Positions 1 to 39,213 of a stretch of DNA of 39,213 nucleotides are shown here, one piece after another. The DNA lies in the IMG/VR virus record IMGVR_UViG_3300042883_000269, positions 1 to 39,213 of that record; one strand, 5' to 3'. The notes beneath the pieces were generated by a model. It ran no database searches. It saw only the letters and a program-made list of their open reading frames with translations, and was not told the DNA's origin. Numbering within the stretch: position 1 is the stretch's first letter; each line of letters opens with the position of its first letter. Source of the stretch: a virus. Position numbers and translations under genes: made by a program.

Positions 1-42
1 AGTATGCCGACGATGCGAGAGGATGTCATACAATTACCAAGT
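1..42 (+). CDS. Possible 3' end of the small gene open at the right end of the window
   Basis: If the two window ends are joined, the frame open at 39075-39213 continues here: the last base of the window plus bases 1-2 make CAG (Gln), followed by 13 sense codons and a TGA at 40-42. The whole product would have 60 residues. The join is an inference. Without it this stretch has no start codon and should be ignored. Confidence 0.4.
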
Positions 43-43
43 G

Positions 44-84
44 ATAGCTTGTAAGACAAGTGTTGTATAATAGCTTGTAAGACA
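44..84. repeat. Tandem pair of a 15-bp repeat carrying GTAAGACA
   Basis: ATAGCTTGTAAGACA occurs at 44-58 and again at 70-84, a period of 26 bp. The first copy continues into CTTGTAAGACAAG (48-60), a short inverted repeat (CTTGT and ACAAG around AAG), which is a plausible protein-binding site. The core GTAAGACAA recurs in inverted orientation three to four more times in the next 450 bases. Role unknown: operator or origin iteron are both possible. Confidence 0.6.
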
Positions 85-90
85 GCGCGG

Positions 91-121
91 CAAAAGAAAA
101 GGGAGGATTGCTAATCCTCCC
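91..121 (-). terminator. Rho-independent terminator of the leftward 69-residue gene
   Basis: On the minus strand a perfect 9-bp stem (GGGAGGATT with AATCCTCCC, 3-base loop) is followed by TTTTCTTTTG. It lies seven bases beyond the stop codon of the leftward gene ending at 128. The same T-tract (TTTTCTTTTG) follows the hairpin at 38711, and nearly the same one follows the hairpin at 19798. Confidence 0.85.
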
Positions 122-352
122 GTTGTCTTACTTGGTGGGAATGCTGTCCACGATCTTCATGAGTTCGTCGATCATGCGTGAAGCTTTTGAAAGGATCACA
201 TATGTCGAGTATGGGTAATCGTTGCCGCCGTTGTCTTGATCCTCTTGCGAGTCCATGATAAATTGATCCGCATCAAGAATGTTTTCCGAGATGCAGGACT
301 TGAGTTTTTCGATGTTCGTGTGAGTTGCGGTTGTCATGTTGTCTTACTTGGT
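122..352. repeat. 15-bp direct repeats bracketing one small gene
   Basis: GTTGTCTTACTTGGT is present at 122-136 and at 338-352. The left copy covers the stop codon of the leftward gene and the right copy begins one base upstream of its ATG, so the gene sits in a 216-bp unit bounded by identical sequence. In gene orientation the repeat reads ACCAAGTAAGACAAC, with AAG TAA being the last codon and stop at the left copy. A 12-base version (CAAGTAAGACAA) also spans the stop-start junction at 22101-22112. Confidence 0.6.
128..337 (-). CDS. Small hypothetical protein (69 aa), leftward accessory gene
   Basis: I do not recognise a family. The product is small and acidic, with predicted helical stretches at about residues 5-30 and 45-66 and no Cys pair, signal peptide or membrane segment. 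It is one of the few leftward genes in a genome that otherwise reads rightward. It is followed by a strong terminator (91-121) and bounded by 15-bp direct repeats, so it looks like an independently expressed accessory cassette. No Shine-Dalgarno site precedes the ATG; the upstream repeat ends one base before it. A TTGACT on the minus strand at 416-411 could be a -35 box, but no good -10 box follows. Coding is supported by length, the terminator and the clean boundaries. Confidence 0.6.
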   Translation of the reverse strand: MTTATHTNIEKLKSCISENILDADQFIMDSQEDQDNGGNDYPYSTYVILSKASRMIDELMKIVDSIPTK

Positions 353-659
353 CAAGCGGTTGTACCTGACAAGACAATCCTATCCATTCCCCTACCTTAT
401 GCCAGAACAAAGTCAACGCCCCGCCTTGTCTTACATCGACATGCCTAGCCAATCATTTAAGGAATCCCTTTTTTTTGTGGACATCGAGTGACGGGCACCC
501 CCTTTGTCTTACGAAATTTCCCGAACGATTCTCCGTAAAAACCTCTCCACAATTTTTCCCTAAAATCCCAGAGTGACATGCGGAGAATAACCCCCCTAAT
601 CTCCGCAAGGTTTGTTAATAGAACACACCCGTTTTATTAACACTTTACAGAGTTGCTGC
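353..659. other. Non-coding control region with scattered TTGTCTTAC sites
   Basis: No gene longer than about 17 codons is visible on either strand. The stretch holds two more exact TTGTCTTAC copies (426-434 and 504-512), a possible minus-strand -35 box TTGACT (416-411), a T8 run near 470 and the inverted repeats listed separately. Short repeats, lack of coding and the position between two leftward units make it a candidate operator or replication-origin region, but nothing in the sequence settles that. Confidence 0.4.
579..642. repeat. Two adjacent perfect 8-bp inverted repeats
   Basis: TGCGGAGA (579-586) pairs with TCTCCGCA (600-607) across a 13-base loop containing a C6 run. TGTTAATA (613-620) pairs with TATTAACA (635-642) across 14 bases. 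Neither is followed by a T-tract on either strand, so they are not ordinary terminators. Candidate protein-binding or origin elements. Confidence 0.5.
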
Positions 660-782
660 CTACTTACCTTCCTTTAGGTTTCTAGCGAGTTGTGCGGCCA
701 CCTCACGCATTTGAGCGGATAGCTCAACAACTTCTTGGTAGGTAAGCTTCTTGAGTTTCTTTGGATTTAATAGATTGTTCAT
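660..782 (-). CDS. Very small hypothetical protein (40 aa)
   Basis: An ATG at 782-780 overlaps the TGA of the leftward upstream gene in an ATGA junction (779-782), the coupling used throughout this genome. The 40-residue product is Lys-rich at its N-terminus and then forms a likely amphipathic helix (VVELSAQMREVAAQLARNL). No family is recognised. The ATGA overlap and helix-like composition support a real gene; the short length keeps this tentative. Confidence 0.5.
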   Translation of the reverse strand: MNNLLNPKKLKKLTYQEVVELSAQMREVAAQLARNLKEGK

Positions 783-1003
783 TTTTTGCGTTTCTTGGTT
801 TCTGGAAGTTTAGCGGTATGCGCTCTTCCATAGATCGTCTTACTTGAAATCTCGCTTGGTAAATTCTGGACGAATATCTTTAGTCGTAGAGCAGATTCTG
901 GCGAGAGTAGTTTTACTAGATGAGAGAATTCGTTTCCGTCAGATGCTAGTTTTTTAGCTTCTAATAGCGTGTGATTGTCGAGTTCGTCGTAGTGTGATTT
1001 CAT
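779..1003 (-). CDS. Small hypothetical protein (74 aa)
   Basis: Mostly helical, with a very basic C-terminus (KLPETKKRKK) that could contact nucleic acid. No known domain is recognised. It is the first gene of a two-gene leftward unit; its stop overlaps the start of the 40-residue gene. A -10 like box TACAAT lies seven bases before the ATG with a TTCTCA -35 match 17 bases further, the same geometry as at other promoters here. No Shine-Dalgarno site is present. Possibly a small regulator, but that is a guess. Confidence 0.55.
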   Translation of the reverse strand: MKSHYDELDNHTLLEAKKLASDGNEFSHLVKLLSPESALRLKIFVQNLPSEISSKTIYGRAHTAKLPETKKRKK

Positions 1004-1010
1004 TTTTGTG

Positions 1011-1039
1011 ATTGTAGATGATATTTGATTCTATGAGAA
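1011..1039 (-). promoter_or_regulatory. Candidate promoter of the leftward two-gene unit
   Basis: Minus strand: TTCTCA (1039-1034), 17-base spacer, TACAAT (1016-1011), then 7 bases to the ATG at 1003. A second -10 like TATAAT lies at 1055-1050, with a TTGTGA 15 bases upstream. Either could act; the first matches the short -10-to-ATG spacing seen elsewhere in the window. Confidence 0.35.
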
Positions 1040-1301
1040 GATTTATTTGATTATATTTTGATGATGGTCTTCACAAGGCTCTTGCAGAGTGCAGCTAAAG
1101 AAAAACAAAGGAGAAAGGAAATACCCCCCTCATCCCCCCGCTGGACTCAGCGAGAAAGTAAAGAGCAAGAAAAAGAAACAAGGCTCTTGCTAGAATCGGG
1201 TAGGGAGTTTTGGTTTCTCCAAAGCCGAAGGTATTCTGTTTCGTGGTACGCATTCACGCCTACAGTCAACTTGAGCTATCCCAAGTAGGTGAAATATAGT
1301 A
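1040..1301. other. Stretch without a convincing gene
   Basis: The only open frame here (1058-1288, rightward) starts TTG ATG ATG and has poor, low-complexity coding, so I do not call it. A 13-bp direct repeat ACAAGGCTCTTGC lies at 1073-1085 and 1178-1190; the second copy forms a 7-bp stem with AGCAAGA at 1164-1170. Nothing else is recognised. Confidence 0.4.
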
Positions 1302-1330
1302 TTGACTCTTGGAGATGTCAAGCGTAGTTT
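1302..1330 (+). promoter_or_regulatory. Candidate promoter of a small RNA
   Basis: TTGACT (1302-1307), 17-base spacer, TAGTTT (1325-1330). The -35 box matches those found before several genes of this window; the -10 box is weak. No start codon follows closely. Instead a structured stretch ending in a terminator-like hairpin follows. Confidence 0.35.
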
Positions 1331-1336
1331 CTTTTC

Positions 1337-1486
1337 CATACCTCTCTCTGGCTGTTAAAGCAGATTGATCACCTGTAGGTCTGGGAATACTCGGACGCTG
1401 TTAAGAAGAGGGCTTGCTGGCGAGCATCACCAGCTGACTCCGTGGCTAGCGGATAACGGGGGTTTCCCAATCTAGCTACCTTTTTA
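1337..1486 (+). ncRNA. Candidate structured small RNA (about 150 nt)
   Basis: Between a TTGACT promoter and a hairpin plus T5 tract there is no reading frame of note on the plus strand but clear pairing potential. GCTGG (1416-1420) pairs with CCAGC (1430-1434), and TGGCTAG (1443-1449) pairs with CTAGCTA (1472-1478) just before TTTTT. An alternative long-range pairing joins GGGAA (1383-1387) and TTCCC (1464-1468). It matches no RNA family I know. The 5' end is inferred from the -10 box. Expression is untested. Confidence 0.35.
1443..1485 (+). terminator. Terminator-like hairpin of the candidate small RNA
   Basis: TGGCTAG and CTAGCTA form a 7-bp stem (one G-U pair) enclosing 22 bases. CC and TTTTT (1481-1485) follow. 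The loop is larger than in a typical intrinsic terminator, though GGG and CCC inside it can pair. Confidence 0.4.
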
Positions 1487-1500
1487 GTTCCTCCATTAGT

Positions 1501-1671
1501 TCAAATAGAATCCTTCTTTTTAGAGGGAGATGAGAGTACATCGAATCTCTCATGGAGGACACTTTTGTTTAGGATCGTGCAGCCAAATGACCCTATAGGG
1601 GGATTATCTTCCCCCAATCTAAACAATACCCGATAGGGTTTGTCCGTTTTAAGGGCTTCGCCTAACTCCAT
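1501..1671 (-). CDS. Small hypothetical protein (56 aa), leftward
   Basis: The product, starting MELGEALKTDKPYRVLF, has protein-like composition and no recognisable family. A longer version from a TTG at 1704 is possible, but that TTG is the first codon-sized part of a TTGACA -35 box. The minus strand reads TTGACA, 16 bases, TAGGAT, 5 bases, ATG at 1671, so I choose the ATG. Its stop lies next to the 3' end of the candidate small RNA from the opposite strand. Divergent to the lipoprotein gene at 1754. Confidence 0.55.
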   Translation of the reverse strand: MELGEALKTDKPYRVLFRLGEDNPPIGSFGCTILNKSVLHERFDVLSSPSKKKDSI

Positions 1672-1676
1672 TACAA

Positions 1677-1704
1677 ATCCTATACACTTATTGAGATATG
1701 TCAA
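1677..1704 (-). promoter_or_regulatory. Sigma70-like promoter of the 56-residue leftward gene
   Basis: Minus strand: TTGACA (1704-1699), 16-base spacer, TAGGAT (1682-1677). The ATG follows after 5 bases, so the transcript would start at or very near the initiation codon. Confidence 0.55.
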
Positions 1705-1718
1705 GGAAATGTAAAATC

Positions 1719-1746
1719 TTGACTCTCCAACGGAAGGGGCTACAAG
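1719..1746 (+). promoter_or_regulatory. Sigma70-like promoter of the lipoprotein operon
   Basis: TTGACT (1719-1724), 16-base spacer, TACAAG (1741-1746), then 7 bases to the ATG at 1754. It is back to back with the leftward promoter: the two -35 boxes are separated by only 14 bases, which would allow shared control. Confidence 0.45.
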
Positions 1747-1753
1747 TCATGGA

Positions 1754-1912
1754 ATGAAATACGCTTTATTGTTCGTTGTCCTACTCTCATCTGGTTGCGT
1801 TTCTTCTGATAGCCCCTGCAACTCGTTTGGCAGATCGGACGGCTGCTTCTACATCGCAAGGATGGAGAGCTTGCTAAAGATGCAGAGTGGATCGACTGCC
1901 TTTGGGTGGTAA
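1754..1912 (+). CDS. Small lipoprotein (52 aa)
   Basis: The N-terminus MKYALLFVVLLSSGC is a signal peptidase II signal: charged start, hydrophobic core, lipobox L-S-S-G-C with Cys15 as the lipidated residue. The mature part is about 38 residues with two further Cys (residues 22 and 31) and no proline-rich region. A Gram-negative host membrane location is expected. It could be a small outer-membrane spanin subunit, a superinfection-exclusion lipoprotein or another cell-surface moron. It lies far from the lysis cassette, which has its own spanin candidate, so exclusion or surface change seems more likely. First gene after the divergent promoter pair; its stop overlaps a possible GTG start of the methyltransferase gene. 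Confidence 0.65.
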   Translation: MKYALLFVVLLSSGCVSSDSPCNSFGRSDGCFYIARMESLLKMQSGSTAFGW

Positions 1913-1953
1913 ATCTCTTTACAATAGATTGCAAATACTGCAAGGATTTGTGT

Positions 1954-2601
1954 ATGAAGATCCTCCCTAACGGCATCGCAGTGATTGATGGAGATTCCCA
2001 TATCTCTGCGTGGGTGGAGGAGTCGGGTAGGCTGGATCACGACCAGAATGCCTTACCTCTCATCCTAGAGCATATCAAGGCTGGGGATTGGGTGGTTGAT
2101 GGAGGAGCCTTTATTGGCGATCACACGATAGCCTACAAGGATAAGGTGGGAGATTTGGGAATGGTGTTCGCGTTTGAGCCAAACAAGGAGGCATTTGAGT
2201 GTCTTGTTCATAACTGCCCTAGTGTGGATTGCTTGGATATGGGACTATCTGACAGGGATTCCGTTGGGCTGCTAGAGAAGAACCGCAATGCTGGAGCATC
2301 CATTGTTGGTTTGCTTGGCGACCACATCCAATTGATCGACCTAGATCACCTTGATTTGCCAAGACTTGATTTTTTGAAGCTTGATGTGGAGGGATTTGAG
2401 ACTAAAGCTTTGCGCGGAGCAGAGCAAACTATCCTTAAATGCCGTCCGAAGATGTGGATTGAGGTCAATCGTGGGTGCTTGGAGCGTCAGGGAAGTTCCG
2501 TAAAGGAGCTTATGGAGGTTATTTTAAGCATGGGATACCAGATTGAGCCTTATCCAGAAGAGGGAGGAGAGCAATATGATGTTCTTTGTATTCCGCTATG
2601 A
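1954..2601 (+). CDS. FkbM-family SAM-dependent methyltransferase
   Basis: Enzymes of this family O-methylate sugars or small molecules using S-adenosylmethionine. The SAM-binding motif I is visible as VVDGGAFIGDHT, motif II as FAFEPNKEAFECL, and the typical family block as LKLDVEGFETKALRGAE. The length (215 aa) fits a compact phage FkbM protein. I chose ATG 1954 because MKILPNGIAVIDGD looks like a natural N-terminus. A GTG at 1906 would add 16 residues and overlap the lipoprotein stop. The stop overlaps the ATG of the next gene (ATGA, 2598-2601), which is glycosyltransferase-like, so the pair probably modifies a glycan together, either on the virion or on the host surface. The substrate cannot be read from sequence. 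Confidence 0.85.
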   Translation: MKILPNGIAVIDGDSHISAWVEESGRLDHDQNALPLILEHIKAGDWVVDGGAFIGDHTIAYKDKVGDLGMVFAFEPNKEAFECLVHNCPSVDCLDMGLSDRDSVGLLEKNRNAGASIVGLLGDHIQLIDLDHLDLPRLDFLKLDVEGFETKALRGAEQTILKCRPKMWIEVNRGCLERQGSSVKELMEVILSMGYQIEPYPEEGGEQYDVLCIPL

Positions 2602-3281
2602 CTTGTGATGTGTTTATTCGGTCGTATAGGAACGACTTCCAGTGGTTGAAGTATTGCCTGAGAAGCTGCGAGAAGCACCTATCTGGCTTTAACCGCATCC
2701 ATATCGCCATTCCCGCTGATGATATTCGCATTTATCAGCCCCATTCGCATGAAGTGGTGCATATTGTAGATAATTGGAGCGATGACTACATAGGGCAGCA
2801 ATACACGAAGCTATGCGCGGATATGTTTTGCTACTCCGATTTCATTCTCCATGTGGATTCTGACTGCATCTTCACTTCCCCAACCTCCCCGCAGGACTTC
2901 ATGTTCAACGAGAAGGCCGTTATATTGCACGAGGATGGCGTAGAAACGCCTTGGGTTCCCATTGTGGCACGAACGATGGGGTTCAACATGGAAAGCGAGT
3001 ATATGAGGCGTTTACCCATGATCTACCCCAGATGGATTTATGCAGGGTTTAGGGAGTTTATAGAGAAGCAGCATGGGATGAAGCTCAAGGAATGGATGAA
3101 GATTCAGCCATTCCATGAGTTTAGTGAGTTTAATTGCCTTGGTGCGTGGCTATGGAGGTTTGCTAGGGAAGGAGTGGAGTGGAAGCTGCCTAGTGAGATG
3201 CCGACAAAGGCCAAGCAGTTCTGGAGTTGGGGAGGAATTGATGGTTGTGTGGAAGAAATAGAGAAGTCTCTTGCGGAGTAA
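2598..3281 (+). CDS. Glycosyltransferase-like protein (DUF6492-type)
   Basis: The 227-residue product starts with a GT-A like strand-helix (CDVFIRSYRNDFQWLKYCLRS), then IHIAIPADD, and carries a DxD-type metal site in LHVDSDCIF. Such proteins transfer sugars from nucleotide-sugar donors; DUF6492 members are common in metagenomic phages. I chose ATG 2598, which overlaps the methyltransferase stop, over an upstream TTG (2586). Coupling to the FkbM gene suggests both act on the same carbohydrate. The GT fold assignment rests on motif pattern only; the acceptor is unknown. Confidence 0.65.
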   Translation: MTCDVFIRSYRNDFQWLKYCLRSCEKHLSGFNRIHIAIPADDIRIYQPHSHEVVHIVDNWSDDYIGQQYTKLCADMFCYSDFILHVDSDCIFTSPTSPQDFMFNEKAVILHEDGVETPWVPIVARTMGFNMESEYMRRLPMIYPRWIYAGFREFIEKQHGMKLKEWMKIQPFHEFSEFNCLGAWLWRFAREGVEWKLPSEMPTKAKQFWSWGGIDGCVEEIEKSLAE

Positions 3282-3306
3282 ATCTATAGGCTTTATTTGT
3301 GAGCCA

Positions 3307-3555
3307 ATGATTGCTAAAGACTTCCCAGACGATGACCCAGAACTTGCTAGAGTTGATGCGGTGCTAGATCAAGTCAGGGGAATACTAGGAGAGCATTTCG
3401 ATGTGGGTCTTGTTCTCCTCACTTCCATGTCTTCCGAAGGCATCACTAGCTATCATTCCACTGCTTTTGGAAACAAGTTTGCTATTCGTGGGGTGGTGGA
3501 AGCTTATAGCGAAGGCGCATTTGATGATTTTGGTGATTTTGATGACGAGGAATAG
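3307..3555 (+). CDS. Small acidic hypothetical protein (82 aa)
   Basis: ATG 3307 gives a product with helices around residues 10-30 and an acidic, Phe-rich tail (FDDFGDFDDEE). A TTG at 3271 overlapping the previous stop would add 12 residues. The pattern of an alpha/beta domain with an acidic tail is common in small phage proteins, but I recognise no family. The next gene has its own promoter, so this is probably the last gene of the sugar-modification operon. Confidence 0.6.
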   Translation: MIAKDFPDDDPELARVDAVLDQVRGILGEHFDVGLVLLTSMSSEGITSYHSTAFGNKFAIRGVVEAYSEGAFDDFGDFDDEE

Positions 3556-3557
3556 CA

Positions 3558-3586
3558 TTGACTTACTTGCTCTGATTTAGTAGGAA
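3558..3586 (+). promoter_or_regulatory. Candidate promoter of the virion operon
   Basis: TTGACT (3558-3563), 17-base spacer, TAGGAA (3581-3586), 11 bases to ATG 3598. The 12-mer CATTGACTTACT (3556-3567) is repeated exactly at 20455-20466 in front of another gene. TATATT at 3588-3593 is an alternative -10 box without a good -35 partner. Confidence 0.45.
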
Positions 3587-3597
3587 GTATATTACTC

Positions 3598-4326
3598 ATG
3601 GCTTCCCTAACATTTGCAGCAACTAAAAGCCTCTTGGCTGAATATGTCACCTCACAGGGTGCAGCAGATCCTATTGTTGCTTCTGCCATTAACTTTGTGA
3701 ACGAGCGATTCATCACCTCCGCTCAGTGGAGGGGCAATCGGTTCATTATGAACTTTGCAGTTACGACCGACGAGGGTGGTAACTATGTGTTTGATACTGT
3801 TGCTGGCGTGGAGAGCGTGTTAAAAGTGATTGCTCTAAATGCAGATGCTACTAGCGGCGAGATCGCCGACATTTTTAGTGATTGGTTCCCTTGGGTGGAG
3901 GGAGGTCTTGGCTGGCTCCCAGCTAACTACGCAGGAGCAACGCAGATTATTCGTCAAGGCCCAGTTAAGTCTTTCCCTTTGCCGTCTGGTAATGGGGCTG
4001 GCTTGTTTACTGTGGACACTCAGAGGTATCGTGTTATTGGCAATGTGCCAGAAAATCGCACCCTGTATTGCATTGTTCGTCGCGGGTATGTTCCTCTTGT
4101 AAACGACACGGACAGGCTAGTTCCCTCCAACCGCAATGCCTATCGCTATGGCATACAGGCTTTTAATTACGAGAACATTAACGAACTTGAGCGAGCAAAA
4201 GTCTATTGGGAGCTTGCCTATCAGTGTCTTAATGAAGAAACTGCCAGCTTTGAAGAGGGCGAGCAAGTTTCCGTGGACATCCAAACTAAGGGGTTCGCCC
4301 CATCACTCATCCAAAACCTCATCTAA
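3598..4326 (+). CDS. Putative virion protein, possibly head-tail adaptor or neck
   Basis: The 242-residue protein begins with helices (ATKSLLAEYVTSQG; VASAINFVNERFIT), has a beta-rich middle and ends with a helical region around NINELERAKVYWELAYQCLNEE. This helix-beta-helix plan and the size resemble podovirus tubular or adaptor proteins (T7 gp11 type), but no diagnostic motif is present, so the role is an inference from size and position. It heads a long rightward run of virion genes and probably has its own promoter. It could also be a minor tail protein. Confidence 0.45.
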   Translation: MASLTFAATKSLLAEYVTSQGAADPIVASAINFVNERFITSAQWRGNRFIMNFAVTTDEGGNYVFDTVAGVESVLKVIALNADATSGEIADIFSDWFPWVEGGLGWLPANYAGATQIIRQGPVKSFPLPSGNGAGLFTVDTQRYRVIGNVPENRTLYCIVRRGYVPLVNDTDRLVPSNRNAYRYGIQAFNYENINELERAKVYWELAYQCLNEETASFEEGEQVSVDIQTKGFAPSLIQNLI

Positions 4327-4329
4327 TAT

Positions 4330-5013
4330 ATGGCAACGCCACTTAAAACATCCAATCCTTATTTTGATAGTTTGGCTATAGCCAACACAGCCAAGGATTA
4401 TGGAATGAATTCTCTTTTAGCTCCCCAGCTTTCTTCTGATCCATTTTCCCAGCCATTTAATCAACCTCCTAGCTCCACTCTAGCAACTGGCATGAATATT
4501 CCAGCAAACCTTGGGATGTCTGGTGAGGCATCCACGCCAATTGGAAATGGATCTGCTCAAAACTCCGCTCAGTCGGCAATGAAGGAAAAGAGTAATCTGC
4601 AAAAGGCTTTTGAAGGAGTTCAGTCGCTATATTCTCCAATGGGGGGAAAGCCGATTGGTGGATCTGAACAAATTAGGGTGAAAGCTGATCCCTATGGTCG
4701 CCCATACACAGTTGTCAGCATGACACCAACTGACGAGCAAGGGAGGTCGCAGAAAGCTGAGACTATGAGTTTTGGTATCTCTCCAGAACAAAAGGCATCG
4801 GCTTCAACTCAGGTAGGTGCGCCTCAAGGACAGCCTCCAGCTGGTTCAACGCCAGCGGCGGCTGGAAAGCCAGCAGTAGAGCCAAATGTTGGAAACATTG
4901 GAGCCACTGAAAAGTTTAATCCATTCTCTCAACAGAATGCAGCGCAAATGCAGGAATATAACCGCAGGAAACAATCCGCGATGTCTGGACAATACGGAAC
5001 AAGCGTAATTTAA
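4330..5013 (+). CDS. Low-complexity hypothetical virion protein (227 aa)
   Basis: Rich in Ser, Gln, Pro, Ala and Gly and probably largely unstructured, with one more ordered segment around residues 105-150 (SEQIRVKADPYGRPYTVVSM). No family is recognised. It lies 3 bases after the previous gene and 1 base before the next coiled-coil gene, inside the virion operon, so it is probably packaged or acts in assembly. The ATG is preceded by TAATAT, not by a Shine-Dalgarno site. Confidence 0.6.
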   Translation: MATPLKTSNPYFDSLAIANTAKDYGMNSLLAPQLSSDPFSQPFNQPPSSTLATGMNIPANLGMSGEASTPIGNGSAQNSAQSAMKEKSNLQKAFEGVQSLYSPMGGKPIGGSEQIRVKADPYGRPYTVVSMTPTDEQGRSQKAETMSFGISPEQKASASTQVGAPQGQPPAGSTPAAAGKPAVEPNVGNIGATEKFNPFSQQNAAQMQEYNRRKQSAMSGQYGTSVI

Positions 5014-5014
5014 T

Positions 5015-6184
5015 ATGGCTACAGAAGACTCAGTAAAAAGCACTTCTACGAGGACGGCTGGTGGTTCTCCATATCTCCAGTCATTTATTGCTCCAGCAGA
5101 AGTTGCTCAGACTGCCCAGTTTGAAAGGGCATTGCAGATGGATCGTAATGAGCGTGAAAGAGCATCTTTTGAAGCGGGACAGGCTAGGGCTTTAAGGCAA
5201 GAGGAGTTCCAGAATAAGGAGCTAGAATACAGGGAGAGGTCTGAGGATCGCCGTCTTGAGGCAGCGAATCTTGCCATTAGAAAACAAGACGCACAGGATG
5301 CTTTAAAGTTGCAAGAGTCCAAAAGGGAAACTGAAGCGTCAGAGGTTGCTGGAAAAATTGGCCTTCTCAATGAGTCCAGCCCCACAGTTAGGGACGATTT
5401 GAAAAAGTTGGTAGAGGAGAACGCTAATGTCTTCACTAGCAAATACGCAAAATTTCCGCTTGAGCAACTTGAGGCTAAACAGAAGGGGCATAGTGATTAC
5501 ATTGGTTGGCTTTCTAAGTCTGCTCAAACCAGTGGATACTCTGGTGATGTGTATGCCCTACCAAAGAATGACAGGGGAGAGTTTGACACCACTGCCAATG
5601 GTCAGATATTTGGCGAGAAGGGAGTTTTTACAACGGCATTTTCACAGAAACAACAGAAGGAACAAACCGACACACAACGCAAATTGCAGGAAGCTCGCGA
5701 TAGATCATTTATGGGTGAGTCAACTAGCGTAAAGCTCCCAGATGGCGAGGTTATTAAAGTTGAAGCTCAGAAGCCAGAAAAGCCCATTGACTATAAGAAA
5801 GAAGCCAAGGAGTTTGAAATCAAATATGGTGTTCCAGCGTCTGTGCTACAAAACCCAATTGGAGAAACCACTGGATCAACCAAATTGGTTCGCGGGAAAA
5901 TTGAAGAGGATAGATTTGTAGCAGATCCAGAGGGTGATTTCGTGCAAGTTAAAGACGCGAGCATAAAAACCCTCAAGAAAGGGAAGCTTGTTCCTTACGA
6001 AGTTTTTGAAAACTATAAATCCAACGCTTCTGGACAAGGACAATCTGGAGCTGGGATGCAGGGTGGGACGGCATTTTTCCCATCTTCAGCACCAAGCCCC
6101 TTGCCACAAACTCAACCCCAAGCTACAACTGATTCTTCAATCTCACCAGCCAAGGAAATAGATTGGAATAAATATAATCAGTAA
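5015..6184 (+). CDS. Coiled-coil virion protein (389 aa), possible internal protein
   Basis: Residues 30-110 are dense in Glu, Arg, Gln, Lys and Ala with a heptad-like pattern (RNERERASFEAGQARALRQ). A second charged helix lies near residues 200-230, and the C-terminus is Pro/Gln/Ser-rich. It sits between a low-complexity protein and the giant internal-type proteins, the position where podoviruses carry small internal core proteins. The functional role is inferred from neighbours. Confidence 0.5.
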   Translation: MATEDSVKSTSTRTAGGSPYLQSFIAPAEVAQTAQFERALQMDRNERERASFEAGQARALRQEEFQNKELEYRERSEDRRLEAANLAIRKQDAQDALKLQESKRETEASEVAGKIGLLNESSPTVRDDLKKLVEENANVFTSKYAKFPLEQLEAKQKGHSDYIGWLSKSAQTSGYSGDVYALPKNDRGEFDTTANGQIFGEKGVFTTAFSQKQQKEQTDTQRKLQEARDRSFMGESTSVKLPDGEVIKVEAQKPEKPIDYKKEAKEFEIKYGVPASVLQNPIGETTGSTKLVRGKIEEDRFVADPEGDFVQVKDASIKTLKKGKLVPYEVFENYKSNASGQGQSGAGMQGGTAFFPSSAPSPLPQTQPQATTDSSISPAKEIDWNKYNQ

Positions 6185-6185
6185 A

Positions 6186-9100
6186 ATGCCATTTAATGTA
6201 GATGCCGCCAGAGCAGATGGAATTAGCGACAACGAGATTATCAATCATCTTAAATCGCAGAATCCATCGTTTAATTTTGAATCAGCAATCAATGATGGCA
6301 TATCCCTTAATGAGATTGCCGATCATTTAACAAAAAAGGAAGGTGAACAAAATGAAGTCAACAAGCAAAATCAGCCAGAAGCCCAATTGGACAACAATGA
6401 ACAACGCCAAGGCGACCAACAAGTCCAACCTTCCGTTGAGCAAGGGACACAGCCCAGCGAAGTGCAGTTGCGAAAGCCTCAAGGGGAAGAACAGCGTGTC
6501 GGGAACATCGACACCAATCTAAAGATTGATGCTCCATTTCAAATAGGAGGTGAGAATATTGCAAAAGAAACTCAACAAGCCCAAGAAGGAAGTCAAGGGC
6601 AAGAAGCAGGGAAAGGGATACGATTCCAAGATGCTGCGCGGAACCAAGCGCAAGTAAGTGGTGCAGCCATTAGCGTTCCATCCGCTATGGCTAAAAAGCC
6701 TTCTGAGCCAGAAGAGGGTAACTTGCTAGATTTAGCAACCCGTGGAGTAGCAAAGGGAGTTTATGAGTTTGGTGAAGCGGCGGCATCTATGGCGGCAGCA
6801 GGAGCTAATCCGCTAGTCAACATTGCCAAGAACGCAGAGTGGCTATTTGGAAAGAATAAGTTTTCAGATGAGGTCTTCCAAAAAGGCCAAGATAATATAG
6901 ACTTATTTAAGAATCTGTCTAAATCAATGGACATTAACGAGACTGAGAATAAGTCTCTTCTTGATAGCCTTGTATTTACAACATTTAAAATGGTTCCCGA
7001 TCTGCTTGCCGCTAGTTTAACTGGAGGGGAATCAGCGATTGCTAGTGGAGCCAAAGCAGCGGAAGGGATTATTAAGCCAATTGTCGACAAGGCAATTCAT
7101 GGCATGGTTGCATTTGCAGCCCCATCAATCAAATCGGCTGAACTCGCCATTAACAAATCTAAGGAAGATGGAGGCTCTGATGTTGATGCTTTGACGGAGG
7201 GCATGAAGACCTTAGTCGAGACTGAAATTGGGGCAGCATTACCAATGAATGTAAGCTCTGGTCTAAAGAACATGGTGGCTCGTGGAGCAAGTCGATTCCT
7301 GCAAGCTTATCCATTGTCAGTTGCACAACAGGAGATTGGAATCACTTTAAATAATTTGCTTGCCAAAGAGGGGCAGCGTCAACCAACTCTCACTGAAAAT
7401 ATTATTGAAGGTAATTTTGATGCGGCAGGAAAACAATTGGTTGAAGCGACTCCAATGGCATTACTTGGCGTTCTTGGTGAAAACACAAATAAAATTAAAA
7501 GACAGCTTGAAGAAAATTCATTGATTTTAACATTTAATGAATTTATAAAACCAACCCCTAAAAAGGTTCAATACTCAAGTGAAGCCCAGCTTCTTAAAGA
7601 TACTACTCTTCGATTAAATCAGCTTAAAGCCAAGCCAGCAGAAGAGCTTACTACAGAAGAAGCCAATGAGCTTGAGTTCTTAAGAGGAGTGCCAACAACA
7701 GAAGAGCTTGCGGCTGGATATGGAGTAACTGTTAGAAAGCCAACATATAGTTCAAAGGAAATTATTGAATCAAATCTTAATGATGCAACAACTGAGTTGG
7801 CATCGCTTACAAAAAAAGAAGCCACCAGCCCTCTTAATTCTAGGGAGACAAAGCGTAAAACAAAGCTTGAAAGTGACATTGCAAAAAACCAAGAGCTTCT
7901 TGACTCTGGCAAAACCCTAGAAGATGAAACGGCTAGAAAGGAAGCAGAGAAAACAAAGAAGCCAGAGGAAGTAACTCAACCAGAGCAACCTAAACAGGAA
8001 GAGGAGACTGCCACTGTATCAGATTCATCTGAAGAAATTGAGTCTATTTACAAGACAGCAGAAGAAGCATTAAAGCGAGGAGATAGAGATACAGCTGTTA
8101 TGTCTCTTAATGCCGCCAAAGAAGCTGAAGCCGCTCCAGAGAACGCCACTTCCAAAGAAGGTCAAGAAGCTAGAAAACAACGATGGAATGCTATTGATGC
8201 GGCTCTTGAAGGAATTCAAATTAAACCTACGGAAAAAAAGTCCGTTGAACCAATAAAACAAAATGAAGAGCAAGTCCAAGAAACAAGTCGGGTATCTACT
8301 GAGCAAGGGAAGCCCCTTGTCGAAACCCCAACAGTCAAAACTGAAGAAGGAGCTACACAGTGGCAAGGTGAAGGTCAAGAAGAAGTAGTTGTACCAAAAA
8401 CAATTCAGCTTGCCAAGAGTGTTGATGAAGCTAAGGCATGGGGAAAGCAACAGGTTGCAAGGCTTTCTAAATTAACATCTGCATCTGCACAGCGTGAAAG
8501 AGTAAGAACAGAGGCAAAGGTTAACCAGCGCATTGCGGAACTTGATGGATCTAACAAGCCAGTAGTTGTACCAAAGACCATTCAACTCGCAAAAAGCGTT
8601 GAAGAGGCAAGGGCTTGGGGGGAAGAAAAAATCTCCAAGCTGTCAACTTTAAAATCAATATCTGCAAAGCGTGAAATTGAAAGGACGCAAGCTCAAGTTA
8701 ATCAGCGTGTTGCTCAACTTGAGAAGTCTAGATTAGACAACGGAAAGCCAAGGGCTGTTCCCAAAAAAGAGAAGCCACTTCCCAAAAAGCCAAAAGGAAC
8801 CAGAGTTCTTGCAGCGGCATATAAGCGTCCTAGCGATGGGAAGATGTTCTATGGATCAAACCATAAGGAGGCATTGCTTGCATCTGGTATGTCGTGGAAG
8901 GATGTTCAATCCAAGTATGGAAATCCCAGCCAGAGGGAATCTCCTGAGTTTGGTTACAAGACCGATACGAACGACTTTGTTAGCCGCCGAGAAGCAGAGC
9001 AAGTTGGAGCAGCAAGTAAACAAATTGATGCTGCTGGACTAGCGGCAGACAAACAGCTTGGTCTTGACCTTCACAGCAATCGCATTGCCTTAGATGAGTT

Positions 9101-10613
9101 CCCAGCATTTAAGGCTCCAGAGTTTTCAATGGGTGCGGCACGACCATCAGAGTTTTCAGACAAGAAAGCATTTAATGCAACATTGGTTAAGGGAACTCAG
9201 GCGCATGAGTCCATCAAGGGAGAAGTTACTTTTGATAAGTGGAAGTCAGCATTCCTTACTGGCCTTAAAAAAGGAGGTCAATTTACGGAAAGTCAGTTAA
9301 AGAGTATCTTCCAAGAGTCAGAAGGCTTAAACGCCTATGCCAAGAGTTTTGGTAGAAAGCCAGAAGATATTATTGACTTCCCAGAGCTATGGTCTGGGAA
9401 GAGTGCTAGTGAAATTGAAGCGTTAGCAAAATCTAAGCGTCCAGAGGATATTGACTTAACCAACAAGAACATTGACGAGCTGCGTCAAGGTCTTGGTTAT
9501 GATCCAATTATGAAGGAGGAGGCAGAGAAGTGGGGTGATGTGTGGAAGGAAGCCATGTTGCGCATTAACTCCAACATTGCAGAAATCCCATCGCTTATTG
9601 CACAACTTAGGAATCGTCCTCGCGCTCTGACTCCTGTAGAGAAGGCAACTTTGCGTTATGCTACTCTCGACGCTTTGCATACGCTTGATAACAAGACTAG
9701 GTTGTTGGCATCCGCAACAGACAGGGTGGAGCGCAAGAAATACAATCAAGAATATGATCAAGCCAGCAGAGACTTAAATGAATTACTTGAGATTGAATCT
9801 AGGACTGCATCTGCTTCTGGGTTGTCTTTGAATGCAGTCAAGTTGATTAACAGGGCTAATGGCAATGTGACCTCCATGATCAATCAGTATCGTGCGGCTA
9901 AAAACACTTATAATAAAGGAGAAGGAAGGACTGAGCGTGAGCTTTCACAAAAAGAACTCACCAAGATCCGCGATCAGAGCAAAGCATTAGTTGATGCACT
10001 CAAGGCTCGTGACGAGGCATTACAGGAGGCAAAGATCCTAGAAGCCGATAAATCCATCTCTGATTTCCTTAAGACCGCAAAGAAAGATCGTAAATCTGGC
10101 GAGGCTATTACTGACCTATCTGTTGATGAGCAGATCACGCAATACACAATGGAGATTGAATCATCGGGTGATGACACGATGAATGTGGGCGTAGCGATGC
10201 GAGGATTGGCTAGGGCGATCTCCGAGAAGCTAAACACTACGGATGTAGCCGTGGTCTCTAAAGAGGTGAATGCGAGGATTAAGGACATGATGGGCAAGGA
10301 GTGGAATGAAAACACCACAAAGGATGCTCTTGCTGGAAATGGAATCTTTGGTCAGCACACAGAGCGTGGAGCAAAAGGATCTCTTAGGGTACTGGCAAGA
10401 AAGACATCTGATTTTGAAAAGGATCTTGCTGGGGTAATGAAGACCAAAAACCCAAAGGAGCGTGATCTAAAGATGGCGAAACTGCTTGAACGCAATAGGG
10501 TTGATGTGAAAGAGTTGGAGCCTCAGATCGCAGATCAAACTGAAACCATGATTACAAGAATATCCAAACTTATAGGGGAACTAAAAAATAATGAGTTGCG
10601 TCCGTGCGAGTAA
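6186..10613 (+). CDS. Giant internal virion protein (1475 aa), possible DNA-ejection protein
   Basis: The N-terminus has two copies of a short helix motif (ARADGISDNEIINHL and AINDGISLNEIADHL). Residues 100-180 are Gln/Glu-rich. Residues 185-430 alternate Ala/Gly-rich hydrophobic helices, as in ejection proteins that contact membranes. Two tandem 59-residue repeats start with VVVPKTIQLAKSV at residues 734 and 793. Later come a conserved-looking segment around residue 865 and long charged coiled coils to the end. Size and plan fit T7 gp15/gp16-like internal core proteins or the polyvalent proteins of metagenomic phages. It overlaps the next gene by 23 bases in the +1 frame at an A6 run (10583-10588). 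No catalytic motif is seen. Confidence 0.6.
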   Translation: MPFNVDAARADGISDNEIINHLKSQNPSFNFESAINDGISLNEIADHLTKKEGEQNEVNKQNQPEAQLDNNEQRQGDQQVQPSVEQGTQPSEVQLRKPQGEEQRVGNIDTNLKIDAPFQIGGENIAKETQQAQEGSQGQEAGKGIRFQDAARNQAQVSGAAISVPSAMAKKPSEPEEGNLLDLATRGVAKGVYEFGEAAASMAAAGANPLVNIAKNAEWLFGKNKFSDEVFQKGQDNIDLFKNLSKSMDINETENKSLLDSLVFTTFKMVPDLLAASLTGGESAIASGAKAAEGIIKPIVDKAIHGMVAFAAPSIKSAELAINKSKEDGGSDVDALTEGMKTLVETEIGAALPMNVSSGLKNMVARGASRFLQAYPLSVAQQEIGITLNNLLAKEGQRQPTLTENIIEGNFDAAGKQLVEATPMALLGVLGENTNKIKRQLEENSLILTFNEFIKPTPKKVQYSSEAQLLKDTTLRLNQLKAKPAEELTTEEANELEFLRGVPTTEELAAGYGVTVRKPTYSSKEIIESNLNDATTELASLTKKEATSPLNSRETKRKTKLESDIAKNQELLDSGKTLEDETARKEAEKTKKPEEVTQPEQPKQEEETATVSDSSEEIESIYKTAEEALKRGDRDTAVMSLNAAKEAEAAPENATSKEGQEARKQRWNAIDAALEGIQIKPTEKKSVEPIKQNEEQVQETSRVSTEQGKPLVETPTVKTEEGATQWQGEGQEEVVVPKTIQLAKSVDEAKAWGKQQVARLSKLTSASAQRERVRTEAKVNQRIAELDGSNKPVVVPKTIQLAKSVEEARAWGEEKISKLSTLKSISAKREIERTQAQVNQRVAQLEKSRLDNGKPRAVPKKEKPLPKKPKGTRVLAAAYKRPSDGKMFYGSNHKEALLASGMSWKDVQSKYGNPSQRESPEFGYKTDTNDFVSRREAEQVGAASKQIDAAGLAADKQLGLDLHSNRIALDEFPAFKAPEFSMGAARPSEFSDKKAFNATLVKGTQAHESIKGEVTFDKWKSAFLTGLKKGGQFTESQLKSIFQESEGLNAYAKSFGRKPEDIIDFPELWSGKSASEIEALAKSKRPEDIDLTNKNIDELRQGLGYDPIMKEEAEKWGDVWKEAMLRINSNIAEIPSLIAQLRNRPRALTPVEKATLRYATLDALHTLDNKTRLLASATDRVERKKYNQEYDQASRDLNELLEIESRTASASGLSLNAVKLINRANGNVTSMINQYRAAKNTYNKGEGRTERELSQKELTKIRDQSKALVDALKARDEALQEAKILEADKSISDFLKTAKKDRKSGEAITDLSVDEQITQYTMEIESSGDDTMNVGVAMRGLARAISEKLNTTDVAVVSKEVNARIKDMMGKEWNENTTKDALAGNGIFGQHTERGAKGSLRVLARKTSDFEKDLAGVMKTKNPKERDLKMAKLLERNRVDVKELEPQIADQTETMITRISKLIGELKNNELRPCE
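8385..8730 (+). repeat. Tandem 59-codon repeat inside the giant internal protein
   Basis: Two copies, starting at 8385 and 8562 (period 177 bp), encode VVVPKTIQLAKSV followed by a charged helix ending in NQR(I/V)A(E/Q)L. The DNA copies have diverged at synonymous and some non-synonymous sites, so this is an old duplication kept in frame. Confidence 0.8.
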
Positions 10614-12666
10614 AGAAGCTCAAGAGGCTTTAAGTGACCTAGAGCAGATCCAAAAGAATCTGAAGGAGGGGAAATCTGATGTGGGGAAGAATCTATCTTC
10701 TCTCTTGAGGGCTATTCGCCTTGCTGAAGCTCACGAGGTTGAGAAACTGACTGTTTTGCAGGACAAGGAACTGGCTAAAAAGGGACGCAAAGAATTTGAT
10801 CGCGACAGGGTTACAAACCCCAACATCAAGTTAGCAAAGGCTAATCTTAAATCTATTGAGAGTCAGCGAAATGCACTAGATGCAGTGAGGACTTTGCATG
10901 AAGAGGTAAAGAAAGAAGAGGCCGTTAATAGACAGATTGCTAAAGTTGAACAGGAGATTGCTGGTGAATTAAAGAAGCCAAGCAAGACTCCAACAGTGGA
11001 AACTCCAGCATTAAATGCATTGAGAGTTCAACTTGGTGAGCTTAGATCACAATTAAGGGATTCTCCACAAAAGAAGCAGCAGTTGCAGGAGAGCGCAATT
11101 AAGGCTCATGCAGCTAGATTGGATAGATTGGCGGCTGACCTTGAACGCCGTATTGCAGAAAGAGATTTTGCTCCAAAGAAGTTATCACCAAAGAAGGTTC
11201 TTACTCCAGAGGTGACAGAAAAACTACAAAGAGTTGACAAGCTTAAGCGTGAATGGGAGCGCGATAAGAGGAAAGCAGAGCGCGAGGGAATGACTCCATT
11301 TCAGCGTGGACTTGATACATTGAATCAAGTTAAGAGATTCTCCATTCTTTCTGGTTTGAAGTCTATTTTTAAACTATATGCCGCAAGTTTAGAGGTTGCT
11401 ATCGTGCGACCCATGACAGAAGGAGCAGGATATGCCTTAAGAGCTATTCCATTCATTGACAGGATTGCTGATCTAGCCCCAGTGGAGGGTGGTAGAGCCT
11501 CTGACTTTGCTGGTGATGTTGCAAACTATTATGGCGGTCTTATTTCTGGAGTTAAAGAAGGAAAGAATATTATTTCTGGCAAGGGATCAATGATTGATTT
11601 GAAGTTTGGAAAGGACGCAGATATTCCAGACAATATGATGCTTGGGTTCTTTGGAAGGGTTCATGAAGCAGTCAAGAATCCAACTAGGGTTGCAAATTAC
11701 AACTTTGCTTTTGAGCGTTATTTGAATTGGGCAGAACGAAATGGACAAAATCCAAAAGATCAGTTTGTTAAAGACCAAGCTGATCTTGAAGCATTTAAAT
11801 ATGCTAATCGTTCCATCTTTAAGGAGGATAATGCAGTTACTAAGATTTACAATAATGCAATTAGGGCTAGCAAACAGAGCGGGAGTAGATGGGGGACGGC
11901 CATTGCTTTTGGTCTAGAGCAGACTCTTCCAATTGTTAAGATTCCAACCAACATTGTAAAACAAACATTTGAATATGCATTTGGAACCATTGGTGGATCT
12001 ATGGATTTATACAAAGCATATAAAAAAGGACTAGAAAATGTTTCTCCACATGAGGCTGAAGTGATTATGCGCCAGCTTAAAAACGGGACTGTTGGTGGTC
12101 TTATGCTTGCCATTGGTGCATTCTGCGAGGAACAAATAGGTGGCATTTACATGAAGGGAGAAGAAAAAGGTGATAATGAATACGGATCTGCTTTTGGAAT
12201 CCCAAGGTATCTTTTGGAGAACCCAGCCTTTGCTGCACTGCAAATTGGAGCAACATTGTCTCGTTATGTTAAGGCGCACATTGAAGACGATCAGAGTATT
12301 ACTGAACAAGCTGGAACCATTGCTCTTGGAGTGGTTGAAACAATGATTGGCGTTCTTGAAGAGGCTCCATTTGTAAAGGCAATGGGATCTCTGCCAAAGA
12401 TCTTTGAGTCTGGTGAGAGAATCCCGATTACCCTTGCTGAGATTTACGCAAGACCATACATTCCGAACATTATACAGCATTTTGCAAATATGTCCGATCT
12501 TGAAGAACCTATTGATTGGAATAGTTGGACAAACATTGCAAGCTCTGTAGTTGCTCCAAAAGCAACTCCTCGTGCGCCAGAAACAGTCTGGCAATCCTTG
12601 GAGTTGGCTGTTCCAGCATTGGGACAACCAGAAGAATATAGCAGAAAGGGAGTACCAGAAAAATAA
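10591..12666 (+). CDS. Large internal virion protein (691 aa), C-terminal partner of the giant protein
   Basis: Residues 1-235 are charged coiled coil continuing the style of the upstream protein. The rest is helix-rich with hydrophobic segments near 260-290, 435-460 and 505-525 (GTVGGLMLAIGAFCEEQIGG) and resembles the C-terminal part of long phage polyvalent or ejection proteins. ATG 10591 lies within the last codons of the upstream gene. Removing one A from the A6 run at 10583-10588 would fuse both frames into one protein of about 2160 residues. This may therefore be a split gene, a slippage product or a sequencing indel. Probable role: internal virion protein released with DNA at infection. 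Confidence 0.55.
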   Translation: MSCVRASKEAQEALSDLEQIQKNLKEGKSDVGKNLSSLLRAIRLAEAHEVEKLTVLQDKELAKKGRKEFDRDRVTNPNIKLAKANLKSIESQRNALDAVRTLHEEVKKEEAVNRQIAKVEQEIAGELKKPSKTPTVETPALNALRVQLGELRSQLRDSPQKKQQLQESAIKAHAARLDRLAADLERRIAERDFAPKKLSPKKVLTPEVTEKLQRVDKLKREWERDKRKAEREGMTPFQRGLDTLNQVKRFSILSGLKSIFKLYAASLEVAIVRPMTEGAGYALRAIPFIDRIADLAPVEGGRASDFAGDVANYYGGLISGVKEGKNIISGKGSMIDLKFGKDADIPDNMMLGFFGRVHEAVKNPTRVANYNFAFERYLNWAERNGQNPKDQFVKDQADLEAFKYANRSIFKEDNAVTKIYNNAIRASKQSGSRWGTAIAFGLEQTLPIVKIPTNIVKQTFEYAFGTIGGSMDLYKAYKKGLENVSPHEAEVIMRQLKNGTVGGLMLAIGAFCEEQIGGIYMKGEEKGDNEYGSAFGIPRYLLENPAFAALQIGATLSRYVKAHIEDDQSITEQAGTIALGVVETMIGVLEEAPFVKAMGSLPKIFESGERIPITLAEIYARPYIPNIIQHFANMSDLEEPIDWNSWTNIASSVVAPKATPRAPETVWQSLELAVPALGQPEEYSRKGVPEK

Positions 12667-14039
12667 TGGCCACTATAACCAGACCAACATTCCCAGATCC
12701 AGCTTTAGAGGTTGGTGTAGCTCAGTACCCAACTCCGTTAGTACCAGACTACTATACCAAAACAGGACACATCATCCTTGTTGAGAAGGTTAGTATTGAG
12801 AAGGGAACATATAACCCCCAACCTTTAGATGGTTCAGTCACCTACACTGGAAGGGACGCTAATGATTGGCCGTCCACTCTCTATCTGGTATTTCAACAGA
12901 CAGAACCGACTGGCAAATTTGTTTTTAACTACTGGGCTAATGATCGGACTCTAGCTAGTCAAGATCCTTGGAATTATGGACTTGAGTATAGCCTCAATCA
13001 TCCATCGTATAAGATTATCACGAGGACATATATCACTCCTCGTGCAACCTACTCCCCTGTCGCTCTTGGGTCAGTTGATCCTGTATTTGGTGGAACCGCA
13101 ATCATTGCCAAGCAGCAGATGGTCGAGTTGCCAGATGACAATCCTCTGCGCTCTCGTTATGTGCAAGTTCAGCGCGTCTATGAGGCCATACCAAGTTCTA
13201 CTATTACAGGAAAGGTCATGTCGGAGTTTGGTATTGCCACCGCATCCAAACAAGTTGTAGTTGCTGGAACGGCTATTGCTACGCCAAGCGCGACCACAAT
13301 TAGTTCGCAAATTTCTGCCGCAGATGCCGTTAAATCTACTCTTGATAAAGTTGAATATGACTCGACTGAAGTGCTTGATGGTTATCAATATGATGCAGAC
13401 TTGAATCTTATTGTTCATACGACCAAGGAGATTATTACAGAAGGAACGACTGCGCTAACTCCGATTGATGGGCTACTTGCATACAAGGATGAGCCTATTA
13501 ATGCTTGGGCTTCCATTAGAATTCAGTCTAAAATTTCCTCTCTGCCGCCAGAGAGGAAGGAATATAAAACGGGAGCGTACTCAAGCCCCAATCTTCTAAC
13601 GGGATTAAATTCTTCTATATTCAACTTTCCAGATGGACAGTTACAATACAATGTGACTCCAGTGATGAGGGCGCAGAGAAGTTATCAGACTGCATTTAAG
13701 TATGAGACAACCTATCAGTATGGACAGCCAACTGAGCCTAATTACACATTATTTGATCCATTGTCAATTCATGTTATTTACACTGGTTTCTTTTTTGCTA
13801 TTGATATATCCAATTGTTTAACCAATGCTGGATTGCAATTATACTTCAATACTGGAATTAACACAGCAACTTCCAATAGGTATGGAAGCATTAGCGAATA
13901 TTATTATGTTCCAGAGTCAACAACATCTGCAACTACATATCAAGGCAAGATCGGAGGATATGAATTAATCTCCTATGAAATTGATTACTGGAAGGCGAAT
14001 ATTTGGCGCATTGCCAAGCAGTATGTTTTGCTAAAATAA
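12666..14039 (+). CDS. Structural protein, probably tail (457 aa)
   Basis: A beta-rich protein with many Tyr, Thr and Pro and no coiled coil or enzyme motif; typical stretches are YNPQPLDGSVTYTGRD and PERKEYKTGAYSSPN. The start TAATG overlaps the stop of the internal protein, and the fibre gene follows after 1 base. Composition and place suggest a tail tube, nozzle or fibre-attachment protein, but no family is recognised. Confidence 0.5.
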   Translation: MATITRPTFPDPALEVGVAQYPTPLVPDYYTKTGHIILVEKVSIEKGTYNPQPLDGSVTYTGRDANDWPSTLYLVFQQTEPTGKFVFNYWANDRTLASQDPWNYGLEYSLNHPSYKIITRTYITPRATYSPVALGSVDPVFGGTAIIAKQQMVELPDDNPLRSRYVQVQRVYEAIPSSTITGKVMSEFGIATASKQVVVAGTAIATPSATTISSQISAADAVKSTLDKVEYDSTEVLDGYQYDADLNLIVHTTKEIITEGTTALTPIDGLLAYKDEPINAWASIRIQSKISSLPPERKEYKTGAYSSPNLLTGLNSSIFNFPDGQLQYNVTPVMRAQRSYQTAFKYETTYQYGQPTEPNYTLFDPLSIHVIYTGFFFAIDISNCLTNAGLQLYFNTGINTATSNRYGSISEYYYVPESTTSATTYQGKIGGYELISYEIDYWKANIWRIAKQYVLLK

Positions 14040-14040
14040 T

Positions 14041-15522
14041 ATGGACTCAAGGGAAGTTAAGGCAGAGTTTGTTGGGTTAGGGCCTATCACGCAATCCAAG
14101 ACAACCCACATGGGCGGCTTTGGGATTAGTGGCTCCTTTGTGCCAATGCAGCAAGATCGGGTTAAATTACGATCTGATAAAAATCTTTATCAGCCAAACG
14201 GCGTAGAAACACTAACTACTTATCCATTCCACCTCACAGTTGTTAATGTGGTTGAAGCTGGAGTAAATGTAAGCAAGGTAAGGATTCAGTATGGAGAAAT
14301 AGATGGAGTGCCGCCAACTGGCTTGACTTTGGATGAGGATTATTTGCTAGAATCGGGGAATGCCTTTATTTATTTAATCGTTACCTTTGATGGAGATGGT
14401 CGCATTAGCAGCAGAACCATTGGATTTGATGATCCTGTTCCAGCCGATACAAACGACACCAAGCATATCATCATTGGAGAGGTCGCCTATGTGGGTGGAT
14501 TGTATGAAATTGTAAACCAAAATATAGCGCAGGACATTTATCCAGAAAAAGCCCTAGTTGTGGATAGAAGTGATGGCTCGTTTGTTTATTCGTTATTTGC
14601 CGACCCAAGGAAGATTAATGCAATTTATGAATTAGAGAACTTTAATGTTAATCTTGATGGCGATAATTTAACTACCACGCTTTATTTGAAAAGCGAAGAT
14701 AATGCGGAGTATCTGGAGTTAAAGAAAGATAGCGGTTTAGGTGCATCTTCCGTTTATGGGCATGCTGGAAATGAAGCACAGAACTTTGTGGTGTCTTCTG
14801 ATAATGATGCCTCTATTTCCAAATTAGAGTTGTTTGATACATCAAGCGCAAACTTCATCACATCTGCAATTGATTCAACAGGCAAATCTACAGTTCGTGG
14901 ATACTCTAATAACGAGGAGCAGAATTTCCTAATTGAGTCTAACTCAGTTACTGGAACATCTGAAGTCAGATTGTTTGATTCTGGAAGCGCAAACTACATT
15001 GAAAGCAAGGTGGATACTGATGTCCCCAAATCCTCAATCTATGGTTATGCAGATAATTCAGCGCAGAACTTCAATATATCTGCCGATGCTTCTGGAGTTG
15101 ATGCAGCAAAAATAGCTTTATACGACTCTGGTAGCGTAAATTACATTGAAGTAAAAGAGGGACTAGATGTGGTTAGTGTGTATGGTTACATGAACAACCA
15201 AGAACACAACTTTGTCTTAAAGGCACAAGCTGGGGAATCTCATCTCAGGCTATTTAATACAGCGAGCGAATGTTATCTTGAGGCAAAGGCCACTAATACA
15301 GAGTCCACATTATATGGTTACTCTAACAATCAAGCAGAGTATTTTATCTTAAAGGCAAAAGCGGCTGACGCTCAGTTTTATCTATTTGGTGATAGTCATT
15401 ATGTAAAAATTGACATTCCGTACAATGGGGCTGCTGCATTAAACGCAACATGGCGGGAAATTGACATCTGCGTTGAAGGAGTCGCAAAGAAGATGAAGGT
15501 GTTGGGTACCACTCCTTATTGA
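14041..15522 (+). CDS. Tail fibre-like protein with five repeats (493 aa)
   Basis: The N-terminal 200 residues are probably the virion-attachment part (SKTTHMGGFGISGSF near the start; an alpha/beta segment to about 195). Residues 239-455 hold five repeats of 44-48 residues that begin Y-G-[YH]-x-[NG]-N-x-x-x-x-[NY]-F at 239, 286, 334, 381 and 425, each followed by a strand ending in L[FY]-[DN]-x-x-S-x-[NC]-[FY]-[IL]. Such regular beta repeats build elongated fibre shafts. The C-terminal 35 residues may be a tip. It probably binds host receptors or forms a spike shaft. Followed by a Cys-rich small protein. Confidence 0.6.
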   Translation: MDSREVKAEFVGLGPITQSKTTHMGGFGISGSFVPMQQDRVKLRSDKNLYQPNGVETLTTYPFHLTVVNVVEAGVNVSKVRIQYGEIDGVPPTGLTLDEDYLLESGNAFIYLIVTFDGDGRISSRTIGFDDPVPADTNDTKHIIIGEVAYVGGLYEIVNQNIAQDIYPEKALVVDRSDGSFVYSLFADPRKINAIYELENFNVNLDGDNLTTTLYLKSEDNAEYLELKKDSGLGASSVYGHAGNEAQNFVVSSDNDASISKLELFDTSSANFITSAIDSTGKSTVRGYSNNEEQNFLIESNSVTGTSEVRLFDSGSANYIESKVDTDVPKSSIYGYADNSAQNFNISADASGVDAAKIALYDSGSVNYIEVKEGLDVVSVYGYMNNQEHNFVLKAQAGESHLRLFNTASECYLEAKATNTESTLYGYSNNQAEYFILKAKAADAQFYLFGDSHYVKIDIPYNGAAALNATWREIDICVEGVAKKMKVLGTTPY

Positions 15523-15533
15523 TTGCATCCACT

Positions 15534-15998
15534 ATGGCAACTTACCTAAAGTCTTGCTGTTCTGATTGTGAATCAATGACAACTCCATGTCCAGTTGGAT
15601 TAATGTATATTTATTATGATTGGACTCTTAATCCATCACCAGATTTAGATACAGCAACAACATTTCTTAGCGAAACAGTTGGGTACGCTTGTAGCGGTGG
15701 AGGGACATATCTTGACTGGTACACTGGTGACTGCACATCTTCCTATTGCTTTGAGAGCGTTCAAGTGGATTTGCCACAAGCTCTTGCTGATGGAGCTTGG
15801 TCTTCCAGCGTGTCAATAGATTTAGCTTGCGCGTGGTTTGTTGCGGGAGGGACTGGAAGCGTCACTATAAGGGTAGAATATTGCAATACAACAAAACAAA
15901 AAACAATCACTCCAGTTGACGGCAATGGAGGTTGTGTGAGTGGATTCCCAGTTGGAACAATTATTGTAAATGAAAATGGAAGCTTTGAGTTATACTGA
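15534..15998 (+). CDS. Cys-rich hypothetical protein (154 aa), possible fibre accessory
   Basis: The product has about nine Cys, several in pairs near the N-terminus (SCCSDCESMTTPC), and a beta-rich core with aromatic residues. No signal peptide is present. I chose ATG 15534 over a TTG at 15519 that lies in the fibre stop region. Position directly after the fibre gene suggests a fibre tip or decoration protein, possibly metal- or disulphide-stabilised. No family is recognised. Confidence 0.5.
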   Translation: MATYLKSCCSDCESMTTPCPVGLMYIYYDWTLNPSPDLDTATTFLSETVGYACSGGGTYLDWYTGDCTSSYCFESVQVDLPQALADGAWSSSVSIDLACAWFVAGGTGSVTIRVEYCNTTKQKTITPVDGNGGCVSGFPVGTIIVNENGSFELY

Positions 15999-16443
15999 CT
16001 TATTAAAAATTAACACAATATGCAAAGTTGATCTTAATGAGGCTTATTTTGCAGATTGCATGATTATTCATATTTTGAATGGGACAAAATTTGACACGCC
16101 GCATTCTTTCATTATCAAGGGTGGGATGGGAACCTTAATATCAGAAAATAATGAACTGAGGTTTGAGAGGGAAATAAAAACCCTAACTCTTGCACAAAAG
16201 ACTTCTGCATTATCATCTGCTGCAAGGGGTTGGGTTAAGTCTGGTTTTAGTATGACCACAGATGAGCAGCTAGAGTCCCGCAAAGCAATCTGCAAAGAAT
16301 GCCCAGAATGGAATCCAGCGGGATTCGCTGGAACTGGATCTTGCAATAAATGCGGCTGCTCCACTCAGGCCAAGCTCCGAATGTCCACATCTAAATGCCC
16401 CATTGACAAGTGGGGGCCAGTTGATGTAAGACAAACGGACTGA
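15970..16443 (+). CDS. Protein with C-terminal Cys-cluster (zinc-ribbon-like) module (157 aa)
   Basis: Residues 105-148 contain C108-x2-C111, C125-x2-C128-x-C130 and C143-P-x-x-K-W, a metal-binding pattern I know as common in phage proteins next to sugar-transferase genes. The N-terminal half is unassigned. It starts inside the previous gene (28-base overlap; an ATG at 15976 is equally possible) and ends one base before the glycosyltransferase-like gene, so it is probably co-translated with it. A second protein with a related Cys pattern is encoded at 28499-29161. Function unknown. Confidence 0.6.
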   Translation: MKMEALSYTDLLKINTICKVDLNEAYFADCMIIHILNGTKFDTPHSFIIKGGMGTLISENNELRFEREIKTLTLAQKTSALSSAARGWVKSGFSMTTDEQLESRKAICKECPEWNPAGFAGTGSCNKCGCSTQAKLRMSTSKCPIDKWGPVDVRQTD

Positions 16444-16444
16444 A

Positions 16445-17488
16445 ATGATTGTTGCCATCTCTTACCACGATGGGGATCTTCCCCTTATGCGCCGTTGGGC
16501 TGACCATGTGTTCACCCTTGGCCTCTATAAAACCCACAAGCTAATCCTTGTTCCCATTCGCAATGCCACGACAGACGGCGTTCTAGGGCCGCTAATGAAT
16601 TGCTTTGGTGAGGTAGTTGTTGAACCTTGCACTCACGCTTATGGAGGTTGGCCTCAGTCTTGCAATATGGCGTTTGAGTCAGTTGCTTGGATTGTATCTA
16701 CAACTCTAAAGCGTCCTTTCCTCTGGATGGAGCCAGATGCTATTCCACTGAAAGCAAGCTGGATAGATGACATTGAGAATGCCTACAATGCAGCGAGGAA
16801 GCCGTTTATGGGGTCTTTGGTGGAGATTGCAGGGATTATGCCCAATGGAGTGAATCACATGAGTGGCGTGGGTGTATATCATTGGGATCTGCATCGTCTC
16901 TGCCCTTCTATTTTTAACAACGAGCATACTGCTTGGGATATTGCCAGCGCATCGAATGTGGTTCCACAGATGCACAATACGAGCCTAATCCAGCATGATT
17001 GGGTTCCTACTGCACAATGGCGCAGAGAGAAGGTCACTAAGGATCTAGTGAATCCACTTGCTGTAATATACCATCCAGATAAGTTGGGCGTTTTAATGTT
17101 GAATGGCGCAATTCCGAATGATGTGCAGGGAGATCCTGCAATGGGTGCTGTGCTGGTTACACAGAGACCCCATGAAACAAAGGAACGGCCAGATGATTAC
17201 AAAGGGGAGGTGGTCGTAAAGAGCTTCCCAGTAAATCTCTACGCAGAGGAGGCAAAAATGATTGTTGCGCTAGACGCTCCCGATCTGCACTATATTGTAA
17301 GTTATGCAAAAACCAACCCCAAAGCCAAGAAAGAAGTCCTTAACCTCCTTGTCAAAGAAGGCATCCTTACCAAAGGTTCATGTGCCAAGCTCTTTGGAAA
17401 AAAAGTTCGATCTTCTGTGGGCAAGCGTCAACGGCCCAAGTCTGGAGATAGAGTTCAAGTTTCATCCAGTACGCCGCTGGAGGGCTGA
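16445..17488 (+). CDS. Glycosyltransferase-like protein (347 aa)
   Basis: The product begins MIVAISYHDGDLPLMRRWADH, a GT-A like first strand and helix. It carries FLWMEPDAIPLKASWID, where the acidic cluster E-P-D takes the place of the usual DxD, and a later segment SGVGVYHWDLHRL. This resembles phage-encoded glycosyltransferases that modify virion or host sugars. The last 60 residues overlap the next gene in another frame and are Lys/Ser-rich, so the C-terminus may be an extension gained by loss of an earlier stop. Neighbours: Cys-cluster protein upstream, nuclease downstream. Confidence 0.55.
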   Translation: MIVAISYHDGDLPLMRRWADHVFTLGLYKTHKLILVPIRNATTDGVLGPLMNCFGEVVVEPCTHAYGGWPQSCNMAFESVAWIVSTTLKRPFLWMEPDAIPLKASWIDDIENAYNAARKPFMGSLVEIAGIMPNGVNHMSGVGVYHWDLHRLCPSIFNNEHTAWDIASASNVVPQMHNTSLIQHDWVPTAQWRREKVTKDLVNPLAVIYHPDKLGVLMLNGAIPNDVQGDPAMGAVLVTQRPHETKERPDDYKGEVVVKSFPVNLYAEEAKMIVALDAPDLHYIVSYAKTNPKAKKEVLNLLVKEGILTKGSCAKLFGKKVRSSVGKRQRPKSGDRVQVSSSTPLEG

Positions 17489-17690
17489 TTACTGCCATCA
17501 TGCGTCTAAGACGCTGATAGAGATTGAGGGTGGAGCATGGGGAGGTAGGCACTCTAGGGGTGGAGGGTTCCTAGCTGATGGAGAGAAATATTGGGAGGCA
17601 ACCAAGCTTGGCTGGAAAGTCATTAGGTGGACTGCGCCTTTGATTACGCAAGAGAATTGCTTGGTTCTGAAACAGATGTTGACGAAATAG
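17304..17690 (+). CDS. Vsr/DUF559-like endonuclease (128 aa)
   Basis: The core LEIEFKFHPVRRWRADY, then LIEIEGGAWGGRHSR, LADGEKY and GWKVIRWT, is the signature of small PD-(D/E)XK nucleases related to Vsr and DUF559. Candidate catalytic residues are Asp62, Glu73 and Glu75, with His83, Asp92 and Lys95 in the following helix. It cuts DNA, perhaps during recombination or at mismatches; the exact target is unknown. The first 62 codons overlap the glycosyltransferase gene in another reading frame. Its conserved domain starts near residue 31, so part of the overlap is under selection in this frame. Its stop codon lies in a 17-bp sequence that is repeated 54 bases later. Confidence 0.75.
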   Translation: MQKPTPKPRKKSLTSLSKKASLPKVHVPSSLEKKFDLLWASVNGPSLEIEFKFHPVRRWRADYCHHASKTLIEIEGGAWGGRHSRGGGFLADGEKYWEATKLGWKVIRWTAPLITQENCLVLKQMLTK

Positions 17691-17754
17691 ATCATTGACC
17701 AAAAGGGTGATCTGAATTTCTTTCAAATAGATACGTTGAAATAGATCATTGACC
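17684..17754. repeat. 17-bp direct repeat at the border of an HNH gene
   Basis: GAAATAGATCATTGACC occurs at 17684-17700, covering the nuclease stop codon, and at 17738-17754, with 37 bases between. A shorter match (AAATAGAT) lies between them. The repeat sits just upstream of the HNH gene at 17801 and may mark an insertion border. Confidence 0.6.
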
Positions 17755-17765
17755 GAAATAAGTCG

Positions 17766-17794
17766 TTTACATTACTGTATCGTTGGTGTATTGT
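17766..17794 (+). promoter_or_regulatory. Promoter of the first HNH gene, leaderless geometry
   Basis: TTTACA (17766-17771), 17-base spacer, TATTGT (17789-17794), then 6 bases to ATG 17801. A TTGACC 12 bases further up (17749-17754, inside the second direct repeat) is an alternative -35 for a TTACTG box. Confidence 0.5.
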
Positions 17795-17800
17795 GTTTGC

Positions 17801-18445
17801 ATGAAACTAAAACGTGGAACGATCAGAGAAGATGGAATGGTGTTCTCTCATTATCATAGAGGAGGAAGGGAGCGTTGGATAACCACAGAAATGCTCAACG
17901 CTCAAAAGAATAGAGATAAAACACTCCAAAAGGTGTGGAGGGGAGAAAACAAGGAAATTGTTTCCTCGCGAAATAAAGAGTGGCGCAAGGCAAATCCAGA
18001 CAAGGCGCGGGACAACCTTCGTAAGTGGAGGAAGAACAATACAGAAAAATGCCTTGCTGTATCTAGGTCGTGGAGAGCAGCTAACCCTCAAAAAGTAAAG
18101 CTGATGTATGAAAATACAAAGAAAGACATTGAAAAATTTAGGCTTGATGGGCGGGTTAAAAGAGCAAAACGCAGGGCAATGCTGCTGGAACAATTACATC
18201 CAGATCACAACCCGCAAATAGAAAGGGTCTTGGCGGCACAATGCAAATCTTTGTTTTTTCGGTTGGGCATTAAATTTGAAGTTGATCACATTGTTCCATT
18301 GACGAAGGGAGGCTGGCATCACCATTCCAACCTTCATGTTATTCCTTTGTCTTGGAATAGGAGGAAGCATAATAAAAGCAACGCATCCATTCCGCATTGT
18401 TGGGATTTAGATTATAGATGTAAGATTCCCGTTGACGCAATATAA
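17801..18445 (+). CDS. HNH homing-type endonuclease (214 aa)
   Basis: The C-terminal domain has the HNH signature FEVDHIVPLTKGG (Asp162, His163), SNLHVIPLSWNRRKHNK (Asn177, Asn186, His190, Asn191). The N-terminal part carries three W-R-x-x-N-x-x-K modules (residues 61, 76 and 91), typical of free-standing phage HNH proteins, and many basic residues for DNA binding. Such enzymes nick or cut DNA at intron-less sites and spread by homing. I chose ATG 17801; a TTG at 17783 lies within the promoter. Its own promoter, the 17-bp repeat on its left, and the location between virion genes mark it as a mobile insertion next to the capsid gene. Confidence 0.85.
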   Translation: MKLKRGTIREDGMVFSHYHRGGRERWITTEMLNAQKNRDKTLQKVWRGENKEIVSSRNKEWRKANPDKARDNLRKWRKNNTEKCLAVSRSWRAANPQKVKLMYENTKKDIEKFRLDGRVKRAKRRAMLLEQLHPDHNPQIERVLAAQCKSLFFRLGIKFEVDHIVPLTKGGWHHHSNLHVIPLSWNRRKHNKSNASIPHCWDLDYRCKIPVDAI

Positions 18446-18461
18446 CTTTGTGGGGTAGTCC
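18432..18461 (+). promoter_or_regulatory. Candidate promoter in the 3' end of the HNH gene
   Basis: TTGACG (18432-18437), 18-base spacer, TAGTCC (18456-18461), 6 bases to ATG 18468. It could drive the 23-codon frame and also the major capsid gene. The -10 box is weak. Confidence 0.3.
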
Positions 18462-18467
18462 ACCTGT

Positions 18468-18539
18468 ATGCGTAAACGGAGTCGCATCCGTGATATAGGC
18501 GTATTGGAAGTGTCGCTTCTTCCGAAACAAATAAAGTAA
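18468..18539 (+). CDS. Possible 23-residue leader peptide before the capsid gene
   Basis: An ATG placed 6 bases after a -10 like box opens a 23-codon frame rich in Arg and Lys (MRKRSRIRD), ending at TAA 68 bases before the capsid ATG. It may be translated from a leaderless transcript, or it may be chance. The same stretch can form hairpins: ATGCG (18468-18472) with CGCAT, and GGAAG with CTTCC near 18505-18522. So it could also be a structured 5' leader of the capsid mRNA. Confidence 0.25.
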   Translation: MRKRSRIRDIGVLEVSLLPKQIK

Positions 18540-18607
18540 CAATGATTGCTTGCAATCGGAGATGCTTTGACAAAACAACTAACAATACAAAAAAACAATA
18601 TAATATT

Positions 18608-19777
18608 ATGGCAATTACTTGCTCTACAGTCAATGATTTGTTCCAACGTGAGACGAATCGTTTCTCCGTTGATGTTCACGAACGTTATTCCGTCGATGGC
18701 CCTTGGGGTCGTCTAGTCCGAGTCGGCAAATTCCCTCAGGGAATGGGCACGACTCTCAATGAAATCACTGTCGAGCGTGTGCTCTCTGGTGATTTTGAAA
18801 ATGCTTGGACGAATGTTGGCCTTTCCAGCGGAACGGCTTCCAATGGTTGTATTCCTGCTCCTGCTGATCTTGACTTCGGTCAGACTGTTCGTAGTTGGAA
18901 TCTTCAGAGCCGTAGTTATCAGACTCCTTGCATCTGCTTGGACGATCTGAAGACTTCGTTTGAGATTGAGTCCCAGATCGCTAAGACTGTTACCCAGCTC
19001 ACGCAGCTCACCAAGACTGTCCTCGACAATCGCCGCCGTAGCGAGTATCTGCGCCTTGTTTCCAAGGTACAGGCTGGTTACAACACCGAGTACGCAACTC
19101 TTAACGCAGTTCCAGTTCCAACCTTCCAGTTGGCTCAGGATCAGCTTGACGAGCTTCGTGTTCGCTTGATCCGCGATGGTGCTGGTCACAACGCACTTGG
19201 TAAAGAGAATGGTGTTCCTGTCCTTGGACTGATCACCAGCCCTGAGACCAGCCGCGCTCTGATCCGTAACAACGCTGAACTCCGTCAGGACATCCGTTAT
19301 GCCACCCCTAGCGAGCTTATTGCTCCTCTTGGTGTCGAGCGTTCGTTCGGTGGGTTCTACCACATGATTGATCTTGAGGTTCCTCGCTTCAGCTATGCTG
19401 GTGGCGCATACACCCAGATCTACCCATTCGTGCAGTCCAGCACGACCACGGGATTCAAGTGGGAGGCTAACCCCGCCTACAACACAGCCCCTTATGAGGC
19501 TGCGTACATCTTCCACCCAGATGTGTACGAGGAGTCGGTGCAGCAGGTCGGGCCAAACATCGCTGGCGCAAGCTTCGATGATTATCCATACTACTACAGC
19601 GGTCAGTTCTTCTGGCTGAACATCCGTAATGCAGTGGACAATCCACTTGGCAAGATCGGTCGTTGGTTGGGAGTGTTCACAAGCGGAAGCCGTCCTATCG
19701 CTCCTTACCTTGGAAGGGTCATTTTGCACAAAAGATGCGCAAATGATTTTGGTTCAGTGGCTTGCACCAATTCCTAA
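18608..19777 (+). CDS. Major capsid protein
   Basis: The 389-residue protein has the size and plan of HK97-fold capsid proteins: a helical N-arm (STVNDLFQRETNRF), a long spine helix region (QIAKTVTQLTQLTKTVLDNRR), a mixed central domain and a C-terminal stretch (YEAAYIFHPDVYEESV, then LGRVILHKRC) like those of other podovirus capsid proteins. Codons are visibly more C-ending and less A/T-rich than in flanking genes, as expected for a highly expressed protein. I chose ATG 18608, preceded by an A-rich leader ending TATAATATT; an upstream ATG at 18542 would add 22 unrelated residues. A strong terminator follows at 19798. HNH genes flank it on both sides, and the portal, scaffold and terminase genes are more than 9 kb away. 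Confidence 0.8.
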   Translation: MAITCSTVNDLFQRETNRFSVDVHERYSVDGPWGRLVRVGKFPQGMGTTLNEITVERVLSGDFENAWTNVGLSSGTASNGCIPAPADLDFGQTVRSWNLQSRSYQTPCICLDDLKTSFEIESQIAKTVTQLTQLTKTVLDNRRRSEYLRLVSKVQAGYNTEYATLNAVPVPTFQLAQDQLDELRVRLIRDGAGHNALGKENGVPVLGLITSPETSRALIRNNAELRQDIRYATPSELIAPLGVERSFGGFYHMIDLEVPRFSYAGGAYTQIYPFVQSSTTTGFKWEANPAYNTAPYEAAYIFHPDVYEESVQQVGPNIAGASFDDYPYYYSGQFFWLNIRNAVDNPLGKIGRWLGVFTSGSRPIAPYLGRVILHKRCANDFGSVACTNS

Positions 19778-19797
19778 TAGGAACTAAATAGCTCAAG

Positions 19798-19836
19798 AAG
19801 CCCCAGTTGGATAAATCTAACTGGGGCTTTCTTTTG
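19798..19836 (+). terminator. Rho-independent terminator after the capsid gene
   Basis: AAGCCCCAGTT (19798-19808) pairs perfectly with AACTGGGGCTT (19819-19829) around a 10-base loop and is followed by TTTCTTTTG. It would end the capsid transcript just before the promoter of the next HNH gene. Confidence 0.95.
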
Positions 19837-19865
19837 TTGACAATGTAGTTTGATCAACATAATAT
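19837..19865 (+). promoter_or_regulatory. Strong sigma70-like promoter with an operator-like inverted repeat
   Basis: TTGACA (19837-19842), 17-base spacer, TAATAT (19860-19865), 9 bases to ATG 19875. This is the best consensus promoter in the window. CAACAT (19855-19860) and ATGTTG (19864-19869) form an inverted repeat over the -10 box and could be an operator. Confidence 0.75.
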
Positions 19866-19874
19866 GTTGCATAT

Positions 19875-20468
19875 ATGAATACACCATTAAGCAAAGATGT
19901 AATTAAAAAAATCAAGGAACTTAGGCTAGATGGATTTACCACAAGACATATTGCATCACTTCTTCAATGCAGTGCTGGCTCTGTTTTATATCACACTAAT
20001 CAGTCATATAAAAAATCACTACTTGGTAAAGGAGTAAGATATTCTGGAAAACGGCTTGATCAAGAAGAGCAAAACAAGATGCTGGAGATGTTAGAATCTG
20101 GTGCGTCAAATATGGATATTAAAAAATCTACCAATATTTCTTTGTCAACAATAAGGAAATATAGAAAGCCAGATCAATTTAGGACATACCAGTTAAATCG
20201 ACGCAATAAAGCAACTCGCAAAAGGCAGATATGGGTTGATCTAAAAAATGAACGACACAACAAGTGTGAGTTATGCGGATATGATAGGCATCCAAAGTGC
20301 CTTGACTTTCATCACAAAAATCCAAAAGACAAACTATTTACCATATCTCAATCAGAGGGAAGGAACATAGATGCCGTTTATGCAGAAGCCGCTAAATGCA
20401 TCCTTGTCTGCAAGAACTGCCACGCCTTAATCCATGCTGGAGTTATAGAAATAACATTGACTTACTAA
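19875..20468 (+). CDS. HNH endonuclease with two helix-turn-helix segments (197 aa)
   Basis: Residues 6-40 (KDVIKKIKELRLDGFTTRH) and 62-98 (NMDIKKSTNISLSTIRKY) are helix-turn-helix units for DNA recognition. Residues 128-190 form a zinc-type HNH nuclease: C131-x2-C134, LDFHHKNP (His146, His147, Asn149), C179-x2-C182, His183 and His187. Such proteins are free-standing homing endonucleases. It sits between the capsid terminator and the next virion genes and carries its own promoter. The promoter of the following gene lies within its last codons. Confidence 0.85.
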   Translation: MNTPLSKDVIKKIKELRLDGFTTRHIASLLQCSAGSVLYHTNQSYKKSLLGKGVRYSGKRLDQEEQNKMLEMLESGASNMDIKKSTNISLSTIRKYRKPDQFRTYQLNRRNKATRKRQIWVDLKNERHNKCELCGYDRHPKCLDFHHKNPKDKLFTISQSEGRNIDAVYAEAAKCILVCKNCHALIHAGVIEITLTY

Positions 20469-20485
20469 GTCATACCATCTAATAA
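20457..20485 (+). promoter_or_regulatory. Promoter of the 94-residue acidic protein gene
   Basis: TTGACT (20457-20462) lies in the last codons of the HNH gene, followed by a 17-base spacer and TAATAA (20480-20485), with 8 bases to ATG 20494. Shares the 12-mer CATTGACTTACT with the promoter at 3558. Confidence 0.6.
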
Positions 20486-20493
20486 TTCAAATT

Positions 20494-20778
20494 ATGACCA
20501 CATCATTTACTATCCCTAAAGGTTTCACTGCACCAGACGGAGTTAAAGAAGGAGCAGAGTTCTCCGAGATCGCCAAGTTCAAGATTGCCGATGGAATGAT
20601 TCAAATCATCTCCATTGGTCAAAACGAGACCCCTATTGAGTCTAAGTCTGAGAAGCCAAAGCCAAAGAAGGCCAAAGACGCAATGAAGGAAGAGATTGCC
20701 GCTATGGAAGGCGAGGACGAAATGGCTGAAGACGAAATGGCTGATGAAGAGATGACGGCAGAGGAAGAGATGGTTTAA
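20494..20778 (+). CDS. Small acidic protein (94 aa)
   Basis: The N-terminal 45 residues look folded (FTIPKGFTAPDGVKEGAEF). A Lys/Pro-rich linker follows, then a Glu/Asp/Met-rich tail with repeated EDEMAEDEMADEEM. Strongly acidic tails are seen in capsid-associated and scaffold-like phage proteins. It lies right after the capsid region with its own promoter, so a role in head assembly or as decoration is possible. No family is recognised. Confidence 0.55.
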   Translation: MTTSFTIPKGFTAPDGVKEGAEFSEIAKFKIADGMIQIISIGQNETPIESKSEKPKPKKAKDAMKEEIAAMEGEDEMAEDEMADEEMTAEEEMV

Positions 20779-20800
20779 TCTAAAACAATAATTACAAACT

Positions 20801-21031
20801 ATGAGTCGCAACTTTCTACCTATAGCATCATCCTCCAAAGATGGTGAGGACATCACTCTTTACCGCATCCTTGAGTCTGCAAGTGGTACTGCCTACGATT
20901 ACGAGTTTGAGGATTACATCGCCGCTGGAAAGCCAGAAACTGTTATTATTAAGCGTGGAGCGGAGGTTGTAAGCACAATTACTATCACTTATGATGGTAG
21001 CGATAATGTGGCATCAATCACTCGCAGCTAA
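20801..21031 (+). CDS. Small virion-associated protein (76 aa) with shared N-terminal module
   Basis: The first 26 residues (MSRNFLPIASSSKDGEDITL then YRILE) match the start of the 430-residue protein at 22309 (MSRNFHPVYSSPQDGSDVTL then MRILE). The rest is beta-rich. A shared N-terminus on two otherwise different proteins suggests a common docking site on the virion. The stop overlaps the next ATG (TAATG). No family is recognised. Confidence 0.6.
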   Translation: MSRNFLPIASSSKDGEDITLYRILESASGTAYDYEFEDYIAAGKPETVIIKRGAEVVSTITITYDGSDNVASITRS

Positions 21032-21810
21032 TGGCTAACTTATACTGGCAAGACTCAGGTTCTCAGGCATGGGAAGATGTCCTTAACTGGTGGACTGATG
21101 CGGCAGCTACTACACAAGCAGCTAAAGCTCCGTGGCTGGATAGTGATCCAGCGTATCTTGCCTATGATCTTACTCTGGCAACTGGTGCAACTAATGCGCC
21201 AATTATTGGCGGCTTTTACTCTGCTATAAACATTGGAACTGGAGTCTCTGGAATTTGCGACATAATGAGTGTCACCTTGGACTATAGTAGCAACATCTAT
21301 GGCGGCACATTTTCTGGAAGTAATTTTAACAACCTCTACAGTCTTATTACCAGCGGCACATTTTCTGGAAGTGGTTTTTACAACTCAGGCGACATCTTAG
21401 GCGGCACGTTCACTGGAAGTGGGTTTATAAACAACAACGTAATCTACGAAGGCACATTCTCTGGATCTGGATTTTCCAACTACAACGCAATCTACGACGG
21501 CACATTCACTGGAGATGATTTTATCAATTCCGATTATATCTACGGAGGCACATTCTCTGGAGATGATTTTATCAATTCCGAGTTTATCTACGGAGGCACA
21601 TTTACTGGAAATGGATTTAGTAACGGCGGCAACGGCGCAATCAACGGCGGCACGTTTCTGCCAGACGCTATTACAGTTACCACTTCAGGAGGTAATACGC
21701 TCCTATCAATTAATGGTGGCCCAACTTTTGGCTACCCAACTCCTGCATCTGGAGGAAGCGACCAAACGATTGCCCGACTCCTCAACCTCCCATGGTTCAT
21801 TAATCTCTAA
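21031..21810 (+). CDS. Repeat protein with 16-residue G-T-F units (259 aa)
   Basis: After an N-terminal region of about 90 residues there are seven full units plus a partial one. The consensus is G-T-F-[ST]-G-x-x-F-x-N-x-x-x-I-[YL]-[GED], and the units begin at 21304, 21355, 21403, 21451, 21499, 21547, 21595 and 21649; most periods are exactly 48 bp. The regular Phe and Gly spacing suggests a solenoid or beta-helix. The N-terminus MANLYWQDSGSQAWEDV could attach it to the virion. Possible roles are receptor binding or surface decoration. No enzymatic motif. Confidence 0.6.
   Translation: MANLYWQDSGSQAWEDVLNWWTDAAATTQAAKAPWLDSDPAYLAYDLTLATGATNAPIIGGFYSAINIGTGVSGICDIMSVTLDYSSNIYGGTFSGSNFNNLYSLITSGTFSGSGFYNSGDILGGTFTGSGFINNNVIYEGTFSGSGFSNYNAIYDGTFTGDDFINSDYIYGGTFSGDDFINSEFIYGGTFTGNGFSNGGNGAINGGTFLPDAITVTTSGGNTLLSINGGPTFGYPTPASGGSDQTIARLLNLPWFINL
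21304..21660 (+). repeat. 48-bp tandem coding repeats
   Basis: Eight starts of GGCAC[AG]TT[TC] spaced 51, 48, 48, 48, 48, 48 and 54 bp. Two adjacent units near 21510-21590 are almost identical (both encode DDFINS), pointing to recent duplication or conversion. Confidence 0.85.
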
Positions 21811-21903
21811 TCTTTGATCTCTGGAAATGAAGACGCGATAGCCAAACATTCCCCATAGACAAACAACCAGATGCTTAACTGACCAAAGCAAGCACAACAA
21901 ACA

Positions 21904-22107
21904 ATGTCCGTAACCCTCACTCCAGTTGTCGCTCCTACTCAGGCTCGTGCAACCCTCGTCGCCGCTGATGTCACTGCCTTCCAAGCCCTCCTTGGTGGTT
22001 CTGGCCTCATCTCCCTCCCTGCTGGCAAGACCGCCTCAGACATCGCTTCCTTCCTTGTGACTGTCCAGCCTAACGGCGGGGGCTTTCTACAGGTTTCGAT
22101 CAAGTAA
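21904..22107 (+). CDS. Small hypothetical protein (67 aa)
   Basis: Ala, Thr and Val-rich product (MSVTLTPVVAPTQARATLVA) with no membrane segment and C-ending codons like the capsid gene, which hints at strong expression. It may be a decoration or minor structural protein. Its stop lies in CAAGTAAGACAA, the repeat known from the left end of the window. The leader before its ATG is A/C-rich (CACAACAAACA). Bases 21811-21903 upstream hold no other gene. Confidence 0.55.
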   Translation: MSVTLTPVVAPTQARATLVAADVTAFQALLGGSGLISLPAGKTASDIASFLVTVQPNGGGFLQVSIK

Positions 22108-22111
22108 GACA

Positions 22112-22312
22112 ATGCACCATCTTGATACTGCCGCTACAGGAGCTATTGGTATGTCCGTACCTCTTGCAGCGGCGGCTATCAGCCTTGATCCTATGTTAGA
22201 TTTCCATCTTAGGATCTTGTCCATGTGCATTGGAATTATTGTTGGTTTGGCATCTCTTGCCAAGTTGGTCTATGATGTTTGGTTTAATACGAGTAACCAC
22301 AACAGGAAATGA
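22112..22312 (+). CDS. Small membrane protein (66 aa), possible holin-like
   Basis: A moderately hydrophobic stretch (residues 11-25) and a clear membrane segment (about 35-58, LRILSMCIGIIVGLASLAKL) are followed by a polar tail. It lies upstream of a fibre gene and about 1.3 kb before the lysis cassette. The size fits a small holin or pinholin, or a virion membrane-contact protein. The better holin candidate is the gene at 23950. The stop overlaps the next ATG (ATGA). Confidence 0.55.
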   Translation: MHHLDTAATGAIGMSVPLAAAAISLDPMLDFHLRILSMCIGIIVGLASLAKLVYDVWFNTSNHNRK

Positions 22313-23601
22313 GCAGGAACTTCCATCCAGTTTATTCCAGCCCTCAAGATGGTTCGGATGTTACGCTTATGCGTATTCTGGAGGCAGTATCAGCAACTCA
22401 GAACACTCCAAACCCATTAGCAGAGTCAACCTTTAATAGTAAGGGAAGGCTTCGCGTTGCTCAGTTTGCAACGGAATTTACTAACACCTTCCAGTACGGA
22501 AAAGAAACTGATGTGTGGGATGAGTCAACGGCAAGCGGAGGCACAGCAACTCATGTTCCAGCCATTAGCGGTATCGACATGGCTGTTACTAACACAATTG
22601 GCTCTGAGGTTGTTAGACAGACTCGTAATGTAATGACCTACATTTCTGGAAGGGCTGCAATTCTATCTTTTTCAATTAGGCTACAGGCTCCCGTTGCTGG
22701 CATTCGCCGCAGATTTGGACTTTATAATGGATCAGAGGGAGCTTATTTTGAGGATGACGGAAGCGGTGATTACTTTTGCTGCATCGCTGATGCGGGTGGA
22801 AGCCCATCATTACAGAGGGTTGGTAGGGCTGGTTGGAACGGCGACAAGCTGGATGGAACTGGCCCAAGTGGGATTACAGCCAATCCTGACGCACAGCAAT
22901 TAATTCAGTTTGATTATGAGTGGTATGGTGCTGGTGAAGTTAAAGTTCAGTTTGTAATAAACGGAGAGTGTATTACCATCCACACCTTCTATGATGCCAA
23001 CATCTTGAATAGCCCTTGGTGCAAGAGTCCATTCCTTCCAATTCGTTGCGAGATTAAGAATACAACTGGCGGTCAGGCGGCTGGAACATATCATGTCTAT
23101 CAAGGATCAAATTCATTGATCCGTGATGGAGCGTCAGAAAAAACTGGCATGCCAGTGAATATTTCCAATGCCATTACTGGAACAGACATGGGATCGGCTA
23201 ATACCTTCACTCCAATTCTTTCTATTAGGCTGAAATCTACTGCGCTGGGCGGGGTAGTAATTCCTCATTCGTTCCAGATTGGCAGTATTGACAATGTGGA
23301 TGTGTTTTACAAGATCATTAAAAATGCGGCACTGACGGGAGCAAGCTGGGTAGATCACCCAAATACAAATGCCTTGTCTCAGTACGATGTTTCAAGCACA
23401 GCGATTTCTGGTGGTGAGGCTTTTGATGCTGGGTTTATCCCAAGGTTGAGCGCAGGAAACCAAACTTTTTACGATATGGCTACTTATCAGCTTGGAAGAA
23501 GCTCAATGGGAACTGTCAGCGACACCATAACGATTGCTATGGCAAGCGCAGGAGCTAACAAAAAGGCTGTCGCGTCATTAAACTGGCTTGAGCAACGATA
23601 A
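22309..23601 (+). CDS. Tail appendage or receptor-binding-type protein (430 aa)
   Basis: The N-terminal module shared with the 76-residue protein (residues 1-26) is followed by beta-rich domains, including FGLYNGSEGAYFEDDGSGDYF and QFDYEWYGAGEVKVQFVING, which resemble lectin-like (jelly-roll) folds found in phage fibre and capsule-binding proteins. No catalytic residues stand out. It ends one base before the spanin ATG, so it is translated with the lysis cassette. Role inferred from fold-like pattern and position. Confidence 0.5.
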   Translation: MSRNFHPVYSSPQDGSDVTLMRILEAVSATQNTPNPLAESTFNSKGRLRVAQFATEFTNTFQYGKETDVWDESTASGGTATHVPAISGIDMAVTNTIGSEVVRQTRNVMTYISGRAAILSFSIRLQAPVAGIRRRFGLYNGSEGAYFEDDGSGDYFCCIADAGGSPSLQRVGRAGWNGDKLDGTGPSGITANPDAQQLIQFDYEWYGAGEVKVQFVINGECITIHTFYDANILNSPWCKSPFLPIRCEIKNTTGGQAAGTYHVYQGSNSLIRDGASEKTGMPVNISNAITGTDMGSANTFTPILSIRLKSTALGGVVIPHSFQIGSIDNVDVFYKIIKNAALTGASWVDHPNTNALSQYDVSSTAISGGEAFDAGFIPRLSAGNQTFYDMATYQLGRSSMGTVSDTITIAMASAGANKKAVASLNWLEQR

Positions 23602-23602
23602 C

Positions 23603-23968
23603 ATGAATAAGATTCTTATTGTATTGGCATCCATCTTTCTTATTGGATGCGCTCACAACGACAAGGCTTCCTACTCAGCCCCATCCGTAGTGGCCGTTAA
23701 AACAAGCGTAGAGAAAGTGCGTCAGTATGTGCGTCCAGAGGGACAATTAGCCGTTAAAGAGCTTTCTGATGCGATTGATGCCTATCAGAAGCAAGTGGAT
23801 GATCAGTCTGTGGTTCTTATGAAGGCTCAGGACGATGCCGTCTATTGGAACAACAAGCACTCTGACGCTCTGAAGAAGCTTTGGTGGTGGAGGGCTTTGG
23901 CACTGGCGAGCATTCTAGCCGTTGCTGCCTACATAGGACTAAAGACATCATGGCGATTTTTCCTTTAA
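23603..23968 (+). CDS. Putative unimolecular spanin (121 aa)
   Basis: The N-terminus MNKILIVLASIFLIGC is a signal peptidase II signal with Cys16 lipidated. Residues 30-92 are polar and helical (QLAVKELSDAIDAYQKQVDD). Residues 94-113 form a C-terminal membrane segment (WWWRALALASILAVAAYIGL). An outer-membrane lipid anchor joined to an inner-membrane segment is the plan of u-spanins such as phage T1 gp11, which fuse the two membranes at the end of lysis. I chose ATG 23603; a TTG at 23588 would bury the signal. It overlaps the holin gene, and the endolysin follows. This implies a Gram-negative host. Confidence 0.75.
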   Translation: MNKILIVLASIFLIGCAHNDKASYSAPSVVAVKTSVEKVRQYVRPEGQLAVKELSDAIDAYQKQVDDQSVVLMKAQDDAVYWNNKHSDALKKLWWWRALALASILAVAAYIGLKTSWRFFL

Positions 23969-24279
23969 AGCCAGTAGTCTCTCAAAGGCTGGTAATTAGC
24001 TTGGTCGGAATCGCTTTAATTCAAATTAGTTGGCGTTGGTCGGTGGCTCATCTTTATTCCCTTCCTCCAGAAGCGTTGGCTGGATTTGTATCAATTACGA
24101 CCAACACCCTTTACATCACTGGAGCCATAGTCATTTTTATGGTTACTGGAAAACTCGTATATGACTGGAAAGTTGGAACTAGCCAGATTCAAGATGTGTC
24201 TTCTTCCGTTCAACGCATCAAGGAAGAAATTACTGAATATATTCAAAAACCAAAGAACTTTGATGACGAAGTTGTTTAA
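23950..24279 (+). CDS. Putative holin (109 aa, two membrane segments)
   Basis: Two likely membrane segments (about residues 13-30, RLVISLVGIALIQISW, and 47-70, ITGAIVIFMVTGKLV) are followed by a charged helical tail ending DDEVV. Size and topology fit a class II holin, which opens the inner membrane to release the endolysin. ATG 23950 overlaps the spanin gene by 19 bases and its own end overlaps the endolysin gene by 17 bases, giving a compact spanin-holin-endolysin unit. The assignment rests on topology and neighbours. Confidence 0.6.
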   Translation: MAIFPLKPVVSQRLVISLVGIALIQISWRWSVAHLYSLPPEALAGFVSITTNTLYITGAIVIFMVTGKLVYDWKVGTSQIQDVSSSVQRIKEEITEYIQKPKNFDDEVV

Positions 24280-24718
24280 GGACACCATTATTCCTTGGTT
24301 GTTCAAGTGGGAGGGAACAAAGCTTTGTTTGCACAAAGATGATCGCGGCAATTATAGGGATGGAAGAATGGTTGGAACGAAGTACGGGATTGATGCCAAG
24401 TCACACCCAAATGTCGATATACCACTTCTCACGGCAGATGAAGCTACCGAAATCTATTGGAATGAGTATTGGGTGAAGTACGCTTGCGACGAAATGGCTT
24501 GGCCTCTAAATTTCATTTTCTTTAATTGTTGTGTAAATTGTGGTCTGTCGAGAGCAAGCAAAATATTGAAAATCTCTGGAAATAATCCATCTAAGTTTAT
24601 TGATGAGCAGGAAGGATTCTACAAAAGGCTAGTCATTCATCGACCAGCCAGTAAGGTTTTTTTGAAGGGATGGTTGAATCGTACAAAAGACTTGAGGAAG
24701 GTTTGCAACTTGTCTTGA
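24263..24718 (+). CDS. Endolysin, GH108-like peptidoglycan hydrolase (151 aa)
   Basis: The N-terminal pattern IIPWLFKWEG with Glu17 as probable catalytic acid, then GTKYGID and LTADEATEIYWNEYW, matches the GH108 muramidase family used by many Gram-negative phages. A C-terminal part (residues 90-150) has the helix seen in the family's second domain. There is no signal peptide, so release needs the holin upstream. Start ATG 24263 lies inside the holin gene; upstream in-frame sequence is a shadow of that gene. The canonical E-G-G is E-G-T here, a modest deviation. Confidence 0.75.
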   Translation: MTKLFKDTIIPWLFKWEGTKLCLHKDDRGNYRDGRMVGTKYGIDAKSHPNVDIPLLTADEATEIYWNEYWVKYACDEMAWPLNFIFFNCCVNCGLSRASKILKISGNNPSKFIDEQEGFYKRLVIHRPASKVFLKGWLNRTKDLRKVCNLS

Positions 24719-24846
24719 TCTTCAACAACAGGCTCTGAAATGTCGGGCCTGTCGGCAGGGTAGCGTGAGTGGGTAGGGTAAAGTCAAGCATTAAAATAAA
24801 AAAAGATTTTATTGGCTTTTTGGTTTGGAGCAATAATTCTACTTCA
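24719..24846 (+). other. Short intergenic stretch after the lysis cassette
   Basis: A 6-bp stem (ACAGGC 24728-24733, GCCTGT 24747-24752) has no T-tract, so I do not call a terminator. The rest is A/T-rich and ends in the promoter listed next. Confidence 0.4.
24812..24839 (+). promoter_or_regulatory. Candidate promoter of the recombination module
   Basis: TTGGCT (24812-24817), 16-base spacer, TAATTC (24834-24839), 7 bases to ATG 24847. Boxes are less than ideal but the short -10-to-ATG geometry matches the others. Confidence 0.4.
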
Positions 24847-25359
24847 ATGACCAACCAAGGCATCAAGATAGAAGACACCGCTGTAGTCGTTCTCACTCCA
24901 ACGGAATTCCACCATGCCGTAAACTGCGCTCTCCTTCAAATCACGGCAAGTGAACTGGACAAGAGGAACCATACCTACACCATGAAGAGGGATCGTCTAG
25001 GTCGGCTTCATCACGCCACCATTGGGGCTATAGGAGAAATTGCATTCGCAAAATGGATGGATAGGTTCTTTGTTCCCCAGATAAACACTTTTCATGGAAT
25101 CCCAGATTGCTTTGAGGATGTTGAAGTCAGGGCATCAGACAAGCACACCTCACTCATCACCCGCGATGATGACGCTCCAGACAGGAAGTATGTCAAGGTA
25201 ATGACCAATGGAAATGGAGCTAGAATCATAGGGTGGCTTTACGGACATGAAACAAGGCAAGACAAGTGGTTTATTAACAAGGAAAACCAGAGACCTTGTT
25301 GGATGGTTCCCCACAATAATCTTCGGACTATCGCCACCATAAAAGATTTATCAAAATAA
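24847..25359 (+). CDS. PD-(D/E)XK-like putative nuclease (170 aa)
   Basis: The sequence has a helix with GAIGEIAFAKW (Glu64), then IPDCFEDVEVRASDKH (Asp87, Glu93) and TRDDDAPDRKYVKVM, a pattern I associate with small phage proteins of the restriction-endonuclease-like fold. The missing part is a clear E-x-K after the Asp, so activity is uncertain; E93-V-R95 could take that role. It heads the module with ERF and metallophosphoesterase genes. I chose ATG 24847 because the promoter lies directly upstream. Confidence 0.5.
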   Translation: MTNQGIKIEDTAVVVLTPTEFHHAVNCALLQITASELDKRNHTYTMKRDRLGRLHHATIGAIGEIAFAKWMDRFFVPQINTFHGIPDCFEDVEVRASDKHTSLITRDDDAPDRKYVKVMTNGNGARIIGWLYGHETRQDKWFINKENQRPCWMVPHNNLRTIATIKDLSK

Positions 25360-25401
25360 TTCTCGACATCCGTAATGGCATCACATAAAACACAAATCGT
25401 T

Positions 25402-25653
25402 ATGACAACACCAAAAACCAAAACCACCAAAAAGACACCATCCAAGAAGAGCCTAATGCCACCTCTCACCAATGAGGAGCTATTTCAACTCCGTCTTGAT
25501 GGATTGACCAAATCCACAATGGAGCTTTACGAGCTTTCCGATCTCCTTAATGATCGGATCACAATGACCATCAATATTATTGGCGGCATTGCTTGTGCTT
25601 CCCTCCTAATCGGAGTCGGCCTTCTCGCGACCACAATCATCCGCTTGTTCTAA
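25402..25653 (+). CDS. Small membrane protein (83 aa)
   Basis: The N-terminus is Lys/Thr/Pro-rich, followed by a helix (NEELFQLRLDGLTKSTMEL) and a C-terminal membrane segment (about 56-80, NIIGGIACASLLIGVGLLA). A tail-anchored inner-membrane protein is expected. An ATG at 25375 would add nine residues; I prefer 25402 because it follows an A/C-rich leader (AAAACACAAATCGTT). The stop overlaps the next start (TAATG). Function unknown. Confidence 0.6.
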   Translation: MTTPKTKTTKKTPSKKSLMPPLTNEELFQLRLDGLTKSTMELYELSDLLNDRITMTINIIGGIACASLLIGVGLLATTIIRLF

Positions 25654-25790
25654 TGAGCGAGCAGCAACAAATGACCCCACAAGAAAAAATTGAATTTCTT
25701 CTTGCATCCCTTGAAGAACTTCGCTCAACTCTGGATGAAGCCATCGCCTTCATTGACGATTCTGCAATCCAGATTGACGAGAGGGGATAA
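25653..25790 (+). CDS. Very small helical protein (45 aa)
   Basis: The product starts MSEQQQMTPQEKIEFLL and continues as a single acidic amphipathic helix with heptad-like Leu/Ile. The TAATG overlap with the gene above supports translation. No family is recognised; a coiled-coil partner of the preceding membrane protein is possible. Confidence 0.5.
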   Translation: MSEQQQMTPQEKIEFLLASLEELRSTLDEAIAFIDDSAIQIDERG

Positions 25791-25812
25791 GCTCTAACCA
25801 AACCAAAACAAC

Positions 25813-26553
25813 ATGAAAACGGAAAACACACCACAGCAGGAATACGCAGCAGCACTCGTTGCTGCTATCGGGGAACTCTCCAATGTTCCCAAAACCGCAG
25901 CCAACCCATACTTCAAGTCGAAGTACGCCCCATTGGATGCAATCATTGATGCCACTCGCCCAATCCTCCTCAAGCATGGTCTTGCTATCAGCCAGACACC
26001 ATTGTTCATGGAAGGGACGGCTGGCGTTGAAACCACGATCATCCACAAGGGCGGTCATTCCACTACTACTACATTGCTCCTCCCCCTCAAGGATCAATCG
26101 CCACAGGGAGTTGGTGGAGCGATCACATACGCTCGTCGCTACTCTCTTGCAGCGGTGCTGGGAGTTGCTAGTGAGGATGACGATGATGGCAATGTGTCGA
26201 GTGGCCTTCACAAGAAGGAAGAGGCTCGTCCAGCAATCGCGAAGGTTATGGACAAGAATCCACTTGTTCGACCAGCAGCATCAGTAACTGGAATGTGGAG
26301 GGGCGTATTGCCAACCAACACGAAGGTTGCAGCAAAGAGCAAGGATGGCAGCACGAAGACTTGGACGCTTTATTGCGTTGAGTTTAACGACAACGGCAAG
26401 GTGATCGAAGCGATGACCTTTGATGAAAAGTTGTATGATGCCGCTACGGAGTTCGGCAAGGAGGGAGTCATTGTTGATGTGGGCGTTGCTCCATCAAAGA
26501 AAGATCCAAGCAAGTTTGAGCTTGTGACCATTACCCCAAGTGACAAAGCGTAA
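25813..26553 (+). CDS. erf: ERF-family single-strand annealing protein
   Basis: ERF proteins anneal single-stranded DNA during phage recombination. The family signature is clear: NPYFKSKYAPLDAIIDATR near the start, HGLAISQTP, a central LPLKDQSPQGVGGAITYARR, then YSLAAVLGVASEDDDDG. The C-terminal 100 residues are a separate, less conserved part that may bind partners (GMWRGVLPTNTKVA). The ATG follows the A/C-rich leader AACCAAAACAAC. It lies between a nuclease-like gene and a metallophosphoesterase, as in many phage recombination blocks. Together with the PD-(D/E)XK nuclease at 36166 it could form an exonuclease-annealing pair. Confidence 0.9.
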   Translation: MKTENTPQQEYAAALVAAIGELSNVPKTAANPYFKSKYAPLDAIIDATRPILLKHGLAISQTPLFMEGTAGVETTIIHKGGHSTTTTLLLPLKDQSPQGVGGAITYARRYSLAAVLGVASEDDDDGNVSSGLHKKEEARPAIAKVMDKNPLVRPAASVTGMWRGVLPTNTKVAAKSKDGSTKTWTLYCVEFNDNGKVIEAMTFDEKLYDAATEFGKEGVIVDVGVAPSKKDPSKFELVTITPSDKA

Positions 26554-27313
26554 GCTAAAAGCAAGGGGGGCGAAAGCCCCCCATATTGCTACTAAATATG
26601 AAAAATTCATGGCCGTCTCTTGCTCACATGGCAAGTATGCTGACCCAAGCGCAATCGAAGCTGTCCTCACTATGCGAGACAGATGGAATCCTTCCATCAT
26701 GGTACATCTCGGTGACTGGTGCGATACCACGGCTTTCCGCTCTGGTGCAGTTGGAAGTTCCGATGAGTCAGAGCCAGTTGCTCCAGACATTGATGGAGGA
26801 ATATGGTTCTTGCGACAGCTACGACCAACTCATGTGTTGGATGGAAACCACGAGGATCGCATACCCCGATTGCTTAATCATCGTAACGCACTTATCTCCT
26901 ACGCCGCTCAACAAGCTACTGATTACATTGACCGATCTTTCGTCGAGATTGGTTGCCGCCGCATTCCATATGACGGCGTGTTCCAGAAGTATGTAGTTGG
27001 TGATGTGACCTTCACTCATGGAACTATCTACAATGAAAACTCGGCTCGCGACATGGCTGAAATCTATGGTGGCAAGGTCATATTTGGGCACACTCATCGC
27101 TCGCAAATGGGAGAGGGACGCACGATCAAAGAAAGCACAGGATATTGCGTGGGTACGCTTACGAAGCGAGGTGAAATGGATTATGCGAAATGCCGCAGGG
27201 CAACCCTCGGATGGCGACAAGGATTAGTTTATGGAGAGATTGGGCCAAAGGATAGCGCAGTATGGCTTATCACTCGCGGAGAGTTTAATCACGAATGGAG
27301 GTTGCCACTATGA
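26540..27313 (+). CDS. Calcineurin-like metallophosphoesterase (257 aa)
   Basis: Motifs of the family appear in order: SCSHGKYAD (residues 27-35), VHLGDWCD (55-62), DGNHEDR (101-107), FTHGTIY and FGHTHRS, providing metal ligands Asp59, Asn103, His104 and later His residues. The first motif has Cys in place of the usual Asp in D-x-H, so one metal site is altered. Such phage enzymes cleave phosphodiesters; DNA repair or nucleotide turnover is possible. GTG 26540 overlaps the ERF stop. An ATG at 26609 would remove 23 residues, but KYEKFMAVSCSHG looks like a continuous domain start. A GAAA-loop hairpin lies between the two starts. Confidence 0.8.
   Translation: MTKRKLKARGAKAPHIATKYEKFMAVSCSHGKYADPSAIEAVLTMRDRWNPSIMVHLGDWCDTTAFRSGAVGSSDESEPVAPDIDGGIWFLRQLRPTHVLDGNHEDRIPRLLNHRNALISYAAQQATDYIDRSFVEIGCRRIPYDGVFQKYVVGDVTFTHGTIYNENSARDMAEIYGGKVIFGHTHRSQMGEGRTIKESTGYCVGTLTKRGEMDYAKCRRATLGWRQGLVYGEIGPKDSAVWLITRGEFNHEWRLPL
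26565..26582 (+). promoter_or_regulatory. GAAA-tetraloop hairpin near the metallophosphoesterase start
   Basis: GGGGGGC (26565-26571), GAAA, GCCCCCC (26576-26582): a perfect 7-bp G/C stem with a GNRA loop. No T-tract follows. It lies 12 bases after the ERF stop and within the first codons of the GTG-started frame. It may protect the ERF mRNA 3' end or tune translation of the next gene. Confidence 0.5.
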
Positions 27314-27546
27314 GCGCGAATGAATGGGCAATGGCAATAATGGAAGCGTCAAGCAAAAACGAAGATATTGTTCCAAAGGAATTCAAAACTCGACAGCAGA
27401 TAGGAAAAGAGATAAATCTAGGTACATCGCAAACAAACAAGATCATCAAGAATCTAATTGAATGCGGTAAAGCAGAGAAGCGATCCTTCAAAATTAAACA
27501 GTCCAACGGCGTACATCCAATCGCCCATTACAAAATTATTAAATGA
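27310..27546 (+). CDS. Small winged-helix DNA-binding protein (78 aa)
   Basis: Residues 25-60 (KTRQQIGKEINLGTSQTNK then IIKNLIECG) form a helix-turn-helix followed by a likely wing (AEKRSFKIKQSNG). It probably binds DNA and regulates expression. ATG 27310 overlaps the previous stop (ATGA), and its own stop overlaps the next start the same way. An upstream ATG at 27295 is possible but less consistent with the coupling. Confidence 0.65.
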   Translation: MSANEWAMAIMEASSKNEDIVPKEFKTRQQIGKEINLGTSQTNKIIKNLIECGKAEKRSFKIKQSNGVHPIAHYKIIK

Positions 27547-27755
27547 AACAGCACATCCTAGAAAAAGATTACTACATTGAGCGTGGGTTTGCTTGGCTTG
27601 CAGGGCCATACGATCCCGCCATCAAGTCGCACATGATTATGTTGCAGCGAGTTCTTAATGACATGGTTGATGGAAACATCGTCCATCGTACAACTAAGGA
27701 TGAGAAGGGACGCTACAAGGTTGAGCGCACCAATATGATCCTTGCAAAACGATGA
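27543..27755 (+). CDS. Small hypothetical protein (70 aa)
   Basis: Contains a helix (SHMIMLQRVLNDMVDGNIVHR) and a basic C-terminus, with no known family recognised. ATGA overlaps on both sides place it firmly in the chain of small genes. Confidence 0.6.
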   Translation: MKQHILEKDYYIERGFAWLAGPYDPAIKSHMIMLQRVLNDMVDGNIVHRTTKDEKGRYKVERTNMILAKR

Positions 27756-27964
27756 ACGATCCAGTCATACATCCTAGTCACTATACGGACAATCCAAAGG
27801 GGGTTGAGCTTATTGACATGATCGGGCATCTCACATTCCCTCGCGGAGCGGCGATTAAGTACATCTATCGTGCAGGGAAGAAGGGAGGGCCAGAGACTGA
27901 ACTTCAAGACTTACGGAAGGCTTTGTGGTTTATCCAGCGTGAAATAACGGAGCTAACGAAATGA
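27752..27964 (+). CDS. DUF3310-family small protein (70 aa)
   Basis: The sequence MNDPVIHPSHYTDNPKGVEL, then AAIKYIYRAGKKGG and LRKALWFIQREI, matches DUF3310, a family of small phage proteins often found near replication or nucleotide genes. The conserved H-P-S-H-Y, K-Y-I-x-R and K-A-x-W-x-I positions are intact. Function is not established. It is coupled by ATGA to neighbours on both sides. Confidence 0.85.
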   Translation: MNDPVIHPSHYTDNPKGVELIDMIGHLTFPRGAAIKYIYRAGKKGGPETELQDLRKALWFIQREITELTK

Positions 27965-28041
27965 CTATACTACAGCAAACCATTGTTGGCGTAGTGTGTG
28001 CGTCAGTCCTTATCTATATCATGGCCTCTATACGCCGATGA
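27961..28041 (+). CDS. Micro membrane protein (26 aa)
   Basis: An ATGA overlap with the DUF3310 stop opens a 26-codon frame whose product is one hydrophobic segment (IVGVVCASVLIYIM) with a basic end (ASIRR). The stop in turn overlaps the ATG of the peptidase-like gene (28038). Being coupled on both sides and having clear membrane character makes it credible despite its size. Confidence 0.55.
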   Translation: MTILQQTIVGVVCASVLIYIMASIRR

Positions 28042-28316
28042 AATTCAAGAAGATTGGAGTCATTGCTATCAATGGACACAATTGGAAATATGGATATGGA
28101 AACACTGGAACCACAGGTGGCAAAAAAAATGATGGACTATGTGTTTACGAAACCAGAACCATTTTTATCAATCCGCAATCCACTCGCTCTCTTGAGGATG
28201 TCATTTGCCACGAGACGCTTCACGCTAGGTTTCCCGACCTCTCTGAAGAGTCAGTCGATGACGCAGCAGGGATCATGGGAGAGATAATCATTAAGTTCAA
28301 AGTCTTTCTCGCCTAA
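28038..28316 (+). CDS. Small zinc-peptidase-like protein (92 aa)
   Basis: Residues 54-72 contain D-V-I-C-H-E-T-L-H-A-R-F-P, a classic HExxH zinc site (His58, Glu59, His62), with Glu70 or Glu71 as possible third ligand. The preceding strand (YETRTIFINPQSTRSLED) is as in ImmA/IrrE or SprT-like peptidases. It may cut a host regulator or a DNA-bound protein, or may only bind metal. It is shorter than most members. ATG 28038 is coupled to the micro membrane gene. Confidence 0.65.
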   Translation: MKFKKIGVIAINGHNWKYGYGNTGTTGGKKNDGLCVYETRTIFINPQSTRSLEDVICHETLHARFPDLSEESVDDAAGIMGEIIIKFKVFLA

Positions 28317-28332
28317 CAATATCAAAACACAA

Positions 28333-28527
28333 ATGAAAACATTAGAAGAAAACTTTAACGATTGGTATAACACCATTGGAGTAAGGACTTATTCCAAGGA
28401 TCACGGCTCTGCACAAGGTCATCAAGACTATGCTAGAAACGCTTTCCTTGGTGGTTATTACGCTGGATTAGAATGCTTCAAGCAACTACTCTCCAAAGAT
28501 GATCAGACAGAGATTCAAGAAAACTGA
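28333..28527 (+). CDS. Small hypothetical protein (64 aa)
   Basis: Acidic and helical, with aromatic residues (WYNTIGVRTYSKDHGSAQG) and no known domain. The ATG follows the A/C-rich leader CAATATCAAAACACAA. The end overlaps the next gene by 29 bases. Confidence 0.6.
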   Translation: MKTLEENFNDWYNTIGVRTYSKDHGSAQGHQDYARNAFLGGYYAGLECFKQLLSKDDQTEIQEN

Positions 28528-29161
28528 TAGCGTTCCCCCTAACCGCTTTCGATTTACTGTTCCAGAAACAGGAATGAAGATCGAAGGCGAATTAAGTTGG
28601 GAGGGATTGCTGTCCAGAGTTAAAGCGCATTATATAGATAATTCCATACCGCTTCCTACAGATTGGAAGGAGAGGGTTGAGGATCAGCTATGTAGGCAAC
28701 TTCCGCATGGATGGTGCGAATATACTGACGGAACTCCAGCCAAGGGTGTTAGGCCAATACTATCAGCGGAGGGAATCATTAAAGGTATTACGGCTCTTGC
28801 AACAATGGCAATCGACGGAGCGAAAGGCAAAGAGGTTTTTGTCGATCAAAATGAAGCTAACCGCAGAGCTGAAATATGTTCTCGTTGCTACAATAATATG
28901 ACAACTAACTTCTGTGCTGGTTGCTCTGCAATGCAAACCATTACAGGATTGGTCGCTAAAGTGAGGGGTGCTAGGACAACTCCTTCAGATGCAAGCCTTT
29001 ACACTTGCGGAGTATGTGGATGTCGCAATGAAGCAATTGTCCATGTACAAAGAAAAGTGTTGCTATCTGGAGAGAAACCAGAGACAACGGAGGCTCGACC
29101 AGACTGGTGCTGGTTAAAAACTGAAGATTTAACACAAGCATCGGCAGCACTTAAAATATGA
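28499..29161 (+). CDS. Cys-cluster protein upstream of the portal (220 aa)
   Basis: The N-terminal half includes LCRQLPHGWCEYTDG. The C-terminal half carries Cys at 127, 130, 139, 142, 170, 173, 175 and 204 (AEICSRCYNN; FCAGCSAM; YTCGVCGCRN; DWCW), arranged as zinc ribbons. Part of this (R-x-x-I-C-x-x-C ... C-x-x-C-G-C) resembles the protein at 15970. It directly precedes the portal (ATGA overlap), so a role in head assembly or packaging regulation is possible. Function unknown. Confidence 0.6.
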   Translation: MIRQRFKKTDSVPPNRFRFTVPETGMKIEGELSWEGLLSRVKAHYIDNSIPLPTDWKERVEDQLCRQLPHGWCEYTDGTPAKGVRPILSAEGIIKGITALATMAIDGAKGKEVFVDQNEANRRAEICSRCYNNMTTNFCAGCSAMQTITGLVAKVRGARTTPSDASLYTCGVCGCRNEAIVHVQRKVLLSGEKPETTEARPDWCWLKTEDLTQASAALKI

Positions 29162-31392
29162 TTACATACGGATTGAAAGACCTTCAAGTAGGTGAGAAGC
29201 CACCTAAAACAAGGGTGGAGGACGCTGGATCATCCCGCGCAATGCTTTACACCCTTATTGAAGACGATCAAATCGCATCGTATCGCCGCAGTCAGATTCA
29301 AGGAATCATTGACGGCAACCCCCCATTTAACGAGCAACAGCTTCGTGAGCTTGGTCAGGCAGATCGTATTAATGTCAATTGGGGGCATGCAGAAGCCAAG
29401 GTTGAGGCAGCAGTAATTCCTTATTTTGACATCCTCACATCCGTTGGTTCGTATGCTACTTGTAAGACCAAGTACGGCAAGGACATGGGCAAGCGAGAGG
29501 AGTGGAGCCGTATTATTACAGAAGAGTTCCACAGGCTTCTTGCTTCTTCTAATCCAAACTTCCTAGCGCAGCACCAAGTATGTCATAAGCAGCTAGTCAT
29601 TCACGGACAGGCTTGTATGTATTTCCCTGACCAGACTGATTGGCGAGCAAAGGCTATTGAGCCTTGGGCTTTGGTTGTTCCAAAGGGAGCAAAGGTTGAT
29701 TGGAACAATTGGGAGTTCTGCTATGTCCTTGATGAGATGTACTGCGAGGAGTTGTATTCCTACATTGAGAATAAAGAAGCGGCAGAGCGTGGAGGATGGG
29801 ATGTCGAGGAAGTTCGCAAGGCAATCATGCAGGCTCGTATTGACGAACAGGATCAACGCCGTCCTTGGGAGTGGTATCAGAAAGAGCTTAAGAACAATGG
29901 ACTCTATTATTCCTACGCCAAGAGCAAGGTCATTAAGATCGCTCACTTCTATGTGCGTGAATACGATGGTCGCATCTCTCACTACATCTTTGATCGGCTC
30001 AACAGTACAGAGTTCCTTTGCAAGAAGGTTGGAAGGTATCAAGATTTCTCCAACGCATTTACTGTCTTCCTTAACGGAGTAGGTAACGGATTCTATCATG
30101 GCGTGAGGGGCATGGGCCAGAAGGTGTATAAGTATGCCGAGGCCATGAATCGCATGAATAACTCCCTCATGGAGAATGCGATCATCGGTGGAACCACAAT
30201 GTTCCGCGCTAACTCCGCAGCAGACGCAGAGAAGATGAAGAGCGTTCAGATTGGCCCTTGGAGGATTCTTCCTGTCGGCCTTGAGCTTGTTCAGCAGAAT
30301 GTTTCGACCAACCTTGCTGCATCCATGCAAGTTGCTCAGTTCTTTAACTCACAGGAGTCCGATGACATTGGTAGCTTCATGCCTTCCGTATCTGGTGGTG
30401 GAGGAAAGAAGGGCAGCAGGGAAATTGAGATGGAGATTGGAGAGAAGTCTCGCCTTACCAATACTCGTGCAGAAATCTATCTACAGGCTCTTGATGTTCA
30501 TTACGCAGAAGTCTATCGCAGGGCAGCTAATCCTAACCTTATTGAAGAGGATCATGGTGGAGCGGAAGCATTACGCTTCCAGAAGGCTTGTATGGATCGC
30601 GGAGTTCCAGCGGGTGCATTGCTCGACATCGACACCATTAAGGCAACCCGATCCATTGGTCAGGGTTCATCTGCCGCTCGTATGCAAGCGATGGGGCTTA
30701 TCGGCCAGTATCTTCCTCAACTCCCAGAGTCCAATCGGAAACGAGTAATTAATGCCAACATAGCGGCAATCGCGGGACAGACGGGGGTTGAGACTTTCGG
30801 AATTCCAGAGGAGACAAAACCAGATGGCAACGACCTATCCATTGCATCTCTTGAGAATAATGCACTCCAATCGGGAGGCCAAGTTCTCATTGATCCAGAT
30901 CAGAATCACGCTACTCACCTTGCTGTTCATCTTCAGTTTGGTGGAGGGGTTGTGCAAGCGGTGCAGGATCAGCAGATAGATCCACGACAGGCCAATCAGT
31001 CTATGCAAGCATTGCTGCCTCACTTGCTTGGTCATCTTCAGTTCTTGGAGACAGATCCAACTCGTCAAGACCAGTTCAACAATATGAACGAGCAGACGAG
31101 CGAGCTTATGAAGATTGCCGACCAGCTTGCGCGTATGGCTGAAGACCTACAACAGAAGGAGATGGAAGCCCAGCAACAGGCTATGGAGCAGCAGGGTGGA
31201 CAGCAAGATCCACAGCAGATGATTGCTATGAATAAAATAGAGCTTGACCGCTTGAAGTTCCAGAATGACGCTCAGATCAAGCAAGCAAAAGCCCAACACC
31301 AGATGCAGTTGCAAGACCGCAAAACGGCGCAGAGGCTGATGATTGACAAGCTGAAGATCGCCCAGCAATACGGCGGCAACCAAAACCAATAA
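29158..31392 (+). CDS. Portal protein (744 aa)
   Basis: The portal forms the dodecameric gate for DNA at one capsid vertex. The length, the N-terminal region with RINVNWGHAEAKVEAAVIPYF, the central stem-like helices (RMNNSLMENAIIGG) and the long C-terminal Gln-rich helices (EAQQQAMEQQGGQQDPQQM), which can form the barrel seen in podovirus portals, support this. It is coupled by ATGA to the Cys-cluster gene upstream and followed by small basic proteins, scaffold and terminase, so this is the packaging module. Confidence 0.85.
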   Translation: MITYGLKDLQVGEKPPKTRVEDAGSSRAMLYTLIEDDQIASYRRSQIQGIIDGNPPFNEQQLRELGQADRINVNWGHAEAKVEAAVIPYFDILTSVGSYATCKTKYGKDMGKREEWSRIITEEFHRLLASSNPNFLAQHQVCHKQLVIHGQACMYFPDQTDWRAKAIEPWALVVPKGAKVDWNNWEFCYVLDEMYCEELYSYIENKEAAERGGWDVEEVRKAIMQARIDEQDQRRPWEWYQKELKNNGLYYSYAKSKVIKIAHFYVREYDGRISHYIFDRLNSTEFLCKKVGRYQDFSNAFTVFLNGVGNGFYHGVRGMGQKVYKYAEAMNRMNNSLMENAIIGGTTMFRANSAADAEKMKSVQIGPWRILPVGLELVQQNVSTNLAASMQVAQFFNSQESDDIGSFMPSVSGGGGKKGSREIEMEIGEKSRLTNTRAEIYLQALDVHYAEVYRRAANPNLIEEDHGGAEALRFQKACMDRGVPAGALLDIDTIKATRSIGQGSSAARMQAMGLIGQYLPQLPESNRKRVINANIAAIAGQTGVETFGIPEETKPDGNDLSIASLENNALQSGGQVLIDPDQNHATHLAVHLQFGGGVVQAVQDQQIDPRQANQSMQALLPHLLGHLQFLETDPTRQDQFNNMNEQTSELMKIADQLARMAEDLQQKEMEAQQQAMEQQGGQQDPQQMIAMNKIELDRLKFQNDAQIKQAKAQHQMQLQDRKTAQRLMIDKLKIAQQYGGNQNQ

Positions 31393-31400
31393 TCACTAAA

Positions 31401-31547
31401 ATGAAAAAAGGATTGTACGCAAATGTTAATGCCAAACAGGAGCGCATTAAGAAAGGATCTGGAGAGAAGATGCGTAAGGTGGGAAGCAAAGGCGCACCAA
31501 CCGCCAAGGCTTTTCGCGATTCCAAGAAAACCGCTAAGAAGAAATGA
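31401..31547 (+). CDS. Small basic protein (48 aa)
   Basis: Lys/Arg-rich product starting MKKGLYANVNAKQERI and containing EKMRKVGSKGAPTAKAF, a pattern I know from short proteins next to portal genes in many podoviruses. It probably binds DNA or a virion protein. The stop overlaps the next ATG (ATGA, 31544-31547). Confidence 0.8.
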   Translation: MKKGLYANVNAKQERIKKGSGEKMRKVGSKGAPTAKAFRDSKKTAKKK

Positions 31548-31804
31548 GCGAGGCTTGGACACGCAAGGAGGGGAAGAACCCTAAAGGCGGTCTTAACGCC
31601 AAGGGAAGAGCTTCCTACAACAAGGCCACTGGAGGCAACCTAAAGCCACCAGCACCTAGCCCAAAAACAGATAAGGATGCCGCAAGGAAGAAATCCTTTT
31701 GCGCCAGAATGAAAGGAATGAAAGCAAAACTCACAAGCCCAGCAAAGAAGCGTGATCCCGACAGCAGGATCAACAAATCGTTGCGAGCTTGGAAGTGTAA
31801 GTAA
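31544..31804 (+). CDS. DUF6321-like basic protein (86 aa)
   Basis: The sequence KNPKGGLNAKGRASYNKATG, then FCARMKGMKAKLTS and DSRINKSLRAW, fits the DUF6321 family of phage proteins usually encoded beside head genes. Highly basic; a DNA-binding or internal head role is plausible but not established. Confidence 0.8.
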   Translation: MSEAWTRKEGKNPKGGLNAKGRASYNKATGGNLKPPAPSPKTDKDAARKKSFCARMKGMKAKLTSPAKKRDPDSRINKSLRAWKCK

Positions 31805-31822
31805 ACCAAAACCAAAAAACAA

Positions 31823-32002
31823 ATGACATCAAACCCGTTTGAGTCGGGCAGAGAAGAAATGAGGGAACAGATTGTTTCTCTCATCTACGAGCGATACATA
31901 TATTTTCGCACATTCCACGGACAAGAATCCGAGTTAGCACTAACCCTAAAAAATCTCATACATTCGATACGAGACGATCAAGCAAAAGAAATACAATTTT
32001 AA
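31823..32002 (+). CDS. Small hypothetical protein (59 aa)
   Basis: Product MTSNPFESGREEMREQIVSL then a second helix (SELALTLKNLIHSIRDDQA). The ATG follows the A/C-rich leader AACCAAAACCAAAAAACAA. It fills the space between two head genes exactly, with one base before the next ATG. No family is recognised. Confidence 0.6.
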   Translation: MTSNPFESGREEMREQIVSLIYERYIYFRTFHGQESELALTLKNLIHSIRDDQAKEIQF

Positions 32003-32003
32003 T

Positions 32004-32282
32004 ATGAATTTTGAAGAGTGGAGGGCTGATGTTACCCTTGCTGTGGAGCTAAAGAAGATCCTTCAACTGCCAGTTCTAAAGGCTGCACTTGAATTAACAG
32101 ACGGCTTAACTGCCGCCAAGACGCTTGGTAACACAAGTGCTTTAACCAAAGTTGCAGCGAACGCATCAGTCCTTTTTGGATTTGATGCAGGACGAGCGTC
32201 TATCATTACAGACCTTCATAACCTATCCATAGTTCCAGAGGAATTTGAAGAGGTTCAACCTAGCTATACCAACAATCTTTAA
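32004..32282 (+). CDS. Small helical protein (92 aa) of the head module
   Basis: Helical throughout (EEWRADVTLAVELKKILQL; AKTLGNTSALTKVAANASV) with a conserved-looking FGFDAGRASIITDLHNL segment. The place between portal and scaffold is typical for small head-associated proteins. No specific function can be assigned. Confidence 0.55.
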   Translation: MNFEEWRADVTLAVELKKILQLPVLKAALELTDGLTAAKTLGNTSALTKVAANASVLFGFDAGRASIITDLHNLSIVPEEFEEVQPSYTNNL

Positions 32283-32285
32283 TTT

Positions 32286-33500
32286 ATGTCAGACACACCA
32301 AACAACACACCAAGTCAAACGCAAGCGGCAGATTCCGTTATTGCTACCACCCCGCCACCTAACAACGAGTCATGGGAAACACAAATCTCTCGTCAGCTTA
32401 ACAGTAAGCCTGACATCAAGAAGATTGACCTCAAGTCCCTAGAGGATCTTCCAGACAGCATGGCTCCTACGGACATGGACTATGTGGCTGAACAAGACGC
32501 TAATGATTACCTTAAACAGATGGACGGAGGCACAACCGATGAGCCAACCAAGAATTCCAAGAAAACCAAGGTGGTCGTTAAGGAGGAGGCTATTGAGGTC
32601 AATGACAATAGCTTTGATGTGTCTGATCTTGATCTTACCAAGGAGCCTAGCCCCATTGTTGAAACCAAGACCAAAAAGAGCAAGGAGGACAACATCGCGG
32701 AGCTTCGCAAGAAGGCAGAGGCTTACGAGGAATCCCTCAAGGCCAAGGACACGGAGGTTTCCAGCTACCGCGAGAAGCTTGAGAAGCTAGAGGGAGAGCT
32801 TGAGCGCACAGCCTTTGAGCGTTCCCCTAAGTTTAAGGACAAGTACGAGGCTCCATTTGCTTCTTCCGTTGATGCTGCAAAAGCATTTGCTGAGGAGTTT
32901 GCTGATGATGCAACGATTGCAGAGAAGGCTCTGTCTCTTAAGGGTCGCGAGCGCATTGAGTTTATTGACGAATCCTTCGGAGGGGGCGCGGCGGCTGGTC
33001 AGTTCTTGTCTCTCGTTAATGACGCAGAAGGCAAGCGTGGAGCATTGGAGGGTGCGCTAGAGAACTATCGCGCCACGGCTACGGAGATTGACCAAGCGGA
33101 GCAGCAGCACAGCCTAAAGATCGTAGAGGAAGTTAATACGAACTTTGATCGGATGACTAATCATCTTGCCAAGAAAAGCGACTTCTTCCGTATGACAGGA
33201 GATGACGATAATGACAAGCTGGTGACTCAGAGGATTGAAGCGGCTCGAGCAATTATTCATGGCAATGCCACAAGCAACGAGATGACTGTTGCTCCATTCC
33301 TTGCCGTTATCGCTCGTGAGGCAGTAGCTGAAAACGATAAGCTCAAAGCAGAGCTTGCCAAGTATAAGAGCAGGGCTAAAGAAGATGCGGCGGTTCAGCC
33401 TCGCATCAGCAAAGGCTCCTCTAGTGATTTGGATGACGATGTGATTGGTAAACCTAAATCGGCTCTTGACAGCATCCGCTCTCAACTGCGAGGATACTAA
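32286..33500 (+). CDS. Scaffold-like protein (404 aa)
   Basis: The N-terminus is Pro/Thr/Gln-rich and acidic. Residues 140-180 form a coiled coil (NIAELRKKAEAYEESLKAKD). The rest is helical, and the C-terminus is short and basic (SALDSIRSQLRGY), as in capsid-binding ends of scaffolds. Position between portal and terminase fits. The unusual point is that the capsid gene is not adjacent. A terminator follows. Confidence 0.6.
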   Translation: MSDTPNNTPSQTQAADSVIATTPPPNNESWETQISRQLNSKPDIKKIDLKSLEDLPDSMAPTDMDYVAEQDANDYLKQMDGGTTDEPTKNSKKTKVVVKEEAIEVNDNSFDVSDLDLTKEPSPIVETKTKKSKEDNIAELRKKAEAYEESLKAKDTEVSSYREKLEKLEGELERTAFERSPKFKDKYEAPFASSVDAAKAFAEEFADDATIAEKALSLKGRERIEFIDESFGGGAAAGQFLSLVNDAEGKRGALEGALENYRATATEIDQAEQQHSLKIVEEVNTNFDRMTNHLAKKSDFFRMTGDDDNDKLVTQRIEAARAIIHGNATSNEMTVAPFLAVIAREAVAENDKLKAELAKYKSRAKEDAAVQPRISKGSSSDLDDDVIGKPKSALDSIRSQLRGY

Positions 33501-33520
33501 TTCAGTTAATTTAAAATTGA

Positions 33521-33565
33521 AGCCCCTCTCTGCCGTGTTTGCGGATCTGGGAGGGGTTTCTTTTT
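33521..33565 (+). terminator. Terminator between scaffold and terminase genes
   Basis: GCCCCTC (33522-33528) and GAGGGG (33551-33556), with an inner CCG/CGG pair, are followed by TTTCTTTTT (33557-33565). The terminase ATG lies 3 bases after the T-tract, so terminase must come from readthrough or an unseen promoter. Confidence 0.8.
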
Positions 33566-33568
33566 AAC

Positions 33569-35257
33569 ATGGCATTACAGACTTACGGACTAGACTTTAC
33601 CAAGTTTCCCAACATCACTCAGCTTGAGATAGAGCTATTGATGGTTGCGGATAAAGATCCTTCTCGCATTACAGGGATAAGCAGGGGGCAGCATATCAAG
33701 CATTGCATTCATATGCTTTGGCCCGATGTGATGAAAAGCTGGAACGATTGGAACGAGTTGGCGTTATGGGCGTGGACGCACTACGACGAGATCGGAGTTA
33801 CTGGATGTGCGGCGGCTGGCAAGACCTTCACCTTTACGCTCCTGTCTCTGGTAGAGTATCTGGCAAAACCCATGGGAACTCGTGTGGCTTTAACGAGTAC
33901 GACTGTCCCTTCTCTTCGCGGTCGTATCTGGGCAGAGATGATGAAGTTCATCCGTCCTTGCGTTCCTCTCTTTGGTCTTAATGTAGTGGATTCACAAACC
34001 AAGATCCAATTTACCAGAGGTGATGATAGGTCGGCTATTATAGCCCTTGCCGTCGATTCTGGGGCTGTAGAGCAAGCCGTAGGTAAGTTGCAAGGTGTTC
34101 ACCTACCAAGGATGTGCGTGATGGCTGACGAGGCCGCACAGACGAATCCAGCTATCTTCTCCGCTCGTGCCAACTTGCAAGTTGGTACTGACTTTTATCA
34201 CTTCATCGCCATTGCCAACGCTTCCAGCTTATTTGATCCTCATGGACTATTCTGCGAGCCAAACATGGGGTGGGGTAGCATCGGAGATAACGATGAGCAT
34301 TGGGAAACCAAGTCGGGAATATGCGTGAGATTCGATGGCCTTAAGTCCCCGAACATCAAAGCTGGTCGGCTTATCTACCCCTACCTATTCGGGCAGGACA
34401 ATGTTGACACTATCCGCAAGAACTTTGGAGAGGGCAGCTTGGAGTGGAATAGCTATTGTAGGGGGATGTGGAGCAAAAGTGGTTCTCGTAATACAATGGT
34501 GGACTCAGCCATGATTACGGAAGGCAAGGCTAGGGAGAAGGTGGTATGGGCGGGTGGCAATATCAAGACACTTGCCGCTCTCGACCCTGCATTCACTACG
34601 GAGGGTGATGATTGCATCCTGCGATTCGCCAAGGTAGGCAAGGCAACTGATGGCAACTTGACCATTAACTTGACTGAGGTCGTTAAGTTGCAACTCATGG
34701 ATGATCCGAACTACCCGCTATTCTACCAAGTGGCAGATCAGACGATTGAGCAGCTTAAAAAGAATGGCGTAGAGCCAGAAGACTTTGCTCTTGATTCAAC
34801 TGGTGCTGGTGCTGGCATTGCCGACATCATTTCTCAGCGGTGGCATTCTGGATTCGTGCGAGTCTCGTTTGGTGGTGCAGCCACAGACTCCCCGATAAGC
34901 GTGGAAGATAATCGTCCCGCAAAGCAAGTCTATGCCAACCGAGTGACGCAGCTTTGGGGACAGATCAAAGTGATCATTATGAGTGGCAGAATGAGAGGTT
35001 TGGACGATCAGACCTCCAGAGAGTTATGCGCTCGCATTTATTCTTTGAGGAACGAGAGAACGCTTTTGGAGAGCAAGAAGGATCTCAAGAAGAGGACGAA
35101 GGGAAGCTCTCCAGATAGGGCAGATGCCCTTGCGTTGCTCGCTGAACTATTTGTGACGCAAAACGGATTGGGAGATGCAACTGGAAGTCAATCACAAAAT
35201 TCTGGCGATTGGGATGATTTTATTATGGACAATGAATTGGAGCCTGACTATCGGTAG
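33569..35257 (+). CDS. Terminase large subunit
   Basis: The ATPase has Walker A GCAAAGKT (residues 79-86) and Walker B VMADE (184-188). The nuclease domain shows LAALDPAF (Asp339), ALDSTGAGAG (Asp409) and SSPDRADAL near residue 533, the three acidic positions of RNase H-like terminases. It pumps DNA into the prohead through the portal and cuts it. ATG 33569 is chosen because the only upstream candidate (TTG 33539) lies inside the terminator. No small terminase is recognised; one of the small genes may fill that role. Followed after 3 bases by a small gene. Confidence 0.95.
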   Translation: MALQTYGLDFTKFPNITQLEIELLMVADKDPSRITGISRGQHIKHCIHMLWPDVMKSWNDWNELALWAWTHYDEIGVTGCAAAGKTFTFTLLSLVEYLAKPMGTRVALTSTTVPSLRGRIWAEMMKFIRPCVPLFGLNVVDSQTKIQFTRGDDRSAIIALAVDSGAVEQAVGKLQGVHLPRMCVMADEAAQTNPAIFSARANLQVGTDFYHFIAIANASSLFDPHGLFCEPNMGWGSIGDNDEHWETKSGICVRFDGLKSPNIKAGRLIYPYLFGQDNVDTIRKNFGEGSLEWNSYCRGMWSKSGSRNTMVDSAMITEGKAREKVVWAGGNIKTLAALDPAFTTEGDDCILRFAKVGKATDGNLTINLTEVVKLQLMDDPNYPLFYQVADQTIEQLKKNGVEPEDFALDSTGAGAGIADIISQRWHSGFVRVSFGGAATDSPISVEDNRPAKQVYANRVTQLWGQIKVIIMSGRMRGLDDQTSRELCARIYSLRNERTLLESKKDLKKRTKGSSPDRADALALLAELFVTQNGLGDATGSQSQNSGDWDDFIMDNELEPDYR

Positions 35258-35260
35258 GGC

Positions 35261-35524
35261 ATGGAAACCCAAGAGTCTGTTTACACCCACCTCATCAACA
35301 AGATCCCACCAGTAACGGATGGAAATAAACACAATCAAACCAAAAACAGAATAGGGGAGGTTTTTGGAGAATGGGAGGTTCTAGGTTTTTCGCATAAGCT
35401 ACCCAGAAAAAAGAAAGGGCATGAAGCGATTACTTGGTGGCTCGTTGGATCACAATCATCCATGCAAATTAAAAGCTTGGAACAATTGCGTGTTTGCAAA
35501 CAAAGATTTAAAAAGTCAGAATAA
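35261..35524 (+). CDS. Orphan FG-x-W-x-VL module protein (87 aa)
   Basis: Residues 28-55 (RIGEVFGEWEVLGFSHKLPR, then ITWWLV) resemble the N-terminal module of the HNH protein encoded downstream (GKQFGRLHVLRKA, then EWVCICSC), without its Cys residues and without a nuclease domain. It may be a separate DNA-binding protein or a relic of an HNH gene. It lies directly behind terminase. Confidence 0.5.
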   Translation: METQESVYTHLINKIPPVTDGNKHNQTKNRIGEVFGEWEVLGFSHKLPRKKKGHEAITWWLVGSQSSMQIKSLEQLRVCKQRFKKSE

Positions 35525-35536
35525 CAAGACGAAACT

Positions 35537-35605
35537 ATGGAAAAAACAAATTGTTGGTACATTTAGATATTGACATCAATTCAGTAGATGACTTAATGTA
35601 CGCAT
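35537..35605 (+). promoter_or_regulatory. Promoter of the third HNH gene
   Basis: TTGACA (35570-35575), 18-base spacer, TAATGT (35594-35599), 6 bases to ATG 35606. A relic-like frame starts ATGGAAAAA at 35537, the same nine bases that start the nuclease gene at 36166. Confidence 0.55.
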
Positions 35606-36178
35606 ATGAAAGCAGTAGATTTATCTGGAAAGCAATTTGGGAGGCTTCATGTTTTACGGAAAGCATTAGTTGGAACTTCACACCAAACTGAGTGGGTATG
35701 TATTTGCTCTTGCGGAAATACAAAAATTGCCAGCACTCGTCTATTGAGACGAAATTCAACAAAGAGTTGCGGATGCTTAAAACTAGAAACATTAAAAGCT
35801 AGGGCAACTCATGGATTGAGCAATTCATCAGAATATAGGGCATGGCAGGCAATGCAGTCTAGGTGCAGTATTTCAAGCAAACAAAAAAAGGATTACTACG
35901 ACAGGGGCATCAAGGTTTGTCGTGGATGGATTGGCGAGGGAGGGTTTTTGAGATTTATAGATTGCGTTGGATTTAAACCAAGTCCCATGCACTCCCTTGA
36001 TAGAATTGACAACAATAAGGGGTATCAACCAGACAATGTGCAATGGGCAACATCAAAGCAACAAGTCAACAATCGCTCCTTAAAAAGAATTGAAAATTTT
36101 TCTGATGAACAGATGATTCAAGAAATGAATCGTCGTGGATTCAGAACAACCAAAACAAAAAAAACATGGAAAAAGTAA
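35606..36178 (+). CDS. HNH endonuclease with FGRL-Cys-cluster module (190 aa)
   Basis: The N-terminal module (QFGRLHVLRKA; WVCICSCGNTK; STKSCGCLK) is the DNA-binding zinc part of a common phage HNH family. The nuclease part is THGLSNSSEYRAWQAMQSRC, DRGIKVCRGWI and LDRIDNNKGYQPDNVQWAT (Asp132, Asn147 region). It probably cuts and homes at a nearby site. It has its own promoter. Its last four codons overlap the start of the PD-(D/E)XK nuclease gene in another frame. Confidence 0.85.
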   Translation: MKAVDLSGKQFGRLHVLRKALVGTSHQTEWVCICSCGNTKIASTRLLRRNSTKSCGCLKLETLKARATHGLSNSSEYRAWQAMQSRCSISSKQKKDYYDRGIKVCRGWIGEGGFLRFIDCVGFKPSPMHSLDRIDNNKGYQPDNVQWATSKQQVNNRSLKRIENFSDEQMIQEMNRRGFRTTKTKKTWKK

Positions 36179-36879
36179 AGCTAGTTAGAGATCAGCCACA
36201 TCAGAAGTATTTTTTACAAGATGGGACTCAAGTTGCAGGAGGATCTACAATCTCTAAGATTGGAGAGGATGCTGGAGGTTTAATTTACTGGGCGTGGGAT
36301 TTGGGCAAAAAAGGAAAAGATTACAGGAAAGTAAGCCAAGAGGCTTGCGATGTGGGAACGCTGGCTCACTTTATGATAGAAGCCTTCTTGAATGGATTTG
36401 TATGCGACCTTGACGATTACTCCACGGCTGACATTGAGAAGGCTATTGTGTGCTACACCAAGTTCGTTGATTGGTGGGATCAGCAGAACCTTATCAAGCA
36501 AGTAACAGAGATTCAGCTTGTCCATCACGAATTGCGTTATGGTGGAACGATTGACCTTATCGCATGGAGCAAGGCATTGAATGGATTTGTGCTGATTGAC
36601 TTCAAGACATCCAAGAAGATCAGTGAGCCTTACTGGAGGCAATGCGCTGGATACGCTCAACTCTGGAACTTCCATGAAGACAGGGTTGCCTCGCCGCAAC
36701 AGCCAGCCCGTCATATTAAGAGCCATGCCATCGTCCGTATTGGCAAGCAGGAGGAGGGTGATTTCGAGGTGGTTTGGAAAGATGACCTTTCTAATTACTG
36801 GAACACATTCCAACAGCAAGTTAAAGTCTGGTGGGCATTGAAGGAAGAGAAGCCCAAGAAGATCAAGAAAACCAAGTAA
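36166..36879 (+). CDS. PD-(D/E)XK nuclease, RecB/Cas4-like (237 aa)
   Basis: Motifs in order: GTLAHFMIEAF (His68), YGGTIDLIAW (Asp130), VLIDFKTSK (Asp145, Lys147) and YWRQCAGYAQLW (Gln159, Tyr163), the set of RecB-family and Cas4-like exonucleases. It probably degrades one strand for the ERF annealing protein. No Cys cluster for an iron-sulphur centre is evident. The ATG follows the A/C-rich leader AACCAAAACAAAAAAAAC, which is at the same time coding for the end of the HNH protein. Confidence 0.85.
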   Translation: MEKVKLVRDQPHQKYFLQDGTQVAGGSTISKIGEDAGGLIYWAWDLGKKGKDYRKVSQEACDVGTLAHFMIEAFLNGFVCDLDDYSTADIEKAIVCYTKFVDWWDQQNLIKQVTEIQLVHHELRYGGTIDLIAWSKALNGFVLIDFKTSKKISEPYWRQCAGYAQLWNFHEDRVASPQQPARHIKSHAIVRIGKQEEGDFEVVWKDDLSNYWNTFQQQVKVWWALKEEKPKKIKKTK

Positions 36880-36880
36880 C

Positions 36881-37162
36881 ATGATGTTCCATAGATACGA
36901 AGAGGAATGGCTTATGCTAAGTGACCAAGAAATACATAAACGACTCCTTGAATTCAGAAAATACATAATGAAGTGGAGAAAGTCTTGGGCATCGAAATTG
37001 CCAATGTCTTGTAGGGCTTGTCAGGTGGTATTTAACTGCGGAGCAAAAAATGAAAAGGAAATGCAATCAAAAATATTAAAACAAGAGATTAATGTAAAAG
37101 TAACCAAAAACTGCGGGAAAAAAACATATAAAGAACTTCAAGACTACTTTTTAAACACATGA
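36881..37162 (+). CDS. Small basic protein with Cys pair (93 aa)
   Basis: Helical N-terminus (QEIHKRLLEFRKYIMKWRK), then SCRACQVVFNCG and a Lys-rich end. It begins one base after the nuclease stop and overlaps the helicase start (ATGA). It could be a helicase loader or a DNA-binding accessory by position, but no family is recognised. Confidence 0.55.
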   Translation: MMFHRYEEEWLMLSDQEIHKRLLEFRKYIMKWRKSWASKLPMSCRACQVVFNCGAKNEKEMQSKILKQEINVKVTKNCGKKTYKELQDYFLNT

Positions 37163-38412
37163 CACTACCAACATCACTAGACGCAGAGAAGGCATTCATT
37201 TCAGCAATGCTTCAAAGGCCAAGCATTATCAATGAAGCCGCTGACAGCATAAGCGAAAAGCTTTTCTTCCATCCTGCACACAAGAGGATCTTTTCTTCAG
37301 CCATAGAGCTTTGGAAGGAAGGTAACGGATGTGATCTCGTAACAGTTACTGATCACATGGCAAACGCTGGAACGCTAGAGATGTCTGGCGGGGCGGCTTA
37401 TTTATCGGAATGCTTCATCTCTCCATCGGTTCCTTCCAACTGGCAGGAATACATGGAGATCCTAAAGCACAAGCACACATCTCGTCTTGCAATAGCAGCA
37501 GCAGAGAGAATCATTGCCAGCGCGAATGACCCTGCATCAGCGGGTGAACTCAGCGAGATCGTCCAGAAGGCTCTTGTGGCAGTAGCAGCAGATGCAGAGA
37601 CAACATCCAGAATTGAGAGTGTCAAAGAAGTGGCTATGGAGCGTCTTAATGAATACGATGAGATGGTCAAGAATCGTGGGAAGCTTATTGGCATCACTAG
37701 CGGATTCGCTCCTCTCGACGCAATGACTGGAGGCTTCCGCAATGGACAGCTAATCGTGATCGGTGCGCCAACCAAGGGAGGCAAGACAGCGATGGCTCTC
37801 AACATGGCGATGAGGACTGCCGACATTGGCAACAATCCAGTTGGCATCATATCACTAGAGATGAGCAAGGGGGAACTCATGGATCGTCTTATCGCTTCCA
37901 AGTCAGGTGCTGATCTTTCGTTGCTGTCAAAGGCTGGAGATACAGACAAGGGATTGATGGATAAGATCCGTCAGGGAGTCATGCAGATTTCCAAGCTGCC
38001 GATCTGGATTCGCGATGAGAGCAGTCTCAACTGCCTTCAGTTGCGAGCCGCCGTAAGACGAATGGTTGCAGTTCATAAAGTCAAGCTGGTGGTCGTGGAC
38101 TACATCCAATTGCTTGAGCCTACCAACACCAAGGACAGCAGGGAAAGACAGGTTGCAGAGGCTTCTAGGACGCTTAAAACGCTCGCAAAGGAATGCGGCA
38201 TCGTTATTCTGGCACTCACTCAACTTAATGCTGATGGTGCTTCACGCGAGTCAAGGGCAATCGAGCACGACTGCGACCTTTTTCTAACGATCTCTCAGGA
38301 TGAAAAGGAACACAGGGATTGGTTCTTGAATATAAAGCTTGCAAGAGCCTGTCCTCGCGCTAGTATTCCTTTGACTTTCAGATCGGAATTCCTCCGATTT
38401 GATGAGCGGTAA
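37159..38412 (+). CDS. dnaB: Replicative DNA helicase, DnaB type (417 aa)
   Basis: The N-terminal domain begins LDAEKAFISAMLQRP, as in DnaB. The RecA-like core has Walker A GAPTKGGKT (202-210), SLEMSKGELMDRL, Walker B VVVDYIQLL (311-319) and LALTQLN. The C-terminal segment LNIKLARACPRA carries the arginine-finger region. It unwinds DNA at the fork as a hexamer. No primase domain or phage polymerase is seen in the window, so it most likely recruits the host replisome. Between a possible loader gene and the SSB-like gene. Confidence 0.92.
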   Translation: MTLPTSLDAEKAFISAMLQRPSIINEAADSISEKLFFHPAHKRIFSSAIELWKEGNGCDLVTVTDHMANAGTLEMSGGAAYLSECFISPSVPSNWQEYMEILKHKHTSRLAIAAAERIIASANDPASAGELSEIVQKALVAVAADAETTSRIESVKEVAMERLNEYDEMVKNRGKLIGITSGFAPLDAMTGGFRNGQLIVIGAPTKGGKTAMALNMAMRTADIGNNPVGIISLEMSKGELMDRLIASKSGADLSLLSKAGDTDKGLMDKIRQGVMQISKLPIWIRDESSLNCLQLRAAVRRMVAVHKVKLVVVDYIQLLEPTNTKDSRERQVAEASRTLKTLAKECGIVILALTQLNADGASRESRAIEHDCDLFLTISQDEKEHRDWFLNIKLARACPRASIPLTFRSEFLRFDER

Positions 38413-38430
38413 ACCAAAACAAAAAAACAT

Positions 38431-38688
38431 ATGGCAGACTACGACAACACAAATCGCGGGGCAGCATTCCTCAAGGAAAATGTAAACCCCAAGGCTCCAA
38501 AGTGGAGCGGCCCCCTCAATGTGGAAGGTAAGGATTACGAGGTATCCATCTGGGAGAAGACTTCCAAGAACAACGATGTCTTTCTTTCTCTTAGCGTGAA
38601 GGAGCCATTCAAGAAGGGCGAAGGCTTCAAGCCCAAGCAGAATAGCTACAAGGCTCCTGTCCAGAACGACGAGGATATTCCTTTCTAA
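38431..38688 (+). CDS. SSB-like small protein, DUF736-type (85 aa)
   Basis: The sequence NVEGKDYEVSIWEKTSKNND, then FLSLSVKEPF, is like DUF736 proteins, and the end NDEDIPF matches the acidic C-terminal tip of single-strand DNA-binding proteins. It probably binds single-stranded DNA or partners of SSB. The ATG follows the A/C-rich leader AAACCAAAACAAAAAAACAT, and a strong terminator follows the gene. Confidence 0.75.
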   Translation: MADYDNTNRGAAFLKENVNPKAPKWSGPLNVEGKDYEVSIWEKTSKNNDVFLSLSVKEPFKKGEGFKPKQNSYKAPVQNDEDIPF

Positions 38689-38710
38689 AAAGACTTCCCC
38701 CCGCCAAGAA

Positions 38711-38752
38711 GCCCCTATCTGGTTGTCATGTACCAGATGGGGGTTTTCTTTT
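38711..38752 (+). terminator. Rho-independent terminator after the replication genes
   Basis: GCCCCTATCTGGT (38711-38723) pairs with ACCAGATGGGGGT (38732-38744), with one G-T pair, followed by TTTTCTTTTG. Ends the helicase-SSB transcript. Confidence 0.95.
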
Positions 38753-38866
38753 GCGCTAGTGTTTATGCGGGTCTAACAGCCATAAAAATAATTGAAAATA
38801 ATTCTTGATCGAAATCCAAAAGCTGATTGAATGTTCTCAAGCGGATCAACCAGCCGCATCACAAAC

Positions 38867-39073
38867 ATGAAAAACATCAACATCGCAATCAATGAAGTGG
38901 AGTACCAGTTGAATGACTTGGTACGGAAAGCACTTCGGGACAATCAGCATTCTATTGTCATCAATCGCCACCATGCTCGTGCATTACTAACTCACCTCCA
39001 GCTTGCAAAGGGCGAGCTTGAGGAAATCAACGCAGACCAAAACCCAGCAGACTACAATCTAATCGCAGCTTAA
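38867..39073 (+). CDS. Small hypothetical protein (68 aa)
   Basis: Helical product (INIAINEVEYQLNDLVRKA; HARALLTHLQLAKGELEEI). I chose ATG 38867 because CATCACAAAC resembles the A/C-rich leaders. ATG 38831 would add 12 residues. A weak TTGATC/TGAATG promoter lies at 38805-38833. No family is recognised. Confidence 0.55.
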   Translation: MKNINIAINEVEYQLNDLVRKALRDNQHSIVINRHHARALLTHLQLAKGELEEINADQNPADYNLIAA

Positions 39074-39074
39074 T

Positions 39075-39213
39075 ATGAACCACCACACCATGTCATACCT
39101 CGCGGCAGTCGCCGCAATTACTGGAAACCTTCCAGCCTACGATATTCCCATCTATCGTGAAGAGCCAATCATGCGCCACACTATCGTTGTTGTGGAGCCT
39201 CGCATTGAAGCCC
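39075..39213 (+). CDS. Small hypothetical protein, open at the window end
   Basis: ATG 39075 starts two bases after the previous stop. The 46 codons visible have no stop and encode a helical N-terminus (MNHHTMSYLAAVAAITGNL) and a beta-like part (RHTIVVVEPRIEA). If the ends are joined it runs on through bases 1-42 to give 60 residues. No family is recognised. Confidence 0.5.
   Translation, partial: MNHHTMSYLAAVAAITGNLPAYDIPIYREEPIMRHTIVVVEPRIEA

Follow-up and report, generated by a model that had tools for sequence, protein, structure and literature searches.

A phage genome of 39,213 nucleotides from freshwater (IMG/VR record IMGVR_UViG_3300042883_000269; the whole stretch is referred to here as the window) carries a series of box pairs placed almost directly before start codons. 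We consider these likely to be sigma-70/sigma-A promoters that give leaderless or near-leaderless messages, and to represent the way in which this phage lineage usually arranges genes that are transcribed separately. The original prediction, that transcripts are placed to start at or just before the ATG, agrees with what was found: sigma-70-type promoters with a predicted start 0–6 nt ahead, in a layout kept by relatives. All boxes that it listed occur in the sequence at their positions, and five of the sites (3558, 17766, 19837, 20457 and 35570) are well spaced ahead of a genuine gene start; the features are collected in Table 1.

Table 1. Predicted promoters and neighbouring features in the window.
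Feature	Position	Strand	Description
Candidate leaderless promoter of 56-aa ORF	1677–1704	−	TTGACA-16-TAGGAT-5-ATG (ATG at 1671)
Promoter of gene 3598	3558–3586	+	TTGACT-17-TAGGAA-11-ATG 3598; near-leaderless type
Gene 3598	3598–4326	+	Conserved phage gene, unnamed; no PHROG match
Promoter of gene 16445	16403–16432	+	TTGACA-18-TAAGAC, 12 nt to ATG
Gene 16445	16445–17488	+	Conserved phage gene; no PHROG match
Promoter of HNH gene 17801	17766–17794	+	TTTACA-17-TATTGT-6-ATG; leaderless type
HNH endonuclease gene 17801	17801–18445	+	phrog_1035, phrog_6050
Promoter of putative major capsid gene	18432–18461	+	TTGACG-18-TAGTCC, 176 nt before ATG 18608
Two tandem pseudoknot-like RNA modules	18468–18523	+	CGUA...GG...UCG...CC; capsid leader; covariation
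Putative major capsid protein gene	18608–19777	+	Conserved in 49 loci; no PHROG match
Intrinsic terminator of capsid gene	19797–19830	+	15-pair stem and T run; next promoter directly after
Promoter of HNH gene 19875	19837–19865	+	TTGACA-17-TAATAT-9-ATG; near-leaderless type
HNH endonuclease with HTH, gene 19875	19875–20468	+	phrog_3106, phrog_2255; Pfam HTH_7
Promoter of gene 20494	20457–20485	+	TTGACT-17-TAATAA-8-ATG; near-leaderless type
Gene 20494	20494–20778	+	Small gene adjoining capsid gene; match in 43 loci
Promoter of HNH gene 35606	35570–35599	+	TTGACA-18-TAATGT-6-ATG; leaderless type
HNH endonuclease gene 35606	35606–36178	+	phrog_374, E 9e-50

Conservation of the predicted promoter layout in related phages

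Counts within the window gave a divided answer to the proposed comparison with shuffled sequence. Over the whole window, sigma-70-like pairs are no commoner than in shuffles (29 versus 34.6; 24 versus 28.9), and this total would not by itself have backed the idea. The comparison turns favourable at gene starts when the -10 box is required to lie 5–11 nt away: 4 of 50 starts score at least 9/12, where shuffles give 0.56 (p 0.002), an excess that is small in the window alone. Related phages, the other comparison proposed, strengthen the observation considerably, since the spacing recurs there well above expectation. Among 164 loci on related IMG/VR contigs, TTGAC stands 33–44 nt before an ATG 101 times against 28 expected (3.6x), and it ranks first among all 1024 5-mers at this distance. 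(A first TTGAC-to-ATG histogram, made without gene calling, was discarded because of noise from conserved coding DNA.)

The signal is concentrated in three gene families. Counting distinct orthologous upstreams with TTGAC 31–46 nt before the ATG, we found it retained in 24 of 24 for gene 16445, 18 of 20 for gene 3598 and 25 of 30 for gene 20494, versus 19 of 512 upstreams of all other genes. Orthologues thus strongly back the listed sites 3558 and 20457, and the earlier list proves incomplete: it overlooked 16403, the best-conserved upstream of all. That chance is at work, with AT-rich phage DNA supplying plenty of TTGAC/TATAAT-like pairs and those near ATGs being picked out, would fit the window total and the unsupported sites 24812, 1039 and 1719. 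We regard it as highly improbable as a general account given this retention, the first rank of the 5-mer and the replication in marine phages described below; for 3598, 16445 and 20494 it is refuted, a refutation that does not extend to 1704, 1719, 24812 and 1039.

When upstreams are aligned on TTGAC, a TA at +23/+24 (71%/73%) stands out as the chief further block, and an A/T-rich stretch lies immediately upstream of the -35 box. In the -10 box the last T is weak (31%). Bacteroidota promoters carry TTTG or TAnnTTTG; no TTTG was found after the TA of the -10 box, where positions are A-rich, and a promoter of this type was therefore rejected. The distance from T(-12) to the ATG is mostly 12–18 nt in the freshwater group and 11–15 nt in the marine group, so that many freshwater transcripts would carry a leader of 2–6 nt rather than none.

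A blind repeat on 56 loci of a distant marine phage group recovered TTGAC-n17–19-TA 47 times at 33–38 nt, versus 1–5 times per other bin. One marine relative has TTGACT-17-TATATT-6-ATG, and the start of its downstream gene resembles that of 3598 by eye. The layout is absent from control phages (ordinary phages), in which TTGAC is depleted at 33–44 nt (rank 1019 of 1024) and peaks at 51–74 nt, and the Shine-Dalgarno signal is strong.

Could these be real promoters with ordinary leaders, pressed onto genes by compaction, with translation starting farther downstream or from other transcripts? Phage genes are densely packed, and the start codons come from a simple calling script. However, when the upstream gap exceeds 100 nt, 12 of 15 TTGAC matches still lie at 33–44 nt, which argues against compaction alone; orthologues align from the same ATG; and the control phages, packed too, hold TTGAC 51–74 nt off. 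We judge this explanation very unlikely.

An account that takes TTGAC for a conserved part of read-through mRNA, either an RNA element or a regulator-binding one, rather than a -35 box, draws on family 16445. Many of its upstreams have inverted repeats between the -35 box and the ATG, and 11 of 24 fold with z < -1.5; the leaderless model leaves these repeats unexplained. The -35 box of site 16403 falls within the coding end of gene 15970, and in about nine of the listed family upstreams, the window included, TTGACA also encodes a "PIDKWG"-like conserved end of the upstream gene, a point against the near-leaderless promoter account itself; in the remaining listed upstreams it is intergenic. On the other side, folding is absent at 20494 and slight at 3598 (mean z 0.0 and -1.0), and the TA stays 17 nt after TTGAC, as is typical of sigma-70 promoters, whereas the interval before the ATG varies: 52 of 65 promoter genes have the 17-nt spacer, and counts at other spacings are 3–15. 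We therefore consider such an element very unlikely and retain the promoter reading.

Genes served by the predicted promoters

HNH genes 19875, 35606 and 17801 each have their own promoter directly upstream. Orthologues back all three, in fewer sequences than for 3558 and 20457: three of the four distinct upstreams of 19875 have TTGAC at this spacing, the 35570 site is retained in an 81%-identical orthologue, and the -35 box of 17766 is retained in several orthologues, with a weaker -10 box. The start of gene 17801 is taken as the ATG after the promoter; a longer TTG frame opens at 17783. The -35 box of site 20457 forms the final codons of HNH gene 19875 (TTG ACT TAC TAA). Relatives without the HNH gene appear to exist at the 19837–20494 junction, and in these the promoter of gene 20494 comes straight after a terminator-like tail.

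The suggestion that such promoters serve mainly accessory or mobile genes did not hold in relatives, where 45 of 65 promoter-bearing nonredundant genes belong to families 16445, 20494 and 3598 and HNH genes are a minority; the best-kept sites stand before both conserved phage genes and mobile HNH genes. Expression independent of the operon is plausible from sequence, because terminator-like hairpins are enriched before promoter genes (14 of 65, versus 26 of 645 others with an upstream gap). Independence from ribosome-binding sites agrees with a Shine-Dalgarno peak that is almost absent from the freshwater group, but is not peculiar to these sites, since the whole group shares it.

Several other listed sites fared less well. 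The promoter at 24812 is not retained in an 83%-identical orthologue, and a TTGAC-type -35 box occurs in 0 of 13 related upstreams listed for 1039. The short ORFs of sites 1704 and 1719 have no relatives in related loci, and neither site is backed by orthologues. Site 18432 was considered as the leaderless promoter of a 23-codon ORF, a reading we dropped, as the ATG of this ORF is absent in most relatives. The promoter itself, which overlaps the 3' end of HNH gene 17801, is conserved but leadered and serves the putative capsid gene, with TTGAC 137–225 nt ahead of that gene in most relatives. We also observed that a covarying tandem pseudoknot-like RNA stands before capsid genes; the leader RNA has no Rfam match.

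Search for the host

The terminase was sought in 84,980 species genomes, and no relative was found; among isolated phages the only terminase match was weak (26%, Pseudomonas phage HU1) and the capsid had none. In sampled phyla the capsid profile gave one strong match, to a contig made up of phage sequence only that had been binned with a Verrucomicrobiales MAG (one genome among 289 and then 388 Verrucomicrobiota genomes; the only other match, E 2e-4, contains stops). There were no matches in 246 and in 343 Planctomycetota genomes (the centre of the latter sample is labelled Alphaproteobacteria but is evidently Planctomycetota, since the sample draws on the genomes of the Planctomycetota search), nor in 250 genomes from the phylum, presumably Bacillota, to which a Pelotomaculum-labelled genome belongs. 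As the matching contig is binned and not integrated, Verrucomicrobiota is a lead, not proof. In 23 Verrucomicrobiota genomes the promoter pattern shows a modest excess (501 versus 347 at a 20-nt shift, summed).

Discussion

In the proposed mechanism, a housekeeping promoter has a -35 TTGAC(A/T), a 17-nt spacer and a TA-led -10 box that ends about 6–12 nt ahead of the start codon, so that RNA polymerase would start 0–6 nt upstream of the AUG. Ribosomes would then initiate on messages with no leader or a very short one, a mode of translation common in some bacteria. Leaderless translation is expected to resist kasugamycin (PMC5230787). The layout would serve conserved genes 3598, 16445 and 20494, along with mobile HNH genes bringing their own copy; with several promoters directly behind terminators, the downstream gene could be expressed anew. 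The actual transcription start and leaderless translation, like the host and the timing in infection, we infer.

Actinobacteria and Deinococcus-Thermus have TA-led leaderless genes, in which a Pribnow-like TA box precedes the start codon by about 10 nt, and in Deinococcus a -35 box placed 17 nt away raises their expression (PMC3160421, PMC12340547). The phage sites share the position of the TA box but are viral, have a strong TTGAC -35 box as their best-conserved part, and have starts predicted from sequence. Cluster O mycobacteriophages have three predicted leaderless SigA promoters, PL1, PR2 and PL2 (PMC4351075), whereas here the layout is lineage-wide, in phages nearly without Shine-Dalgarno signals. 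Mapped leaderless starts make up about 10% of TSS in Akkermansia muciniphila (PMC4782308), a verrucomicrobium and thus of the candidate host phylum; these belong to cellular genes. Free-standing homing endonucleases of T4 have their own promoters, or carry the promoters of downstream genes embedded in their coding sequence (PMC2988022). Genes 19875, 35606 and 17801 have own promoters as free-standing phage homing endonucleases do, although their homing role is putative, and an embedded downstream promoter is likewise present. The T4 promoters are middle and late ones with leaders and RBS, while here the -35 box is read as HNH C-terminal codons.

It seems to us an evenly balanced question whether a freshwater and marine lineage, probably living on Verrucomicrobiota, uses leaderless or near-leaderless promoters as standard for genes transcribed on their own, keeps a long structured leader for the major capsid mRNA, and uses Shine-Dalgarno sequences almost never. 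Leaderless phage messages are mostly known as single cases, for example repressor genes. Others are predictions for a few promoters, whereas here a conserved lineage-wide layout contrasts cleanly with other phages. It offers a testable model of viral gene expression without ribosome-binding sites and a way to spot, in phages of this kind, which start codons are true and where transcription units lie; it also hints at how their uncultured hosts initiate translation.

Promoters close to start codons in the freshwater relatives

The 39.2-kb virus record from IMG/VR carries nearly all of its genes on the + strand, and a comparison of its first 25 kb with 50,697 phage records turned up nothing closely related. 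Related IMG/VR loci were recovered through the terminase (80), the putative capsid protein (49) and gene 3598 (35); genes are named by window start coordinate and promoters by -35 position. The original prediction held that promoters lie 5-11 bases before ATG, and the boxes it listed were found as described. Compared with shuffled sequences, sigma-70-like pairs were not enriched over the whole window (29 vs 34.6 and 24 vs 28.9), but among gene starts with a -10 box 5-11 nt from ATG, 4/50 scored at least 9/12 vs 0.56 in dinucleotide shuffles (p 0.002), a count that dropped once the same test was shifted further upstream. Support from this single genome is only modest.

The related phages bore out the distance. 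Among 3331 genes identified with a simple caller in the window and 164 related loci (the freshwater set; 1782 nonredundant), TTGAC occurred 33-44 nt before the start 101 times vs 28 expected, the top of all 1024 5-mers. The strongest other block in a TTGAC-anchored alignment was TA at +23/+24 (71% and 73%), corresponding to a spacer of 17 nt; positions -7 to -5 were rich in A/T. When the spacer was left free, TA again peaked at 17 nt (52 cases vs 3-15 at other spacings). Judged from sequence, this is a sigma-70 promoter signature. Since the first T of the -10 box mostly lies 12-18 nt before ATG, the predicted leader is 0-6 nt, taking the start as 12 nt after that T.

A marine sister group and control phages

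A capsid profile match in locus L285 (G006:C70, Verrucomicrobiales MAG NP75), whose capsid and gene-29158-like proteins are 31% and 26% identical to those of the window, led to a marine sister group of 56 IMG/VR loci (L387-L442). In the same test, TTGAC-n17-19-TA was found there 47 times at 33-38 nt vs 1-5 times in other 6-nt bins, and TTGAC again ranked first of 1024 5-mers. The T-to-ATG distance was mostly 11-15 nt, with sharper spacing than in the window's group, and these promoters would be essentially leaderless. In L285 itself, TTGACT-17-TATATT-6-ATG precedes a gene whose N-terminus resembles, by eye, that of 3598. Control phages (385 kb; Pantoea, Staphylococcus, Escherichia, Enterococcus and faecal phages, and Pantoea-phage relatives) showed TTGAC depleted at 33-44 nt (rank 1019) and peaking at 51-74 nt. 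Shine-Dalgarno (SD) signals were strong in the controls and almost absent in both study groups. Across the 1782 nonredundant genes of the whole phage group, the SD peak is almost nil, with A enriched (46% at -3) and G depleted just before the start codon, a bias like that of SD-less bacteria.

Genes that carry the promoter

Orthologue upstreams less than 80% alike were counted as distinct and scored for TTGAC 31-46 nt before ATG. The box was present in 24/24 upstreams of gene 16445, 18/20 of 3598, 25/30 of 20494 and 3/4 of HNH endonuclease gene 19875. For genes other than these and HNH genes 17801 and 35606, the count of 19/512 equalled that in a control stretch lying further upstream (19/512). 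Of the promoters of the first three genes, the original prediction included 3558 (gene 3598) and 20457 (gene 20494) but missed 16403 (gene 16445). In about nine 16445 upstreams, the window's included, TTGACA is also coding sequence, for part of a "PIDKWG"-like motif conserved in the preceding gene, so independent evidence at this gene comes from the intergenic cases only; the box is present in these too. In relatives (L129, L103, L120, L097, L126 and others), the interval from -35 to ATG of 16445 contains inverted repeats whose sequences differ, often around the -10 box; folding z was below -1.5 in 11/24 upstreams, and the repeats may act as an operator or form an RNA hairpin.

The expectation that such promoters serve mainly mobile genes did not hold: the 65 nonredundant promoter genes of the freshwater set include 17 of the 16445 family, 16 of 20494 and 12 of 3598, and only five of HNH families 19875 and 35606. 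HNH genes do bear their own promoter copy. The last codons of an HNH gene (TTG ACT TAC TAA) supply the -35 box of gene 20494, and in HNH-less relatives the 20494 promoter comes right after a terminator-like tail. Both internal HNH genes end inside the next gene's promoter, with the TTGAC box doubling as C-terminal codons. Embedded promoters are also known in T4 homing endonucleases (PMC2988022); as argued for these, loss of the HNH gene would put the next gene's promoter at risk. Terminator-like hairpins precede 14/65 promoter genes vs 26/645 others with an upstream gap, and this excess, with the window terminator, fits separate transcription.

Features of the window
Feature	Position	Remark
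Promoter	3558	gene 3598
Promoter	16403	gene 16445
Promoter	20457	gene 20494
Promoter	18432	putative capsid gene 18608
HNH gene ends within promoters	20457-20468; 18432-18445	
Terminator	19797-19830	
Two tandem pseudoknot-like RNA modules (CGUA...GG...UCG...CC)	18468-18523	follow promoter 18432 and precede gene 18608; covariation
Conserved noncoding stretch	1291-1470	86% to L133
Promoter-like pair, +	1302	TTGACT
Promoter-like pair, -	1321-1293	TTGACA-17-TATATT, 11/12
Repeated words	1-900	noncoding left end

The leader of the putative capsid gene

Site 18432 is a promoter. It had been listed as leaderless, which relatives contradict: in them it stands 137-225 nt upstream of the putative capsid gene, and a conserved structured leader follows it. 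The two modules share the pattern NNNCG-UA-NNGG-NNU-CGNNN-CCNN, in which both helices would overlap in the manner of an H-type pseudoknot or form in alternation. In hand-trimmed sequences of relatives (alignment A4), 88% of cells were paired vs 79% in shuffles (0/500) and 43-59% in slid controls, with 36 compensatory double changes, in both overlapping helices, vs 11.8 (0/500), a test that is not independent because the structure was proposed after viewing the same sequences. The window copy matched no Rfam family. An exact-pattern search elsewhere in IMG/VR matched, among others, two unrelated phages (L465 and L457) whose next large gene encodes a major head protein by PHROG match; single or tandem copies were seen before head genes of unrelated phages, L478 also being noted as a carrier. 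A second leader class, with a conserved sequence of its own, occupies the same place in L084, L088, L092, L102, L112, L116 and L129: ttagctgaaaccagtc...ggcgag...tagccacc...gggcgtaattatggag...agcccgatcc.

The window's left end holds repeated words, TTGTCTTAC / GTAAGACAA, possibly operator or replication-linked sites. The conserved stretch at 1291-1470 contains opposed promoter-like pairs and is a possible small RNA (folding of 1325-1620, z -2.0).

Mechanism and host

In the most likely mechanism, the host's housekeeping polymerase would start at, or a few bases from, the AUG, and ribosomes would initiate by a leaderless or SD-independent route. Sequence evidence supports the promoter part of this predicted mechanism well; the 5' ends of transcripts, the mode of translation, the host and the timing in infection we infer. 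Published parallels are TA-led genes of Actinobacteria and Deinococcus (PMC3160421; PMC12340547), leaderless starts of Akkermansia (PMC4782308) and, through three predicted promoters, Cluster O mycobacteriophages (PMC4351075).

Verrucomicrobiota are a candidate host phylum for the lineage. Sampling with the capsid profile covered three phyla: it gave a strong match in 1/388 Verrucomicrobiota genomes, on a contig with phage sequence only that was possibly misbinned, and none in 246 and 343 Planctomycetota genomes or in 250 genomes from a third phylum, presumably Bacillota. The ATG-adjacent pattern was 1.4 times as frequent as the 20-nt-shifted one in 23 Verrucomicrobiota genomes (501 vs 347) and 1.2 times in 13 Planctomycetota genomes (186 vs 150).

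The original prediction is real in substance. Sigma-70 boxes and leaderless starts are each ordinary when taken singly; what is unusual is their conserved layout across an entire phage lineage.
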